A stretch of 64,000 nucleotides of DNA from Stenotrophomonas maltophilia (lineage in GTDB: Bacteria; Pseudomonadota; Gammaproteobacteria; Xanthomonadales; Xanthomonadaceae): assembly GCF_004920835.1 (NCBI RefSeq), contig NZ_QFHO01000014.1, positions 1 to 64,000 on the forward strand, read 5' to 3'. Under the pieces are notes generated by a model. The model had not been told where the DNA came from and made no database searches. It worked only from the letters and a program-made list of their open reading frames with translations. Shown in pieces: positions 1-64,000 of this stretch. Positions within the stretch are counted from its first letter, which is position 1; every line of letters starts with the position of its first letter. The position numbers were made by a program, and so were the translations under genes.

Positions 1-93
1 GGGTCCGGTTGCGGGGGACGCCGTAAACCCATCCATGGGGGCTTGGCCGCGGCATCCATGCCGCGGACACCCCCGCAACCGGACCCACCCCGC
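1..93. repeat. Large inverted-repeat element, copy 1 (left end cut by window)
   Basis: Arms GGGTCCGGTTGCGGGGG (1-17) and its exact complement (70-86) enclose about 52 bases holding two further hairpins, both with ATCCAT at the tip: around 28-40 and the longer CCGCGGC/GCCGCGG stem at 47-66. The right arm continues as CACCCCGCC to about 93, matching copies at 39331, 39584 and 48789, so the element probably begins a few bases left of the window. No coding content is visible. Confidence 0.8.
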
Positions 94-143
94 CTTCGAC
101 AGGTTCCGCGATCGGTTGGAATGGCATTGCCTGCTCTTGGTGG

Positions 144-186
144 GTGTCGACCTTGGTCGACACGCAGATCCACGCCATGCGTGGAT
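144..186. repeat. SMAG-like tandem hairpin pair
   Basis: Two short palindromes in tandem: GTGTCGACC-TT-GGTCGACAC (144-163) and ATCCACGC-CAT-GCGTGGAT (168-186). The same pair follows the large element at 49099-49145. They resemble the GTAG-headed SMAG stem-loops of Stenotrophomonas, although here the GTAG heads are degenerate (GTGG, GCAG). They lie just past the 3' end of the VOC gene and could act as an RNA 3'-end structure. Confidence 0.7.
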
Positions 187-209
187 GAATCTCCGCGATT
201 GAAAATCGC

Positions 210-614
210 TCAAGCGATCTCGTACAACTCCAGCGGTAGGTCGTCGGGGTCGGCGAAGAAGGTGAAGCGGCGGCCGGTGTATTCGTCCACGCGGATCGGT
301 TCGCAGGCTATGCCATGCGCGGCCAGGCGCTGGATGAAGGGTTCCAGCATGGCGACGCGGAATGCGAGGTGGCGCAGGCCCTGGGCTTCCGGGCGGCTGG
401 GACGGGGCGGCGGGGAAGGGAAGGAGAACAGTTCCAGCTGGCTGCCGTCGGGCAGTGCCAGGTCCAGCTTCCAGGAGTCGCGCGCGCTGCGGTGGTTCTC
501 GGCCAGCACGCGCAGGCCGAGGATGCGCACGTAGAAGTCTTTCGAGCGCGCGTAGTCGCTGCAGATCAGTGCGGCGTGGTGGATGCCCAGCAGGGCGCAG
601 GCGTCATCGCTCAT
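210..614 (-). CDS. VOC family (glyoxalase/bleomycin-resistance fold) protein
   Basis: A 134-residue single vicinal-oxygen-chelate domain. The N-terminal half reads HHAALICSDYARSKDFYV, the usual first strand and helix of SMU1112c/YaeR-like VOC proteins. The C-terminal half ends in FADPDDLPLELYEI, with the glutamate that is commonly the last metal ligand. The start is the ATG at 614, whose ATGA overlaps the stop of the upstream serine hydrolase by 4 bases, which indicates co-translation. The substrate cannot be told from sequence; relatives include lyases and uncharacterised proteins. Family confident, function unknown. Confidence 0.9.
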   Translation of the reverse strand: MSDDACALLGIHHAALICSDYARSKDFYVRILGLRVLAENHRSARDSWKLDLALPDGSQLELFSFPSPPPRPSRPEAQGLRHLAFRVAMLEPFIQRLAAHGIACEPIRVDEYTGRRFTFFADPDDLPLELYEIA

Positions 615-1681
615 TGCAGGGTGTCCAGCCAGCGCTGGGCAATCTTCTGCGCCAGCGGATAGGGTTCGGGGTCGTTGCGGTTGCTCAGCACGATCACGGT
701 CAGGTGCTTTTCCGGATGGCGCACGATCACGTTGCGGAAACCGATGCTCTCGCCGCTGTGCCATTGCACCGGCCCGTTCAGGCGCCAGCCGAAGCCGTAG
801 TGCGGCACGTCGGCTTCGGGCGTCGACGTGGCCGGGCTGAACATCGCGCGGCGCGAGGCCTTCGACAGCAGGCGGTCGTCATACAGCGCGGCATCCCAGC
901 GGGCGAGGTCGTCCAGCGAGGAATAGATGCCGCCATCACCCAGCACGGCGCTGGTGGTGCTCTGGTCGGTGCGTTGCCAGTGGCCGTCCAGCTCGCTGTA
1001 GCCATAGGCGCGCTGAGCCACCACATCGACGCCGTCCTGGTGGGCCACGGTATGGGCCATGCCCAGCGGGCGGAAGATCCGCTGTTGCAGGAAGCCCGCG
1101 AAATCCTGGCCGGAGGCGCGGCCGACGATCAGCGCCAGCAGCGCGTAGCCACTGTTGCTGTAGCGGTATTGCGTGCCGGGTGCGAAGTTCAAGCGGTCCG
1201 CGCGCGACAGCAGGGCCAGCACATCGGCATCGTGCACCTGGCGGGTGCCGGCCGGGTCCATCAGGTCTTCGTAATCGAGCAGGCCACTGGTGTGCGAGAG
1301 CAGTTGGCGGATCGTGATGTCCGCCGCCACCGGGGGCAGCTCCGGCAGCCAACGTCGGGCCGGCTGGTCGAGCCCAAGCCGGCCATCCTCCACCAGCAGC
1401 AGCACAGCCGCGGCGGTGAACTGCTTGCTGACCGAGGCCAGCCGGAAGTTGCTGGCCGGAGTGACTGCGGTGCGGTCTTCCACCACCGCCAGGCCATAGC
1501 CGCGGCGGAACACCGGTTTGCCGTCGTGCAGCACCAGCACGGCGGCGCCGGGCACCTGGCCGTCGTAGGCCTGCATCAGGCCGTCGATGCCCGTATCCGG
1601 TGGGGTCAGCACCGGTGCGGCGGCGCCCGCCAGAGGCAGCAGGCCCAGCACGGCAGCGAACAGGGCGACGGCAGGGCGCAT
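611..1681 (-). CDS. Serine hydrolase, beta-lactamase class C/PBP-like family
   Basis: 356 residues with an N-terminal signal peptide ending near AGAAA (about residue 22), so probably periplasmic. The penicillin-recognising fold shows the SxxK motif S83-V-S-K86, a YSN triad (YRYSNSGY, about residue 165) and HSGES in place of KTG near the C terminus, as in esterase-type class C relatives. It likely hydrolyses an ester or peptide bond through Ser83; nothing singles out beta-lactam resistance. It is translationally coupled to the downstream VOC gene by a 4-base overlap. It could equally be a D-amino-acid peptidase or an esterase. Confidence 0.9.
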   Translation of the reverse strand: MRPAVALFAAVLGLLPLAGAAAPVLTPPDTGIDGLMQAYDGQVPGAAVLVLHDGKPVFRRGYGLAVVEDRTAVTPASNFRLASVSKQFTAAAVLLLVEDGRLGLDQPARRWLPELPPVAADITIRQLLSHTSGLLDYEDLMDPAGTRQVHDADVLALLSRADRLNFAPGTQYRYSNSGYALLALIVGRASGQDFAGFLQQRIFRPLGMAHTVAHQDGVDVVAQRAYGYSELDGHWQRTDQSTTSAVLGDGGIYSSLDDLARWDAALYDDRLLSKASRRAMFSPATSTPEADVPHYGFGWRLNGPVQWHSGESIGFRNVIVRHPEKHLTVIVLSNRNDPEPYPLAQKIAQRWLDTLQ

Positions 1682-1697
1682 GACGGCTCCAGAGGGG

Positions 1698-3638
1698 TCA
1701 GGGCGAAGGCGTGGGCGTGGTGCTGGCCGGCTGCGCCATCCAGCGTTCCATCTTGCGGCTCAGTACGTCCAATGGCATCGAGCCGTCCTTCAGCAGTTCG
1801 GCGTGGAAACGTCGCAGGTCGAAGGCTGCGCCCTGCCGTGCCTTGGCCTTGTCGCGCAGGGCCACGATGGTGGTCAGGCCGGCCACGTTGGACAGCGCCT
1901 GGCCGGGCTGGGCCATGATCCGCTCGACTTCGGCGTTGGCGTCATCGCTGCTCATGTCCACGGTCTTCTGCAGGTAGGCCACGGCCTGTTGCTTGCTCCA
2001 GCCCTGCGCGTTCACACCGGTGTCGGCCACTACGCGCGCGGCGCGCAGCAGGCGCGAGTACAGATAACCGATGCGGTCATAAGGGTCGGTGTAGATGCCG
2101 AGATCCTCGCCCAGGGTTTCCGCGTACAGGCCCCAGCCTTCGACGAAGGCAAGGTCGCCACCCAGGCGGCGGAAGCGCGGCAGCTTGGCAAGTTCCTGCT
2201 GCAGGCCCAGCTGCACGTGGTGGCCGGGAATGGCTTCATGCAGGTACTGCACCGGCACGCTCCAACGCTTGCGGCTGGGCAGGTCTCGGGTGTTGACGTA
2301 CAGCAGGCCTGGTTGCCCGGCCGGCGACGGCTGGTAGGCCGCCGCAGCGGAGGTGAGTGCACGCTCGGGCTCCACCGCGCGTATTTCCAGTGTGGACTTG
2401 GGCAGGGTGTCCAGCACCTGTGGCAGGCGCGCGTTGACCTGCTGCTGCACCTGGCGATAGCGGTTGATCAACGCATTGGCGTCGCCGTACTGGAACTGGC
2501 GGTCGTTGCGCATGCTGCGCAGCAGCTTGGACGGCGTACCGCGCAGCTTGGCGTCCTTCATCACCGTGGCGATCTGAGCCTGCAGCTCCTGCACGCGCTG
2601 CTCGCCCAGCGCGTGCAGCTGCGCGGCGGTCTGGTCGCTGGCGGTGGTCTGCACGATCAGGTTGGCATACCAGGCCTGGCCATCGGGCAATGCGCCCAAG
2701 CCGCTGCTGGCGCGGGTGGCCGGCAGGTACTCGGTGGCGATGAAGCCGCGCAGGGCACGGTAGGCCGGCATGATGCGCAGTTCGATCATGCGCTTGTACT
2801 CAGCACTGATACGCGCCTTGTCCTCGGCTGCGATGGTGTTCGGCATGGTGCGGATCGGCGACCAGAAGATGCTCTCCTCAGCGGTTGGCTTGATCACTGC
2901 ATCCAACTGCGGAATAACCTTCTCCATCAGGTCGCGCGGCTGCACCACGCCGGCCTTCACGCCCTGCCGCATGTTGTCGATGGCCTGGTCGAACAGCTCG
3001 GGAATGCCCAGCGAGCGGCGCGACCAGGTGTCGTAGTCCTGCGCGGTATTGAACGGCTGCGCGCCGGCACCGGAACCGAGGATCGCCATGATGCTGCCGA
3101 CGTTGTAGTACTGGCTGATCGGCATCATCCAGCTCGGGTAACGCTCGGCGGCCAGCGAGGCGCGCGCATCGCGCACGAAGATCTCGTAGCTGAGCAGGTC
3201 CTGGCCCTGCAGGCCGTCATTGCCGAGTTTCTCGACCTTGCCCAGCCATTCGGTAGTGAAGTCGTGCGACTGCTGGCGCCAGGTGGGGGACAGGATGTTG
3301 GGCAGCTGGTCGTTGTAGCGGGTCTCGCCCTGGAAGGTGGCCTGCAGCGGATTCAACCGCATCGAGGCATCCCAGTACTCGTCGTACAGGCGCTCCAGCT
3401 GCACCTGCTTGGGCACGGCGCGGGCCGGTGCGACGGGACGTGGCGCAGCGCGGCGCGCCGAACTGCCACGGGCCGGCGCGGTGGCGCGGGCGGGCCTGGC
3501 CTTGGGCTTGGCGGCCTGGCGGGTCTGCGCGGCGGCAGGGCGGCTGGCCTTCTTCTTCGCTGCTTCGGCCGACGGAACGGCACTGAACAGGAACAACGCG
3601 GCGATGGCGGCGGCCAGGGCGCGGGTGGGATGCGGCAT
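1698..3638 (-). CDS. DUF885 family secreted metallopeptidase-like protein
   Basis: 646 residues from the ATG at 3638, chosen because it opens directly onto a signal peptide (MPHPTRALAAAIAALF...AEA) and has GGAAG upstream; an in-frame ATG at 3677 would add 13 residues before it. A Lys/Ala/Pro-rich linker (about residues 24-75) precedes the DUF885 domain. The diagnostic HEAIPGHH motif is at 467-474, a zinc-binding HExxxGHH-type signature. DUF885 proteins are regarded as zinc peptidases; the substrate here is unknown. Probably periplasmic. It lies 16 bases upstream of the serine hydrolase on the same strand, so the two may be co-transcribed. Confidence 0.88.
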   Translation of the reverse strand: MPHPTRALAAAIAALFLFSAVPSAEAAKKKASRPAAAQTRQAAKPKARPARATAPARGSSARRAAPRPVAPARAVPKQVQLERLYDEYWDASMRLNPLQATFQGETRYNDQLPNILSPTWRQQSHDFTTEWLGKVEKLGNDGLQGQDLLSYEIFVRDARASLAAERYPSWMMPISQYYNVGSIMAILGSGAGAQPFNTAQDYDTWSRRSLGIPELFDQAIDNMRQGVKAGVVQPRDLMEKVIPQLDAVIKPTAEESIFWSPIRTMPNTIAAEDKARISAEYKRMIELRIMPAYRALRGFIATEYLPATRASSGLGALPDGQAWYANLIVQTTASDQTAAQLHALGEQRVQELQAQIATVMKDAKLRGTPSKLLRSMRNDRQFQYGDANALINRYRQVQQQVNARLPQVLDTLPKSTLEIRAVEPERALTSAAAAYQPSPAGQPGLLYVNTRDLPSRKRWSVPVQYLHEAIPGHHVQLGLQQELAKLPRFRRLGGDLAFVEGWGLYAETLGEDLGIYTDPYDRIGYLYSRLLRAARVVADTGVNAQGWSKQQAVAYLQKTVDMSSDDANAEVERIMAQPGQALSNVAGLTTIVALRDKAKARQGAAFDLRRFHAELLKDGSMPLDVLSRKMERWMAQPASTTPTPSP

Positions 3639-3733
3639 CAAGAAGCTTCCGTGGAACACAGACCGTGGAGCTTGCACGATCCGACCGCGTACGGCCAGCG
3701 TGAAGGCGCAGTCAGCTTGCCGGCGCTGGGACT

Positions 3734-4519
3734 TCAGTCAGCCGCGGCGGCGGCACGCAGTGCGGCGGCGCGATCGGCGCCCAGATAGCGGGTGATAGCC
3801 CGCCGCATCAGGTACAGCAACGGAATCAGGGCAATCGCAAAGCCCATCTTGTACACGTAGTTGACGCTGGCGACTGCCAGGAACAGCGAGGTCGGCCAGT
3901 GTTGCGGGCCCAGCACGAAGGCGATCCAGATCACCACGAAGCTGTCCACCACCTGCGAGATCGCGGTCGAGCCGGTCGCACGCAGCCACACGTGGCGCTC
4001 ACCGGTAGCCTGGCGGATGCGGTGGAACACCGCCACGTCGATCAGCTGGCCGAGCAGGAAGGCCACCAGCGAACCGGCGATGGTCCACATGCCCTGGCCG
4101 AACACCGCAGCGAACGCGGCCTGGTAGTCGGGCACGCCGTAGCCGTTCATCGACGTTACCCACCAGCTGGCCGGTGCCAGCGAGATCGCTGCGAAGGCGA
4201 ACAGGAAACCGTAGCCGATCAGCACCACCGCCAGCCACGAGATGAAGCGCACGCCGCGCTTGCCGAAGAACTCGTTGATGGTGTCGGTCATGATGAACAC
4301 CACCGGCCACAACAGGGTCCCGGCGGTGAAGCTGAGCGAGCCGGTCTGGCCGAACAGGTTCCAGTTCAGCGGATCGATGCCGAGCGTGTCTTCGAGGGCG
4401 AAGATCTTCACCCCGATCAGCTCGGCCAGCACCGCGTTGCCGCAGAAGAACGCGGCCAGCACGATGAACAACAGGACCGCACGGTCCTGCAGCGGGCGCT
4501 CGAATGGCGCCGCGGTCAT
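3734..4519 (-). CDS. Queuosine precursor transporter (YhhQ/VUT, DUF165 family)
   Basis: A 261-residue inner-membrane protein with about six hydrophobic segments. Recognisable family stretches are NAVLAELIGVKIF near the N terminus, TLLWPVVFIMTDTINEFFGKRGVRF and AFLLGQLIDVAVFHRIR. Members import preQ0/preQ1, precursors of the queuosine tRNA modification. The start codon overlaps the stop of the upstream DUF502 gene by 4 bases, so the pair is translated together. That leaves no room for its own leader or a preQ1 riboswitch directly upstream. Transport specificity is inferred from family only. Confidence 0.9.
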   Translation of the reverse strand: MTAAPFERPLQDRAVLLFIVLAAFFCGNAVLAELIGVKIFALEDTLGIDPLNWNLFGQTGSLSFTAGTLLWPVVFIMTDTINEFFGKRGVRFISWLAVVLIGYGFLFAFAAISLAPASWWVTSMNGYGVPDYQAAFAAVFGQGMWTIAGSLVAFLLGQLIDVAVFHRIRQATGERHVWLRATGSTAISQVVDSFVVIWIAFVLGPQHWPTSLFLAVASVNYVYKMGFAIALIPLLYLMRRAITRYLGADRAAALRAAAAAD

Positions 4520-5199
4520 TCGGCGCGATCGCCGGCGCGGGTGAACGGCACGGTGGGCGGGGCAACCGCGCCGCCGGAGATGATGAAGCTCATCGCCTGG
4601 TCCACGGTCCAGTCGGTCGGGGTCAGCAGCTCGACCGGCACGATCTCCAGATAGCCCGAGGTCGGGTTCGGCGTGGTCGGCACGTATACCGCGGCCAGCT
4701 CACGATCGGTGCCGTGTTCCTTGATGACCCGGGTCACCAGGCCGACCGACTTCATGTCGCGGTGCGGGAAGTCGATCAGCACCACGCGCTGGGTGCTGCC
4801 CGGCTCGGTCTGCAGCATGTCCAGCAGCTTCTTGGCGCTGTCGTAGATGATGCTGGCCAGTGGAATGCGCTTGATGACCGCGCCGACCCAGCGCAGCAGG
4901 CGCTGGCCGAGCACGCGGCGGCTGGCCACGCCCACCGCCAGGATCACCAGCAGGGTGGCCAGCAGGGCGATGATGTCCTGGATCCACTCGGCACGGACCC
5001 AACCGAGATAATGCGGGAAGTTTGTCGCGATCTGCTCGGACAATGGCACCACCAGCGGACTGGAAATGCCCGACAGCAGCACGAACACGAATTTGACCAC
5101 GACCCAGGTCAGCCAGATCGGCAGCAGGGTCAGCAGGCCGGTGAGAAACAGGCGCTGCAGGGAGGGGCGGGGGACCAGGGCGGGGGCTTCGAGCGACAT
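4516..5199 (-). CDS. DUF502 family membrane protein
   Basis: 227 residues. Two membrane segments are clear (about 15-45, LFLTGLLTLLPIWLTWVVVKF, and about 75-105, IIALLATLLVILAVGVASRR), followed by a soluble domain with PLASIIYDSAKKLLDML and VLIDFPHRDMKSVGLVT, typical of DUF502. The biochemical role of the family is not established. It is the first gene of a two-gene unit with the queuosine-precursor transporter (4-base overlap) and diverges from the unknown gene at 5276. Confidence 0.88.
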   Translation of the reverse strand: MSLEAPALVPRPSLQRLFLTGLLTLLPIWLTWVVVKFVFVLLSGISSPLVVPLSEQIATNFPHYLGWVRAEWIQDIIALLATLLVILAVGVASRRVLGQRLLRWVGAVIKRIPLASIIYDSAKKLLDMLQTEPGSTQRVVLIDFPHRDMKSVGLVTRVIKEHGTDRELAAVYVPTTPNPTSGYLEIVPVELLTPTDWTVDQAMSFIISGGAVAPPTVPFTRAGDRAE

Positions 5200-5275
5200 G
5201 CGCGCATTGTAGCGGTCACTGCCGGTCGATTACGCTGGGTGATCGACTGCGGCAACGGCACATGGAAGGGAAGCT

Positions 5276-6589
5276 GTGTTGAAGATCCTGCGCGGACTGG
5301 GCTGGACCCTGGGCGGCCTGTTGGTGCTGGCGATCGTGGTGTGGTGCGCCTCGCGCATGTGGCCCGTGCCCGAATCGAGGGTGCTGGCGCAGCAGCGACT
5401 GGAGGCGCGCCTGCCGGCGACCGGGCGCAATGGCTATGCGCTGTTGTGGACGCTTCCGTTTGACGGGCTGGATGCCCGCCAGCGTGAGCAGGCGCTGGCC
5501 GAGGACGCGCGGCGCTGGGCGGCCGACCCGCGGGGCGGCAGTATTGGCCAGACCCACCTGGCGGCCAGCCACGCCGAGCTGCACTCACGGCCAGGTGCCA
5601 GTTGCGGGCCGACTGCCAGCAACTGCCTGGCCCAGGTGCGCGCCGACCCGCAACGCTTCGTGGACGCCCACGCCGGGCACCAGCAGTTGCACACGCGCCT
5701 GGACCAACTGGCTGAAGCGGACCACTTCGTGTCCCCATTCCAGCCGAAGGGCGAGGGCATTCTCGTCCCGTTGCCGACCTATGGCCTGGTGGTGGACGCC
5801 ACCAGCGCCCGCGCGCTGGCCTATGTGCAGGGCGACGTCGAGGGTGCGTTGCGCGGCAGTTGCCGTGGCCTGCAGCTGGGCCGTCGGCTGGTGCCCGGGG
5901 GCAGCTACCTGGTCGAAAGCATCGTCGGTGCCAGCCTGGTCCAGGCCAACGCCCAGCTGCTGGCCGACATGCTGGTGGAACTGCCCGCCGACCATCCCTT
6001 GCCGGTCGAGTGCGAGCAGGCGATGCAGCCGATGCTGGCTGACGAACAAAGTCTGTGCCGCGCGACACAGGGGGAGTACGCAATGAGCCGGGCAGCGATT
6101 GAAACCTCGGCGAGCGAATTCGGCGGCGTACTGGTGCTGGACCGCAGCAGCACCCTGGCACGCGTGGCCGGCAATCTCGGCTGGGCCTGTGGTGCCACCG
6201 CCATGGCGGCGCTGGAAGCAGATCGACCGTTGCCGGTGCAGGCACCGCCGCAGCGGGATTTCGGTTGCCTGTCCAACGTCATGGGTTGCGTATTGACCGA
6301 CATTGCGGCGCCGATCTATCCCGCGTATTCGTCCCGGACCCAGGACGCTGCGGCGATGCTGCGCCTGCTGGGTGCACAACGCTGGCTGCGCCAGCAGGCC
6401 GGTGATCCGGTCGATGCACTGCAGCGGTTGCCCGCGCAGTTCCGCTCGCCGGTACGCACCCCGCGCCTGTCGGCCGATGGCAGCCGCCTGCAGGTGCCAC
6501 GCCGCTCGCCGCCGCGCAGCAACGATGAAAGCGCCTGGCTGTCGGTACCACTGGCCGCAGGTGCGCCTTCAACCGCCGCACGCGATTGA
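5276..6589 (+). CDS. Unknown protein with one N-terminal membrane anchor
   Basis: 437 residues starting at a GTG (5276) preceded by GGAAGGGA. Residues about 7-25 form one hydrophobic segment (LGWTLGGLLVLAIVVWCAS), likely a signal anchor with the rest in the periplasm. Several cysteines are scattered through the body (for example GASCGPTASNCL and GCVLTDIAAP), which would suit periplasmic disulfides. I recognise no domain. The gene stands alone: DUF502 diverges on its left and a convergent unknown gene ends 8 bases beyond its stop. Codon use matches its neighbours, so it is probably real. Confidence 0.8.
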   Translation: MLKILRGLGWTLGGLLVLAIVVWCASRMWPVPESRVLAQQRLEARLPATGRNGYALLWTLPFDGLDARQREQALAEDARRWAADPRGGSIGQTHLAASHAELHSRPGASCGPTASNCLAQVRADPQRFVDAHAGHQQLHTRLDQLAEADHFVSPFQPKGEGILVPLPTYGLVVDATSARALAYVQGDVEGALRGSCRGLQLGRRLVPGGSYLVESIVGASLVQANAQLLADMLVELPADHPLPVECEQAMQPMLADEQSLCRATQGEYAMSRAAIETSASEFGGVLVLDRSSTLARVAGNLGWACGATAMAALEADRPLPVQAPPQRDFGCLSNVMGCVLTDIAAPIYPAYSSRTQDAAAMLRLLGAQRWLRQQAGDPVDALQRLPAQFRSPVRTPRLSADGSRLQVPRRSPPRSNDESAWLSVPLAAGAPSTAARD

Positions 6590-6597
6590 GGGCAGGT

Positions 6598-7314
6598 TCA
6601 ACCGGCCCCGACCAACGGATCGAATCCCCAGCCATCACCGACCGTTTCAAGCGTCCAGCGCCGACTGCTGCGCAGCGGTTGCCAGCGCACGCTGTCGGTA
6701 TCGGTCTCGATGCTGCCTTCAACCTGTTTCACCTTGCCGGTGGAAAAGTTGACGCTCAACGACTCGGTCTGCCCGGAGTTGCGCATCACCGAATCGCGGT
6801 CATAGCCGATCAGGGCGAAGGCGCCGTTCTGCCAGCGGAAGGTGAACGCGGTCGTGCCCATCGACCAGCTGCCTGCGCTGGCGAACGAAAACAACGCCAC
6901 CCTCAGCGTGCCGCGCTGGATGCTGACGCCGCCATCTTCGAGCGGATCGCTGAGCACGGGACTTTCCGGGCGCGGAATCAGCTTGTGGTCCTGCGCCGCG
7001 AGCACGTAGCCGGACGGGCGCGACCAGGCGATGGCGAGGATGCGCGGATTGCTGTCATACGGAGAAGGACCGAAGCCATCGTGCTCGATGACGTTGCGCG
7101 GGTCCTGCTGGCGCAGCACCAGCACCAGGTCGGCGCGACCATCGTGGTCGAGGTCACCTTCCAGTCGGGTTTCCAGCGTCCAGCCCTTGGGCACGAAGCC
7201 GGCCGCATCGGCCGCCTGCGCCGGCAGCGTCGGGTACTGCACCGGTGGCACATCCAGTGCGTGGGCGGCGAAGGACAGCGGGGTCAGCAGTGCAGCAAGG
7301 GCGAACGGGCGCAT
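6598..7314 (-). CDS. Secreted protein of unknown function, FG-GAP/VCBS-like motif
   Basis: 238 residues. The ATG at 7314 is preferred over one 12 bases upstream because GGAGG sits 5 bases before it and the signal peptide MRPFALAALLTPLSFAAHA starts at once. The segment DLDHDGRADLVLVLRQ (about residues 42-57) resembles the calcium-binding loop of VCBS/FG-GAP repeats; one loop does not make a propeller. The rest is beta-rich (WSMGTTAFTFRWQNGAFALIGYD). Likely periplasmic or extracellular. Its 3' end meets the convergent unknown gene 8 bases away. Confidence 0.82.
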   Translation of the reverse strand: MRPFALAALLTPLSFAAHALDVPPVQYPTLPAQAADAAGFVPKGWTLETRLEGDLDHDGRADLVLVLRQQDPRNVIEHDGFGPSPYDSNPRILAIAWSRPSGYVLAAQDHKLIPRPESPVLSDPLEDGGVSIQRGTLRVALFSFASAGSWSMGTTAFTFRWQNGAFALIGYDRDSVMRNSGQTESLSVNFSTGKVKQVEGSIETDTDSVRWQPLRSSRRWTLETVGDGWGFDPLVGAG

Positions 7315-7361
7315 TGGAGCCTCCATGGCGGGGAGGCAGAGAATAGCGCCAATGCCGCCGA

Positions 7362-7814
7362 TCAGCGTGCGTGTGGTTTCAACCGCAGGTAGACCTGCTT
7401 GCGTACCTGTGCGACCACTTCGCCGCTTTCATCGACCACGTCGTTGCTGAACCAGCGCAGCACCTTGTCGCCGCTGGCCGCTTCGGCGCGCAGTTCGTCC
7501 AGCAGTGCGTCATCGATGCGGAACGACGTACGTACGGTGCCGCGGCCGGGCTTGAGGAAATCGATCGCACCGGCACGGTCCCACACGTAGTAGTCGCGGC
7601 CGAGGATGTGCAGCAGGCCAAGCATCCAGAACGGATCGGTCATCGCAAACAGGCTGCCGCCGAAATGCGTGCCGACGTAGTTGCGGTTCCAGGGCCGCAT
7701 GCGCAGTTCGACGTCGATCTGCCGGTAGTCCGGCGAGACCCGGGTGACGTGGATGCCGGTGAACAGGAACGGTGGCCAGAGGTTGATGCCGAAGCGGAAC
7801 AGGCGGGCGTTCAT
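7362..7814 (-). CDS. DUF4442 domain protein (hotdog-fold thioesterase-like)
   Basis: 150 residues. The core shows NRNYVGTHFGGSLFAMTDPFWML, the hotdog helix with its preceding asparagine/histidine region, and VWDRAGAIDFLKPGRGTVR in the sheet, as in DUF4442 proteins related to PaaI-type thioesterases. It may hydrolyse an acyl-CoA, but no activity is established for the family. It has no signal peptide, so it is cytosolic. It lies between the unknown secreted protein and the diguanylate cyclase, all on the minus strand with gaps of 47 and 73 bases. Confidence 0.85.
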   Translation of the reverse strand: MNARLFRFGINLWPPFLFTGIHVTRVSPDYRQIDVELRMRPWNRNYVGTHFGGSLFAMTDPFWMLGLLHILGRDYYVWDRAGAIDFLKPGRGTVRTSFRIDDALLDELRAEAASGDKVLRWFSNDVVDESGEVVAQVRKQVYLRLKPHAR

Positions 7815-7887
7815 GCGGGTCCGGGGGGCGCAGGGCGAGGCCTACAGTCTAGCCATTCGCATGCGTATGTTGCACCTGGGCCGGTGT

Positions 7888-9513
7888 TCAGGCCTCGCCG
7901 TCGATCACGTAACCGTCGCGCCCGTTGGCCTTGGCCTGGTACAGGGCGGTGTCGGCACCTTCGACGAAGTCGTGCGGTTGCAGCTCGCCGTCCGGCACGC
8001 GGGTGAACACGCCGATGGTGAGGGTGACGCCGGCGTCGCTGCCTTCACCGGGCGCCGGCAACGCCCGCACGCAGGCGATCAGGTCTTCGATCACCAGGCG
8101 CGCGCCTTCGGCCGGCGTATCCGGCAGCACCAGCGCGAATTCGTCGCCACCATAGCGTGCGGCCATGTCGCGCGGGCGCCGTGCATGCGCACCGATCAGG
8201 CGCGCGACATCGCGCAGCACGCGGTCGCCGACCTGATGGCCGTGGCGGTCGTTGTGACGCTTGAAATGGTCGACGTCGATCAGCGCCAAGCTGAGCGGCT
8301 TGCCACTGCGCCGCGCCGCATCGCATTCCTGCTGCAGCGACTGCTCGAAGCGCAGGCGGTTGCCGAGGCCGGTCAGCGCGTCGCGGTTGGCCTGGCGGTG
8401 CCAGGCCGAAATCCGCCAGGTCGCCCAGGCCAGCAGCACCAGGGTGATGCCCAGCATGGCGCTGGCCGGGGCCCACCACAGGTCGCTGGCGCGCAGCAGC
8501 AGCCAGCTCAGCAGCGGCGCCAGCGGCAGCGAGCACAGCGCAGCCAGCCATGGCAGGCGCAAGCCGAGCAGGATCACGCACAGTGCCACCAGCACGCCGC
8601 TGATGGCGTGCTGCCAGAGGCGGGGCAGCAGGTCGATCTGCTTGTGCTGAAGCAGCATCGAAGCGATGTTGGCCTGGTACTCGCTGCCACTCATCCAGAA
8701 TTCGCGGGTAGTCGGGGTCAGCAGCCGCGGTGCGACGCCGCTGGCGGTCATGCCCACCACGATGCGACGGCCGCGCAGCATGGCCATGTCCACGTGGCCA
8801 TCGAGCACGTCGGCGTAGGAAACCTGGGGCAGGCGTTCGGGTGGGCCGGCGTAGCGCACCCGCACGTAGTCGTCGCGCCGCCATTGATAGGGCGAGTTCA
8901 CGCCAGGATCGGGATCGGGCAGTCCGCGTACCGCGCCCGGCGGCAGATCGGCCAGCGCCAGCCCGAGTGCAGGCCAGTGCGCGCGGCCGATGCCTGCGTG
9001 CAGGTACACGCCGCGGGCAACGCCATCGCCATCCACTTCGACGTCGGTATGGCCGATCGCCGCCGCGCTGGCTGCGATCCGTGGAATCGGCAGCATTTCC
9101 TCGGCCATGCGATCACCCGCTGCGGGCGCCGCCAGGACTGGCAGCACGACCCTGCCGTTGCGCCGGATGGCCGCCGCCAACTGTTCATCCTGGCGGCTGT
9201 CACGGCGATCAGGTTCGGACAGCATCAGGTCCAGCGCCACGCGCTCGGCACCGGCATCGGTCAGGCGATCCAGCAACCGCGCATGGATCGAGCGCGGCCA
9301 TGGCCACTGGCCGATGCGCTGCAGGCTGCCCTCGTCGATGGCCACGATCAGTACGCTGGGATCGGGACGGTAATCCCAATTGCCGACCATGGCGTCGTAG
9401 GCGGCTTCGTCCTGTCGCCACAACCATTGGCCATGGCTGGCCACGATCGTCAGTATTCCTGCCAGCAGCGCCAGCACGATCCGCTTCGACCATGGAAGCG
9501 GCGACCGCCTCAC
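7888..9513 (-). CDS. CHASE2-domain diguanylate cyclase (GGDEF)
   Basis: 541 residues from a GTG at 9513. GTGA overlaps the stop of the upstream FecR gene by 4 bases, the best argument for this start over the in-frame ATG at 9558. One membrane segment (about 9-27) precedes a periplasmic CHASE2 domain (about 30-285; VLIVAIDEGSLQRIGQWPWPRS is characteristic). Three hydrophobic segments follow (about 300-360), then a GGDEF domain. The catalytic GGDEF is intact (RYGGDEFALVLP), with an RxxD inhibitory site (RPRD) five residues before it. It should make cyclic-di-GMP in response to an envelope signal, with product feedback. Confidence 0.93.
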   Translation of the reverse strand: MRRSPLPWSKRIVLALLAGILTIVASHGQWLWRQDEAAYDAMVGNWDYRPDPSVLIVAIDEGSLQRIGQWPWPRSIHARLLDRLTDAGAERVALDLMLSEPDRRDSRQDEQLAAAIRRNGRVVLPVLAAPAAGDRMAEEMLPIPRIAASAAAIGHTDVEVDGDGVARGVYLHAGIGRAHWPALGLALADLPPGAVRGLPDPDPGVNSPYQWRRDDYVRVRYAGPPERLPQVSYADVLDGHVDMAMLRGRRIVVGMTASGVAPRLLTPTTREFWMSGSEYQANIASMLLQHKQIDLLPRLWQHAISGVLVALCVILLGLRLPWLAALCSLPLAPLLSWLLLRASDLWWAPASAMLGITLVLLAWATWRISAWHRQANRDALTGLGNRLRFEQSLQQECDAARRSGKPLSLALIDVDHFKRHNDRHGHQVGDRVLRDVARLIGAHARRPRDMAARYGGDEFALVLPDTPAEGARLVIEDLIACVRALPAPGEGSDAGVTLTIGVFTRVPDGELQPHDFVEGADTALYQAKANGRDGYVIDGEA

Positions 9514-11135
9514 AACAACAACCACAGCAGCAGGGCGCCACCACCGGCGCCGTAGCACAGGCGGCAGGGCAGCTTGATCTGCTGGGCAGGGGAATACTCG
9601 CCAGCGTGGCCGTCGTCATCGATGTACTGCACGCGCACGTGCAGGGTGCCGCTCCACGGCCGCTTGAAGCTGACCTGCGGCTCGGTCACGGTTTCGTCGA
9701 CGAGCGGCGCCTTGAAGTCGCCATGGCGATCCACCTGCACCCGGTAGCGCTGGCCCTCGCTGCCGGCCTGCCAGCGCAGGGTCAGCGCGCCATGCGCGGC
9801 TTCGGGTGGTTGCAGGGCGGGATCGACCGGTTCATTGCTCAGTTGCAGCGGCAGTGCCTGGCCGTAGCGGCCCTGGTGTTCGTTGCCATCGCGCGAGGCC
9901 ACCCGCCAGAAGTACTGGCCCGGCGGCAGGGGCTGTGCCAGGCGCAGGTCGGTGTTCTGAGTGGTCTGTTCCTGCAACGGCTGCTGGAAGGTCGGTTCGG
10001 CGGCGATCTGCAGCACGCTGCTGTGCGCGCCGGGGGCCTGGCTCCAGCGGAAACGCGGGCGGTCACTGTTGATCGTCTGGCCGTGCAGCGGTGCGACCGT
10101 CAACGGCGGTGGCGGCTGGTCGCTGAGTTCGAAATCGGCACTGGCATCGAGGCCTTCCACGCCCTGGGCATCGACGGCGCGCAGCAGGATGCGCAGCTGG
10201 CCCGGTGGCAGGTCGCCGATCGACAGGCGGGTGTCGGTGGTGGTGGCGGCGAACAGCAGGATCTCCGGTGTCGCCGCCTGTACCACTTCAACGCGGTACT
10301 GCGCGGCGCCGTCGACCGGCTCCCAGGCCAGTCGGGTCGGCAGCGGCGCCAGGCGCAGTTCATCGTTGCGCAGCTGCGGCGCAGGCAGCAGGGCGGAGAC
10401 CGCACCGGGCGCGCTATCGGCGCTGCTGCTGCGGCTGGCGTGGCCAGGCTTGACCAGCTGCCGGCCATGGCTGTTGCCGACCTGTACCTTGCCCTGCAGG
10501 ACTTCAGTGGCGGCAACATGCTGGGTGTCGCCGGCACTGACCCGGAACACGGTGCCGCGAACGCTGCTGGTCGCGGTGGGTGCGTCGATGATGTAACGCG
10601 ACGCAGGACCGCGGGCTGGCGTCACGCGGTTGCTGGCGCGGCCCTGCTGCAGGCGCAGGCGGGTGTCGACCATACCGGTGTGGCCGTAGCGGCTGAGCTG
10701 GTCCAGGCGCAAACGGGAATATTCGCGCAACTGCAGGCGCGAGGCATCGGCAAATTCGAGAGTGACGCTGGAATCGCCTTCGGTCTCGATGGTGTCACCG
10801 ATGTGCAACTGCTCGCCGGCCAGAATGGCGCGGGTAGCCCTGCCATCGGCGCCGGACAGTTCGACCTTGCCGCGTACCGACAGCACCCGGGCCGGCGCCG
10901 GTTCGATGCGCAGCCAGCTGATCGGGAAACGCAGCAGCTGGCCGGGCGGCAACTGGTAGGGGTTGTCGATGCGGTTGTGCTGCTGCAGCTGCTGCCAGCG
11001 CACCGAGGGCTTGAGGTAAACGCCACCAAGGTCCCACAGGGTATCGCCGGGGCGGACCCGGTAGTTCCAGTCCTGGGCCGCAGCCACGGTCGGCAGCAGG
11101 AGGAGGGCGCAGAGCAGCGCACCCTTGAAGCGCAT
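9510..11135 (-). CDS. Secreted LysM-FecR protein with FnIII-like repeats
   Basis: 541 residues from the ATG at 11135, which opens a signal peptide cleaved near VAAA-Q (residues 18-21). LysM follows at about 25-72 (YRVRPGDTLWDLGGVY, then PPGQLLRFP), a peptidoglycan-binding fold. A FecR domain spans about 90-200 (GEQLHIGDTIETEGDSSVTLEF; SSVRGTVFRVSAG). Three FnIII-like beta modules then begin near TRLAWEPVDGAAQYRVEV, RPRFRWSQAPG and LTLRWQAGSEGQRYRV. The protein ends in CRLC plus a short hydrophobic tail (GGGALLLWLLL). FecR-LysM proteins are often encoded beside CHASE2 enzymes, so it is probably the cell-wall-side partner of the cyclase. Confidence 0.92.
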   Translation of the reverse strand: MRFKGALLCALLLLPTVAAAQDWNYRVRPGDTLWDLGGVYLKPSVRWQQLQQHNRIDNPYQLPPGQLLRFPISWLRIEPAPARVLSVRGKVELSGADGRATRAILAGEQLHIGDTIETEGDSSVTLEFADASRLQLREYSRLRLDQLSRYGHTGMVDTRLRLQQGRASNRVTPARGPASRYIIDAPTATSSVRGTVFRVSAGDTQHVAATEVLQGKVQVGNSHGRQLVKPGHASRSSSADSAPGAVSALLPAPQLRNDELRLAPLPTRLAWEPVDGAAQYRVEVVQAATPEILLFAATTTDTRLSIGDLPPGQLRILLRAVDAQGVEGLDASADFELSDQPPPPLTVAPLHGQTINSDRPRFRWSQAPGAHSSVLQIAAEPTFQQPLQEQTTQNTDLRLAQPLPPGQYFWRVASRDGNEHQGRYGQALPLQLSNEPVDPALQPPEAAHGALTLRWQAGSEGQRYRVQVDRHGDFKAPLVDETVTEPQVSFKRPWSGTLHVRVQYIDDDGHAGEYSPAQQIKLPCRLCYGAGGGALLLWLLL

Positions 11136-11294
11136 GGCAAACGACAGCGAGCGGACGAAGGTCACAGTTGGCAATCCCGGCAATGCGGGGGCGCAGCTGC
11201 AAGACCCCATGGCCCCGACCTCATCCCCCCGAACGGATCGTGGCGACCGTACGGCCGCCATCCCGCGCATTATTGCCCGCGTTCAGTGCAGGGA

Positions 11295-11323
11295 TTCTGA
11301 ACGAAGCGGGCTCCCGTTCAGAA
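11295..11323 (-). terminator. Hairpin overlapping the thioredoxin stop codon
   Basis: TTCTGAACG and CGTTCAGAA form a 9-base-pair stem around an 11-base loop, with the TGA of the thioredoxin gene inside the stem. No T-run follows on the minus strand, so an intrinsic terminator is uncertain; it could be an mRNA-end structure. Confidence 0.35.
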
Positions 11324-12175
11324 CAGCAGGGACGCCATCCGGCGGCGGTACTGCCCGACCAGGTCCTCGTCGGAGATCACATTGAAGGCGTCGATCAGCG
11401 CTTTGCGCGGCAGCCCTTCCTCGAAACCACGGTCGATCCGCAGCATTTCCAGGAACTGTTCCAGCGCGGCTTCGTCGTGGCCGCCAAGCAGCAGCTGCAC
11501 GCCGCGCAGGTGGCGGGCCTTGAGGTCCTTGCCGTCGGCGGCAATTCGCGCTTCCAGCACCTCGGCGGCCGGGGCGTCCTTCAACGCAGCGGCAAATGCC
11601 AGGCGGGCGCGGCCGCGCACGGCGCGATCATCGGTGGCCAGGTTGGCCGGCAGGCCATCGATCAGCGTGCCGGCTTCGTCCACGCCGCCGATCTGCAGCA
11701 GGGCCAGGGCCAGGTCCAGCTTCAGCTCATCCTTGTCCGGCTCGGCGGCGATCTGCGCACGCAGCACGTCCACCTGTGCCTGCGGGTCCAGCGGCGCGTC
11801 GTCCTCGGTGAGGGTGTCACCAGCATCGGCCGGCACCACACCGTGCTGGGCCAGGAACTCACGCAGCTGGCCTTCGGGAATGGCGCCGGGGAAGCCGTCC
11901 ACCAGTTGGCCGCCCTTGACCAGGAACACGGTGGGCACCGAACGGATCTGGAAAGCGGCGGCGATCTGCTGTTCGGCGTCGACATCGACCTTGGCCAGCT
12001 CGAAGGCGCCGTTGTATTCAGCGGCCAGCTTTTCCAGCATCGGGCCCAGGGTCTTGCAGGGCCCGCACCAGGTCGCCCAGAAGTCCACCAGAACCGGGGT
12101 CTGCAGCGACTTCTGCAGGACTTCGGCCTCGAAAGTCGCAGTGGTGGCGTCAAATACGTAGGTCGTCTCGGTCAT
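11318..12175 (-). CDS. cnoX: CnoX/YbbN-type thioredoxin with C-terminal TPR-like domain
   Basis: 285 residues from the ATG at 12175. Residues 1-110 are a thioredoxin domain with an intact W36-C-G-P-C40 active site. The remainder (about 120-285) is helical, TPR-like, and ends with the family pattern GGHDEAALEQFLEMLR...ALIDAFNVI. This architecture is CnoX (YbbN), a holdase working with GroEL and protecting against chlorine stress. Escherichia coli CnoX lacks the CXXC pair; this one keeps it, so it may also be redox-active. It stands alone, divergent from the DUF998 gene 124 bases away. Confidence 0.9.
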   Translation of the reverse strand: MTETTYVFDATTATFEAEVLQKSLQTPVLVDFWATWCGPCKTLGPMLEKLAAEYNGAFELAKVDVDAEQQIAAAFQIRSVPTVFLVKGGQLVDGFPGAIPEGQLREFLAQHGVVPADAGDTLTEDDAPLDPQAQVDVLRAQIAAEPDKDELKLDLALALLQIGGVDEAGTLIDGLPANLATDDRAVRGRARLAFAAALKDAPAAEVLEARIAADGKDLKARHLRGVQLLLGGHDEAALEQFLEMLRIDRGFEEGLPRKALIDAFNVISDEDLVGQYRRRMASLLF

Positions 12176-12299
12176 GGGGGAGGCATCGCTTGGCGTCTGG
12201 AGACCGATTCTATGGTGACGATCGATGCCGGTCTCAACCCGGGTTGCGGCAAATACCTGACAATGCAGCCTTCCCATAGACGTCGTTTCCGGAGCCCGC

Positions 12300-12902
12300 A
12301 TGTCGCCCCTGTCACCGTTGCTGCGCCTGTCCGGTCTGGCTGCCGCGCTGTTGTTCGTAGTGGCGGTGCTGGGTTTCGGCGCCGGCCTGGACGGCTACGC
12401 GCAGGCGCGCCACCCTGTGGCGCTGCTGGGTGCGCAGGGCGTGCCGCACGCGCTGGCCTTCAATCTGCTGGGCTTCGTGCTGCCGGGCCTGCTGGCGGTG
12501 GTGGTTGCCGAGTGCCTGCGCCGGCGCCTGCCGGCCACGGCCAGCTGGGCGCCGCGGGTCGGCAGCCAGATGCTGCTGCTGGCCGGGCTGGCGTTCGCCG
12601 CGATGGGCCTGCTGCCGCTGGACGTGGACGATCTGCACGGGCCGGCCAGCCAGCTGCACGCCAGTGCCTGGATGGTCTGGGTGCTGGGCTTCGTCGCCGG
12701 CACCCTGTTGCTGGGCATCTCCCAGCTGCGCCAGGCGCGCGGCCGCGCGCTGGGCGGGGCGGCGGTTGCCTGCGGCGTACTGGCGGCGTTGGCGGCTTTC
12801 GCCCTGCAGGGCGTACTGCCGGCACCGCTGGCGCAGCGGGTCGCTTTTGCCTGCTGGGCGGTCTGGCTGGCGCTGGCCCTGCCGCTGTCGCGGCCACGCT
12901 GA
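12300..12902 (+). CDS. DUF998 family integral membrane protein
   Basis: 200 residues with GGAG 5 bases before the ATG at 12300. It has about six hydrophobic helices, starting SGLAAALLFVVAVLGFGAG and ending VAFACWAVWLALALPL, with a central polar loop DVDDLHGPASQLH, all as in DUF998 proteins. The role of the family is unknown. It is divergent from the thioredoxin gene and is followed by leuS after 105 bases. Confidence 0.82.
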   Translation: MSPLSPLLRLSGLAAALLFVVAVLGFGAGLDGYAQARHPVALLGAQGVPHALAFNLLGFVLPGLLAVVVAECLRRRLPATASWAPRVGSQMLLLAGLAFAAMGLLPLDVDDLHGPASQLHASAWMVWVLGFVAGTLLLGISQLRQARGRALGGAAVACGVLAALAAFALQGVLPAPLAQRVAFACWAVWLALALPLSRPR

Positions 12903-15650
<2,748 letters not shown>

Positions 15651-15658
15651 TGCTTCCC

Positions 15659-15690
15659 GCACCGGCCGCCCACGGGTGGCCGGTGCTCTT
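15659..15690 (+). terminator. Hairpin between leuS and lptE
   Basis: GCACCGGCC (15659-15667) pairs with GGCCGGTGC (15678-15686) and is followed by CTCTTTCC. With only a broken T-run it would be a weak or partial terminator, separating leuS from the downstream genes or tuning read-through. Confidence 0.45.
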
Positions 15691-15786
15691 TCCGGTACAG
15701 GGCCAGGCACTTGATGGCCCTGCATTCACGCGGCTTCGGGCAGGCTGTGTGTTGCCGTGATCGCCCGGCTCCGCCAGACTGTCTCC

Positions 15787-16371
15787 ATGACCCGAATCCT
15801 GCTTGCCCTCGTTCTTGTCCTCGGCCTTGCCGGCTGCGGTTTCCATCTGCGCAGCAAGCTGATGCTGCCGACCGACACGGCACCGGTGAAGGTGGTCTCC
15901 ACCGCGCCGTACAGCGAACTGGTCAAGCTGCTCAACCGCAGCCTGCTGGCGTCCGGCGCCAGGTTGGCCGATGAGGACAGCAAGGAGCCCAGTGCCCAGC
16001 TGCAGGTGCTGTCCGAGCGCTGGGGTGATCTGCCGATCGCCATCGATTCGCAGGGCCGTGCACAGGAATACAGCCTGCGCTACGCAGTGATTTTCATCTT
16101 CCGCCGCGAGGACGGCAGCGAGCTGGTGCCGCAGCAGGTGATCGAACTGTCGCGCGACTACGTGTCGCCGCCGACCGACGCCACCGGTACCACCACCGAA
16201 CGCGAAATCCTGGCCAATGAGCTGCGCCGCGAGATGTCGGCCTCGATCATCCGCCGCATCGACAGCGTGGTCCGCGCCGAGATCGAGAAGGGTGGCAGCT
16301 TGTCGGCACCGAAGACCGCGCCGGTCGAAGATGCGGTGCCGGCCGGGCCGGCACCTGCAGTGAAGCACTGA
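15787..16371 (+). CDS. lptE: LPS-assembly lipoprotein LptE
   Basis: 194 residues from the ATG at 15787. A lipoprotein signal peptide ends in the lipobox LAGC with Cys17 as the lipidated residue. The domain after it (GFHLRSKLMLP...VKVVST...ELVKLLNRSL) is the LptE/RlpB fold. LptE plugs the LptD barrel in the outer membrane and helps deliver LPS to the surface. A low-complexity Ala/Pro tail ends the protein. Its position between leuS and holA is the same as in Escherichia coli, supporting the call. Confidence 0.95.
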   Translation: MTRILLALVLVLGLAGCGFHLRSKLMLPTDTAPVKVVSTAPYSELVKLLNRSLLASGARLADEDSKEPSAQLQVLSERWGDLPIAIDSQGRAQEYSLRYAVIFIFRREDGSELVPQQVIELSRDYVSPPTDATGTTTEREILANELRREMSASIIRRIDSVVRAEIEKGGSLSAPKTAPVEDAVPAGPAPAVKH

Positions 16372-16380
16372 GCCGCGACG

Positions 16381-17418
16381 ATGGAACTGCGTCCGGAGCA
16401 GCTGGCCAGCCAGGGCGCTGATACCGCGCTGGCGCCGGTCTATCTGATTGCCGGGCCGGAAACCCTGCGCGTGCTGGAGGCGGCGGATGCCATCCGCGCG
16501 CGCGCGCGCGCCGCTGGCATCGGCGAGCGCGAGGTGTTCGACGCGGACGGCCGTGATTTCGACTGGAACCAGCTCGACGCAACATTCAACGCGCCCAGCC
16601 TGTTCAGCGCCCGCCGCCTGGTCGAGGTGCGCCTGCCCAGCGGCAAGCCGGGCAAGGACGGGGCCGAGGTGATCAGCCAGTTCTGTGCCAACCCGGCGCC
16701 GGACGTGGTGCTGATGATCACCGCCAACGAATGGAGCAAGGCCCACCAGGGCAAGTGGGCCGAGGCGGTCAACCGTATCGGCGTGCTGTCGGTCGCCTGG
16801 GCGATCAAGCCGCATGAACTGCCGGACTGGATCGAGCGCCGCCTGCGTGGCAAGGGTCTGCGCGCCGATCCGGCCGCGGTGCAGCGGCTGGCCGAACGGG
16901 TGGAAGGCAATCTGCTGGCTGCCGCGCAGGAGATCGACAAACTGGCGCTGCTGGCCGATGGCCAGCCGCTGGATGTAGAACGGATGGAGTCGCTGGTGGC
17001 CGATGCGGCCCGCTACGACGTGTTCCGGCTGGTGGAGGCCACCTTCTCCGGCCAGGCGCCGGCGGTGCTGCGCATGCTGGCGGGCCTGCGTGGTGAAGGC
17101 GAGGCCGTGGCGGCACTGATGCCGATCGTGATCCGCGAACTGCTGGCCGGTGCCGGCCTGGCACGGGTGCAGGCGCGTGGCGGCAATCTGGCCGCCGAAA
17201 TGAAGTCCCGTGGTATCTGGGAATCGCGGCAGGCGCCGTACAAGCGCGCGCTGCAGCGGCACCCGGAAGGCAAGCGCTGGGAACGCTTCGTGGCGGAGGC
17301 CGGGCTGGTCGACCGCATCGCCAAGGGACGCGCCGACGGCGATGCCTGGCTGGCGCTGGAGCGCCTGCTGGTGGCCGTGGCTGAAGCGCGTGCCGTGCGC
17401 CTGCTGGCGCGGGCCTGA
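16381..17418 (+). CDS. holA: DNA polymerase III subunit delta
   Basis: 345 residues starting 9 bases after lptE. The N terminus (MELRPEQLASQG...PVYLIAGPETLRVLEAADAIR) is the HolA AAA-like domain, with LFSARRLVEVRLPSGKPGKDG and VLMITANEWSK in the order expected. HolA is the clamp-opening subunit of the gamma complex. A run GCGCGCGCGCGC at 16497-16508 lies within the coding region. It is only 3 bases from nadD, so the two are co-transcribed. Confidence 0.97.
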   Translation: MELRPEQLASQGADTALAPVYLIAGPETLRVLEAADAIRARARAAGIGEREVFDADGRDFDWNQLDATFNAPSLFSARRLVEVRLPSGKPGKDGAEVISQFCANPAPDVVLMITANEWSKAHQGKWAEAVNRIGVLSVAWAIKPHELPDWIERRLRGKGLRADPAAVQRLAERVEGNLLAAAQEIDKLALLADGQPLDVERMESLVADAARYDVFRLVEATFSGQAPAVLRMLAGLRGEGEAVAALMPIVIRELLAGAGLARVQARGGNLAAEMKSRGIWESRQAPYKRALQRHPEGKRWERFVAEAGLVDRIAKGRADGDAWLALERLLVAVAEARAVRLLARA

Positions 17419-17421
17419 GCA

Positions 17422-18087
17422 ATGAGCCTGCGGATCTATTACGGGGGCACCTTTGATCCGGTGCACCTCGGCCACCTGGCGATCGCGCGCGCAGCGCGTG
17501 ACGAACTGCAGGTGGCGGTGCGCATGATGCCCGCGGCCGACCCCCCGCACCGTGCGCTGCCCGGTGCCAGCGCCGAACAGCGCTGCACCATGTTGTCGCT
17601 GGCCATCGGCGACGAGCCGGGCCTGCTGCTGGACCGCCGCGAACTGGATCGAGCTGAACGCTTTCCCGGTCGCCCGTCCTATACCGTTGATACCCTGCGC
17701 GACCTGCGCGGGGAGCTTGGCCCGAGCCGGCCGCTGGCCTGGCTGGTGGGGGCCGACAGCCTGCTTGGCCTGCCCAGCTGGCACGAGTGGCAAGACCTGT
17801 TCGGGTTGGCCCATTTCGTGGTGGCAGAGCGCCCCGGCAGCCCGTTGCAGGCCTCGGTGGACGGCGAGCTGGGCCGGGCACTGGAGGGGCGCTGGGCCGA
17901 CAGCGAGCAGGCTCTGTTTTCCAGCCCGGCCGGCCGTATCCTGCGCCTGCACCATCCCCTGCGCGCAGAATCGGCCAGTGCTGTGCGTGCCCAGATTGCC
18001 GCCTCCGGCCCCTGGCGGGCGCTGCTGCCGCCGGCCGTGGCCGACTACGTCGCTGCACACGGCCTGTACCGCCCGGCCACGCCGTGA
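17422..18087 (+). CDS. nadD: Nicotinate-nucleotide adenylyltransferase
   Basis: 221 residues. The nucleotidyltransferase signature GGTFDPVHLGHLAIA is at residues 8-22, including the HxGH motif, and the C-terminal segment ESASAVRAQIA corresponds to the SxxxxR ATP-binding motif. WLVGADSLLGLPSWHEW is typical of NadD. It converts nicotinate mononucleotide plus ATP to deamido-NAD in NAD biosynthesis. It starts 3 bases after holA. Confidence 0.97.
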   Translation: MSLRIYYGGTFDPVHLGHLAIARAARDELQVAVRMMPAADPPHRALPGASAEQRCTMLSLAIGDEPGLLLDRRELDRAERFPGRPSYTVDTLRDLRGELGPSRPLAWLVGADSLLGLPSWHEWQDLFGLAHFVVAERPGSPLQASVDGELGRALEGRWADSEQALFSSPAGRILRLHHPLRAESASAVRAQIAASGPWRALLPPAVADYVAAHGLYRPATP

Positions 18088-18145
18088 ATGGCGCGGCAGC
18101 AGCATCCCCGTATAATCGCCCCTACGTTTATCGAGTCGATCCACT

Positions 18146-18559
18146 TTGAGCAACCAGACCCAGCCCCAGACCATCAAGGTCGATCTGCCCAGCCCGCCGC
18201 CGTCCGTGCCGGAACTGCTGGCCAGCGTCCGCCAAGCCACTGAAGACCTGAAGGCCAAGGACCCGGTCGAGATCGACGTGCGTGGCCGCTCCAGCGTCGC
18301 CGACTACATGGTGGTCGTGTCGGGTACGTCGACCCGCCACGTCAAGTCGATTGCCGATGAAGTCGTGCGTTTTGCCAAGAAGATCGATGTCATGCCGTTG
18401 GGCGTGGAAGGCGAGCGCGAGGCCGAGTGGGTGCTGGTGGACCTGGGCGACGTGATCGTCCACGTGATGCTGCCGCGCGTGCGTGAGTTCTATGCACTCG
18501 AGCGCTTGTGGACCGTCGGCGACCAGCCGCCGTCCCGCGACGACGACGAAGTGGCCTGA
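18146..18559 (+). CDS. rsfS: Ribosome silencing factor RsfS
   Basis: 137 residues of the Iojap/DUF143 family. [29 protein letters not shown] is the conserved core, followed by [28 protein letters not shown]. It binds ribosomal protein L14 and blocks subunit joining when nutrients are short. The start is a TTG at 18146; no better codon lies in frame before the conserved region, and only a weak purine stretch precedes it. The gap to nadD is 58 bases. Confidence 0.95.
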
Positions 18560-18580
18560 GCCACACGTTGATGCATCCCT

Positions 18581-18605
18581 TCGACGGCGCCGATGGCGCC
18601 GTCGA
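18581..18605 (+). terminator. Strong hairpin in the rsfS-rlmH gap
   Basis: TCGACGGCGCC and GGCGCCGTCGA form an 11-base-pair GC-rich stem with a GAT loop, followed by CGTTTTGGAGG. The T4 run is short, and the rlmH ribosome-binding site GGAGG begins 6 bases after the stem. It may be a partial terminator or a leader structure limiting rlmH expression. Confidence 0.5.
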
Positions 18606-18623
18606 CGTTTTGGAGGACCGTTG

Positions 18624-19094
18624 ATGAAAGCCCGACTGATTGCTACCGGCGAGCGCGCACCCAGCTGGGTCGCGCAGGGCTTCGCCGAGTACCAGAAGCG
18701 TCTTTCGCACTGGCTGCCCTTCGAGCTGGTGGAAATCGAGCCGGGCCTGCGTGGCAAGGGCCGTGACCCGCGCCGCGCCACCGAAGATGAAGGCAAGCGG
18801 GTGATCGCTGCGCTGCCGAAGAATGCCTACGTGGTGGCGCTGGATGTACCGGGTCGCCAGCTCAGTTCCGAGCAGCTTGCACAGCGCCTGGAACATTGGC
18901 GCGGGCAGGGTAGGGATCTCGCGTTCCTGATCGGTGGGCCGGAAGGACATTCGCCGGAAGTCTCGGCGCTGGCTGATGAGAAGTGGTCGATCGGCCCGCT
19001 GACGCTGCCGCACATGCTGGTGCGTCTGGTGGTGGCCGAACAGCTGTATCGCGCTGCGGCGATGTTGGCAAATCACCCCTACCATCGCGCGTGA
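18624..19094 (+). CDS. rlmH: 23S rRNA (pseudouridine1915-N3)-methyltransferase RlmH
   Basis: 156 residues, exactly the usual length, from the ATG at 18624 with GGAGG 7 bases upstream. SPOUT-fold knot motifs are clear: LAFLIGGPEGHSPEV binds S-adenosylmethionine and LPHMLVRLVVAEQLYRA forms the C-terminal knot. RlmH methylates pseudouridine 1915 of 23S rRNA in complete ribosomes. It follows rsfS, the standard pairing. Confidence 0.97.
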   Translation: MKARLIATGERAPSWVAQGFAEYQKRLSHWLPFELVEIEPGLRGKGRDPRRATEDEGKRVIAALPKNAYVVALDVPGRQLSSEQLAQRLEHWRGQGRDLAFLIGGPEGHSPEVSALADEKWSIGPLTLPHMLVRLVVAEQLYRAAAMLANHPYHRA

Positions 19095-19102
19095 AGAGTG
19101 GT

Positions 19103-19108
19103 TATACT
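19103..19108 (+). promoter_or_regulatory. -10 element of the tRNA-Asn gene
   Basis: TATACT matches the sigma70 -10 box in 5 of 6 bases and lies 8 bases before the mature tRNA 5' end. No good -35 box is present 16-18 bases upstream, so the promoter call rests on the -10 box alone. Confidence 0.45.
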
Positions 19109-19116
19109 AGTCGTCT

Positions 19117-19193
19117 GCCCGAATAGCTCAGCCGGTTAGAGCACTTGACTGTTAATCAGGGGGTCGTTGGTTCGAGTCCAACTTCGGGCGCCA
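19117..19193 (+). tRNA. tRNA-Asn (anticodon GTT)
   Basis: 77 bases with the CCA end encoded. The acceptor stem GCCCGAA pairs with TTCGGGC, the anticodon stem CTTGA with TCAGG around loop CTGTTAA (anticodon GTT at 19151-19153), and the T arm is GTTGG-TTCGAGT-CCAAC. It reads AAC/AAU codons. A terminator follows at once. Confidence 0.97.
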
Positions 19194-19200
19194 CCTTGAG

Positions 19201-19231
19201 AAACCTGCATCGCGAGATGCAGGTTTTTTTT
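19201..19231 (+). terminator. Intrinsic terminator of tRNA-Asn
   Basis: AACCTGCATC, a GCGA tetraloop and GATGCAGGTT form a 10-base-pair stem running into eight T residues. It starts 8 bases after the encoded CCA, so the tRNA is a single-gene transcript. Confidence 0.93.
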
Positions 19232-19282
19232 GCGTCGATTGTCCGGCCCTACAATCCTTCTTCATCCATAGGGAAGTCGGAT

Positions 19283-20242
19283 ATGCGTGCGTCTGTCATT
19301 GCCATTGCAGTGCTGCTTGTACTGTCGCCCTGCGCGGCGATGGCGGTAACGCCAACCTGGCAGCCACCACCGGGCAGCACCGAGATGCCGCTGTGGCCAG
19401 CGGGCAAGGTAACGGCGCCACCGAAACTGAAAGGGCCCGAAGAGATCAGGGATACCATCTCGAAGGCCAGCGGCGAACGCTGGGCGATGCTGCAGAACGT
19501 GGCCGTGCCGACGCTGACCGTGTTTCCCGCCAAGGGTGGTGGCAACGGAACGGCGGTGATGGTGGTGCCCGGCGGAGGCTACCGCGTGTTGGCGATGGAT
19601 CTGGAAGGCAGCGAGATCTGCGACTGGTTGACCGGCCAGGGCATCACCTGCGCGCTGCTGAAATACCGTGTGCCGGCATCGGGGCCGAACTGGGATAGTG
19701 ACTGCAACTGCCGAGACATTCCAGCGGTGCCGATGGCGCTGCAGGATGCACAGCGTGCGATGGGCCTGCTGCGTGCGCAGGCCGGACGCTGGAAGATCGA
19801 TCCGAAGCGGGTGGGGGTCATCGGCTTTTCCGCTGGTGGCCACGTGGTGGCTGGACTGAGCACGCATGGCGCGCGCAGCTACGTTGCGATCGATGCCGTA
19901 GATGCGCAGCCGAGCCGCCCGGATTTCGCCATGGTGATGTACTCCGGGCATCTGTGGACCGGTGCGAAGCACGGGCTGTCGCTGGCCGGCGACATTACGG
20001 TGGATGATGCGGTGCCGCCGACCTTTATCGTGCAGGCCACCGATGACCCGACCGATGACGTGCGCGAATCACTGACCTATTACCGTGCGCTGGTCGGCGC
20101 GGGCGTGCCGGTGGAAATGCATCTGTTCGCGCGTGGCGGCCATGCCTTCGGCCTGCGTGTGAAGGACGCGCCGGTGGCGGAGTGGCCGCATCTGGCCGAA
20201 CGCTGGATGCGCGATATCGGGATGCTGCCCAGGGTCTTGTAG
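19283..20242 (+). CDS. Secreted alpha/beta hydrolase (acetyl-esterase-like)
   Basis: 319 residues from the ATG at 19283 with GGGAAG upstream. A signal peptide ends near AAMA (about residue 20). The fold shows the oxyanion region VMVVPGGGYRVLAMDLEG, the nucleophile elbow GFSAGG, an acid region (VQATDDPTDDV) and the histidine in FARGGHAFGL. This is the pattern of xylan/acetyl-esterase relatives (PF20434-like). Ordered residues Ser, Asp and His are all present, so it should be active. Substrate unknown. It is transcribed separately from the tRNA. Confidence 0.9.
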   Translation: MRASVIAIAVLLVLSPCAAMAVTPTWQPPPGSTEMPLWPAGKVTAPPKLKGPEEIRDTISKASGERWAMLQNVAVPTLTVFPAKGGGNGTAVMVVPGGGYRVLAMDLEGSEICDWLTGQGITCALLKYRVPASGPNWDSDCNCRDIPAVPMALQDAQRAMGLLRAQAGRWKIDPKRVGVIGFSAGGHVVAGLSTHGARSYVAIDAVDAQPSRPDFAMVMYSGHLWTGAKHGLSLAGDITVDDAVPPTFIVQATDDPTDDVRESLTYYRALVGAGVPVEMHLFARGGHAFGLRVKDAPVAEWPHLAERWMRDIGMLPRVL

Positions 20243-20272
20243 AGTCAAACCCATGTTCGGCCGCTCTGCTTC

Positions 20273-20360
20273 GTAGCGTCGAGCTTGCTCGACTGCTGCG
20301 GAAAACCAGTCGAGCAAGCTCGACTCTACCCAGGTGCAGCCTAGCCATGCTCGGCTTTAC
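20273..20360. repeat. SMAG-like GTAG repeat cluster (three stem-loops)
   Basis: GTAG-headed hairpin GTCGAGC-TT-GCTCGAC begins at 20273; its inverted counterpart ending CTAC is at 20306-20329. A third, CAGCCTAGCCATGCTCGGCTTTAC, is at 20337-20360. The third overlaps the TAA stop of the antiporter gene (20357-20359). Inverted pairs of this kind are typical of REP/SMAG dimers and may serve as a bidirectional 3'-end signal for the two convergent genes. Confidence 0.8.
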
Positions 20361-21778
20361 AGTGTCAGTGCTCCTCGCCAGAACGCCACCAGCGTGGCGA
20401 TCGCTACGATCAGGATCGCACCGAACAGCACCCACTCCCAACGCGTGAATACCTGTTCGCCGCGTTGGCGCCGGGTCAGCGCGAACAACACTACGCCCGG
20501 TACGTATAGCAGCACCGACAGCAGCAGGTTGTCCAGGCCGCCTGCATACACCAGCCACAGTGCATACGCGCTGGCCAGCAGCGCAACCGCGAAATCGCGC
20601 CAGCGCACACCCGGTTCACCTGCGTAGGCGTGACCGCGCCAGGCCAGCTGCACACCGAACGCGGTGGACAGGAAGTAGGGCACCAGGCTCATCGATGCGG
20701 CCAGCAGCACCAGTCCGGTGTAGCTGCCGGAATTGACCAGCACCAACAGCAGGAACAACTGGATCAGCCCGTTGCTCAACCACAGTGCATTGGCCGGCAC
20801 GCCACGCGCGTTCTCACGGCCAAGGAAGGCGGGCATGGTGCCGTCACCCGCGGCGGCATAGAGCACTTCGGCGCACAGCAGCACCCAGGCCAGCAGCGCA
20901 CCCAGCACGGAAATAATCGAGCCGACGATGATCACCGTCGCGCCCCATTCGCCGACGATGGCGCGCAGCACATAGGCCATCGACGGATTGGGCAGGCCTG
21001 CCAGTTCGGCCTGTGACAGCACGCCCATCGACAGCAGGCTGACCAGCACCAGCAGCAGCCACACACCCACGAAGCCGATCACCGTAGCGCGGCCGACATC
21101 GGCGCGGCGGGCGGCACGACGTGAGTAGATGCTGGCACCTTCGATGCCTATGAATACCCACACGGTGACCAGCATCATGCCGCGCAGCTGCTGGCCGAGA
21201 TCGCCCAGTGCAGGCGTGCCGAGGAAATCGGCGCGGAACACGTCCATGCGGAACGCGCCAGCGGCCAGGATCAGGAACAGCGCGATCGGCAGCAGCTTGG
21301 CGACGGTCACCAGGCCGTTGACGATGGCTGCGGTGCGCAGGCCGCGCAACACCAGCAGGTGTACGGTCCATAGCAACAGCGACGAGGCCGCCACGGCGGC
21401 GGGCGTGTTGCCCTCGCCGAAGACCGGCATGAAGTGGCCGAGACCACTGAAGATCAGCACGAAGAAGCTGGCGTTGCCCAGTACCGAGGCGACCCAGTAA
21501 CCCCACGCAGCAGAGAAGCCGATGTAATTGCCGAAGCCCTCGCGCGCGTAGGCGTAGATGCCGGTATCGAGATCAGGCCGGCGGTTGGCCAGCGCTTGGA
21601 ACACGAAGGCCAGCATCAGCATGCCCGCGCCGCTCAGGGCCCAGCCGATCAGCGCGGCGGCCGGGCCGGCGCTGCGCGCCACGTTCTGCGGCAATGAAAA
21701 GATGCCTGCGCCGACCATCGAGCCGACCACCAGTGCAGTCAACGCGGGCAGGCCCAGGCGCTGCGATGTCGCGGTCAT
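20357..21778 (-). CDS. APC-family amino-acid antiporter (basic amino acid/polyamine type)
   Basis: 473 residues with about 12-13 hydrophobic helices. The ATG at 21778 has AGGGGATC upstream. The N-terminal GSMVGAGIFSLPQNVA is the APC signature and is close to ArcD/AdiC-type arginine-ornithine or arginine-agmatine exchangers; GIEGASIYSRRA in helix 6 also suits this subgroup. It probably exchanges a basic amino acid for a product amine or amino acid across the inner membrane. No arginine deiminase or decarboxylase gene is nearby, so the substrate pair is unresolved. Confidence 0.88.
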   Translation of the reverse strand: MTATSQRLGLPALTALVVGSMVGAGIFSLPQNVARSAGPAAALIGWALSGAGMLMLAFVFQALANRRPDLDTGIYAYAREGFGNYIGFSAAWGYWVASVLGNASFFVLIFSGLGHFMPVFGEGNTPAAVAASSLLLWTVHLLVLRGLRTAAIVNGLVTVAKLLPIALFLILAAGAFRMDVFRADFLGTPALGDLGQQLRGMMLVTVWVFIGIEGASIYSRRAARRADVGRATVIGFVGVWLLLVLVSLLSMGVLSQAELAGLPNPSMAYVLRAIVGEWGATVIIVGSIISVLGALLAWVLLCAEVLYAAAGDGTMPAFLGRENARGVPANALWLSNGLIQLFLLLVLVNSGSYTGLVLLAASMSLVPYFLSTAFGVQLAWRGHAYAGEPGVRWRDFAVALLASAYALWLVYAGGLDNLLLSVLLYVPGVVLFALTRRQRGEQVFTRWEWVLFGAILIVAIATLVAFWRGALTL

Positions 21779-21856
21779 GGAGATCCCCTGCGGCGATGAT
21801 GCCGCGTGCACACGGTAGCCATGTGCTTGTGAACATGCCTGCAAGGGGCAGAACGA

Positions 21857-21886
21857 CGAAGGCCCGGGCAGATGCCCGGGCCTTCG
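21857..21886 (-). terminator. Terminator hairpin after the TonB-dependent receptor
   Basis: CGAAGGCCCGGGC, loop AGAT and GCCCGGGCCTTCG form a perfect 13-base-pair stem, 30 bases past the receptor stop. The T-content after it on the minus strand is modest (TCGTTCTG). Confidence 0.7.
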
Positions 21887-21916
21887 AATTTGCTGTGTTG
21901 ACGGATGGTGTCTGTA

Positions 21917-24727
21917 TTACTTGAAGGTGTACTTGGCACCGACGGTGAAGTAACGGCCCAGCGCACCAGAGAAGTGCATCGGGTTGTAATTCACACCGCC
22001 ATATGTGGTCGGATCGAGAGGAGCAATGCGGTCGAATACGTTGGCCACGGAGGCGTTGAGTTCGAAGGCGTCGGTGATGTTCCAGCGCCCCGACAGGTCG
22101 AACGTAGTGAAGGAGGAGATCTTCGTCACCGGCGTGCCGTCTGCATAGAACGCCTGATACGTGCCGCCGCGCTTATCGGTGTTGTCCATCTTGCCGATGT
22201 AGTTGGCAACGCCGCTGACGCTCCACGGTCCCTGCCGCCAGGTGGTGCCGAAGTTGATCTTGTCCTTCGGCGTGCCGATGCAGTTGGTGACGTCGCAGTT
22301 GCCGTGGGTGCCGGCATAGTCGACGGTCTCAGTGCCTTCGGTTCGCTCGAACTTCAGGATGTGGCTCCACTGCAGATCCATCTCCAGCTGGCCCGGGCCG
22401 ATGTCGAAGGTCTGGCGGATGTCGGTATCGATGCCGCGAACACGTGAAGAGTTGGCATTCACGTAGGCCGTGTTGACTGCGAGGATATTGCCGCTGTTGG
22501 CAACGCCGCCGATGTTGTTGATGTCACGCACCACGTTGCCGGCCCGGATCGCTGCCGTCGTGCTGCCCTGGGCGATTTCGTTGGTGCGCTTGATCTGCCA
22601 GGCATCGACGGTCAACGAGGTCGAGGACGTCGGCTGCAGCACGATGCCCACCGAGTAACTCTTGGATTCCTCCGGCTTCAGATCCTTGTTCGGGCGGGTG
22701 ATGATCGCCACCGTGCGGGCGGTACATTCGTCGGAGTCGATGGCGCAACGAACCGGGTCGGATGCGTTCGAGAAAGCAGCCAGGCCACCGTCACCGTTTT
22801 CGGCAGGGTTCGGTGCGCGGAAGCCTTCAGCATAGCTGGCACGCAGTGCGATCCAATCGGCAGGAGTCCACTTCACGCCGAGCTTCGGCGTGGCCTTGCC
22901 TTCACCGCTTTCGTACTTGTCGTATCGCAGGGCACCGGACAGTTCCAGCTGTTCCAGCACAGGTGCGGACAGTTCGACGTAACCGGCATACACGTTCTGG
23001 GTGCCATCGTAGGCCGAGTAACCCAGGCCGATGATGTCACCCGTGTCGGTGTAGGTCTGCGGGGTCAGGCTGTTGCTGGTCTTGCGCCATTCTGTGCCGA
23101 TTGCCAGGCCCAGTGGACCACCCTTCAGGTCCATCAGGCTGCGCGACACGGTGAAGTCGAACATGTCCAGGCCGGATTTCGCACGGGCGCTGATGGTTGG
23201 TGAGATGTAGTCGTACAACGCCTGCGAATTCAGATTGGCATTGTCGCCGATGCGCCACACGCCACCTGCGCAGTTCGGATTGCCCAGTGCGCACTGCACG
23301 GCGCTGTAGCGCAGGAAACCAGTGCGCTTGTTGACCAGGTCGGTCGCCGAATGCAGGTAGGCGGTGTCGTAGCTCCAGTCACCCCAGTTGCCCTTGACAC
23401 CCACCAGGAAACGGTTGAACTCGTTGGTGTTGTTGGTCACGCGCGGACCGACATCCCAAGCCGAATAGCGCAGCCTCGAGGCCTGGCCGGGAATCGGGTT
23501 GTCAGGATGGTTCGGGCCGAGCACGGTGGCTTTGGAGCCACTGTTCGCGGTGACGACGCCGCCCGGATAGCCCCAGGTACCCGCAGCGCCTGACGGGGTG
23601 TTGCTGAAGATCGTTTCCTTCTTCGAGTAGCCGATCTCCGTGTAGATCTCGCCGCCTTCGCCGAAAGCGAAGCTGGCACGGCCGAACACGTTGATGTACT
23701 TCTCTTCGGGAGTCAGGTCGCGATACTGCTGCGCCGGATCCCACAGGCAGCCTTGCGCCTGCGCGCTTGCATCCGTCTGGCCCGGAATGGTGGTGAGGTT
23801 CGCACAGCCCGGCAGCGCAACCAGGAAGGCAGGATTGTCCTTGGTTACATTGCGGTCGTCGAAGACCGAACCATTGGGGCCGACGCCGCCTGCCGTGCCC
23901 TTGGACAGATACGCGCCGCCCAGGAACTGCGAATCGGCTGCGTCGTAGCCCCACGGACGTGTGTCGCCGGTGCCGATCCACTTGCGGTTCTTTCGATCGC
24001 TGATCTTGATCGCATCGGTCTTGCCGACGTCCAGGCTGAAGAACGCGTTCCAGCCATCGCTGGCCAAGTCACCGGTGCCAGCAGTCAGGGTCGCCTTCTT
24101 GGAATCTCCATCGCTGTCGCCGGACAGGCCATAGGACGCACGCAGGATGGCGCCTTGGAAGTCACTGCGCAGGATGATGTTGACCACGCCGGCGATGGCG
24201 TCGGAGCCATAGATCGCCGAGGCGCCGTCCTTCAGAACTTCCACGCGTTCAACGGCATCGAGCGGAATGGTGCTCAGATCGGTGAACACTTTCTGACCAT
24301 CGTCGGCCAGGCCGTAGGTGGCCATTCGGCGTCCGTTCAACAGGACGAGCGTGGAACCCGCACCCAGGCCGCGCAGCGAGATGCCGGCGCCACCACCTGC
24401 GAATCCGTTGCCGAAGGTCTTGGGAATGGAACCCGCGCCGTCTGCGGTGATGGTCTGCAGATACTCGGCAAGGGTGGTCTTGCCGGTACGGTCGATTTCC
24501 TGGCGGGTCACCACCTGCACAGGGGACGGTGTTTCAGTGTTGGTACGCGGAATGTTCGAACCGGTGACCGTGATCCGGTCCAGGTTGGTGGCCTTTTCCT
24601 GCGCGAAGGCGGAGGTGGAAGCCACGGCGCCAACCAGCAGCAGGGTGCCGCCGGTAAGGATATGGGTGATGGACGATGCCAGGGTGCAGCGGCGGCGGCT
24701 GGCGGGCCGTTGGATCGGGTGTTTCAC
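21917..24727 (-). CDS. TonB-dependent outer-membrane receptor
   Basis: 936 residues from a GTG at 24727 with AGGAGA upstream. A long signal peptide ends at AFA-Q (about residue 43). The plug domain begins at about residue 48 (LDRITVTGSNI) with GISLRGLGAGSTLVLLNGRR and VERVEVLKDGASAIYGSDA, both standard plug motifs. A 22-strand type barrel follows, ending in the outer-membrane terminal strand VGAKYTFK. The sequence resembles the Xanthomonadaceae group of large receptors; the ligand is unknown. A TonB-type energy transducer gene lies 191 bases upstream on the same strand. Confidence 0.95.
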   Translation of the reverse strand: MKHPIQRPASRRRCTLASSITHILTGGTLLLVGAVASTSAFAQEKATNLDRITVTGSNIPRTNTETPSPVQVVTRQEIDRTGKTTLAEYLQTITADGAGSIPKTFGNGFAGGGAGISLRGLGAGSTLVLLNGRRMATYGLADDGQKVFTDLSTIPLDAVERVEVLKDGASAIYGSDAIAGVVNIILRSDFQGAILRASYGLSGDSDGDSKKATLTAGTGDLASDGWNAFFSLDVGKTDAIKISDRKNRKWIGTGDTRPWGYDAADSQFLGGAYLSKGTAGGVGPNGSVFDDRNVTKDNPAFLVALPGCANLTTIPGQTDASAQAQGCLWDPAQQYRDLTPEEKYINVFGRASFAFGEGGEIYTEIGYSKKETIFSNTPSGAAGTWGYPGGVVTANSGSKATVLGPNHPDNPIPGQASRLRYSAWDVGPRVTNNTNEFNRFLVGVKGNWGDWSYDTAYLHSATDLVNKRTGFLRYSAVQCALGNPNCAGGVWRIGDNANLNSQALYDYISPTISARAKSGLDMFDFTVSRSLMDLKGGPLGLAIGTEWRKTSNSLTPQTYTDTGDIIGLGYSAYDGTQNVYAGYVELSAPVLEQLELSGALRYDKYESGEGKATPKLGVKWTPADWIALRASYAEGFRAPNPAENGDGGLAAFSNASDPVRCAIDSDECTARTVAIITRPNKDLKPEESKSYSVGIVLQPTSSTSLTVDAWQIKRTNEIAQGSTTAAIRAGNVVRDINNIGGVANSGNILAVNTAYVNANSSRVRGIDTDIRQTFDIGPGQLEMDLQWSHILKFERTEGTETVDYAGTHGNCDVTNCIGTPKDKINFGTTWRQGPWSVSGVANYIGKMDNTDKRGGTYQAFYADGTPVTKISSFTTFDLSGRWNITDAFELNASVANVFDRIAPLDPTTYGGVNYNPMHFSGALGRYFTVGAKYTFK

Positions 24728-24884
24728 AGCTTCTCTCCTAACTGGAAAACCTTAGCGTTGAGGGCTGTCTCCGGAAGGTTCCGGGACGGACCAATCTAGG
24801 TTTCCGACAGGTGACGAAGTCGTGAATTTTTGCTTAATTGATAACAGTTGATCCTGTTCCGTCCGTACCCGCCCGGACGGAAGG

Positions 24885-24911
24885 GCCGGCCCGGCAGATA
24901 GCCGGGCCGGC
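24885..24911 (-). terminator. Hairpin after the energy transducer gene
   Basis: GCCGGCCCGGC, loop AGATA and GCCGGGCCGGC make an 11-base-pair stem 7 bases past the transducer stop. No strong T-run follows, so it may be an mRNA-stabilising or weak termination structure. Confidence 0.55.
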
Positions 24912-24918
24912 GATCACG

Positions 24919-25575
24919 TCAGTCCGGCAGCGAGAACTGTACCGGCACCATGCCGATGGCCGGCACGGCCACGCCATCACGCTGGGCCGGCTCGAAGCGC
25001 CAGTGCCTGAGCACTTGCTGGCGAGCGGCCTGGTCCAGGCTGCGCGAGCCGCTGCTGCGCTCGATGCTGACTGCCACCGGCTGGCCGCTGCGGTCGACCT
25101 CCACCCGCAGCAGCACCGTGCCCTGCTCGTGGTTGCGCAGCGCCGGGGCCGGGTAGGTCGGCGGCGGGGCGCTGCGGTACTGCAGCTGGGCACCGGCCAG
25201 CGGTGTGGAGCTGTCGATGCTCGCTGCCACCTGCACCGGCGCAGGCTCGGCAGCAGGCAGGATGATGCCCTGTGCCTCCTCGGCAGTGGCGGTGGGAGCG
25301 GGCAATGGCGTGGGCACGGTCTGCTGCCGTGGCTCGGCCTTGACCTGTACCTGTTCCGGGTTGGTGGGCGGCTTGGGCGGCTCCGGTGGTCTGGGCTGTT
25401 CCTTCGGGATCAGCCGCACCGTGGTGTTGTCGCGGGGCAGTGCGGTGACGGCGTGGTAGGTCGCCGGGATCAGCAACATCAGCAGCGCGATCAGATGCAG
25501 GGCGATGGCCGCGCTCCAGGCGGCAACGCGGGCGGGGTCGAAGTGCGGGGATGCAACGGGATACGTACGAACCAT
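24919..25575 (-). CDS. TonB-type energy transducer
   Basis: 218 residues from the ATG at 25575, with GGAGG 6 bases upstream. One membrane helix (about 17-38, AAIALHLIALLMLLIPATYH) is followed by a Pro/Glu/Lys-rich periplasmic spacer (RPPEPPKPPTNPEQ) and a C-terminal TonB domain (about 135-218; PPPTYPAPALRNHEQGTVLLRV, then LDQAARQQVLRHWRFEPA). It would link the proton-motive force through ExbB/ExbD to outer-membrane receptors. No exbB or exbD genes are present, so it must use a complex encoded elsewhere. The receptor directly downstream is a natural client. Confidence 0.92.
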   Translation of the reverse strand: MVRTYPVASPHFDPARVAAWSAAIALHLIALLMLLIPATYHAVTALPRDNTTVRLIPKEQPRPPEPPKPPTNPEQVQVKAEPRQQTVPTPLPAPTATAEEAQGIILPAAEPAPVQVAASIDSSTPLAGAQLQYRSAPPPTYPAPALRNHEQGTVLLRVEVDRSGQPVAVSIERSSGSRSLDQAARQQVLRHWRFEPAQRDGVAVPAIGMVPVQFSLPD

Positions 25576-25739
25576 GGTCCACCTCCATGCCAGTGACGAA
25601 GTCCTCAACGCACCAGGGCCGATCACGGGGTTGCCGCACGCGGCTGGCAGTGCATCAGTAGCGCGGCGCGGCGGCTACTGCCTAGAGGCAGGGGGGCGAT
25701 CGTTGGGCTGGCCTTCAGCCAGTGCCGGCCGCGGGCATG

Positions 25740-25772
25740 AAAAAAGGCGGATCCCCTGCGGGATCCGCCTTT
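25740..25772 (-). terminator. Intrinsic terminator of the SIMPL gene
   Basis: On the minus strand AAAGGCGGATCCC, a GCAG loop and GGGATCCGCC lead into a run of T residues (six A on the plus strand at 25740-25745). It is 20 bases past the SIMPL stop. Confidence 0.9.
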
Positions 25773-25792
25773 GTCGGCAATGACGAACTGGA

Positions 25793-26530
25793 TCAGCGAC
25801 CCAGTTCGAACACCACATCCAGGTTGACCGAGACGGTCGACTCGCCCGGCGCGACCGGGGTGGCCTTGTCCATCGCTGCGCCGGCCGACATTGCCCGCAT
25901 CATCGGCATCGGGCGATAGCCGCCGCCGGCATTCTCGGAAATGCTGACGATGCGACGGACCTGCAGGCCCAGCGACTTCGCATAGGTCTGGGCGCGGGCC
26001 TGGGCTTTCTTCAGTGCGGCCAGGCGGGCTTCGTCATAGACCGGTTCCGGCTGGTCGATCTCGAAGCTGGGGCCATTGATCTGGTTGGCGCCCTGCGCCG
26101 CCAGTGCGTCCAGTACCTTGCCGAGCTTGGCGATGTCACGCACCTTCAGGCTGACCGTGTTGCTGGCCTGGTAGCCGGTGATCTTCGGTGCTTCGTTGTC
26201 GGCATAGCGGTACTGCGGGTTGAGGCTGACGCCGCTGGTCTGCACGTCACGCTCGGCAATGCCGGCAGCCTTGATCGCGGCCAGCACCTTGTCCATCTGC
26301 TGGGCGTTCTGGCGCATCGCGCTGTTGCCATCGGCGGCCTGGGTGACTACGCCGGCCGACAAGGTGGCCACGTCCGGCACGCGGGTGGCTTCGGCGTTGG
26401 ACGAGATGTTCAGCAGGGTGCCTTCGGCCGGGGCGGCGATCGACGGCGACGACGGGGCAGCATGGGCGGTCATCGAGGTTCCAAGGGCGAGGGACAGGGC
26501 GAGCAGCAGCGGGGTGGCGGTCAGGCGCAT
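25793..26530 (-). CDS. SIMPL (DUF541) domain periplasmic protein
   Basis: 245 residues; AAGGAG sits 6 bases before the ATG at 26530. A signal peptide ends at AHA (about residue 25). The SIMPL/DUF541 domain is recognisable from LLNISSNAEATRVPDVATLSAGVVTQ and VQTSGVSLNPQYRY, ending STVSVNLDVVFEL. Family members (BP26, YggE) are periplasmic, and YggE is linked to oxidative-stress tolerance; the mechanism is unknown. Single-gene unit with its own terminator. Confidence 0.92.
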   Translation of the reverse strand: MRLTATPLLLALSLALGTSMTAHAAPSSPSIAAPAEGTLLNISSNAEATRVPDVATLSAGVVTQAADGNSAMRQNAQQMDKVLAAIKAAGIAERDVQTSGVSLNPQYRYADNEAPKITGYQASNTVSLKVRDIAKLGKVLDALAAQGANQINGPSFEIDQPEPVYDEARLAALKKAQARAQTYAKSLGLQVRRIVSISENAGGGYRPMPMMRAMSAGAAMDKATPVAPGESTVSVNLDVVFELGR

Positions 26531-26659
26531 GGGATCTCCTTGTTGTGGGGTGAGGGTGGTGTCGTAGCGATGAACGCGTTGTGAGCCTGTTCGGGGTTGG
26601 AAGCGTTCCGCGAGGGGTTGCCGACGATTCAGGTGGCGGCCTCAGGTTATGCTGTGCCG

Positions 26660-27260
<601 letters not shown>

Positions 27261-27268
<8 letters not shown>

Positions 27269-28748
27269 GGAAATCCTGGTCAATGTGACCCCGCGCGAGA
27301 CGCGCGTCGCGGTGATCGAGAACGGCATGCTGCAGGAACTGCACATCGAGCGCGGTTGGCGCCGGGGTGTGGTCGGCAACATCTACAAGGGCAAGGTGCA
27401 GCGGGTCATGCCGGGCATGCAGGCGGCCTTCGTCGAGGTCGGGCTGGAGCGCGCCGCGTTCCTGCACGCCAACGACGTGGTGCGGCCGGCGCCGGTGGCC
27501 AGTGCCGATACCGAGAACACCACGCTTCCACCCCCGTCCAGCGTGCCGATCGTCGAACTGCTGCGCGACGGCCAGGACATCGTGGTGCAGGTGGTGAAGG
27601 ACCCGATCGGGACCAAGGGCGCACGCCTGACCACGCAGATCAGCATTCCCTCGCGCTACATGGTGCTGCTGCCGCAGTCCAAGGTGGTGGGGGTGTCCGC
27701 GCGCATCGAGGATGAAACCGAGCGCGCGCGGCTGAAGGCGCTGGTGACCGAATTGTCAGCCCAGCACGGCGGCTACGGCTACATCGTGCGTACCAATGCC
27801 GAGGGCCAGCCGGCCGAGGCCATCGCCGAGGACGTCGCCTACCTGTCGCGGGTCTGGAACGTGGTCGAACGTCGTGGCCGCGAGGCGGCCTCGTGCAGCA
27901 ACATCTATGAAGACCTGAGCCTGCCGCTGCGTTCGGTGCGCGACCTCATCCGCAAGGACGTTGACAAGGTGAAGGTGGACTCCAAGGAGACCTTCGCCCA
28001 GTTGCAGGCCTTCGTGGCCAAGTACATGCCGGTGCTGGCCGAGAAGATCGAGCTGTACAGCGGCGATCGTCCGATCTTCGACATGTTCGGGGTGGAGGAC
28101 GAGATCGGCCGCGCGCTGGACAAGCAGGTGCCGCTGAAGTCCGGTGGCTACCTGGTGATCGACCAGACCGAGGCGATGACCACCATCGACGTCAACACCG
28201 GCTCGTTCCTTGGCCAGCGCAACCTGGAAGAGACCGTGTTCCGTACCAACCTGGAGGCCGCGCAGGCGGTGGCCAGGCAGCTGCGGCTGCGCAACCTGGG
28301 CGGCATCATCATCATCGACTTCATCGACATGGACGATGCCGAACATCGCCGCCAGGTGCTGCGCACGCTGGAAAAGGCGCTGGCGCGCGACCATGCCAAG
28401 ACCACGGTGTACGACTTCTCGCCGCTGGGCCTGGTGGAGATGACCCGCAAGCGCACGGTGGAAAGCCTGGAGCGGCAGCTGTCGGAAACCTGCCCGCAGT
28501 GCAGTGGCCGCGGCACCATCAAGACCACCGAAACGGTGACCTACGAGATCTTCCGCGAGATCACCCGAGCGGTGCGCCAGTTCGATGCCGCGCGCCTGCT
28601 GGTGATTGCCTCGACCAAGGTGGTGGCGCGCATCACCGACGAAGAGTCTTCAGCGGTGGCCGAGCTCGAGGAGTTCCTCGGCAAGAGCATCCGTTTCCAG
28701 GCGGACGAGCAGTACCTGCAGGAGCAGTACGATGTGGTTCTGCTCTGA
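27261..28748 (+). CDS. rng: Ribonuclease G
   Basis: 495 residues, the normal RNase G length. The ATG at 27261 lies inside the end of maf, with AGGGAGG 6 bases before it. An S1 RNA-binding domain covers about 39-120. The catalytic DNase-I-like region has the two aspartates in TIDVNTGS and [10 protein letters not shown], and the zinc-link motif is CPQCSGRG. RNase G processes the 16S rRNA 5' end and decays selected mRNAs. It lacks the long C-terminal scaffold of RNase E, confirming RNase G. Confidence 0.97.
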
Positions 28749-28778
28749 TCAACGCCGGCAACGCGCCGGCCGAGGCCG

Positions 28779-31700
28779 ATGAGCGCGCCGCCGCGCCTGC
28801 GACTGCGAAGGATCCGCCGTCATTTCATTGCCGCCTGTGCGGTCGGCCTGGTCGGGCTTGCGCTGCTGGTGGGAACGCTCAGCCAGCTGCTGCCGCTGGC
28901 CGAGCGCCATCCTGAAAAGATTGCTGCGTGGCTGAGCGAGCGTGCCGGCCAGCCGGTCCGTTTCGATCAGTTGCAGACCGCCTGGACCCGGCGTGGTCCG
29001 CTGCTGCAGCTGAAGGGCCTGCGCATCGGTGCAGGGCAGGGCCTGGCTATCGGCGAGGCCGAAGTGCTGGTGTCGATGTACAGCGGCCTGCTGCCGGGCC
29101 GCTCGCTGACCGAGCTGCGCCTGCGCGGGCTGGCGCTGGACCTGCAGCAGGGCGAGGACGGGCGCTGGTCGGTACGCGGCCTGCCCCGATCCGACAGCGG
29201 TGGTGATCCATTGGACGCACTGCGCCGGTTGGGCGAGCTGCAGGTGATTGGTGGTCGTCTGGGCGTGCATGCGCCTGGCCTCGGCATCGACACTACGCTG
29301 CCACGCATCGATCTGCGCCTGCGCGTCAACGGCGAGCGTCTGCGGGTGGGCGTGCGGGCCTGGGCCCAGACCGATGCGCTGCCGCTGACCGCGGTACTGG
29401 ACGTAGACCGCGCAGGCGGCAACGGTCAGGCCTGGCTGGGTGCCGACCCGGTCGATTTCCATGCCTGGTCGCCGCTGCTGGCGGCCGGCGGCATTCGCCT
29501 GCGCGAGGGCAAGGGCGAACTGAACCTGTGGCTGACCCTGCGTGATTTCGCACCGGTGGCGTTGACCACCGATTCGGACCTGCGCGACGTACGCATCGAC
29601 GGCGCGCCGATGCCGGAGCTGGCTGCACCGCAGCTGCAGCTGCAGCGCCTGCAGGCACGCCTCCGCTGGCAACGCCAGGCCGACGGCTGGGCGCTGCAGG
29701 TCCCGCGCCTGCGCTTGAAGACGGAAGAGGGCGAGCAGCAGCTCGATGGCCTGCAGCTGCAGGTCGGCAAGCAGCTGCAGATGAGCTCCGGTGAAGTACA
29801 GGCCGGTACCGCGCTGCGCGCACTGGCGCTCAGCGACCGCCTTGACCCCGGCCTGCGCCGCTGGCTGTTCCTGTCCAAGCCGCAGCTGGACGTCGCAGAG
29901 CTGCAGCTGTCCGGCGAGCGCGATGGCCCGTTGTGGGCACAGGGCGAGCTGCAGTCGCTGGGCTTTGCCAGCGTCGGTCATTCGCCTGGCCTGCGTGGCC
30001 TTGGCGGACGCTTCGAGGGCGATGCCAATGGCTTCAGCCTGCAGCTGCAGCCGCAGCGCCAGTTGCAGTTCGACTGGCCGACCGGCTTTGGCGTGCGCCA
30101 TGACCTGCATCTGGCCGGCCAGGTGGTGGGTTGGCGCGACGAGGGCGGTGGCTGGCGTATCGGCACTGCGGCGATGCGCGTGGAAGGCACCGACTACGCC
30201 GCTGACGTGCGTGGCGGGGTCTGGTTCCAGGGCGATGGCACCCGGCCGTGGCTGCAGTTGGCCGCGAAACTGGATGATGTGCCGATGATCGCGGCCAAGC
30301 GCTTCTGGATCCACTCCAGAATGAGCAAGGGCGCTACCGACTGGCTGGACATGGCGCTGGCCGGTGGCCAGGTGCGTGGCGGCATTGGTCTGGTCAGTGG
30401 TGACCTGGACGACTGGCCGTTCGACAACAATGACGGCCGCTTCGAAGCCACCGGCCACATCACCAACGGCGATATCCGCTTCCAGCACGACTGGCCGCTG
30501 ATGAGCCAGGTCGACGCCGATATCGCCTTCATCGGGCCGGGCTTCGACATGCGTGGGCGCGGTGACCTGGCCGGTGTGGCCGTGCAGAAATTCGAAGCGG
30601 GCATTGCGGACTTCGGCCAGCAGCCGCTGTACGTGCGCGCCGACACCCAGAGCGAGGCAGGCAAGCTGCTGGCGATGCTGCGGCAGAGCCCGCTGCACAA
30701 GGATTATGGCGACACCCTGGACAACCTGACCGCGGCGGGCCCGGCGCATGTGACCTTCGACCTGCTGCAGCCCTTGCACCACGATGAAGGTGGCGGCCAC
30801 CTGCAGGGCACGGTAGATCTGGCGGGGGTGAAGCTGGTCGACAAGCGTTTCCAGCTGACCTTCGACAACATGCAGGGGCAGGCGCGCTACGGCAACGGTG
30901 GTTTCGGCGCCGAGGAACTAGCGGTGCGCCATCTCGGCCAGGACGGTCGCCTGAGCCTGCGGGCCGGCGGCTATGTGCACGACAGCAAACTGGCCTTCGA
31001 ATCGCAGCTGTCGGCCAACCTCGACGCTGGCGTGCTGATCGACCGCGCGCCGGAGATGGCCTGGCTCAAGCCCTACATCAGCGGTGTCTCGCCGTGGACC
31101 ATCGCGGTCAACCTGCCGAAGGTCGCGCCTGGTGCACCGGCCCCGCCGAGCGAACTGCGGCTGAGCTCGGATCTGGTCGGCACCCGTCTTGACCTGCCGG
31201 CACCGCTGGACAAGCCCGCCGGCGAGCCGCTGGCGACCACGGTGGCTGCGCAGTTGCCGATGGGCGCCGGCCGTATCGACGTGGCCTTCGGCCAGCGTCT
31301 GGCCCTGGCCGCGCGCAGCCACAACAACCGCACCGGCGTGCAGGTCACCCTGGGCAGCGACCATGTTGACCGGGAGCCGCCGCCCAGTGGGCTGACCGTC
31401 AACGGCCGCAGCCCGACCCTGGATGCGCTGGAGTGGATCAGCCTGGCCCGTGGGGGTGGCGACGATGATGCGATGCCGCTGCGTGCGGTGGATGTGCAGG
31501 TCGGCAAGCTGATGCTGATCGGCGGCGTCTTCGAACAGACCCGGCTGCAGCTGCAGCCCGGCCCGCAGGCACTGGACGTGCGCCTGGATGGACCTACGTT
31601 GGCCGGCCGTTTGACGGTACCCAACGCCGAGGGCGGCACCATCAGTGGCCAGCTCGACCGAGTGCACTGGCAGTCGCTGCCGCCGTCCCCCGGGGCTGCC

Positions 31701-32630
31701 GCGCCGGCGCGGGTGCAGGCCGGTGCCAATGACATGGACCCGGCCAAGCTGCCGCCGTTCGCGCTGGACATCGCCGACCTCAAGTTCGGCAAGGTCGTGC
31801 TCGGCCAGACGGTGCTGCGCACGCGGCCGCTGGGCAATGGCCTGAACGTGGATGAGCTGCGCTTCCGCGCGCCGGACCAGGAGATCGACATCAGCGGCCG
31901 TTGGCTGGGCCGCAGTGGTGGTGCGCGTACCGAACTGACCGCGCAGGTGCGCAGCGAAGACCTCGGTGGACTCATGCAGAACCTCGACTACGGCGGCCAG
32001 CTGCGCGGAGGCTCGGGCCGGGCGCAGTTGCAGGCGTCATGGAGCGGCGGTCCGTCGGACTTCCAGCTGGGCAACCTGCAGGGCACCCTCGATCTGCATG
32101 CACGCAACGGCCAGCTGCTGGAGCTGGAGCCGGGTGCCGGCCGCGTGCTGGGACTGCTCAGCGTCACCCAGCTGCCGCGGCGCCTGATGTTCGACTTCCG
32201 CGACTTCTTCTCCAAAGGCTTCGCGTTCAACCAGATCGACGGCAGCATGCAGTTCGGCCAGGGCATGGCACGTACCGACAAGGTGTTGATCGAGGGCCCG
32301 GCGGCGAACATCACCATCCGCGGCCAGGCCGACCTGCGCAACCAGCAGTTCGACCAGACCATCGACGTCAACCCGCGTGCCGGCAACCTGCTGACCGTGG
32401 TCGGTGCGGTGGCCGGCGGGCCTGTGGGCGCTGCGCTCGGTGCCGCCACCAATGCGGTATTGTCCAAGCCACTGGGCGAAATCGGCGCCCGCACGTACAA
32501 GGTGACCGGTCCATGGAAGGAGCCGAAAGTGGAAGTGATCGAACGCAGCCGCGACAAGACTCCGCCGCCCGCGCCGAAGCCGGCGCCGGCCATTCCGCCG
32601 ACCGTTACCGACCTGCCGCGCTCGCGCTGA
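28779..32630 (+). CDS. yhdP: YhdP family AsmA-like envelope protein
   Basis: 1283 residues. One N-terminal membrane segment (about 15-37, HFIAACAVGLVGLALLVGTL) anchors a very long periplasmic region rich in beta repeats, with an AsmA-like C-terminal domain (MFDFRDFFSKGFAFNQIDGSMQFGQG, then NPRAGNLLTVVGAVAGGPVGAALGAATNAVL). This is the YhdP/TIGR02099 pattern. YhdP, TamB and YdbH form bridges that carry phospholipids from the inner to the outer membrane. A Pro-rich tail ends the protein. It lies 30 bases after rng and 59 before tldD. Confidence 0.95.
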   Translation: MSAPPRLRLRRIRRHFIAACAVGLVGLALLVGTLSQLLPLAERHPEKIAAWLSERAGQPVRFDQLQTAWTRRGPLLQLKGLRIGAGQGLAIGEAEVLVSMYSGLLPGRSLTELRLRGLALDLQQGEDGRWSVRGLPRSDSGGDPLDALRRLGELQVIGGRLGVHAPGLGIDTTLPRIDLRLRVNGERLRVGVRAWAQTDALPLTAVLDVDRAGGNGQAWLGADPVDFHAWSPLLAAGGIRLREGKGELNLWLTLRDFAPVALTTDSDLRDVRIDGAPMPELAAPQLQLQRLQARLRWQRQADGWALQVPRLRLKTEEGEQQLDGLQLQVGKQLQMSSGEVQAGTALRALALSDRLDPGLRRWLFLSKPQLDVAELQLSGERDGPLWAQGELQSLGFASVGHSPGLRGLGGRFEGDANGFSLQLQPQRQLQFDWPTGFGVRHDLHLAGQVVGWRDEGGGWRIGTAAMRVEGTDYAADVRGGVWFQGDGTRPWLQLAAKLDDVPMIAAKRFWIHSRMSKGATDWLDMALAGGQVRGGIGLVSGDLDDWPFDNNDGRFEATGHITNGDIRFQHDWPLMSQVDADIAFIGPGFDMRGRGDLAGVAVQKFEAGIADFGQQPLYVRADTQSEAGKLLAMLRQSPLHKDYGDTLDNLTAAGPAHVTFDLLQPLHHDEGGGHLQGTVDLAGVKLVDKRFQLTFDNMQGQARYGNGGFGAEELAVRHLGQDGRLSLRAGGYVHDSKLAFESQLSANLDAGVLIDRAPEMAWLKPYISGVSPWTIAVNLPKVAPGAPAPPSELRLSSDLVGTRLDLPAPLDKPAGEPLATTVAAQLPMGAGRIDVAFGQRLALAARSHNNRTGVQVTLGSDHVDREPPPSGLTVNGRSPTLDALEWISLARGGGDDDAMPLRAVDVQVGKLMLIGGVFEQTRLQLQPGPQALDVRLDGPTLAGRLTVPNAEGGTISGQLDRVHWQSLPPSPGAAAPARVQAGANDMDPAKLPPFALDIADLKFGKVVLGQTVLRTRPLGNGLNVDELRFRAPDQEIDISGRWLGRSGGARTELTAQVRSEDLGGLMQNLDYGGQLRGGSGRAQLQASWSGGPSDFQLGNLQGTLDLHARNGQLLELEPGAGRVLGLLSVTQLPRRLMFDFRDFFSKGFAFNQIDGSMQFGQGMARTDKVLIEGPAANITIRGQADLRNQQFDQTIDVNPRAGNLLTVVGAVAGGPVGAALGAATNAVLSKPLGEIGARTYKVTGPWKEPKVEVIERSRDKTPPPAPKPAPAIPPTVTDLPRSR

Positions 32631-32689
32631 GCGTGGCCCTCCTGTTCACGGGGCTTGCCTGAGCGCCCCCGCATCCCCAGATCGAGACC

Positions 32690-34135
32690 ATGACTGATAC
32701 CGCCCTGACGCTTGCCCAAGACCGCCTGTTGCGCCCCGGTGGCCTGGATACCGCTGGCCTGGAGCGCACCTTCGGCCAGTTGCTCGGCCCTGGTGTCGAC
32801 TTCGGCGACCTCTATTTCCAGCACGCCCGCCGCGAGAGCTGGAGCGTGGAGGACGGCATCGTCAAGGACGGTGCCCATTCCATCGAGCAGGGCGTGGGCG
32901 TGCGCGCGATTGCCGGGGAGAAGACCGGCTTCGCCTACTCCGATGACATCCATGCCGACGCGCTGCTGGCGGCGGCGCAGTCGGCGCGTGCGATCTCGCG
33001 TGAAGGCGGTGCCCAGTCCGGGCGTTCGCTGCTGCGCGGCAACGCGCGCGCGCTGTACCCGACCCTGGACCCGATCGACAGCCTGGGCAACGAGGCCAAG
33101 GTCGAGGTGCTCAAGCGCCTGGATGGCTACCTGCGTGCCGCCGACCCGCGCGTAAAGCAGGTGATGGTCAGCCTGTCCGGCGGCGTGGACACCGTGCTGG
33201 TGGCCCGCACCGACGGCGTGCTGGGCGCCGACGTGCGCCCGCTTGTGCGCCTGAACGTGCAGGTGATCGTCGAGCAGAACGGCCGCCGTGAATCGGGCTA
33301 TGCCGGCGGCGGTGGCCGCTATGGTTATGCCGAACTGTTCGCCGAGGGACGTCCGGAAGCGTTCGCCCGCGAGGCGCTGCGCCAGGCGCTGGTGAACCTG
33401 GACGCGGTGCCGGCGCCGGCCGGTGTCATGCCGGTGGTGCTCGGGCCGGGCTGGCCCGGCGTGCTGCTGCACGAAGCGGTCGGCCACGGCCTGGAAGGTG
33501 ACTTCAACCGCAAGGGCACCAGCGTCTACGCCGGTCGCATCGGCGAGCGCGTGGCTGCCCCGGGCGTGACCATCGTCGACGACGGCACGCTGGACGGCCG
33601 CCGTGGCTCGTTGAACATCGACGATGAAGGCCACCCGACCCAGTGCACCACGCTGATCGAGGACGGCATCCTGGTTGGCTACATGCAGGACAGCCTCAAT
33701 GCACGGCTGATGGGCATGGCGCCGACCGGCAACGGTCGCCGCGAATCATTCGCGCACCTGACCATGCCGCGCATGACCAATACCTACATGCGCGCCGGCC
33801 AGCACGATCCGCAGGAGATGATCCGGTCGGTGAAGAAGGGCCTGTATGCCGTCAACTTCGGTGGCGGCCAGGTCGACATCACCAGCGGCAAGTATGTGTT
33901 CTCGGCCACCGAGGCCTACCTGATCGAGGATGGCCGGATCACCGCGCCGGTGAAAGGCGCGACCCTGATCGGCAACGGCCCGGAAACCATGCAGAAGGTG
34001 CGCATGGTCGGTAACGACCTGGCCCTCGACGAAGGCGTGGGTATCTGTGGCAAGGACGGCCAGAGCGTACCGGTGGGCGTCGGCCAGCCGTCGTTGCTGA
34101 TCGAAGGCATCACCGTCGGCGGTACCCAGGCCTGA
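32690..34135 (+). CDS. tldD: Metalloprotease TldD
   Basis: 481 residues, normal length. The HExxxH zinc site is HEAVGH at residues 261-266, within [22 protein letters not shown]. TldD forms a heterodimer with TldE and degrades unfolded peptides such as CcdA and the microcin B17 leader. Its partner gene is at 34836, separated by darP on the other strand. It ends the maf-rng-yhdP-tldD run. Confidence 0.97.
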
Positions 34136-34176
34136 ACCGGGCGATGGCCAGCGCCACCGCCAGGCCCGGCGGGGAC

Positions 34177-34767
34177 TCAGTCCTCGTCGCTGGCGTCGGC
34201 CGTGTCGTCGGCCTCGACCTCGTCGTCGCTGGCCTTCAGGCCCAGCGCGGCCGGCAGCATCAGCGTACGCAGCACCTGGAAGATCTCGCGGTAGGCGCGC
34301 GGCGGCTTGTTCTTGGCCTTTTCGGCCTGGGCGTTGCGTACCAGCGTGCGCAGCTGCTGGCGGTCGGCCTGCGGGTAGTCATCGAGCAGGGCGGCCAGCG
34401 CCTTGTCGCCCTCGGCAAGCAGGCGCTCGCGCCAGTCTTCGGCACGGTGCATCATCGCCACTTCGCGGCGGCCGGTCTCACTGTTGGCATCCAGCGCATC
34501 GCGGATCGCATCCAGGGTGGCATCTTCTTCGCGGCGCATGTGCTTGGCCAGGAACGCCAGCTGGCGCTTGTGGGCGATGTGGGCGGTGATCCGCTTGCAC
34601 TCGGCGATGTGCGGCAGCAGGTCTTCCGGAACCGGCAGGCGCGCCAACTGGGCCGGGGTCAGCGACACCAGCTTCTCGCCCAGGGCCAGAACGTCGAGCG
34701 CGTCGCGCCGGTTCTGGCTGCGGCTCTTGTCGTGGAATTCACCGGTTTCTTCGTCGCGTCCGCGCAT
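34177..34767 (-). CDS. darP: Ribosome-associated protein DarP (YjgA, DUF615)
   Basis: 196 residues with the DUF615 features [20 protein letters not shown] at the N terminus and [15 protein letters not shown] after it; the C terminus is acidic ([12 protein letters not shown]). DarP/YjgA binds late 50S precursors and helps assemble the peptidyl-transferase centre. It is divergent from tldE with 68 bases between, the yjgA-pmbA arrangement of Escherichia coli, and convergent with tldD. Confidence 0.95.
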
Positions 34768-34835
34768 CGTCCATACCTGATTTCAAAAAAAGTCGCCCGG
34801 CGTGATGCCGGGCCCAACCTGTACAGGATAAAGCA

Positions 34836-36203
34836 TTGAACGTGATCGCCCCTGAAGTCGCCGTCGGTGACGACAGCCCGGCCCGGCTGGAACGGCTGGC
34901 CGACCTCTCCCAGCAGCTGCTCGACCGTGCCCGCGCGCTGGGCGCCAGCCAGGCCGAGGTCAGCTGCAGCGAGGACCGTGGCCTGGAGGTCAATGTGCGC
35001 CTCGGGGACGTGGAGACCGTGCAGTCCACGCGTGACCGCGGCATCGCCGTCACCGTCTATTTCGGCCAGCGCAAGGGCAGTGCCAGCACCGGCGACCTGA
35101 ACGAGGCCAGCCTGGCGGCCACCGTCGAGCAGGCCTGCGCGATTGCCCGGCATACCGAGGACGACCCGGCCGCCGGGCTGGCCGAGGCCGCGCTGATGGC
35201 CACCGATTTCCCGGATCTGGATGCCTGGCATCCGTGGGCGCTGCAGGCCGATGAGGCCGTGGACCTGGCCCTGGCCTGTGAAACCGCCGGCCGTGAGGCT
35301 GACGCGCAGATCCGCAATTCCGACGGTGCCTCGGTGTCGAGCATGCAGAGCCTGTCGGTGTACGCCAATTCGCATGGGTTCGTCGGCCGTGAGCGCGGCA
35401 CCCACCATTCGATCGGATGTGCGCTGATCGCTGGCCAGGGTGATGGCATGCAGCGCGACGGCTGGTACACCGGAGCGCTGGCCCGTGAAGACCTGGAGGA
35501 TGTGGGCCTGGTCGGCCGCCGTGCCGCCGAACGCACCGTTGCCCGCCTGCAGCCACGGTCGCTGTCCACCGGCAGCATGCCGGTGTTGTTCGCCCCGGAA
35601 GTGGCGCGCAGCCTGGTCGGCCATCTGCTCTCGGCCGTGTCCGGCGGTGCGCTGTACCGCCAGGCCAGCTTCCTGCTGGACAGCGTCGGCCAGCAGCTGT
35701 TCCCGGACTGGATGCAGATCGAGGAACTGCCGCACCTTCGCCGTGGCCTGCGCTCGGCTGCCTTTGACGGTGATGGCGTGGCTACCCGCGCCTCGGCCCT
35801 GGTCCGCGACGGTGTGCTGCAGCGTTATGTGCTGGGCAGCTACTCGGCGCGCAAGCTGGGCCTGCAGACCACCGCCAATGCCGGCGGCGTGCACAACCTG
35901 CAGCTGGCCGCCAACGCCGGTTCCCTGCAGGAGATTGCCCGGCAGATGGGCGACGGCCTGCTGGTGACCGAGCTGATGGGACAGGGCGTGAACGGGGTGA
36001 CCGGCGACTACTCGCGGGGGGCTGGCGGCTTCCGTGTCGAGAACGGCGAGATCCAGTACCCGGTGGACGGCATCACCATCGCTGGCAACCTGCGCGAGAT
36101 GTTCCGTTCGATCGAAGCGGTCGGCAGCGATGTCGACCCGCGCTCGCACATCCGCACCGGCTCGATCCTGTTGGGGCGGATGACCATCGCCGGTAATGAT
36201 TGA
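34836..36203 (+). CDS. tldE: TldE/PmbA, non-catalytic partner of TldD
   Basis: 455 residues starting at a TTG (34836) with AGGA 8 bases upstream; no ATG lies nearby in frame. The core is shared with TldD (SCSEDRGLEVNVRLGDVETVQ; MLPVLFAPEVARSLVGHLLSAVSG-type region) but there is no HExxxH motif, as expected for TldE. ENGEIQYPVDGITIAGNL closes the domain. It works with TldD in peptide degradation. Divergent from darP. Confidence 0.96.
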   Translation: MNVIAPEVAVGDDSPARLERLADLSQQLLDRARALGASQAEVSCSEDRGLEVNVRLGDVETVQSTRDRGIAVTVYFGQRKGSASTGDLNEASLAATVEQACAIARHTEDDPAAGLAEAALMATDFPDLDAWHPWALQADEAVDLALACETAGREADAQIRNSDGASVSSMQSLSVYANSHGFVGRERGTHHSIGCALIAGQGDGMQRDGWYTGALAREDLEDVGLVGRRAAERTVARLQPRSLSTGSMPVLFAPEVARSLVGHLLSAVSGGALYRQASFLLDSVGQQLFPDWMQIEELPHLRRGLRSAAFDGDGVATRASALVRDGVLQRYVLGSYSARKLGLQTTANAGGVHNLQLAANAGSLQEIARQMGDGLLVTELMGQGVNGVTGDYSRGAGGFRVENGEIQYPVDGITIAGNLREMFRSIEAVGSDVDPRSHIRTGSILLGRMTIAGND

Positions 36204-36290
36204 TAGCGTCGATGGCGTAAGCTATGCCCGCCTGACCCAACCAGCTTGGTGCTGGTGGGTCAAGACCACCCAATGAAAAGGAGTTTTGTC

Positions 36291-36662
36291 GTGAGCGAAT
36301 TCGATAACGTCCCGCCGCCGCCGGTCACCACCGATGTGCCGGCCGACCAGCGCACCATGGCCCTGGCTGCCCACCTGCTGGGCATCTTCACCGGCTTCAT
36401 CGGCGCGCTGATCATCTGGCTGATCAACAAGGACGATGCTGCCAAGTCGTTCGTCACCGACCAGGCCAAGGAAGCCCTGAACTTCCAGATCACCGTGACC
36501 ATCGCCATGGTCATCAGCATCATCCTGATGATCGTGATCATCGGCGGCATCCTGGCCCCGATCGTCGGCATCATCAACCTGGTGTTCTGCATCATCGCAG
36601 CGGTCAAGGCCAACAACGGTGAAGCGTACCGCTACCCGTTCACCCTGCGCCTGATCAAGTAA
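36291..36662 (+). CDS. DUF4870 family small membrane protein
   Basis: 123 residues. The GTG at 36291 is preferred because AAAAGGAG ends 7 bases before it; an ATG at 36273 overlaps that site. After a Pro-rich N terminus (NVPPPPVTTDVPADQRT) come hydrophobic segments LAAHLLGIFTGFIGALIIWLI and ITIAMVISIILMIVIIGGI-type helices, with DQAKEALNFQ between them, which is the DUF4870 (Tic20-like) signature. Function unknown. A terminator follows directly. Confidence 0.9.
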   Translation: MSEFDNVPPPPVTTDVPADQRTMALAAHLLGIFTGFIGALIIWLINKDDAAKSFVTDQAKEALNFQITVTIAMVISIILMIVIIGGILAPIVGIINLVFCIIAAVKANNGEAYRYPFTLRLIK

Positions 36663-36683
36663 GACCGGCTGCATGCTGAAACG

Positions 36684-36711
36684 AAAACGCCCGGCATTGC
36701 CGGGCGTTTTT
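36684..36711. terminator. Bidirectional terminator between the DUF4870 gene and ispA
   Basis: AAAACGCCCGGC, loop ATT and GCCGGGCGTTTTTG: a perfect GC stem flanked by A4 on one side and T5 on the other, so it can stop transcripts from both strands. It lies 21 bases after the DUF4870 stop and 63 bases past the end of ispA. Confidence 0.9.
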
Positions 36712-36774
36712 GCTTGGCGGCAGCGCCGGGCCATGCCCGTCGAGCGCGCAGCGCGGCAGCATCACCGCCAGCGA

Positions 36775-37653
36775 TCAGTGATCGCGTTCCACCGCCAGCG
36801 TCGCCAGCGCACGCAGCGCGTCGGCTTCCTCGCCATAGTCGGCCAAGGTGGCCTGCATGCGGGCCGCGAGTTCGCGCAGCTGGGCCTTCGCACCGTCCAT
36901 GCCGAGCAGGGCGGGGAAGGTACTCTTGTCCTGCGCCTGGTCCTTGCCGGCGGTCTTGCCCAGCTGCTCGGAACTGGCTTCGACATCAAGGATGTCGTCA
37001 CGCACCTGGAAAGCCAGGCCGAGCGCATCGGCGAAGCTGTCGAGCTGGGCGAGCTGTGGTTCGTGGGCCTGGCCGCACAGCGCGCCCATGCGCACCGCTG
37101 CACGGATCAGCGCGCCGGTCTTCAGTGCGTGCATGCGGGTCAGAGCCGCCAAGGTCTGCTGCTGGCCGGTAGCATCGATATCCAAGGCCTGGCCGCCGCA
37201 CATACCGGAGGCACCGGAGGCATGCGCCAGGGTCTGCAGGCAGGCCACGCGCAGCGTTGCCGGCAGCGGTGCATCGGCCAGCAGACCAAAAGCACGAGTC
37301 TGCAGCGCATCGCCGGCGAGGATCGCGGTGGCTTCGTCGAAGGCGATGTGGGTGGTCGGCTTGCCGCGGCGCAGGGCGTCGTCGTCCATGGCCGGCAGGT
37401 CGTCATGCACCAGTGAATAAGCGTGGATCAGTTCGACCGCCATCGCCGCCGCGTCCAGGCTTTCCGTCTGCGCGCCGAACAGCTGGCCGCTGGCATACAC
37501 CAGCAGCGGGCGCATGCGCTTGCCGCCGCCGAGCACCGAATAGCGCATGGCCTGGTGCAGGCGCTGTGGCGCCTCGGCCGGCGAGGGCAGGGCGGCGTCG
37601 AGCTGGCTTTCGATACGGTCGCGCCAGCGCGCGAACAATGCCTCAGCCGTCAT
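36775..37653 (-). CDS. ispA: Farnesyl diphosphate synthase, (2E,6E)-specific
   Basis: 292 residues. The ATG at 37653 gives [10 protein letters not shown]; it lies inside the end of xseB, whose last 11 bases it overlaps. The first aspartate-rich motif DDLPAMDDD is at 84-92 and the second DDILD near residue 228; [13 protein letters not shown] is the substrate-binding lysine/arginine region. It condenses IPP with DMAPP and GPP to make FPP, precursor of undecaprenyl phosphate and ubiquinone side chains. The xseB-ispA order is conserved, though dxs is not next to it here. Confidence 0.96.
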
Positions 37654-37903
37654 GGCTGGGCGGGTCGAAAGGTTCGGCGGTTTCCGGCTGGGCCGGATCG
37701 CTGAGCAGGCGCACGCGCAGTTCAGCCTGCTCCAGCGCCTGCTGGCACTGGCGGTACAGACCGACGCCGCGTTCGTAAGCACTGAGCGACGCTTCCAGGC
37801 TCAGCTCGCCGATTTCCATCTGCTCCACCAGCTGCTCCAGCGATTCGAGCGACTGCTCGAACTGGGCGACCGGGGAGGCGTTTTCGGGGGACTTCTTGGC
37901 CAT
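37643..37903 (-). CDS. xseB: Exodeoxyribonuclease VII small subunit
   Basis: 86 residues, the usual size. The conserved core [32 protein letters not shown] is the two-helix XseB fold. It is the small subunit that assembles with XseA to cut single-stranded DNA into oligonucleotides; xseA is not in the window. It overlaps the ispA start by 11 bases, implying coupled translation. Confidence 0.96.
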
Positions 37904-37939
37904 GCGGCAAGTGTGGACGGGCCGCGCGCGGGGGTCAAT

Positions 37940-39226
37940 TCACCAGCCGCCCGGCCGCCACTGCAGCTGCGCGTCATGCGCCTGCAACCAGGCCTGCAGT
38001 GGTGCGGCGATGACTATGTCGGCGGCGGCCAGCAACTGCGCGCCATCAAAGATCAACGGCAGCTGCGCGCGACGCCACGGCGCAAGATGTTCGCGCTGCA
38101 GGCAGTCCTTCAACGCGTGCGAATGTTGGCGTCCGGGCAGCTGGATGCGCTCGCCACCCATGCGCGCGCGCACCTGCAGCGGGCGTTCGAAGGCAGCGAT
38201 GCCCTGCAGGCGCAGCTGGCCACCGTCGGGCAGGGGCAGCGGCGCTCGCCCGTCCCATTCGGTCTGCCAGTCGTTCGGCAGCACGGGAAGCTGCGCGGGC
38301 AGCAGGTAGGCATGGTCGCGCCATTGCTGGATCGCGTGATCGTGCCAGCACGCGCGCGCCTGGCGGTCGTTGTCGGCCGGCAGCAGTTCGTCCAGTGCCT
38401 GCTGCAGCACCGTGGCCGGCAGCGGCGCGGCACCGTGGCCGACCACCCAGGCACGCAACACGCGGGCGGCGCGGCTCGGCGAGACCTGGCGCAGCAGCTG
38501 CAGCGACAGCACGCGCGGTGCCACTTCCAGATGCGTGATCAGTTCCGCGTCTTCTTCATCCAGCAGGTCCCGCGTCTGCCTGCAATGCAACGCGCTGCCC
38601 GCCAATGCGCTGGCCGCATGCGGCCAGCGCTGGCGCAGCAGCGGCAGCACCTGAAGGCGCAGGAAATTGCGATCGGCGTGGTCATCGCCATTGCTGGGGT
38701 CTTCGATCCAGCGCAGTGCGTGCTGGCGGGCATGGTCGAGCAGGGTGCTGCGGGGCACCTGCAGCAGTGGTCGCCATAGACGGTGACCGTCGAGCAGGCT
38801 GTCGGCGGACATCGCCGCAAGGCCGTCGACGCCGGAGCCACGCAAGGCGCGCAGCAGGAACGTTTCGGCCTGATCGTCCTGGTGCTGCGCCAGCGCCAGC
38901 GTTTCGCCCTCGCGCAGTTCGGCCGCGAACGCCGCCCGCCGTGCCTGCCGGGCCGCACCTTCGGGTCCCAGGCCTGTATCGCTTTCGACTTGCACGCGGT
39001 GTACGGCCAGTTCGATGCCCAATGCTATGCACTGCTGTTGGCAGTGCAGTACCCACTTGTCAGCTGCAGCTTGCAGGCCATGGTGGATGTGCACCGCGCG
39101 CAGCGGGGTACCGGAGGCCTGTGCACAGCGCCACAACCAGTGCAGCAGCACGGTCGAGTCGACACCGCCGCTGTAGCCCACCAGCACGGGCGCATCCAGC
39201 GGAACAAGGGCAGGGAATTCACTCAC
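37940..39226 (-). CDS. tilS: tRNA(Ile)-lysidine synthase TilS
   Basis: 428 residues from the GTG at 39226, which puts the PP-loop SGGVDS at residues 19-24 as in other TilS proteins; the frame stays open upstream but only through repeat DNA. Further motifs are LALAQHQDDQAETFLLRALRG and RWIEDPSN. The C-terminal substrate-binding domain is present (total length near the 432 of Escherichia coli). It converts C34 of tRNA-Ile(CAU) to lysidine so that AUA is read as Ile. Confidence 0.95.
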   Translation of the reverse strand: MSEFPALVPLDAPVLVGYSGGVDSTVLLHWLWRCAQASGTPLRAVHIHHGLQAAADKWVLHCQQQCIALGIELAVHRVQVESDTGLGPEGAARQARRAAFAAELREGETLALAQHQDDQAETFLLRALRGSGVDGLAAMSADSLLDGHRLWRPLLQVPRSTLLDHARQHALRWIEDPSNGDDHADRNFLRLQVLPLLRQRWPHAASALAGSALHCRQTRDLLDEEDAELITHLEVAPRVLSLQLLRQVSPSRAARVLRAWVVGHGAAPLPATVLQQALDELLPADNDRQARACWHDHAIQQWRDHAYLLPAQLPVLPNDWQTEWDGRAPLPLPDGGQLRLQGIAAFERPLQVRARMGGERIQLPGRQHSHALKDCLQREHLAPWRRAQLPLIFDGAQLLAAADIVIAAPLQAWLQAHDAQLQWRPGGW

Positions 39227-39330
39227 GTCGGCAAGTATAGGGTTGGTCGGCAGGGCTGCGCCCTGCACCCGCAGACGCGCAAGCAACGGCAACGGCCGAA
39301 GCAACAGCAGAAGCGGGTTTCCTGAGGGCA

Positions 39331-39433
39331 GGCGGGGTGGGTCCGGTTGCGGGGGGGCGCTGCAAGTACATCCATGTAAGCTCGGTCGCCGCATCCATGC
39401 GGCTCACGCCCCCGCAACCGGACCCACCCCGCC
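39331..39433. repeat. Large inverted-repeat element, copy 2
   Basis: Arms of 25 bases (39331-39355 and 39409-39433; core GTGGGTCCGGTTGCGGGGG) flank two small hairpins with ATCCAT tips: GTAC-ATCCAT-GTA near 39366 and GCCGC-ATCCAT-GCGGC at 39388-39403. The right side continues as TTCGACAG, as in copies 1 and 4. Confidence 0.85.
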
Positions 39434-39469
39434 TTCGACAGTTTCCTGCGAGCTGTCCGGCATGTTGAT

Positions 39470-39510
39470 GGGGTCAGATCCGTTTTCCGCAGGAAAACGG
39501 ATCTGACCCC
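39470..39510. repeat. Perfect 19-base-pair palindrome
   Basis: GGGGTCAGATCCGTTTTCC, loop GCA, then its exact complement. This type of GGGGTCAGATCC palindrome is distinct from SMAG and from the large element. It could be a bidirectional stop or a repeat family of its own; it has no T-run of useful length. Confidence 0.8.
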
Positions 39511-39540
39511 GGATTCAATTCGATATCTGACAGATCTGAT

Positions 39541-39562
39541 CCACGCATGGCGTGGATCTACC
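39541..39562. repeat. SMAG-like hairpin (reverse orientation)
   Basis: CCACGCATGGCGTGGATCTAC is the reverse complement of the GTAGATCCACGCCATGCGTGG unit seen at 43593 and 49122, ending in CTAC. It sits between the 19-bp palindrome and copy 3 of the large element. Confidence 0.75.
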
Positions 39563-39583
39563 GGCCGCCGGAAAACTGTCGAA

Positions 39584-39685
39584 GGCGGGGCACTGTGGGT
39601 TTGCGGGGTGTGAGCCGCATGGATGCGGCGATCAAGGCTACATGGACGTACTTGCGCCGTCCCCGCAAACCCACAGTGCCCCGCC
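39584..39685. repeat. Large inverted-repeat element, copy 3 (reversed, divergent arms)
   Basis: The arms 39584-39608 and 39661-39685 are perfect 25-base complements, but their sequence (core CACTGTGGGTTTGCGGGG) differs from copies 1, 2 and 4 (GTGGGTCCGGTTGCGGGGG). Inner hairpins again carry the ATCCAT tip, seen here as ATGGAT (GCCGC-ATGGAT-GCGGC), so the copy is inverted. Its flank CACGGAATGCAC...GCTGTTGCTTCGG mirrors the left flank of copy 4. Confidence 0.85.
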
Positions 39686-39761
39686 ATCCCACGGAATGCA
39701 CGCTGTTGCTTCGGCTGTTGCCGTTGCGTCTGCAGGTGCAGGGCGCAGCCCTGCCGAAAAC

Positions 39762-40304
39762 CTACTTCACTCGACGACCCTTGCGGTCGATGCGGAACCA
39801 GTCGCCGCCTTCCATCGGCGTGTGGCCATCGCCATCCGGCGTACCATGACGGCAACCATTGCAGACCTCGGCCACGCCATCCTGGAACGGCCACCCGAAA
39901 TCGAAGGTGCCGGGTACCACCTGGCGGAACTTCAGATCGAAGTAGGCCACGCGATTGCCAACGCGCCCGCGCAACAGGCCTTCCTGCGGTGTCTCCGGGC
40001 CGTTGTCCCAGGTGATCACCGGCAGGCTGCGACCCTTGCGGTTGACGTAGTGGAAGCCTTCGCCTGCGTACACCACGGCCAGGCCGTGATCGTCGTACGG
40101 CAGTTGCGCCAGGATGTCCCGGCTGATCTGCGGCCGGCCGTTGGCGACCTCGCAGCCCGGCAGCATCCAGAGACCATGCTCTTCGGTCATGACCTTGCAG
40201 GCCGGTCCCTGCGCCAGCGCACTGCCGCTGGCCAGCACGCCGAGCAGGACCAGCGACCGCGCGAGGCGGCCGCTGGCAGGGGCAGGGCGTGCCGGCCACA
40301 CCAT
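39762..40304 (-). CDS. Secreted WG-repeat-like protein
   Basis: 180 residues. The ATG at 40304 shares one base with the phosphatase stop (TGATG); a GTG one codon earlier would give a GTGA overlap. Either way translation is coupled. A signal peptide ends at ALAQ (about residue 32). The body has repeat-like units FHYVNRKGRSLPVITWDNGP, VAYFDLKFRQVVPGTFDFGWPFQDGVAEVCNG (only parts conserved) and WFRIDRKGR, which look like WG/KWG repeats. Four or more cysteines suggest periplasmic disulfides. Function unknown. Confidence 0.8.
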   Translation of the reverse strand: MVWPARPAPASGRLARSLVLLGVLASGSALAQGPACKVMTEEHGLWMLPGCEVANGRPQISRDILAQLPYDDHGLAVVYAGEGFHYVNRKGRSLPVITWDNGPETPQEGLLRGRVGNRVAYFDLKFRQVVPGTFDFGWPFQDGVAEVCNGCRHGTPDGDGHTPMEGGDWFRIDRKGRRVK

Positions 40305-42010
40305 CACTTGGCCTCGGCCTTGCGCTCGAAGACGGTCGGCGCCGGCAACTGCACCGGCACGCCCTTGTCATCGCAGGTACCGGCCTGGCACAGGCGCTCG
40401 CGCAGGGCCGGGGTGGCCTGCACGATCATGTGGTAGATCGCGTTCTGTTCCAGCGTGCCGCGGATCGCCTTGCTGCCGGGGCCACGGGCCCAGATGCCGA
40501 CGTCCTCGCCACCGTGCGATTCGGACTTCATCGGCACCAGCGCTTCCTGCATGTAGTCCGGATGCTCGGTGTCGACCTCGCGCAGGTTCGGGCGGCCGTT
40601 GGCCGGTTCGAAGGTGCTGGGATTGTGCGGGTAGCGCTTGCTGCCGGCCGGCTGCTGGTTGCTGCTGCCGGTGTGGCCCGGGCCGTTGGCGTAGCTCAGG
40701 GTGGTGTAGGGCTGGCCGGTGCCGTCCAGCGCGTAGTCGAGCTTGCCGGCGCCATCTTCGCCGCCCTTGTCCTTCACCTTGCCCAGGATCGGGTTGCCGC
40801 GCGCCGGGTAGCCGACAAAATTCAGGGTGTGCGAGTGGTCGGCGGTGACAATGATCAGGGTGTCATCGGCCGAAGTCAGTTCGTTGGACACGCGCACGGC
40901 GTCGGACAGCGCCACGGTCTCGGTCAGCGCCCGGTAGGCGTTGCCGCTGTGGTTGGCGTGGTCGATGCGCGCGCCTTCGATCATCAGCACGTAGCCTTCC
41001 TGGTGCTTTGAAAGATTCTTGATCGCGGCGGCAGTCAGTTCGGCCAGGCTCGGCTCACCACCCGGATCCTGCGGACGCTCGTATTCGTAGCGCATGTGGT
41101 CCGGCTCGAACAGGCCGAGGATGGCCGGCGCATTCGCGGCCGCCGCCAGCTGCTTGCTGTTCCAGACGTAGGCACCCTGCGGATGCGCCTGCTGCCATTC
41201 CTGCACCAGGCTGCGGCCGTCCAGGCGCTGGCCGACCTTGTCGTCGTACTCGGGATCGCGCTCCTCCACGGTGGTGAACTCGCCACGGCCACCGCCCAGG
41301 GCGACCAGCGGGCCGCGGCCATAGCGCGAGGTGGACAGCAGCTGCTGGGCGATGTCCTTGCAGCCGGCGGCCTTCGCCGCTTCGGTCAGATCAGTGTCGT
41401 TTTCCCAGTTGCGCTCAGGCGAGTGCGCGTAGGTGGCGGCCGGGGTGGCATGGGTCAGGCGCGCGGTGGAGACCACGCCGGTGGCCAGGCCGGCGCTGTC
41501 GGCCAGCTGCAGCCAGGTGAGCAGACCCTTGGACAGGCTGTCGGCACAGTCAGTGCGGCTGCCGGCGCTGACGCCGATCGCGCCCATGTGGGTCTTCACG
41601 CCGGTGGTGATGGCAGTCATGGTGCCGGCCGAATCCGGTGTCTGCGAATCGGTGTTGTAAGTCTTGCTGAACGCCGTGGCCGGGAAGCGCTCCCAGGACA
41701 GCAGGTTCTCTTCACCCGAGCCGCCCTTCTGCTGGCCTTCGTAGATGCGCGAGGCGGCCACGGTGGTCAGGCTCATGCCGTCGCCGAGGAACAGGATGAC
41801 GTTTCTGGCCTTGCCGGACATCGCGCCGTTGGCGGCGGCCTGGGCGGCGCCGCTGCGGTACCACCACTGCGGGGTCTCGCCGGCCGGATGGGCAACGGGA
41901 TCGACGGCGACCTTCAGGCCGGCCGGGGCGGACGCGGGGGTGGTGCTGGCGCAGGCGCCCAGCAGCAGGGTGGTGGCGCAGGCGGCCAACAGGGAGACGG
42001 AACGGCGCAT
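40304..42010 (-). CDS. Alkaline phosphatase, lipoprotein form
   Basis: 568 residues from the ATG at 42010. A lipoprotein signal ends in LLGAC (Cys20). The alkaline-phosphatase fold has VILFLGDGMSLTT for metal binding and the nucleophile motif PDSAGTMTAITTG (Asp-Ser-Ala), plus later ligands in IEGARIDHANHSGN and VTADHSHT. The enzyme should release phosphate from monoesters, tethered to a membrane rather than free in the periplasm. It is the first gene of a two-gene unit with the WG-like protein. No Pho box was identified upstream. Confidence 0.93.
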   Translation of the reverse strand: MRRSVSLLAACATTLLLGACASTTPASAPAGLKVAVDPVAHPAGETPQWWYRSGAAQAAANGAMSGKARNVILFLGDGMSLTTVAASRIYEGQQKGGSGEENLLSWERFPATAFSKTYNTDSQTPDSAGTMTAITTGVKTHMGAIGVSAGSRTDCADSLSKGLLTWLQLADSAGLATGVVSTARLTHATPAATYAHSPERNWENDTDLTEAAKAAGCKDIAQQLLSTSRYGRGPLVALGGGRGEFTTVEERDPEYDDKVGQRLDGRSLVQEWQQAHPQGAYVWNSKQLAAAANAPAILGLFEPDHMRYEYERPQDPGGEPSLAELTAAAIKNLSKHQEGYVLMIEGARIDHANHSGNAYRALTETVALSDAVRVSNELTSADDTLIIVTADHSHTLNFVGYPARGNPILGKVKDKGGEDGAGKLDYALDGTGQPYTTLSYANGPGHTGSSNQQPAGSKRYPHNPSTFEPANGRPNLREVDTEHPDYMQEALVPMKSESHGGEDVGIWARGPGSKAIRGTLEQNAIYHMIVQATPALRERLCQAGTCDDKGVPVQLPAPTVFERKAEAK

Positions 42011-42164
42011 GGACGCTGGGATCTCACAAACTGTAACGGGACGTTCATTATGCCCGCCCTCGCAAGGCACGCCGATGACACACTGATTTGCCCGCCCGGC
42101 GGTCGTTCTGCGGGCCGCCTTGGGCTATCGTGCCAGCATCCCTTCCTTCCCCTCTGGATTGCCT

Positions 42165-43499
42165 ATGAAGCTGGTCTCTGCCTGGCTGCGGATTCCATTC
42201 TGGCAGCGCGTGGTCGGTGGCTTCGTGCTTGGCGCGCTGGCCGGCTGGGCGCTCGGCCCGGCTGCTGAAACCTGGTTCGGCCCGCTGGGCGAGCTGTACG
42301 TCACCCTGATCAAGATGATCGCGGTGCCGCTGGTGTTCTTCGCGGTCATCAATGCGATCTCGTCGCTGCACGGCCAGAAGTCGGTCGCCGCGCTCAGTGG
42401 CCGCACCTTCCTGTGGTTCGTGATCACCGCAGCGCTGGCGGTCTGCGTCGGCCTGGGCGTGGGCACCGTTCTGCAGCCCGGCGCCGGTGGCCTGCAGCTG
42501 TCGATGGCGAGCAACTACGTGCCGCGTGAAGTGCCCAGCGTGGTGCAGGTGCTGCTGGACGTGGTACCGGCCAATGTCTTCTACGCGCTGTCCGGCATCG
42601 GCACCAAGGTCAACGCAGCGGGTGAAACCGTGCTGGCCGCCGGCCGAGGCTCGATCCTGCCGGTGATCTTCTTCGCCGGCCTGGTCGGCTTTGCCATCGT
42701 CAAGCTGGGCGAGAAGGTGACCGAAGCGCGCAAGCTGGTCGGGCAGATGAGCGACATCATGATCCAGGTGACCCGCTTCGTGCTTGAGGTTACCCCGATC
42801 GGTACCTTCGGCCTGATCGCCGGCCTGGTCGGCAGCTATGGCTTCGAGAAGCTGCTGCCACTGGGTCATTTCGTGCTGGCGCTGTATGTCGCCTGCGCGC
42901 TGCACATCGTGGTGGTCTACAGCGCGCTGCTGCTTGCCCATGGCCTGAACCCGCTGAAGTTCTTCCGTGGTGCGGCGCCGGGCATGCAGGTCGCCTTCGT
43001 CAGTTCGTCCAGCTTCGCTGCGATGCCGGTGGCGCTGCGTTCGATCACCCACAACCTGGGTGTGAACAAGGACTACGGTTCGTTCGCCGTGCCGCTGGGC
43101 GCGAGCATCAAGATGGACGGCTGCGGCGCGATCTACCCGGCGCTGTGCGCGGTGTTCATCGCGCAGTACAGCGGCGTGCCGCTGACGCCGGAACAGTACG
43201 TGGTGGTGCTGATCGCCTCGGTGCTGGGCAGCTTCGGCACCGCCGGCGTACCGGGTACGGCGGTCATCATGGCCACCGTGGTGCTGAGTGCGGCCAACCT
43301 GCCGCTGGAAACCATCGGTTACCTGTACGCGATCGACCGCATCCTGGACATGATGCGCACGATGACCAATGTGACCGGCCAGATGCTGGTACCGGTGATC
43401 GTGGCCAAGGAAACCGGGTTGCTCGACCAAGCGGTGTACGACAACCCGTCCAGCAACGTGGGCGTGGACGATCCAGATCCGACGCCGCCACGCGGCTGA
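42165..43499 (+). CDS. Dicarboxylate/amino-acid:cation symporter (DAACS, SLC1 family)
   Basis: 444 residues from the ATG at 42165. SLC1-fold landmarks: LGELYVTLIKMIAVPLVFFAVINAISSL near the N terminus, the serine-rich hairpin FVSSSSFAAMPVAL, and KMDGCGAIYPALCAVF with SFGTAGVPGTAVIM in the binding region. It carries dicarboxylates or acidic/neutral amino acids into the cell with Na+ or H+; the exact substrate is not decided by sequence (GltP, DctA and SstT are alternatives). Single gene with its own terminator. Confidence 0.93.
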   Translation: MKLVSAWLRIPFWQRVVGGFVLGALAGWALGPAAETWFGPLGELYVTLIKMIAVPLVFFAVINAISSLHGQKSVAALSGRTFLWFVITAALAVCVGLGVGTVLQPGAGGLQLSMASNYVPREVPSVVQVLLDVVPANVFYALSGIGTKVNAAGETVLAAGRGSILPVIFFAGLVGFAIVKLGEKVTEARKLVGQMSDIMIQVTRFVLEVTPIGTFGLIAGLVGSYGFEKLLPLGHFVLALYVACALHIVVVYSALLLAHGLNPLKFFRGAAPGMQVAFVSSSSFAAMPVALRSITHNLGVNKDYGSFAVPLGASIKMDGCGAIYPALCAVFIAQYSGVPLTPEQYVVVLIASVLGSFGTAGVPGTAVIMATVVLSAANLPLETIGYLYAIDRILDMMRTMTNVTGQMLVPVIVAKETGLLDQAVYDNPSSNVGVDDPDPTPPRG

Positions 43500-43513
43500 G
43501 GTTGCGTGGAAAT

Positions 43514-43543
43514 GAAAGGCCCGCCCTGACCGGCGGGCCTTTT
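43514..43543 (+). terminator. Intrinsic terminator of the symporter gene
   Basis: AAAGGCCCGCC, loop CTGACC and GGCGGGCCTTTT, 14 bases past the stop, with a T4-G-T3 tail. Confidence 0.9.
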
Positions 43544-43580
43544 GTTTGGGGGATGGCGGACGCGTTGCCGACCAAGGCGG

Positions 43581-43591
43581 CCCCCCCCCCC
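43581..43591. repeat. C11 homopolymer tract
   Basis: Eleven consecutive C residues between the symporter terminator and the SMAG pair. Such a tract may vary in length by slippage or be a sequencing artefact. It is not within any gene. Confidence 0.8.
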
Positions 43592-43592
43592 G

Positions 43593-43644
43593 GTAGATCC
43601 ACGCCATGCGTGGATGGAGAGTGCCGACCAAGGTCGGCAGCTAC
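43593..43644. repeat. SMAG-like inverted hairpin pair
   Basis: GTAGATCCACGC-CAT-GCGTGGAT (43593-43615) followed by GTGCCGACC-AA-GGTCGGCAG ending CTAC (43621-43644). The GTAG head of one faces the CTAC of the other, a typical REP dimer. It lies between convergent genes. Confidence 0.85.
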
Positions 43645-43664
43645 CCACCCATAACGGGCACAAC

Positions 43665-43695
43665 AAAAAAGCCGCTGCAGGGGCAGCGGCTTTTT
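43665..43695 (-). terminator. Terminator of the first NlpC/P60 gene
   Basis: On the minus strand GCCGCTGC, CCCT loop and GCAGCGGC lead into six T residues (A6 at 43665-43670). T5 on the plus-strand side would also allow stopping in the other direction. Confidence 0.9.
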
Positions 43696-43732
43696 CTCCT
43701 ATCAGGCGGCGCCGTGGCGCCAGCGGGCCAGA

Positions 43733-44506
43733 TCAGAGGTCGACCCGGCGGGCCTGCATGAACTTGTTGCCCCAGTAGCCACTGAGCAGGGTGTCCACGC
43801 GGACGTCCTTGCCCGAGCTCGGAGCGTGCAGGAAGCGGCCGTCGCCAACATAGATGCCGACGTGGTCAACACGGCCCTTGCGGCCGAAGAAGACCAGGTC
43901 ACCCGCGGCCAGCGCGGTGCGGTCATTGATCAGTTCGGCGTTGTCGTCGTGCGCCATCTCGCGCGAGACGCGCGGCAGCTCGATGCCCAGGGCCGAGCGG
44001 AACACGTAGCCGACCAGGCCGCTGCAATCGAAACCGCTGTCCGGGTTGCTGCCACCCCAACGGTACGGGGTACCCAGCAGCGTCATTGCGCGGCGCAGCA
44101 GCGACTGCACCTTGCCGTTGTCGGCGGCGGTACCGACAACGCTGCCGTTGGCGGCGCTGCTGGTGTCGTAGTTGGCAAGCAGGCGGCTGAGGTCGCCGGC
44201 CACTACGGCCGAGCGGTCCATCAGCGGAATGGTGTCGTTGGCGGCCAGGTGCGGCAGCAGGGCGGCCAGCGTGGCGCTGGCGGCGGCATCGACGCGGCTG
44301 CGCTGCGGAGCAGCAGCCTCGGCCTTGGCAGCCGGTCGGGCGGTGTTCTCGGCCGCCGGGGCCGGGGTCACATCGGAACGGTTCGGAGCAGTCTGCGACC
44401 AGGCCGGAAGGCTGGTCAGACACAGTGCCAAGCCAAGCAACAGCGGGCGGGCACTACGTGAAGATACGGAAGTCTGGCCTTCGCTTTTCAGGTCGTCAGT
44501 CGTCAC
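43733..44506 (-). CDS. Secreted NlpC/P60 (C40) peptidoglycan hydrolase
   Basis: 257 residues from a GTG at 44506. A signal peptide ends near AWS-Q (about residue 38). An Ala/Pro-rich linker precedes the C-terminal NlpC/P60 domain (about 130-257). Catalytic Cys is in DSGFDCSGLVGYVF and the His in VDHVGIYVGDGRFLHAPSSG. It cleaves stem peptides of peptidoglycan, most likely D-Glu-meso-DAP bonds. A second C40 gene lies 131 bases upstream on the same strand, with a lipid anchor instead of a free signal peptide. Confidence 0.93.
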   Translation of the reverse strand: MTTDDLKSEGQTSVSSRSARPLLLGLALCLTSLPAWSQTAPNRSDVTPAPAAENTARPAAKAEAAAPQRSRVDAAASATLAALLPHLAANDTIPLMDRSAVVAGDLSRLLANYDTSSAANGSVVGTAADNGKVQSLLRRAMTLLGTPYRWGGSNPDSGFDCSGLVGYVFRSALGIELPRVSREMAHDDNAELINDRTALAAGDLVFFGRKGRVDHVGIYVGDGRFLHAPSSGKDVRVDTLLSGYWGNKFMQARRVDL

Positions 44507-44637
44507 GCGTCGGTCACAGGAAAAAAACGATGGGGCATCATGCCCTGCGGACGCATCTAAAAGTTAAAAATTCCGTTATAAAACCGTTATTTTGATGGTG
44601 ATGGACGTCACACTTTTGAACATATCGCCTGTTCATT
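44507..44637. other. AT-rich gap between the two C40 genes
   Basis: 131 bases markedly richer in A and T than their surroundings (for example AAAAGTTAAAAATTCCGTTATAAAACC split over 44560-44586). This is the likely promoter region of the minus-strand gene at 44506. I could not fix a convincing -35/-10 pair. Confidence 0.5.
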
Positions 44638-45177
44638 TTAGCGAAGAACACGTTTTGCGCCGGTGTAGTGGTCTTTCCAATAGGGCCCGCTGAGCGAATC
44701 GAGGCGAACCGTACCGCCGGTGCTCGGCGCGTGCACGAAGCGTCCTTCACCTACATAAATGCCTACATGGGTGACGCTGCCGCGGCTGCCGAAGAACACC
44801 AGGTCACCCGTGGCCAGGCGCTGCGGATCGATCTTCGGGCCCTGCACCGCGGCCAGGTCGCGCGAGGTCCGCGGCAGCTTCAGGTCCAGCATCTCGCGAT
44901 AGACGTAGGCGACCAGTCCGCTGCAGTCGAAGCCCGAATCAGGCGTGTTGCCGCCATAGCGGTAAGGCGTGCCGACCAGGCTGATGGCGCGCATCAGCAC
45001 CGAGTTGGCGGCCTCGGGATTGTCCGGCACCGTCTTCGGCCAGTTCGCCGAGGGCGGTGGTGGGGCCGGGCGCGTGGCCTTGCCGCCGCCACAGGCGGTC
45101 ATCAACAGGGGCAGGGCCAGCAGCAGGGCCGGGGCGAGGAGCCGGCGCGGGCCGGACGAAACTGGCGTGATCTGCAT
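44638..45177 (-). CDS. NlpC/P60 (C40) peptidoglycan hydrolase, lipoprotein (Spr-like)
   Basis: 179 residues from the ATG at 45177. The lipobox LMTAC makes Cys29 the lipidated residue. After a Pro-rich linker (RPAPPPPSANWP) the C40 domain (about 60-179) shows Cys in DSGFDCSGLVAYVY and His in VTHVGIYVGEGRFVHAPSTG. It resembles the Spr/MepS type, a murein DD-endopeptidase, in size and anchoring. Its paralogue is downstream; the two share long identical stretches around the catalytic Cys and His, suggesting duplication. Confidence 0.93.
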   Translation of the reverse strand: MQITPVSSGPRRLLAPALLLALPLLMTACGGGKATRPAPPPPSANWPKTVPDNPEAANSVLMRAISLVGTPYRYGGNTPDSGFDCSGLVAYVYREMLDLKLPRTSRDLAAVQGPKIDPQRLATGDLVFFGSRGSVTHVGIYVGEGRFVHAPSTGGTVRLDSLSGPYWKDHYTGAKRVLR

Positions 45178-45288
45178 GATCTCCGGATAATGCGCCACCT
45201 TGGATTGGCCGTCATGATGGCGGCGTCCCCGCCGGGCGACAACCCGCCCCAACCCGCCTGCCTCCGGCAGATCCATACAGAGTTGCGC

Positions 45289-45771
45289 ATGAAGATCGAA
45301 AAAGACCGCGTTGTCCGCTTCCACTACACCGTTTCCGAAGCCGGCCAGGAGCCGATCGAATCGTCCAAGGACCGCGGCGAGCCGCTGGCGATCCTGATTG
45401 GCCACGGCAACATCATCCCGGGCCTGGAAAACGCCATGATGGACAAGGAAGCCGGCGCGACCTTCAATGTCGACGTCAAGGCGGCCGACGCCTACGGCGA
45501 GCGCCGTGACGGCCTGTCCCAGCGCGTGCCGAAGAAGCACTTCGGCAACACCAAGCTGGTCCCGGGCCAGCAGGTCGTGCTGCAGACCAACTTCGGCCCG
45601 CGTGCGGTGACCGTGCAGAAGGTCGGCATGAGCGTTGTCGACGTTGACCTGAACCACCCGATGGCCGGCAAGGACCTGCATTTCGACGTGGAAATCGTCG
45701 ACGTGCGCGAAGCCGGCAAGGAAGAGCTCGACCACGGCCACGTCCACGGCGACGGTGGTCACCAGCACTGA
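45289..45771 (+). CDS. slyD: SlyD-type FKBP peptidyl-prolyl isomerase
   Basis: 160 residues from the ATG at 45289. The FKBP half-domains are split by an IF (insert-in-flap) domain as in SlyD: IGHGNIIPGLENAMMDKEAG and AADAYGERRDGLSQRVPKKHF. The C-terminal tail has five His residues interspersed with Asp/Gly (DHGHVHGDGGHQH), a short metal-binding tail compared with Escherichia coli SlyD. It isomerises proline bonds and may take part in nickel supply. It diverges from the lipoprotein gene at 45177. Confidence 0.95.
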   Translation: MKIEKDRVVRFHYTVSEAGQEPIESSKDRGEPLAILIGHGNIIPGLENAMMDKEAGATFNVDVKAADAYGERRDGLSQRVPKKHFGNTKLVPGQQVVLQTNFGPRAVTVQKVGMSVVDVDLNHPMAGKDLHFDVEIVDVREAGKEELDHGHVHGDGGHQH

Positions 45772-45897
45772 TCGCAGCGCGATCGTGATGGCTGCAACGG
45801 CCCGCTACGGCGGGCCGTTGCGTTTGTGGAACACGGCGCGGCCATCCATGGCGCGCAGGCCAGCGGCATAATGGCGAATCTGCCCGACGGATCCCCC

Positions 45898-47115
45898 GTG
45901 AACGCCGCTTCTCCTTCCCTGCAGCCGGTGGCTTCCGGCGAACGCATCGCGGTGCTGGACATGCTGCGCGGTGCCGCGCTGCTGGGCATCCTGCTGATGA
46001 ACATCGAGGCCTTCAGCGGACCGCTGGATCTGGCTTTCACCGGCATCGACGCGCATTGGCAGGGCATCGACTATTGGGCTGACGCCTTCGTCTACGTGTT
46101 CGTGCAGGGCAAGTTCTTTACCTTGTTCTCGCTGCTGTTCGGTGCCGGCTTTGCGGTGATGGCGCAGCGCGCTGAAGTGGCCGGGCGTGGCTTCACTCCG
46201 TTCTACCTGCGCCGCAGCGCCGGACTGCTGCTGATCGGGTTGTGCCATGCGCTGCTGGTCTGGTCCGGTGACATCCTGGTGATGTACGCGCTGGTGTCGC
46301 TGCCGTTGCTGGCTTGCCGCGAGGCGCCGCGCAGCTGGCTGCCATGGATGGGCGTGATGCTCTATCTGGGCGGTGTGGTGATGATGCTGATGGTCGGCGC
46401 GATGGTATCGATGGCCTCGGACGAGGATGTGCAGAAAATGCTGGCTGAGGCGCAGCAGAGCATCGATCAGCAACGGTTGGTGTACGGGCACGGCAGCTGG
46501 ATGCAGGCCAACGTGCAGCGGTTGAGCGAGTTCGGCACGTCGATGGGTGCGCTGCTGATCACCGGCCCCGAAGTGCTGGGCATGTTCCTGATTGGCAGCT
46601 GGTTCGCCGGCAGCGGTGCGCTGGTGGCGCCGGAGCGCTTCCCGCGGCTGTACGCGGTGCTGCGCTGGATTGCGCTGCCGCTGGGCCTGCTGGTCACGGT
46701 ACTGGGCGTTGCCTGGAAGCCGTACCTGGTGCCGGGTGCCTACGACCTGCCGGTGACAGCCGCGATGGCACTGGTGACGATCGGCGGTCTGCTGATGTGC
46801 TTGGGCTACCTGGCGTGGATCGTGCGCTGGCGCACGCAGCTGGGTTGGCTGGCACCGGTCGGGCGCATGGCGCTGACCCATTACCTGGCGCAGTCGCTGG
46901 TCTGCACGCTCCTGTTCTATCACTACGGCCTGGGATGGTTCGAGGTGATGCCTCGCAGCGTGCAGCTGCTGTCGGCATTGCTGCTGTTCGCCAGCCAGGT
47001 GGTGATCAGCCATCTCTGGTTGCGTCGGTTCCGCTTTGGTCCGATGGAATGGCTGTGGCGAGCGATGACCTACGGGCAATTGCCGGCGATGCGACGTGTT
47101 GCCGGGCAGGGCTGA
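45898..47115 (+). CDS. DUF418 family membrane protein
   Basis: 405 residues from a GTG at 45898 with GGA 7 bases before it; in-frame ATGs at 45871 and 45826 are alternatives. The opening ERIAVLDMLRGAALLGILLMNIEAF is the DUF418/acyltransferase-3-like N terminus. About nine to ten membrane helices follow, with LGWLAPVGRMALTHYLAQSLV and WLWRAMTYGQLP in the DUF418 C-terminal domain. Function unknown. It follows slyD on the same strand after a 126-base gap. Confidence 0.88.
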   Translation: MNAASPSLQPVASGERIAVLDMLRGAALLGILLMNIEAFSGPLDLAFTGIDAHWQGIDYWADAFVYVFVQGKFFTLFSLLFGAGFAVMAQRAEVAGRGFTPFYLRRSAGLLLIGLCHALLVWSGDILVMYALVSLPLLACREAPRSWLPWMGVMLYLGGVVMMLMVGAMVSMASDEDVQKMLAEAQQSIDQQRLVYGHGSWMQANVQRLSEFGTSMGALLITGPEVLGMFLIGSWFAGSGALVAPERFPRLYAVLRWIALPLGLLVTVLGVAWKPYLVPGAYDLPVTAAMALVTIGGLLMCLGYLAWIVRWRTQLGWLAPVGRMALTHYLAQSLVCTLLFYHYGLGWFEVMPRSVQLLSALLLFASQVVISHLWLRRFRFGPMEWLWRAMTYGQLPAMRRVAGQG

Positions 47116-47330
47116 TCGATGCCTGGCACACACGCCGTTGACCTTGATCGCCGCCATCATCTGTGCAGCTGTTGCAGATCATCGGTCGCGTCAGTTCACG
47201 TCTGGCCTGCAGTGGGCCGTGTCATGCTCGATATCAGCATGAGTGCCGGCACCGGCCCGCTGATCACCGATCCTGTCTGCGACCGTCCACCCGTGATCGA
47301 TCCTGCCTCCTACCGACCCGAGCGATTCCG

Positions 47331-48689
47331 ATGAGCACTGCACCCTATGATTACGATCTGATCGTCCTTGGCGGTGGCTCCGCCGGCCTGGCTGGCGCGA
47401 TCCGCGCCGCGCAGCACGGCAAGCGCGTGGCGATGCTGGAGCCGGGCGAACTGGGCGGGACCTGCGTCAATGTCGGCTGCGTGCCGAAGAAGGCGATGTG
47501 GCTGGCGGCCGACCTGCACGAGCGCATCGGCCTGGCCAGTGCGATGGGCTTCGATGTCCAAGCGCGCCCGGCACTTTCCTGGAAGGAACTGGTGATCCAT
47601 CGCCAGGCCTACATCAGCAACATCCACACCAGCTACCACAAGCGCCTGGATGAGACCGGCGTGGTGCGTATTCCAGCGCGTGGCCATCTGCTGGATGCGC
47701 ACACCGTGGCCTGTAGCGATGGTGTGCGCTACAGCGCCGAGCACATCCTGATCGCCACTGGTGCGCACCCGTTGCGGCCCGACATTCCCGGTGCCGAACT
47801 GGGCCTGGTCTCCGACGATTTCTTCGATCTGCGCGCGGCGCCTGCCGAGGTCGCGATCATCGGGGGTGGTTACATCGCGGTGGAACTGGCGGGCCTGCTG
47901 CAGGCACTGGGCAGCAAGGTCAGCCTGCTGGTGCGCGGCAAGCGACTGCTGGAGCGGTTCGACTACGAACTGACCGATCAGTTGGCCGAGAACCTGAAAC
48001 AGCAGGGCGTGCGCATCCATTTCGACTACCGCCTGCGCGAACTGCAGCGCGATGGTGAACGCGTGCGTGCATTCGGCCATGACGGCCCACTCGACAGCGT
48101 GTTCGATGCGGTGTTCTTTGCTACCGGCCGCCGCGGCAACAGCCGTGATCTGGGCCTGGAAGCACTCGGCATCGGCATCGGCGAGCACCAGCAGGTGCAG
48201 GTGGACGAGTGGCAGACCACGAACGTGCCGAGCGTGCACGCGGTGGGGGACATCGCCGGCAAGGTCGGCCTGACCCCGGTGGCGGTGGCGGCATCGCGGC
48301 GGCTGATGGACCGCCTGTTCGGTGGCCGGCCGCAATCGAAGATGGATTACGAGAACGTGGCCAGCGTAGTGTTCTCGCACCCACCGCTGGGCGCGGTGGG
48401 CATGAGCGAAGAAGAAGCACGCGCGTGTTTCGACCAGGTGAGCGTCTACCACAGCCGTTTCCGCCCGATGCTGCAGGCGCTGGCAAATGGCACCCAGCGC
48501 AGCCTGTTCAAGATGGTCTGCGCCGGCCCGGAAGAACGCGTGGTCGGCATCCATCTGCTGGGCGAGGCCGCAGACGAGATCCTGCAGGGCTTCGCAGTGG
48601 CGGTGAAGATGGGCGCGACCAAGGCCCAGTTCGACGACACCGTGGCGATCCACCCGACGTCTGCTGAAGAAGTGGTGTTGATGCGCTGA
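47331..48689 (+). CDS. gorA: Glutathione-disulfide reductase
   Basis: 452 residues from the ATG at 47331. The FAD fingerprint is DLIVLGGGSAGLAGAIRAA and the redox-active disulfide is CVNVGC (about residues 45-50). The NADP-binding fold is AIIGGGYIAVELAG. The C-terminal VAIHPTSAEEVV supplies the His-Glu pair from the second subunit. It regenerates glutathione with NADPH. The 215-base region before it holds no other gene. A SMAG hairpin begins 14 bases after the stop. Confidence 0.95.
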   Translation: MSTAPYDYDLIVLGGGSAGLAGAIRAAQHGKRVAMLEPGELGGTCVNVGCVPKKAMWLAADLHERIGLASAMGFDVQARPALSWKELVIHRQAYISNIHTSYHKRLDETGVVRIPARGHLLDAHTVACSDGVRYSAEHILIATGAHPLRPDIPGAELGLVSDDFFDLRAAPAEVAIIGGGYIAVELAGLLQALGSKVSLLVRGKRLLERFDYELTDQLAENLKQQGVRIHFDYRLRELQRDGERVRAFGHDGPLDSVFDAVFFATGRRGNSRDLGLEALGIGIGEHQQVQVDEWQTTNVPSVHAVGDIAGKVGLTPVAVAASRRLMDRLFGGRPQSKMDYENVASVVFSHPPLGAVGMSEEEARACFDQVSVYHSRFRPMLQALANGTQRSLFKMVCAGPEERVVGIHLLGEAADEILQGFAVAVKMGATKAQFDDTVAIHPTSAEEVVLMR

Positions 48690-48702
48690 GCCGACACTCA
48701 CG

Positions 48703-48726
48703 GTAGTGCCGGCCGCTGGCCGGCAA
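48703..48726. repeat. SMAG-like hairpin after gorA
   Basis: GTAG-TGCCGGCC-GC-TGGCCGGCA: a single GTAG-headed stem-loop 13 bases past the glutathione reductase stop, probably forming the end of its mRNA. Confidence 0.8.
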
Positions 48727-48746
48727 CCTCGACAGCAACGGCCGAA

Positions 48747-48772
48747 GCAACAGCAACAGCAACAGCAACAGC
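48747..48772. repeat. (CAACAG)n short tandem repeat
   Basis: About four consecutive CAACAG hexamers, continuing the AACGGCCGAAGCAACAGC flank that also borders copies 2 and 3 of the large element (only one to two hexamers there). The count is likely variable between strains. Confidence 0.8.
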
Positions 48773-48788
48773 GTGCATTCCGTGGAAT

Positions 48789-49049
48789 GGCGGGGTGGGT
48801 CTGGTTGCGGGGGACGCTGCAAGTCCCCCTCCGGGGCCCGGCCCAGCCGCTGGCGGCTGTGCGTTCGGGCGCTTGCGAAGCAGTGCTTCGCAAGCAAAGC
48901 GCCCTCACCCCCGCAAGCTCGGTCGCCGCTTGCTCGTGTGCGCTGTCCTGCGTACACGGCAAGACCGGGGTTGGGCGTCCTGCCCAACCCGCCCGAGGCG
49001 TGCCTCGGGCCCATGCGGCTCACGCCCCCGCAACCGGACCCACCCCGCC
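48789..49049. repeat. Large inverted-repeat element, copy 4 (expanded interior)
   Basis: Arms 48789-48813 and 49025-49049 pair over 25 bases with one G-T wobble. The interior of about 211 bases holds several extra stems: GCTTGCGAAGC-AGT-GCTTCGCAAGC near 48869-48893, GGGTTGGGC-GTCCT-GCCCAACCC near 48968-48990 and CCCGAGGC-GTG-CCTCGGG. It is a larger version of copies 1-3. No gene is apparent inside, and the gap from gorA to the next gene (569 bases) is otherwise repeats. Confidence 0.8.
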
Positions 49050-49098
49050 TTCGACAGACTCCTGCGATCTATCCGAACTGCGTTTTGTGTTGCTGTTG

Positions 49099-49145
49099 GT
49101 AGGTGTCGACCTTGGTCGACACGTAGATCCACGCCATGCGTGGAT
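49099..49145. repeat. SMAG-like tandem hairpin pair
   Basis: GTAG-GTGTCGACC-TT-GGTCGACAC followed directly by GTAG-ATCCACGC-CAT-GCGTGGAT. It is nearly identical to 144-186 and holds the same position relative to the large element. Confidence 0.85.
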
Positions 49146-49258
49146 CAGGAGTTGCAGTGAGCATGAACGGACATCGGATCGTTCGCCCGGAAGTGCCATG
49201 AGACAATTGGAAGCAATCCGGCTGCTTCCAGCCGCCCATGCGGCCCGTTTTCTTCCTG

Positions 49259-50179
49259 ATGTCCACTTCTTCCCCCCGCATCGCCACCACGTCCCCGCGC
49301 ATCGCTCTGGGCGGCATCGGCCTGGCTGCAATCGGCGCCATTGCCGCTTCAGGCAAGGCCATCATCGTCAAGCTGGGGCTGCGCCATGGCGTGGATGCCA
49401 CAACGCTGCTGGCGCTGCGCATGCTGATGGCGCTGCCCCTGTTCGCGCTGATGGCGGTGTGGGCCTCGCGCCGTGCCGCACCGCTGTCCTGGCGCGACCG
49501 TGCACGCGTGCTGTGGCTGGGCTTCACCGGCTATTACCTGTCCAGCCTGCTGGACTTCCAGGGGCTGCAGTACATCAGCGTGACCCTGGAACGATTGATC
49601 CTGTACTTGAACCCGACCCTGGTACTGCTGATCAACGTGCTGCTGGCACGACAGCGGCCGGGCCGCTGGCAGATCGGTGCGCTGGTGCTGAGCTATATCG
49701 GCGTGCTGATCGCCTTCGGCCACGATCTGCAGCGTGAGGGCGGGCAGATCATCCTCGGCAGCCTGCTGGTGCTGGGCAGTGCACTCAGCTATGCGCTGTA
49801 CCTGTTCGGCAGTGGGCAGGTGGTGGCGCGCATCGGTGCGGTGCGGCTGACCGCCTATGCCAGCTGCGTGGCCAGCGCGCTGGTGCTGCTGCATTTCGCG
49901 GTGACCCATCCGCTGCCGCTGCTGTGGCAGGCTCCGGCGCCGGTGCAGTGGCTGTCGCTGGTCAACGCCACCGTGTGCACGGTGCTGCCGGTGCTGGCGA
50001 TCATGCTGGCGGTGCAGCGCGTGGGTTCGTCGCTGGCCGCGCAGGTCGGTATGCTGGGCCCTGTTTCCACCATCGTGATGAGCCTATGGCTGCTCGACGA
50101 ACCGATGGGGCCGGCGCAGATCGCCGGCACCGTACTGGTGCTGATCGGCGTACTGCTGGTGACCCGCCTGCGACGCTGA
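49259..50179 (+). CDS. EamA/DMT-family transporter
   Basis: 306 residues from the ATG at 49259 (an ATG 21 bases earlier is possible; neither has a clear ribosome-binding site). Ten hydrophobic helices form two EamA domains (about 15-140 and 150-300). GLQYISVTLERLILYLNPTLVLLINVLL and GMLGPVSTIVMSLWLLDEPMGPAQIAGTVLVLIG are typical helix ends of the two repeats. It is an inner-membrane metabolite exporter or importer of unknown substrate. Its stop overlaps the next gene. Confidence 0.9.
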   Translation: MSTSSPRIATTSPRIALGGIGLAAIGAIAASGKAIIVKLGLRHGVDATTLLALRMLMALPLFALMAVWASRRAAPLSWRDRARVLWLGFTGYYLSSLLDFQGLQYISVTLERLILYLNPTLVLLINVLLARQRPGRWQIGALVLSYIGVLIAFGHDLQREGGQIILGSLLVLGSALSYALYLFGSGQVVARIGAVRLTAYASCVASALVLLHFAVTHPLPLLWQAPAPVQWLSLVNATVCTVLPVLAIMLAVQRVGSSLAAQVGMLGPVSTIVMSLWLLDEPMGPAQIAGTVLVLIGVLLVTRLRR

Positions 50180-50514
50180 CGCCGGAGCAGGCGCGTGCGC
50201 GCATCCTGGCGGTGATCCGTGCGATTCCGCCTGGCAAGGTGATGGGCTACGGCCAGGTGGCGATGCGTGCCGGCCTGCCTGGGCGCGCGCGGTTGACCGC
50301 ACGCATCCTCGGCCAGAACGACGATCCAGACCTGCCCTGGCACCGCGTGCTGCGCTCGGATGGGCGCATTGCCATGGAAGAAGGGTCGGCCGGCTGGCGC
50401 GAGCAGTCGCAGCGGCTGCGTGCCGAGGGCGTAGTGGTGGAGAATGGCCGGGTGCGGATGCCCGCGACCGATCCGGTTGCAGCGCTGGATGCGGCCGTGT
50501 GGGGCCCCGGTTGA
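50176..50514 (+). CDS. Alkyltransferase-like protein (ATL, MGMT-like DNA-binding)
   Basis: About 112 residues if it starts at the CTG at 50176, which overlaps the transporter stop by 4 bases (CTGA). The MGMT DNA-binding domain is clear (LAVIRAIPPGKVMGYGQVAMRAGLP), but the catalytic PCHR is PWHR (LPWHRVLRS), so it cannot accept alkyl groups. This is the ATL class, which flags O6-alkylguanine for nucleotide-excision repair. The only ATG/GTG starts near are inside the domain (GTG 50212, GTG 50239, ATG 50242) and would remove its first helix; a non-ATG/GTG/TTG start is therefore likely. Confidence 0.85.
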   Translation: MTPEQARARILAVIRAIPPGKVMGYGQVAMRAGLPGRARLTARILGQNDDPDLPWHRVLRSDGRIAMEEGSAGWREQSQRLRAEGVVVENGRVRMPATDPVAALDAAVWGPG

Positions 50515-50607
50515 GCGCCGCTGGCGACTGAACAGGCTACGCCTGCCGGTCGCCAACAAGACACGGTGCTGCGGCTATGATGGAGGCCGTTCCATGCCGG
50601 TGCTCCC

Positions 50608-51282
50608 ATGTTCCCGCGACTGCCTACCGTTACCAAGGCCCTGCTGATCGCCAACGCGATCCTGTTCCTGCTGCAGCAGCCGTTCCTGCTCGGCATGCAG
50701 ACCTTCGAGCCGTTCATGCTGCAACCGTTGCAGCAGGGCTTCGACGCATTCTCGCCGGGTGGCAACTTCCAGCCGTGGCAGCTGCTGACCTATGGCTTCC
50801 TGCACGGCAGCTTCGGGCACCTGTTCTTCAACATGCTGGCCGTCTTCATGTTTGGCGCGCCACTGGAGCAGACCTGGGGCGAGAAGCGCTTCCTGCTCTA
50901 TTACCTGGTGTGCGTGGCCGGTGCCGGCGTCTGCCAGCTGCTGGTGGGCACGCTGCTGGAAAACCCGGCCACGGTGCTGGGCGCTTCCGGTGGCGTGTTC
51001 GGCCTGCTGCTGGCCTACGGCATGTTGTTCCCGAACCAACGGGTGATGCTGCTGTTCCCGCCGATTCCGATGAAGGCACGGACCTTCGTGATCCTGTTCG
51101 GCGTGGGCGAGCTGGTGCTGGGCATGACCGGCTGGCAGCCGGGCGTGGCCCATTTCGCGCACCTGGGCGGCATGCTGTTCGGCTGGTTGCTGATCCGCTA
51201 CTGGCGCGGGCAGCCGCCGTTCAACAAGCGTCGTCCGCCCGGCCCGCCGAAGCGCCCGAACCATCTGCGCAGCGTGAAGTGA
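50608..51282 (+). CDS. Rhomboid family intramembrane serine protease
   Basis: 224 residues with about six membrane helices. The catalytic serine is in GASG (Ser127) and the catalytic histidine in AHFAHLGG (His185). The HGSFGHLFFNMLAVFMFG stretch is the usual second-helix HxxxN region. Rhomboids cut single-span membrane proteins within the bilayer; the substrate here is unknown. The tail (RRPPGPPKRPNH) is basic and proline-rich. Its 3' end is followed by three SMAG-like hairpins. Confidence 0.95.
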   Translation: MFPRLPTVTKALLIANAILFLLQQPFLLGMQTFEPFMLQPLQQGFDAFSPGGNFQPWQLLTYGFLHGSFGHLFFNMLAVFMFGAPLEQTWGEKRFLLYYLVCVAGAGVCQLLVGTLLENPATVLGASGGVFGLLLAYGMLFPNQRVMLLFPPIPMKARTFVILFGVGELVLGMTGWQPGVAHFAHLGGMLFGWLLIRYWRGQPPFNKRRPPGPPKRPNHLRSVK

Positions 51283-51308
51283 GGCGCGATGCGCCTCGCT
51301 TCACGCGG

Positions 51309-51420
51309 GTAGGTGCCAACCTTGGTTGGCACGCTTTGAACGGGATCATTTGACGCTGTAGGTGCCGACCGTTGGTCGGCACGCATTGCCCGGTAGTTGC
51401 CAACCTTGGTTGGCACCTAC
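51309..51420. repeat. Triple SMAG-like array
   Basis: Three GTAG-headed stem-loops in 112 bases: GTAG-GTGCCAACC-TT-GGTTGGCAC (51309-51332), GTAG-GTGCCGACC-GT-TGGTCGGCAC (51358-51382) and GTAG-TTGCCAACC-TT-GGTTGGCAC ending CCTAC (51393-51420). It lies between the convergent rhomboid and FAD oxidoreductase genes and is the only sequence of note in that 193-base gap. Confidence 0.88.
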
Positions 51421-51475
51421 CAACAGCAGATCGCGACAACGGCAGGGCAAACCCGCATCCGCGCGTGGCGAGGAT

Positions 51476-53059
51476 CTACAGATCCTGCAACACCACCTGG
51501 GCGGCATTGTGTCCCGGCGCACCGGTCACACCGCCACCGGGATGGGTGCCCGACCCGCACAGGTATAGTCCGGGCAGGGCGCCGCGATAGCCGGCCTGGC
51601 CGACCATCGGTCGAGCCGAGAACAGCTGGTTGGCACTGAGCGCGCCATGAAAAATGTCGCCACCGATCAGGCCGAAGGTCCGTTCAAGATCCAGCGGTGA
51701 CAGCACCTGTCGACCGAGAACACTGTCGGCGAAGCCGGGTGCATACCGTTCAACGGTGGCGATCATCAGGTCGGCAACGGTATCGCGGTGATCATCCCAA
51801 TGGCGGCCTTCAGGCAACACCGGCGCCACGTGCTGGCAGAACAGGCTGGCCACATGCTGGCCGGGCGGCGCCAGCGAATCGTCCAGCGTACTGGGAATGA
51901 GCATTTCCACGATCGGTTCGCGCGACCAGCCGTCGCGGCGCGCATCCAGCCAGGCCCGGTCCATGTAGTCCAGGCTGGGCGCAATGATGATGCCGGCGCT
52001 GAGGTGATCGCCGGGGCCGGGCAGGGCGCGGAAGTCCGGCAACCGCGACAGCGCCACGTTCATCCGGAAGGTGCCGGAGCCGCAACGCCAGTTCGCCATC
52101 CGCTCGCGCGTAGCTGCCGGTACCTGCGAAGGTTCCAACAATTGCTCGTACAGCAGTTTTGGATTGACGTTGGCGATCACTGCTCTTGCACGCAGGATTT
52201 CACCGTTGGCCAGTTCCACGCCCACCGCGCGGCCCTGTTCGATCCGCACGCGCTGCACCCCGGCCTCCGCGCGCAGTTCCGCGCCGGCCTCGCGTGCCGA
52301 CGCCGCAATCGCCTGGCTGATCGTTCCCATGCCGCCGATCGCGTGGCCCCACGCGCCTTTCACGCCATTGCACTGGCCGAATACGTGGTGCAGCAGCACG
52401 TACGCACTGCCCGGTGTGTACGGGCTTGCGTAGTTGCCGACGATGCCATCGAAACCAAACAGCGCCTTGATCGGCGCGCTCTCGAACCAGCGATCCAGAT
52501 ACTCGGCCGCCGACAGCGTGAACAGGTCGAGCAGTTCCTGCCGCAGCGAGGTATCCAGCGTAGCCAGTTCACGACCGAGGCGGCCCATCTGCCACAGGGC
52601 GGGCAGGGCACGCCAACCGCCCGTCACGCCCAGATCCGGTGGCGCACGCAGAGCCCACGCGCGCAGTACGTCGGCGAAGATCTCCAGGCGCGCCTCGTAC
52701 GCTGGCAAGCGCTGCGCATCCTGTTTGGAGAACTTCGCTACTTCGGCCTGGGTGCGGCCCAGCGCCGACAGCAGATAGCGGTCATCAGGCAACGGCAGGA
52801 AGTTGTTGGCCGGACGCGCGACGATGCGCAGCCCATGTGCATGCAGCTGCAGGTCATCGATCACCTGCGGTTGCAGCAGCGAGACCGTGTATGACGCCAC
52901 CGAATTGCGGAAACCGGGATGGAATTCCTCGGTGACTGCCGCGCCGCCGAGAACGCCACGACGTTCCAGCACCAGCACTTTCTTTCCGCCGCGCGCCAGA
53001 TAGGCCGCGCAGACCAAGCCGTTGTGGCCACCGCCAACGATGATCGCATCCCAGGTCAT
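51476..53059 (-). CDS. FAD-dependent oxidoreductase (PYROXD2/phytoene-desaturase-like)
   Basis: 527 residues from the ATG at 53059 (GAGG 6 bases upstream; a GTG two codons earlier is possible). The FAD-binding beta-alpha-beta fingerprint is IIVGGGHNGLVCAAYLARGG, and the C-terminal FAD motif is PGLYLCGSGTHPGGGVTGAPGHNAA. This pairing is characteristic of PYROXD2-type and carotenoid-desaturase-like flavoproteins. No carotenoid gene is nearby, so a role in carotenoid synthesis is unlikely. Substrate unknown. Cytosolic. Confidence 0.88.
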   Translation of the reverse strand: MTWDAIIVGGGHNGLVCAAYLARGGKKVLVLERRGVLGGAAVTEEFHPGFRNSVASYTVSLLQPQVIDDLQLHAHGLRIVARPANNFLPLPDDRYLLSALGRTQAEVAKFSKQDAQRLPAYEARLEIFADVLRAWALRAPPDLGVTGGWRALPALWQMGRLGRELATLDTSLRQELLDLFTLSAAEYLDRWFESAPIKALFGFDGIVGNYASPYTPGSAYVLLHHVFGQCNGVKGAWGHAIGGMGTISQAIAASAREAGAELRAEAGVQRVRIEQGRAVGVELANGEILRARAVIANVNPKLLYEQLLEPSQVPAATRERMANWRCGSGTFRMNVALSRLPDFRALPGPGDHLSAGIIIAPSLDYMDRAWLDARRDGWSREPIVEMLIPSTLDDSLAPPGQHVASLFCQHVAPVLPEGRHWDDHRDTVADLMIATVERYAPGFADSVLGRQVLSPLDLERTFGLIGGDIFHGALSANQLFSARPMVGQAGYRGALPGLYLCGSGTHPGGGVTGAPGHNAAQVVLQDL

Positions 53060-53070
53060 CAGCACCTCGG

Positions 53071-53158
53071 AAAAAGGGACGGAGGGAGTTAAGTCGCAAT
53101 CTGCATCTGAGCACAGGACAGGGGCAGAAACGACTTAATCCCCTCCGTCCCCTTTTTT
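53071..53158. repeat. 88-base palindromic repeat with GGGACGGAGGG arms
   Basis: Left arm AAAAAGGGACGGAGGGAGTTAAGTCG (given in parts: GGGACGGAGGG at 53076-53086, TTAAGTCG to 53096) pairs with CGACTTAATCCCCTCCGTCCC from 53131. The right arm supplies the TAA stop and the last codons of the VOC gene at 53135, and the left arm reaches the leader of the oxidoreductase gene at 53059. It fills nearly all of the gap between these genes. Confidence 0.82.
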
Positions 53159-53629
53159 GATTGCCGCTTCGATGGTGGCGATGTCGATCTTCTTCATCGG
53201 CATCATCGCGTTGAAGGCGCGCTTGGCCAGTGCCTTGTCCTTGCTGGTTACCGCTTCGATCAGCATGCGCGGGCTGATCTGCCAGGAGATGCCCCAGCGG
53301 TCCTTGCACCAGCCGCATTGGCTCTCCTGTCCGCCGTTGCCGACGATCGCATTCCACAGGCGGTCGGTCTCGGCCTGGTCCTCGGTCTGGATCTGGAAGG
53401 AGAACGCTTCGCTGTGCTTGAACGCGGTGCCGCCGTTGAGGCCGACACAGGGAACACCACAGACCGTGAACTCGACCGTCAGCACATTGCCTTCCTTGCC
53501 GTCGGGATAGTCACCGGGGGCGTGATGCACGGCGGTCACCGCGCTGTCGGGCAGGAGGCTGGCGTAGAAGGTGGCGGCCTCGAGCGCGCCGTTGTCGTAC
53601 CAGACACAGATCGTATTCTTGTGTGCCAT
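53135..53629 (-). CDS. VOC family protein, PhnB-like
   Basis: 164 residues from the ATG at 53629. One PhnB/3-demethylubiquinone-methyltransferase-like VOC domain: NTICVWYDNGALEAATFYASLLPDSAV at the start, VGLNGGTAFKHSEAFSFQI in the middle, and CGWCKDRWGISWQISP. The last residues KKGDGGD and stop come from the palindromic repeat at 53071-53158. The family has diverse roles and nothing indicates a substrate. Together with the oxidoreductase it may form one transcript. Confidence 0.9.
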   Translation of the reverse strand: MAHKNTICVWYDNGALEAATFYASLLPDSAVTAVHHAPGDYPDGKEGNVLTVEFTVCGVPCVGLNGGTAFKHSEAFSFQIQTEDQAETDRLWNAIVGNGGQESQCGWCKDRWGISWQISPRMLIEAVTSKDKALAKRAFNAMMPMKKIDIATIEAAIKKGDGGD

Positions 53630-53702
53630 GTCGGGGCTCCGCGATGGACGAAGCCGCAGCGATAGCACGCCCGGTGTTAACCCGGGATCGTGCTGCACCC
53701 GC

Positions 53703-53728
53703 AAAAAAGGGCGCCCGAAGGCGCCCTC
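53703..53728 (-). terminator. Intrinsic terminator of the first M13 gene
   Basis: GGGCGCC, CGAA loop and GGCGCCC with A6 on the plus strand (53703-53708) give a T6 tail on the minus strand, 25 bases past the stop. Confidence 0.88.
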
Positions 53729-53752
53729 TGCATTACCGGTGCGGCAGTTGGC

Positions 53753-55759
53753 TCAGCGCCAGACCTTGATCTGCTCGGCTTCGCTGCGCTGCATCGGCTG
53801 GCCGGCCTTGCAGCTGAAGGTGGCGCCAAATGCCGGCAGGTTGGCCAGCGTGCCGTTGCTGCGCCACAGGCCCGGCGCACGGATGTCGGCGGTCAGGCGG
53901 CGCACGGCTTCGTTCGGCGACAGCTGCTGTGCCCACAGCGCCGACCAGGCGCGGAAGAAGCCCTGCTGCTGTGCCTGCTTGGCCTTCGGCTCCTGTGCGA
54001 GATAAGCCGCCCAGGCCAGCTCCAGGCCGGCGATGTCGGCCAGGTTCTCTTCCTGGGTCAGCGTGCCGTTGACCTTGGCACCCTTCACGCCCGGGAAATC
54101 ATAGCTGCCGTACTGCGCGGCCACGCGGTTGCCGAGCAGGGTCCAGGCGGTCTTGTCGGCCGGGGTCCACCAGCTGCGCAACTCGCCCTTGGCGTCGACC
54201 AGCGCACCCTTGGCATCGATCGCACGGGTCAGTTCGTGGCCAACCAGGCCACCGAAGCTGCCGAACTTGTCGGCGGCATCGGCCTTGGCGTTGAACACCG
54301 GGCCCTGCAGGATCGCGGCGGTGACGATCAGGCGGTTCTGGGCCAGGTCGTAGGCCAGCGACGGCTGCTGCGGCAGCACGTCCCAGCGACGGTCGGCGTT
54401 GCCCTTGCCGATGCGCTTCATTTCCTCGCGATGGCGCCAGGTCGAAGCGATCAGCATGTTGCCGCCGAACGAGCCACGGCCCATCGGCTGCACGCTGTAG
54501 TCGAGGTCGCGCAGCGGGGTGCCGATCTCGATCTTCAGCGCGGCCAGCTTGGCCTGCGCTTCGGTCTTGGCCTCGGCGCTCATCCAGCTGCTGTTCTTGA
54601 CCGCTTCGATCTGCACTTCACGGACCTTGTCGACGATCCACGCCGCCTGGCGACGGTCTTCGGCCGGCAGGTAACGGGCGGCGTATTCGCGACCGACCAT
54701 CGGGCCAGCGGCCACGTTGATCGCATCGAGCACGTCTTCCCAACGCTGCGGCGGCAGGGTCTCGCCACGCAGCACGCGGCCGCGGAATTCGAACTCGGCG
54801 TCGCGGTAGGCCTTGGACAGGTACGGCGCCATCGAGTCGCCCACGCGCCAGCGCAGGTAGGCCTTCCACTGGTCCGGCTTGAGCTTGGTGACCATGCCGT
54901 CGAGCTGCTTGAACAGGCCCGGGTCGGCCAGCGAGACCAGGTCGTCATCCACGCCCTGTGCCTTCAGGAAAGCGTCCAGCTGCAGGTTGCGGTAGCGGCT
55001 GTTGAGCTCCTTGGTGGAGATCGGCGCGTAGTTGTTGAACGGGTTGTTGATGCCGGCCAGCGACTGCGCATTGCGTGCCAGCTCGGTTTCCAGCGCGATC
55101 ACCGCCTGCGACTCGGCATCCAGCTTGGCGGCCGGGGTGCCGGTCAGCGCCAGGATCTGCTTGACGTAGTTGCGGTAGCGCCCCATCAGGGCCACGGTGT
55201 CGGCATCTGTACGGGTATAGAACGCCGGATCCGGCAAGCCCATGCCGCCCTGCATGAAGTAGCCGATGTGGCGGTCAAGTGCCTTCAGGTCGACGTCCGG
55301 GCCGAAGTTGAAGGCCACCGGGATGCCGACCTGGTGCAGTGCCGCGATCGAGGCCGGTACATCCTTGGCCTTCTTGATCGCGTTGATGCGGGTCAGCAGC
55401 GGTGCGATCGGGTTGGAGCCGTCCGCTTCCACGGCCGCTTCGTCCAGGCCACTGGCCCAGAAATCACCCAGCAGCTTCTGCACGTTGCCCTGCGGCGACT
55501 TCATCGCCGCGTCGAGCAGTTCGCGCTGCTGCTGGCGGCTGCGGTCGACCAGCTGGCCCAGTGCGGTGATGGCGCCGGTCTGCGGTACCGGGTTGGCCTT
55601 CAGCCAGCCTGCATTGGTGGCGTCGTAGAAGTCGCTGCACTGGGCGCTGACAGCCGGGGCGCGCGCGGCCTTTTTCTTGGCGGCGAATGCATCGTGGGTC
55701 GGGACCAGGGTCGCCAGGCTGATGCCCAGGGCGATGGCAAGCGGACGGAAATTGGGCAT
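53753..55759 (-). CDS. M13 (neprilysin) family protein with a degenerate zinc site
   Basis: 668 residues. A signal peptide ends at AFA (about residue 26). The M13 fold is recognisable throughout (FYDATNAGWLKANPVPQT; WDVLPQQPSLAYDLAQNRLIVTAAILQGPVF; EENLADIAGLELAW). The zinc motif HExxH is HELTR at 508-512, so the second zinc-ligand His is Arg (CGT where CAT would be His, one base apart). The usual NAFY/NAYY substrate motif is also absent (SLAYDLAQN). The ExxxD glutamate is present. It may be a non-catalytic paralogue of the canonical M13 enzyme encoded upstream. Confidence 0.93.
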   Translation of the reverse strand: MPNFRPLAIALGISLATLVPTHDAFAAKKKAARAPAVSAQCSDFYDATNAGWLKANPVPQTGAITALGQLVDRSRQQQRELLDAAMKSPQGNVQKLLGDFWASGLDEAAVEADGSNPIAPLLTRINAIKKAKDVPASIAALHQVGIPVAFNFGPDVDLKALDRHIGYFMQGGMGLPDPAFYTRTDADTVALMGRYRNYVKQILALTGTPAAKLDAESQAVIALETELARNAQSLAGINNPFNNYAPISTKELNSRYRNLQLDAFLKAQGVDDDLVSLADPGLFKQLDGMVTKLKPDQWKAYLRWRVGDSMAPYLSKAYRDAEFEFRGRVLRGETLPPQRWEDVLDAINVAAGPMVGREYAARYLPAEDRRQAAWIVDKVREVQIEAVKNSSWMSAEAKTEAQAKLAALKIEIGTPLRDLDYSVQPMGRGSFGGNMLIASTWRHREEMKRIGKGNADRRWDVLPQQPSLAYDLAQNRLIVTAAILQGPVFNAKADAADKFGSFGGLVGHELTRAIDAKGALVDAKGELRSWWTPADKTAWTLLGNRVAAQYGSYDFPGVKGAKVNGTLTQEENLADIAGLELAWAAYLAQEPKAKQAQQQGFFRAWSALWAQQLSPNEAVRRLTADIRAPGLWRSNGTLANLPAFGATFSCKAGQPMQRSEAEQIKVWR

Positions 55760-55861
55760 GTGGAACGAATCCGTGATGGATTGAGGGCGCGCGCACTATA
55801 GCAAGCTGTGCATCGACGCGGCATGCAGGCGTCACGCCCTGTTCGCGGGTCACCGGCATCA

Positions 55862-55884
55862 GTAGATCCAGGCCATGCGTGGAT
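55862..55884. repeat. SMAG-like single hairpin
   Basis: GTAG-ATCCAGGC-CAT-GCGTGGAT, a mismatched version of the unit at 43593 and 49122, lying in the gap between the two M13 genes. Confidence 0.7.
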
Positions 55885-55906
55885 GACATGCAATGCGCCG
55901 CCAAAA

Positions 55907-55936
55907 GCAGAGGCCCGGGAATTCCCGGGCCTCTGC
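55907..55936 (-). terminator. Terminator of the canonical M13 gene
   Basis: GCAGAGGCCCGGGAA and TTCCCGGGCCTCTGC form a near-loopless 15-base-pair inverted repeat 26 bases past the stop, with TTTTGG after it on the minus strand. Confidence 0.8.
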
Positions 55937-55962
55937 AGGTCTACCTTGGCATCAGCCAGGGC

Positions 55963-58065
55963 TTACCAGATCACCACCTGCTGTTCGCCGGCGCGGACCA
56001 TCGGCGAACCGGCCTTGCACTGGAACGCAGCGGCGAAGGTCGGCAGGTTCGACGGCGCACCCATGGCTCGGAACTGCGCCGGGGCGTGCGGATCGGTGGC
56101 CAGGCGGACCTTGGCGTTCTCCGGGGTGTACTTGGTGCGCCACACGGTGGCCCAGTTGAAGAAGAAGCGCTGGTCGCGGGTGAAGCCGTCGACCTTCGCA
56201 TCTTCCTTGCCGGCGGTGGCCTTCTGCAGGGCATCGTAGGCGGTGGCAAGGCCACCCAGATCGGCGATGTTCTCGCCCAGGGTCAGGTGGCCGTTCACCG
56301 CCTGGCCGTCGACCTTGTACTGGTCGAACTGCTTGACCAGCTTGCCGGTCAGGCCTTCGAAGTTCTTCTTGTCGGCCGGGGTCCACCAGTCTTCCATGTT
56401 GCCGGTCGGCCCGAAGCGCGCACCCTGGTCGTCGTAACCGTGGGTCATTTCATGGCCGATCACCGCACCGATGCCGCCGTAGTTCAGCGCGTCGTCGGCC
56501 TTCGGATCGAAGAACGGCGGCTGCAGGATGGCAGCCGGGAACACGATCTCGTTCTGCAGCGGGTTGTAGTAGGCATTGACCGTCTGCGGGGTCATGCCCC
56601 ACTCGGTCTTGTCCACCGGCTTGCCGATCTTGGACAGGTTGAACTTGTAGTTGAATTCGCTGGCGGCGCGCACATTGCCCAGGAAGCTGTCGCGCTGGGT
56701 CTGCAGGCCCGACCAGTCACGCCACTTGTCCGGGTAGCCGATCTTCGGGGTAAAGGTTTCCCACTTGGCGATGGCCTTGGCCTTGGTTTCCTCGCTCATC
56801 CAGCTCAAGCCCTGGATGCGTTCCTTCAGCGAAGCCGCCAGGTTCTTCACCAGCTCTTCCATCTTCGCCTTGGCTTCCGGCGAGAAGGCCACCTTCACGT
56901 ACAGCTGGCCGAAGGCTTCGCCGGCATCGTTCTCGATGGTGCCCAGCACGCGCTTCCAGCGCGGCTTCTGTTCCTTCTGGCCATTGAGGGTCTTGCCGTA
57001 GAACTCGTAGTTCTCCTGCACGAAGGCGTCGGCCAGGTACGGCGAAGCGCTGTCCACGGTGTGGAAGCGCAGGTAGGCACGCCACACCGACGGATCGGTA
57101 TCGCCCAGCGCCTTGCTCACTTCTTCATGGAAGGCCGGCATGGCCAGCGAGAACTTCTCCGGCGCGGCAACGCCCTGCGACTTGAAGAACTCGGTCCAGT
57201 TGAAGTTCGGGGTCAGCTTGTCGGCGTCGGCCAGAGTGACCGGGTTGTAGAACAACTCAACGTTGCGCGACAGCTCGACGCGCGACTTGGAGGCCTTGGC
57301 CAGGCGGGTTTCGAACTTGACCACTTCTTCGGCCTGCTTGGCGGCGTCGGCCGCGGCGACGCCGGACAGTTCCAGCACCTTGGCGACGTGCGCCTGGTAG
57401 GCCTTCAGCTTGTCCGCGTTCTTGGCATCGGTGTAGTAGGTGGTGTCCGGCAGACCCAGGCCGCCCTGGCTGGCGTAGGCCATGTTCACGGCCGAGTTCT
57501 TGAAGTCGGCTTCGGCGCCGAAGCCGAACAGGATGTTGTCACCCTTGGCGGCGCTGGTGCGCAGGTAGTTGGCGATGGCTGCCTTGTCCTGCAGGCCCTC
57601 GATCGCGGTCAGGTCGGCCTTCAGCGGCTCGATGCCCTGCGCGTTGATCTTGGCTTCGTCCATGCCGGTGGCCCAGAGGTCGCCGACGATCTTCTCGATG
57701 TGGTTCGGGTTCTTGACCTGCGCCACCTGTTCAGCCAGCTGGTGCTGCACGGCCACCGAACGCTCGTCGAGGATGGTGAACGCGCCCCAGCTGGTGCGGT
57801 CGCCCGGAATCTCATTGGCCGCCAGCCACTTGCTGTTGACGTAGTCGCCGAACGCGCCGCAGGCGTCCTTGCTGGTGTCCAGATCGCTCGGCTGGAAGGA
57901 GTTGTAGGCCGGCAGCTTGCTTTCGTCCAGCGTGTAGTTGGTGGCTTCGGCGGTAGCCGGCGTGGAGGCGGTGGCGTCCTTGGCCGGGGTTTCGTTCTTG
58001 CCGCAGCCGACCAGCGCGGCCGAAACGGCCAGGGTCAGCAGCACGATCTTGGGAGTACGGGTCAC
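55963..58065 (-). CDS. M13 family zinc metallopeptidase, lipoprotein
   Basis: 700 residues from the GTG at 58065 (GGAGG 8 bases upstream). This start opens the lipoprotein signal whose lipobox LVGC is followed by GKNET. M13 landmarks are complete: VNAYYNPLQNEIVFPAAILQPPFF-type motif, VIGHEMTHGYDDQG with HExxH at 538-542, and GENIADLGGL supplying the third ligand Glu. The C-terminal CKAGSPMVRAGEQQVVIW resembles that of its neighbour. It cleaves oligopeptides at the amino side of hydrophobic residues. Its paralogue with a degenerate site lies immediately downstream (203 bases). Confidence 0.95.
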   Translation of the reverse strand: MTRTPKIVLLTLAVSAALVGCGKNETPAKDATASTPATAEATNYTLDESKLPAYNSFQPSDLDTSKDACGAFGDYVNSKWLAANEIPGDRTSWGAFTILDERSVAVQHQLAEQVAQVKNPNHIEKIVGDLWATGMDEAKINAQGIEPLKADLTAIEGLQDKAAIANYLRTSAAKGDNILFGFGAEADFKNSAVNMAYASQGGLGLPDTTYYTDAKNADKLKAYQAHVAKVLELSGVAAADAAKQAEEVVKFETRLAKASKSRVELSRNVELFYNPVTLADADKLTPNFNWTEFFKSQGVAAPEKFSLAMPAFHEEVSKALGDTDPSVWRAYLRFHTVDSASPYLADAFVQENYEFYGKTLNGQKEQKPRWKRVLGTIENDAGEAFGQLYVKVAFSPEAKAKMEELVKNLAASLKERIQGLSWMSEETKAKAIAKWETFTPKIGYPDKWRDWSGLQTQRDSFLGNVRAASEFNYKFNLSKIGKPVDKTEWGMTPQTVNAYYNPLQNEIVFPAAILQPPFFDPKADDALNYGGIGAVIGHEMTHGYDDQGARFGPTGNMEDWWTPADKKNFEGLTGKLVKQFDQYKVDGQAVNGHLTLGENIADLGGLATAYDALQKATAGKEDAKVDGFTRDQRFFFNWATVWRTKYTPENAKVRLATDPHAPAQFRAMGAPSNLPTFAAAFQCKAGSPMVRAGEQQVVIW

Positions 58066-58205
58066 TTGAATGGCCTCCAGGCCGAGTGAGTCAGGGAAGG
58101 GCCGCGGGGACGGCCGTGGGCCGAACGATACGCCGCCGGCCTGCCCTGCAAGGGTGTCGAAGGTCATGGCCGGGCGCAAGGGCCGCTGCCTTGCCCGGAA
58201 AAGAC

Positions 58206-58228
58206 AGACCCGGCAAAAGCCGGGTCTG
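58206..58228 (-). terminator. Terminator of the second TonB-dependent receptor
   Basis: AGACCCGGC, AAAA loop and GCCGGGTCT, 25 bases past the receptor stop, with TGTCTTTTCC on the minus-strand side. Confidence 0.75.
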
Positions 58229-58253
58229 ACGGGGTACTGCTATCCGCCCAGGA

Positions 58254-61136
58254 TCAGAACTTGTACTTCAGGCGCACGAACGGGGTGCGGCCGTAGTAGT
58301 CGTACTGGGTTGCGAACGGGTAGGTGTTGCCGTAGCGCGACGAGTAGACGCTGCTGGAGATCAGCGGCGGCTTGGTGTTCAGCACGTTCGCCACGCCCAC
58401 CAGGATCTGCCAGTCGGCCTGGTCGTAGCTGACCGAAGCAGTGTGGTAGAAGCGGCTTTCCAGAGTGGTATCGCGGTAGGAGTTCGGACGGCCCTGGTAG
58501 GTGAACTTTTCGTCCAGGTCCGGATCCTTGGTCTGGGCGATGTACTGCGTCAGCCAATTGTAGGTCCAGTCGCCACGCTTCAGGCTCAGGCCCAGGTTGC
58601 CGACCAGGTCCGGACGGCCAAGGTCACCCAGGCGGTCGGACGAGGACAGGCCGCTGGCAGCGGCGCTGTCGAACAGCTCGGCGGTGTCTTCCACCGTGTA
58701 GGTGATCTGCGAGTCCAGCGAGAACTTGCCGAAGCTGAACTCATGATCCCAGTTCAGGGTCATGTCCCAACCGCGGGTGCGCTGGCGGTTGATGTTCAGG
58801 TACTGGGCATACACCTCGGTCACCATGTTCGCGTTTGCGCTGGTGCTGGGATTGCGGCGCAGCAGATCGCAGTAACGGTTCGGATAGGTGGTCGACTCGT
58901 AGCAGCCCTGCAGGATGGAGGGCGCACCGAGCGAGGTGATCTGATCGCGCACTTCGTAGTCGAAGTAGTCGATGGCGATGCTCAGGTCGGCGAACGAAGG
59001 CGTGAATACGAGGCCGACGCTGCGCGCGCGCGAGGTTTCCGGAGTCAGGTTGCCGTCCTTGCCGCCGCGGGTATACACGGTAGCGCTGGAGTTGCCGGCA
59101 CCGGTGTAGTCGGCCGGGATGCCTGCCGCGCCGCAGTTGGCCTGGATGCGGGTGTTGTTGCTTTCACCCCAGCGGATGCAGGGGTCGATCTGCGTCTGCG
59201 CCAGGAAGCCGGTCTGATTGCCCAGGTACATTTCGTACAGGCCCGGTGCGCGGTACGACGTGCCGATGGTGCCGCGCAGGCGCAGCGAGGGAATGATCTG
59301 CCAGTTCAGGCCGAGCTTCCACACGTTGTCCGAGCCGGAGATCGAGTCGTACTTGAAGACGCGGCCTGATGCATTGGCCGACAGCGATTCAACACCCGGC
59401 AGGCCCTTCAGCAGCGGAATGTCGAATTCGACGAAGGCTTCCTTGACCTTGTCGTCGCCCTTGGTGCGATCGGCGGTGGTCGAGCCCCACAGATCGTAGT
59501 TCTCCGGTGCCGGCTTGTCGTCGATCTTGTAGTTGCGGTACTCGAAGCCAACTGCGGTGGACACGGCGCCGGCCGGCAGGTCGAACAGTTCACCACTGAA
59601 CACCGCGTTGACGGTGGTCTGGTCGTAGGTGGTTTTGCCGTTGGCCCAGACGCCGAGGATGCTCACCAGTTCGTCGACCTTGGCACCGCTCAGATAGCCC
59701 GGATCGAAGTAGTTGGCGGCCATCGTGGTGCCGGCCCCCGGACGACCGATATCGCCGCTGATCGAGTTGCGGATGCCGAGGGTGCTGTACTTGCCGCTGG
59801 ACCGGCTGTAGTTGGCGTTAACTTCCCACGCCCAGGTGTCGGTGCCCTTGATCAGGCCATCGAGCTTGTTGGCGAAGTAGAAGTAGTCAACCTCGGTGTT
59901 GGAGATGCTCTTGAACGGCATGATCGGCTGTGCCGTAGCCGTTGCACTGCCCGGCAGGCGGACGGTCGGGAAGAACTGGCGCCACTGGAAGTTGTCGGTG
60001 GTGCGGTTGTTGTACAGGAACTGGGTTTTCCAGTTGAACGAATCGAAACCGAAGTCAGTGGCGAAGTAGACTGACTTTCGCTCCTGCTTGTTGACGATGT
60101 GGGACTTGCCGTACTCCTGGAAGTTGTACGGTTCTTCATAGGTGGCAATCGGATTGCCGTTGGCATAGGTCTGGTTGGCGCGCGGGCGGTAGCCCGGGAA
60201 CGGACCTACCGTGGAGCCATCCGCGCTGGGCACGTAGCGTGTGGTGACCCGGTTGTTGGTCACGTCCACTACGTTGTGCAGCATGTTCTGGCAGCCACCC
60301 AGGTTGGTGTTGGCCAGGATCGAGCGGTCGACACGGTCGACGCGGTTGCCATCTGCGTCCCAGACCAGGTCTTCGGCGCACTTGAAGTAGTCGCGGTCAC
60401 CGCGAGTCAGCTCATTCTGGCGGTACCACTCGACGGCGGCGACGATGCTACCGCGCTCGAAGTTCCAGCCATTGGCCAGCGACGCGGAGAACACTTCCCC
60501 GCCGCCTTCGGTCGGTACGCGGCCGGTAACGGTCAGTTCCGGACGATCGAAGTGCTTCTTGGTTATCAGGTTGACCACGCCGGCGACGGCATCGGAACCA
60601 TAGATCGAGGACGAACCGTCCTTCACGATCTCGGCGCGCTGCAGCACGGCGGTCGGCAGCACGTTCAGGTCGAATGCACCGACGGCACCACGGGTGCCGG
60701 CCGGGCCCGGGCGCTGGCCGTCCAGCAGGACCAGCGTGCGGTTGGCACCCAGCCCACGCAGCGAGAAGGTCTGCACACCGGTACCGCCGTTGGTGTTGAA
60801 GCCACCGAACTGGTTGGTGATCTGGGTTTCAGCGGCACCAATGGCCGACTTCTGCAGGAACTCGGCGACGTTCACCTGGCCCTGGGTTGCATTTCGTTCT
60901 GTATCGATGGTGAAGACCGGCGAGGTGGTCTCGTAATCGGCACGACGGATCAGTGAGCCGGTGACCGTGACCTTGTCAAGGTTGGTCGCCTTCTTGCTTT
61001 CATTGGAGGCGCTTGACGCCGCCGATTCCGTTTGTACTGCTTCCTGGGCCAGGACCGGGGCTGCCTGCAGGCAGGTGAGCACTGCCAGGGCGAGCGGCAG
61101 GCGGCTTGGCGTAGTAAGGCGGTTGGTTTTGCGCAT
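58254..61136 (-). CDS. TonB-dependent outer-membrane receptor
   Basis: 960 residues from the ATG at 61136. A signal peptide ends near VLAQ (about residue 30), followed by a Ser/Ala linker and the plug: NLDKVTVTGSLIRRADYETTSPV (TonB-box region), FSLRGLGANRTLVLLDGQRPG and AEIVKDGSSSIYGSDAVAGV. The barrel ends in a typical terminal strand FVRLKYKF. The plug motifs are close to the 21917 receptor. Ligand unknown; it sits between an M13 and an S9 peptidase, so peptides are a sensible guess. Confidence 0.95.
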   Translation of the reverse strand: MRKTNRLTTPSRLPLALAVLTCLQAAPVLAQEAVQTESAASSASNESKKATNLDKVTVTGSLIRRADYETTSPVFTIDTERNATQGQVNVAEFLQKSAIGAAETQITNQFGGFNTNGGTGVQTFSLRGLGANRTLVLLDGQRPGPAGTRGAVGAFDLNVLPTAVLQRAEIVKDGSSSIYGSDAVAGVVNLITKKHFDRPELTVTGRVPTEGGGEVFSASLANGWNFERGSIVAAVEWYRQNELTRGDRDYFKCAEDLVWDADGNRVDRVDRSILANTNLGGCQNMLHNVVDVTNNRVTTRYVPSADGSTVGPFPGYRPRANQTYANGNPIATYEEPYNFQEYGKSHIVNKQERKSVYFATDFGFDSFNWKTQFLYNNRTTDNFQWRQFFPTVRLPGSATATAQPIMPFKSISNTEVDYFYFANKLDGLIKGTDTWAWEVNANYSRSSGKYSTLGIRNSISGDIGRPGAGTTMAANYFDPGYLSGAKVDELVSILGVWANGKTTYDQTTVNAVFSGELFDLPAGAVSTAVGFEYRNYKIDDKPAPENYDLWGSTTADRTKGDDKVKEAFVEFDIPLLKGLPGVESLSANASGRVFKYDSISGSDNVWKLGLNWQIIPSLRLRGTIGTSYRAPGLYEMYLGNQTGFLAQTQIDPCIRWGESNNTRIQANCGAAGIPADYTGAGNSSATVYTRGGKDGNLTPETSRARSVGLVFTPSFADLSIAIDYFDYEVRDQITSLGAPSILQGCYESTTYPNRYCDLLRRNPSTSANANMVTEVYAQYLNINRQRTRGWDMTLNWDHEFSFGKFSLDSQITYTVEDTAELFDSAAASGLSSSDRLGDLGRPDLVGNLGLSLKRGDWTYNWLTQYIAQTKDPDLDEKFTYQGRPNSYRDTTLESRFYHTASVSYDQADWQILVGVANVLNTKPPLISSSVYSSRYGNTYPFATQYDYYGRTPFVRLKYKF

Positions 61137-61173
61137 GTTGCTGGACCCCCATTTGTTATGCTTCGGTTAATGG

Positions 61174-61202
61174 AGTGTATGTGTCGCGTAAAGTAAATGC
61201 AA
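61174..61202 (-). promoter_or_regulatory. Candidate sigma70-like promoter of the receptor at 61136
   Basis: On the minus strand TTGCAT (-35 position, 61197-61202) and TACACT (-10 position, 61174-61179) are 17 bases apart, giving a leader of about 30 bases. The -35 match is weak (3 of 6) and the -10 match is 4 of 6. Confidence 0.3.
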
Positions 61203-61261
61203 CGTGAATGGACACTCTCTGTAACCTGTTGTTGCTAATGGAAAATTCAGGTTTCAGTATG

Positions 61262-61296
61262 AAAAACCCCGCCGACCAGAGGTCGGCGGGGTTGTC
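61262..61296 (-). terminator. Intrinsic terminator of the S9 peptidase gene
   Basis: AAAAACCCCGCCGACC, AGA loop and GGTCGGCGGGGTT; the minus strand ends in five T residues, 35 bases past the stop. Confidence 0.88.
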
Positions 61297-61330
61297 GGGA
61301 TTGCCGGGGCGGCAGCGGACTTGCCGAGGA

Positions 61331-63364
61331 TCAGAGGCCGCCGGGACCGCAGTCCTTGGCGAGGAAGTCAGCCATCAGCGGCAGGGTTGCCTGGAAGTGG
61401 CTGGGGTACCACGGCATGCTGTGTGGCATGTCCGGGATAAGCTCGAACTTCGCTGGCACCTTGTCCTTGACCGCGTTGTAGAAGTTCCTGGCGTGGAAGG
61501 CCGGGGTGCGTACGTCGCGGTCGCCAACGAAGGTCAGGAGAGGAATGTTGGCCTTGGCCGTGTTCTGCATCGGGTCCATGCCCTTCACCGTCTGCCCCTG
61601 CAGGATGCGTTGCAGCCTGTTTTCGCTCCAGGAGACACCCAGCCGTGCGAGATCTGTGACGGGAGCGCCAGCGATTGCACACTGGAAGGGCGACGGGGCG
61701 CGCACGGTCGCTGCAGCTGCGGCAAAGCCGCCGTAGGAGTAACCGAAAATGGCCAAGCGATCCTTGGCGGCGATGCCCTGTTGTACAAGCCAGGCGGCGG
61801 CGTCGTCATTGTCGTCCTGCATCGACAGGCCCCACTGCTTGTCGCCGGCGAGCCAATGCTCTCGGCCAAAGCCGGTGGAACCACGGTATTGCGGGCGGAT
61901 CACTGCGTAGCCGCGCGAGGTGAAGAAGGGCACCCAGCCCGAGACATCCCATCCCGTGTAGTCACGTGCCCAAGGGCCGCCATGCGGGTGCACCAGGGCC
62001 GGAAGCGGTGCATCTCCCTGTTTCCAGCCGGCGGGCAGATCGACAATCGCCGGTATCCTGCGGCCGTCGCGCGCGGTGTAAGTGACCCAGCGCTGCTCGC
62101 CGATCTGCTTGCCATCGATCCAGGGGCGTTCGCTTCCCAGGGTGGTGACCTGCTTGCGATCGCTCAGCATGCGGTAGGTCGTAGGCAGGTTGGCCGCGTT
62201 GGTAGTGAACAGGACCCGCGACAGGTCGTCGTTGTAGCCGGTGATGGCAATGTAGGTGTCCGGGTAGGCCTTCTTCAGGCCCTCGTACAGCCCCTTCATC
62301 TGCGGATCCACATACACGGCTTCACGGCGCGGGCCCTCGAGGTAGAAGCCAAGGACCTGGTTGAAGTTGCTCGGCTTGGTGCCCAGGATCAGGCCGCCAA
62401 TCGGGTACTGCGGGTGGGCCGCCAGCGGTTCGCTGTCGAAGGTGCGGGTGACCGGGTCATACAAGCGGGCCTGTACCTGCTCGGAGAACCTGTCGGTGAG
62501 CACGTACAGCTTGCCTGTCTGGTCGTCGATCCCGACCACATCCATGGTGTAGCGATCGCTCAGGCGCGTGGTCAGCGGGTCATGCTTCTCGAACTGGCCG
62601 CTGCTCTTGTTCTTGATCAAGATCTGCTGCTCGTACTCGTTCGAGCCGGCAGGTTCGATCTGGGTGCGGGTCAACAGTTCGCCATCGCGAGGATGGAACA
62701 GGCCCGGGGTGGAACGGGCGTCGCCGCGGAACAGCAGTCCGGTCTCTCCGGTGCGCAGGTTGAACAGGTAATAGTTCGACGAAAGCGTGGATTGGTTGAC
62801 CTGCGAGATGATCACCTTGTCCGGGTCCAGCGGCAGCGAATGCACCAGTGAGGCCGTGCCGGCGATCTCCAGGCAGCGTCGCGTCTGCTCGCTGATGCCA
62901 AGCTTGCGGCTGTTGTCGGCAAAGGCTTCGTCGAACTTCGTCTGGCTGCTGTCGGTCAGGTAGGCCTTGGCCAGGAAGGTCTTGGTCGAGCCCACCGAAT
63001 TACCTTCGCCACAGCCGGCCAGCTGTGCGGTCAGTTCCTGGCGACCGATCACCAGGCTGCGTCCTGCTTTCAGGGCGCTGGCGGCAATGAACTTCATGCG
63101 GTCGCCGGAGGGCGTGATGGCGACCGGCCCCGCCCCCATCTTGTCCAGGTTCCAGTTGGCCAGGGCGGTGTCGCCGTTGTTGCTGCCAGGCGCAGCGATG
63201 ATGGCAACCAGCTGCTTGCCGTCAGGGCTCATCGAGACCGACTGGATCGAAGGGATCCTGGCGAAGTCTTCAACCGGCAGGGGAGTGGGGGCGGCCATGG
63301 CCTGACTGGCGGCGAGCGCCAGGACAGCGACCAGTGCGGCAGGGGTCACAGCGGGGTGGTTCAT
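61331..63364 (-). CDS. S9 family prolyl-oligopeptidase-type serine peptidase
   Basis: 677 residues from the ATG at 63364. A signal peptide ends at AMA (about residue 24). A beta-propeller-like N-terminal half (IQSVSMSPDGKQLVAII at its start) precedes the alpha/beta hydrolase domain. The nucleophile elbow is FGYSYGGFAA, the acid is in VGDRDVRTP and the histidine in PDMPHSMPW. It cleaves short peptides in the periplasm, probably after proline or small residues (DPP/acylaminoacyl-peptidase relatives). It lies between two TonB-dependent receptor genes on the same strand. Confidence 0.93.
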   Translation of the reverse strand: MNHPAVTPAALVAVLALAASQAMAAPTPLPVEDFARIPSIQSVSMSPDGKQLVAIIAAPGSNNGDTALANWNLDKMGAGPVAITPSGDRMKFIAASALKAGRSLVIGRQELTAQLAGCGEGNSVGSTKTFLAKAYLTDSSQTKFDEAFADNSRKLGISEQTRRCLEIAGTASLVHSLPLDPDKVIISQVNQSTLSSNYYLFNLRTGETGLLFRGDARSTPGLFHPRDGELLTRTQIEPAGSNEYEQQILIKNKSSGQFEKHDPLTTRLSDRYTMDVVGIDDQTGKLYVLTDRFSEQVQARLYDPVTRTFDSEPLAAHPQYPIGGLILGTKPSNFNQVLGFYLEGPRREAVYVDPQMKGLYEGLKKAYPDTYIAITGYNDDLSRVLFTTNAANLPTTYRMLSDRKQVTTLGSERPWIDGKQIGEQRWVTYTARDGRRIPAIVDLPAGWKQGDAPLPALVHPHGGPWARDYTGWDVSGWVPFFTSRGYAVIRPQYRGSTGFGREHWLAGDKQWGLSMQDDNDDAAAWLVQQGIAAKDRLAIFGYSYGGFAAAAATVRAPSPFQCAIAGAPVTDLARLGVSWSENRLQRILQGQTVKGMDPMQNTAKANIPLLTFVGDRDVRTPAFHARNFYNAVKDKVPAKFELIPDMPHSMPWYPSHFQATLPLMADFLAKDCGPGGL

Positions 63365-63467
63365 CTTCGGGACGTCCTTGGCGTTGATCCATCAAGATGA
63401 CCTGAAGATGAACGAGTGCCCGCGGTCCGTCAACTCTGTGTGAATTCTCAGTTCCGCCCGGCCCAAT

Positions 63468-63493
63468 GGGCGCCCCGCCAAGGCGGGGCGCCC
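63468..63493 (-). terminator. Hairpin after the truncated receptor gene
   Basis: GGGCGCCCCGCC, AA loop and GGCGGGGCGCCC, 20 bases past the receptor stop. No T-run is clear on the minus strand. Confidence 0.65.
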
Positions 63494-63512
63494 ACAAGCG
63501 TGGTCGGCTTGC

Positions 63513-64000
63513 TTACTTGCCGCCGAACTCGTACTTGGCCTGCACATAGATCGCACGCCCGTAGGCGTTGTACAGGTAGTTGTTGTACGGCTGGCCGCTG
63601 GTGCCGGCGAAGCTGAAGCGCTGGTTGTCCGGCATCTTGTTGAACACGTTGTTGACCATCAGCGACAGGGTCAGGTTGTCCAGCGCACGGTAGTTCACGC
63701 TCAGGTTGTAAGTGGTGTAGGAGCCCCACTTGCCTGCCTTGTAGCCGGAGCTGTGGACGTAGTCGTAGCCATTGCCCACATACGCCATGTAGTTCGGCGT
63801 CTTGCCGATGTAGTTGGCGTACAGGGTGGTGGTCCACTTGTCCTTGGCCCAGCCGACTGAACCATCGGCACGCACCTTGGCGTACGAGTCGTACACCCAC
63901 ATCGCGTACGGGTCACGCAGCAGGTCCAGGAACTCATCGCCCGGCTGCGGCTGCAGTTCGCGCTTGAGCATGTCGGTGTAGTTGCCCGAGAACTGAAGCG
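63513..64000 (-). CDS. TonB-dependent receptor, 3' part only (continues past window)
   Basis: The last 162 residues of a receptor whose start lies beyond base 64000. The visible part is barrel strands: WTTTLYANYIGKTPNYM, YTTYNLSVNYRALDNLTLSLMVNNVFNKMP (in two pieces) and the terminal strand IYVQAKYEFGGK. FNKMP is a common motif near the end of TonB-dependent barrels. It reads in the same direction as the S9 gene, 148 bases upstream of it. Ligand unknown. Confidence 0.9.
   Translation of the reverse strand, partial: LQFSGNYTDMLKRELQPQPGDEFLDLLRDPYAMWVYDSYAKVRADGSVGWAKDKWTTTLYANYIGKTPNYMAYVGNGYDYVHSSGYKAGKWGSYTTYNLSVNYRALDNLTLSLMVNNVFNKMPDNQRFSFAGTSGQPYNNYLYNAYGRAIYVQAKYEFGGK

Follow-up and report, generated by a model that had tools for sequence, protein, structure and literature searches.

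A large variant of repetitive extragenic palindromes with a conserved core and covarying arms in Stenotrophomonas maltophilia and other Gammaproteobacteria

The elements described here form a real and large family, a variant of repetitive extragenic palindromes for which our searches found no earlier description. They were analysed starting from a 64,000-nt stretch of the Stenotrophomonas maltophilia genome (4.56 Mb, 81 contigs), hereafter the window (G000:C5:1-64000). Each copy is a three-way junction formed by a long outer stem (commonly 25-32 bp) and two hairpins, H1 and H2, and the core inside the stem usually spans 52 nt. The conserved part of the family is this core, not the arms. With somewhat less than even confidence, and from sequence comparison, we read the elements as dispersed non-coding repeats that would work as one folded RNA strand with a dual CsrA/RsmA site and with arms renewed by fold-back.

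Copies in the window

An earlier note on this DNA had described four copies, and all four were re-located in the window sequence where it had placed them. These copies, together with the repeats that accompany them, are as follows.

1..86, plus strand: copy 1, with the right part of the left arm, H1, H2 and the right arm; clipped by the contig start; GGA strand minus
39247..39269, unstranded: left terminal repeat of the composite, TCGGCAGGGCTGCGCCCTGCACC (direct reading)
39331..39433, plus strand: copy 2, with 25-bp arms; H1 with bulge GCAAG and loop ATCCAT; H2 with loop ATCCAT; GGA strand minus
39470..39510, unstranded: hairpin GGGGTCAGATCCGTTTTCC, a different repeat that sits between the paired copies 2 and 3
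39584..39685, minus strand: copy 3, convergent partner of copy 2, with arms of another sequence type; GGA strand plus
39735..39757, unstranded: right terminal repeat of the composite, inverse of 39247-39269 (direct reading)
48789..49049, plus strand: copy 4, long form, with arms 48789-48813 and 49025-49049; GGA strand minus
48825..48912, plus strand: module within the H1 loop of copy 4, its borders read by eye and approximate
48930..49011, plus strand: module within the H2 loop of copy 4, its borders read by eye and approximate

The outer arms had been described as paired in every copy. Pairing was complete in copy 1 (17/17), copy 2 (25/25) and copy 3 (25/25), whereas copy 4 reached 24/25. The right flank CCTTCGACAG was present in 4/4 copies, as claimed; the proposed left flank GCAACAGC...GGAATGGC, by reading, was exact in copy 4 only. 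Copy 3 reads GCAACAGC...GGGATGGC, copy 2 keeps GCAACAGC with a different sequence adjoining the arm, and the left flank of copy 1 lies outside the contig, which begins within the left arm. The palindrome of copy 1 is visible to position 86, and its arm sequence continues to ~94.

Inverted repeats with exact 17-bp arms and a spacing of 40-240 gave five merged matches in the window, against none in 50 order-1 Markov resamples. The five correspond to copies 1, 2 and 3 and two further matches between copies 2 and 3; copy 4 is missing because its one mismatch splits the arms. The composite that holds copies 2 and 3 measures ~510 bp. The gene downstream of it is, by reading of its translation, presumably tilS, and the composite upstream of this gene has the form of a nested palindrome with terminal repeats.

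Close to the elements or in other parts of the window (48703-48725, 49098-49147 and 20273-20329) we also observed GTAG repeats of the SMAG type and further short hairpins. Two more inverted repeats, at 53071-53156 and 51308-51421, were matched by neither of the covariance models introduced below.

Core anatomy and predicted fold

Among 185 elements with arms of 20 bp or more, a filter that leaves out shorter-armed ones, the core measured 52 nt in 140 and the arms 20-34 bp in 184. Read in the orientation of copy 2, the order is left arm, AC, H1, linker, H2, AC, right arm. H1 consists of GCY, the bulge GYAAR, YYC, the loop RTCCNT, GRR and RGC, and the H2 loop is likewise RTCCNT, mostly ATCCNT. 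The reverse strand, here called the GGA strand, thus shows ANGGAY in both hairpin loops, and the two GGA lie 20 nt apart (direct reading of copy 2 and of locus L204). On this strand H1 reads UACAGGGAUGUA in many distant copies, the H1 sequence itself having been the search pattern. Among 67 copies found without a loop pattern, the columns of the loops CANGGA(Y)G were 96-100% conserved except for N and Y, and the stems varied.

For the GGA strand of copy 2, the predicted fold gave the modelled three-way junction; the predicted folds of copy 3 and L204 deviate in H1 or at the junction. Some distant copies (L146, L156, L172) have an extra hairpin beside H2, which in L172 is GCAGAAAAATGCTCCTGCATTTTCTGC.

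Copy 4 is built like the others but has a module of ~80-90 nt in each hairpin loop. The H1 module was spanned by blastn matches in L261, L267 and L268, and part of it matched Halopseudomonas L154 (32 bp, 87.5%, E 1.7e-4, searched against the fetched loci only). Matches in L268 and in L006/L013, a single place of the own genome, spanned the H2 module, through which the predicted fold of the GGA strand gains two more hairpins, each with an AGGA loop. Beside the element of L066 lies a second copy (1168-1440), apparently of the long form; its loops hold GGCCCAGGCCAG...CTCACC, which recurs in genus g40.

Copy number and distribution

Four copies proved to be a large undercount. Searching the own genome by BLAST for copy 2 returned 89 matches (40 of 100 candidates scored), of which many covered a single arm only. 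Covariance model R1, built from 52 own-genome copies, gave 113 matches at E ≤ 0.001 (150 of 5,871 candidates scored), or ~102 distinct copies once nine antisense duplicates and two weak matches that overlapped others had been removed. The count is a minimum, because R1 misses long forms such as copy 4, which was found neither by R1 nor by the second model, R2.

The covariance-model search of related genomes that the earlier note had proposed gave R1 matches in 38/151 genomes of the order and 40/229 of the class. R2, built from 67 sequences of other genomes, matched 32/398 genomes of the phylum, 31 of them in the class of the window; in these scans at most 26 (order), 17 (class) and 10 (phylum) candidates per genome were scored under stricter filters, and zeros are weak. 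The one genome outside the class (G816) had a single weak match (E 9e-4). R1 gave no match in the congeneric genomes G013 and G146. H1-type strings are common in marine Gammaproteobacteria, in line with the class scan and with an exact H1-pattern scan of titled genome records, which returned at least 119 stretches. The 80 matches listed come from Marinobacter, Microbulbifer, Rheinheimera, Halopseudomonas, a Pseudomonas, Thioalkalivibrio, Ectothiorhodospira, Methylotuvimicrobium and others, and the carriers among titled records include methane oxidisers. The expectation of copies in near relatives thus held but was incomplete, since the family extends far past them.

One genome carries a head-to-tail array of six matches with a period of ~227 bp (G638:C1:94418-95646). 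Within the own genome, 11/102 copies lie ≤320 bp from a contig start, compared with ~0.6 expected by simple proportion, and assembly tends to break within these palindromes. Copies near contig starts include C5:1, C34:1, C44:157, C42:214 and C9:242. Spread by plasmids or phages as the main route was rejected, as a 58-nt consensus gave 0 blastn matches in 72,556 plasmid and 50,697 phage records, a weak test with a short query.

Matched arms around shared cores

The observation that both arms of a copy change together was borne out on a larger scale. Two-sided changes affected 29 of 41 pairs in the 52 own-genome copies, and the covariation score was 0.370, compared with 0.119 ± 0.007 after shuffling (0/500 as high). 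The 67 other-genome sequences (alignment A3) showed such changes in 37 of 40 pairs, with 95.3% of cells paired and a score of 0.891 versus 0.198 shuffled (0/500), in an alignment that had been fitted to the model. One of five covariation measures for A3, further pair types, fell under the shuffles (110 vs 121.3). Sliding the partner by 1-3 columns lowered pairing from ~95% to 38-49%. Related genomes therefore hold many further copies with covarying arms, the opposite of what the earlier note had named as grounds for giving up the idea.

In several genomes, shared cores sit within unlike arms. Core identity exceeded arm identity in G326 (10 copies, 0.76 vs 0.37), G238 (5 copies, 0.80 vs 0.41), a Thioalkalivibrio MAG (7 copies, six with equal-length cores, 0.99 vs 0.34) and Marinobacter (6 copies, 0.84 vs 0.41), where for the two titled sets, Thioalkalivibrio and Marinobacter, the search pattern itself had fixed 28 of the 52 core bases. 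Across these four sets, each arm was complementary to its own partner at 0.94-0.97 (0.97 in Thioalkalivibrio). Arms were more alike in genus g6 (0.69) and Microbulbifer (0.56), and dispersed copies share arms in Stenotrophomonas and largely in g6. The ortholog-like pair L141/L164 has identical 30-bp arms, and the flanks of the two loci agree at 91-93% over 186 and 397 bp. Turnover of the arms is therefore not necessarily fast, and we infer that the unlike arms would date from the origin of each copy.

Among near-neighbour arms (40 tree edges, 53 distinct arms), we counted 40 compensated changes, 25 of them with transversions, and 54 half-changes, which on the GGA strand comprised 31 G.U, 7 A.C and 16 other. 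Stepwise compensation through G.U alone was rejected as the sole cause of matched arms on account of these transversions.

Strand bias of arm mismatches

Residual mismatches in the arms, scored on the GGA strand, were far more often G.U than A.C in three alignments (23 vs 9, 46 vs 10 and 112 vs 22), even though the covariance models had been trained on the opposite strand, a choice that ought to push the counts the other way. Scoring 75 arm pairs with no RNA model gave 76 vs 13 (binomial p ~5e-12, with cells treated as independent), and 181 distinct arm pairs gave 162 vs 28. The bias was equal on both arms (81 and 81 vs 14 and 14). It was present beside G-C neighbours (40 vs 6) and beside A-U neighbours (16 vs 4; undirected single changes), so that C-to-T deamination by itself does not account for it. 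The single arm mismatch of copy 4 is of the minority type.

At the loop-closing positions the relation was reversed, with A.C over G.U on the GGA strand (37 vs 0 in alignment A1, 32 vs 0 in A3 and 24 vs 0 in A4). In our interpretation these positions belong to the loop ANGGAY, where Y = C, rather than to the stem. The other inner pairs gave G.U vs A.C counts of 0 vs 4, 8 vs 3 and 21 vs 7, where A1 includes the four innermost pairs of the outer stem.

Because of the predominance of G.U in its arms, the GGA strand seems to be the folded one, and the mismatches are good evidence for one strand being kept folded. The earlier suggestion that selection or a copying mechanism acts on the folded structure is thereby supported and sharpened to one strand, and both may hold. 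Transversions in many matched arm changes fit templated copying, and strand-biased mismatches fit selection on a folded strand; we think that the two together fit best.

Putative dual CsrA/RsmA site and renewal of the arms

The GGA strand would fold into the long outer stem, hairpin H2 and the bulged H1, each hairpin showing an ANGGAY loop. Since its arms tolerate G.U but not A.C mismatches, the folded strand probably acts as RNA. According to PMC7652899, the SELEX consensus for CsrA is RUACARGGAUGU, six-nt loops occurred in 44/55 ligands, and CsrA bridges sites 10-63 nt apart with an optimum above 18. In the elements, GGA lies in hairpin loops of one strand and the two sites fall within 10-63 nt. 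The resemblance of the ANGGAY loops to the SELEX site makes a suggestive case for CsrA recognition, and the two loops may form a dual site for a CsrA/RsmA dimer; transcripts crossing the element would therefore carry a CsrA landing site or decoy. Partner searches covered 56 of the 77 bearers known from the order and class scans, G000 included. CsrA (PF02599) was present in 55/56 element-bearing and 21/24 element-free genomes, which says little because CsrA is near-universal in the group; the one bearer in which it was not found is G344 (98% complete).

The core may spread among intergenic sites, and the arms may be made or renewed as a matched pair, one copied from the other by fold-back templating. 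The locally differing arms around shared cores and the absence of the element from some orthologous sites, described below, speak for this reading. The arms common to dispersed copies in Stenotrophomonas and genus g6 count against such copying. A broader version, in which class-wide mobile CsrA/RsmA landing sites with a 52-nt core and two GGA loops would insert between genes, build their own matched arms from the insertion site by fold-back and thereby seed CsrA-responsive or CsrA-titrating RNA at up to ~100 places per genome, strikes us as rather unlikely.

Genomic context and rival explanations

Only 1 of 218 copies lay inside a predicted gene, the element being otherwise intergenic. Based on our own, crude gene calls, the contexts comprised 54 sense-tandem, 60 antisense-tandem, 49 convergent and 25 divergent, and in 29 a neighbour was off the stretch. 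The GGA strand thus showed no bias relative to the direction of neighbouring genes in these copies (54 sense vs 60 antisense), which counts against a plain mRNA role, since that would predict one. Of 49 neighbour pairs ≤400 bp apart, 43 converge in the copy-2 orientation, with GGA strands pointing outward, one diverges and five are tandem.

Comparison of syntenic intergenic regions, also proposed earlier, showed that the element is absent from some orthologous sites in two genera, g6 and g40. We examined 11 of the 27 genomes of g6: four have the element (one copy in G116, a pair in G436 and G441, and in G068 one matched copy plus a second recognised by eye), and it is missing from the other seven, two of which have another neighbour. 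In g40 (10 genomes searched, including G077), all eight relatives with both anchors are without the inserted 574-bp stretch. Arms could not be traced at these empty sites in g6 and g40, where flanks were too diverged or neighbours had changed. In two g6 species without the element (L347, L348), the same intergenic slot has a different inverted repeat (GTGGGAGGGACTTCAGTCCCGA...). Upstream of tilS, 21 of 30 loci were readable between both anchors and, by reading, 19 of these 21 hold both elements; L267 holds the first only and L271 one internally deleted element. The second place is occupied by three arm types (6, 9 and 4 loci), each with matched arms, within similar flanks in 19 species.

Presence or absence between species, occurrence in either orientation relative to genes with convergent contexts exceeding divergent ones, and the fixed orientation of pairs would all suit a single-stranded DNA mobile repeat without an RNA role, whose GGA strand folds during replication and whose loops are read by an HUH-type (Y1, RAYT-like) transposase that cuts and pastes in trans. 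We regard this explanation as doubtful, if credible. It agrees with the lack of a long target duplication: direct repeats flanking the 185 elements equalled shuffles at most lengths, with a small excess at 3-4 nt abutting (11 vs 3.6) and at 6-8 nt within 10 bp (4 vs 1.0). Y1_Tnp was found in 49/56 bearers compared with 14/24 element-free genomes, yet 7/56 bearers, all drafts, have none at E ≤ 0.001, including G137 (25 element matches) and G222 (15), and the nearest of the three Y1_Tnp genes of the own genome is >5 kb from any listed copy. The search for Y1_Tnp yielded no mobilising enzyme. GTAG/CTAC adjoins the arms in just 3/185 elements, and resident copies of such a repeat need not stay paired, yet their arm mismatches are strongly biased.

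The transversions in compensated arm changes (25/40) and the three matched arm types at the second place near tilS could also be produced without any function, if template switching during replication kept the palindromes perfect and ordinary recombination between intergenic repeats spread them. This account leaves unexplained the strand bias of the mismatches and the class-wide conserved loops and bulge, and we consider it improbable. Bidirectional transcription terminators or stabilisers of mRNA 3' ends, which long stable hairpins in intergenic and more often convergent than divergent contexts might suggest, are very improbable, as they need no conserved loops or bulge and neither strand has a T-run behind the stem (of 185 elements, 4 on the TCC strand and 3 on the GGA strand had ≥5 T among 8 positions; background 8/368), which excludes intrinsic terminators.

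Relation to known repeats and significance

The earlier note knew of no published name for the family, and none was found in the part of the literature that we covered. Six core strings occurred in none of the papers searched, and among 25 papers that contain one of six other short strings, the 20 titles listed do not concern bacterial repeats. The SMAG paper of Rocco et al. 2010 might mention the family. Integron attC sites are likewise folded single strands with variable paired arms, but carry R''/R' boxes at the stem ends; such boxes were found at the arm ends of 0/185 elements, which have a conserved core within variable arms, and attC membership was rejected. Classical MITEs, such as those of Coxiella (PMC5896051), are similarly short, non-coding and dispersed with inverted terminal repeats, and were rejected since in G326, G238, Thioalkalivibrio and Marinobacter the copies do not have terminal repeats in common. 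The direct repeats next to the elements gave no clear target-site duplication.

SMAG repeats are treated in PMC2613905 and PMC3733652, and a REP unit is given as 20-40 bp in the latter. REP/SMAG palindromes and BIMEs resemble our elements in being intergenic, palindromic, of high copy number and arranged in inverted pairs, and SMAG-type repeats adjoin elements in the window. In contrast to the 20-40 nt of REP/SMAG, the elements measure ~104 nt and have a three-way junction, two GGA loops and, in several genomes, unlike arms; GTAG REPs were rejected because GTAG/CTAC occurs ≤8 nt outside the arms in 3/185 and the core alone is 52 nt. Decoys of the CsrB/RsmZ type and CsrA dual sites resemble the elements in having repeated hairpins whose small loops show GGA at a spacing that allows bridging. 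However, CsrB/RsmZ is one sRNA gene, whereas the elements are a dispersed repeat within a long stem, without gene-direction bias and with putative CsrA binding. PMC9788540 concerns two CsrA-related sRNAs, not repeats. Membership in an Rfam family was rejected, as only tRNA in the window and RNase P in 16 other element-bearing loci reached the gathering score; a permissive search of 39230-39760 gave 38 matches, all under gathering scores.

A structured element with ~100 copies in this genome, common to many Gammaproteobacteria and without a matching Rfam family, affects assembly and annotation and may also bear on the CsrA/RsmA network. Should CsrA bind the loops, new post-transcriptional control sites would arise from the repeats. 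If the loops do not bind CsrA, the shared cores in unlike arms would indicate an undescribed route by which a folded strand spreads.
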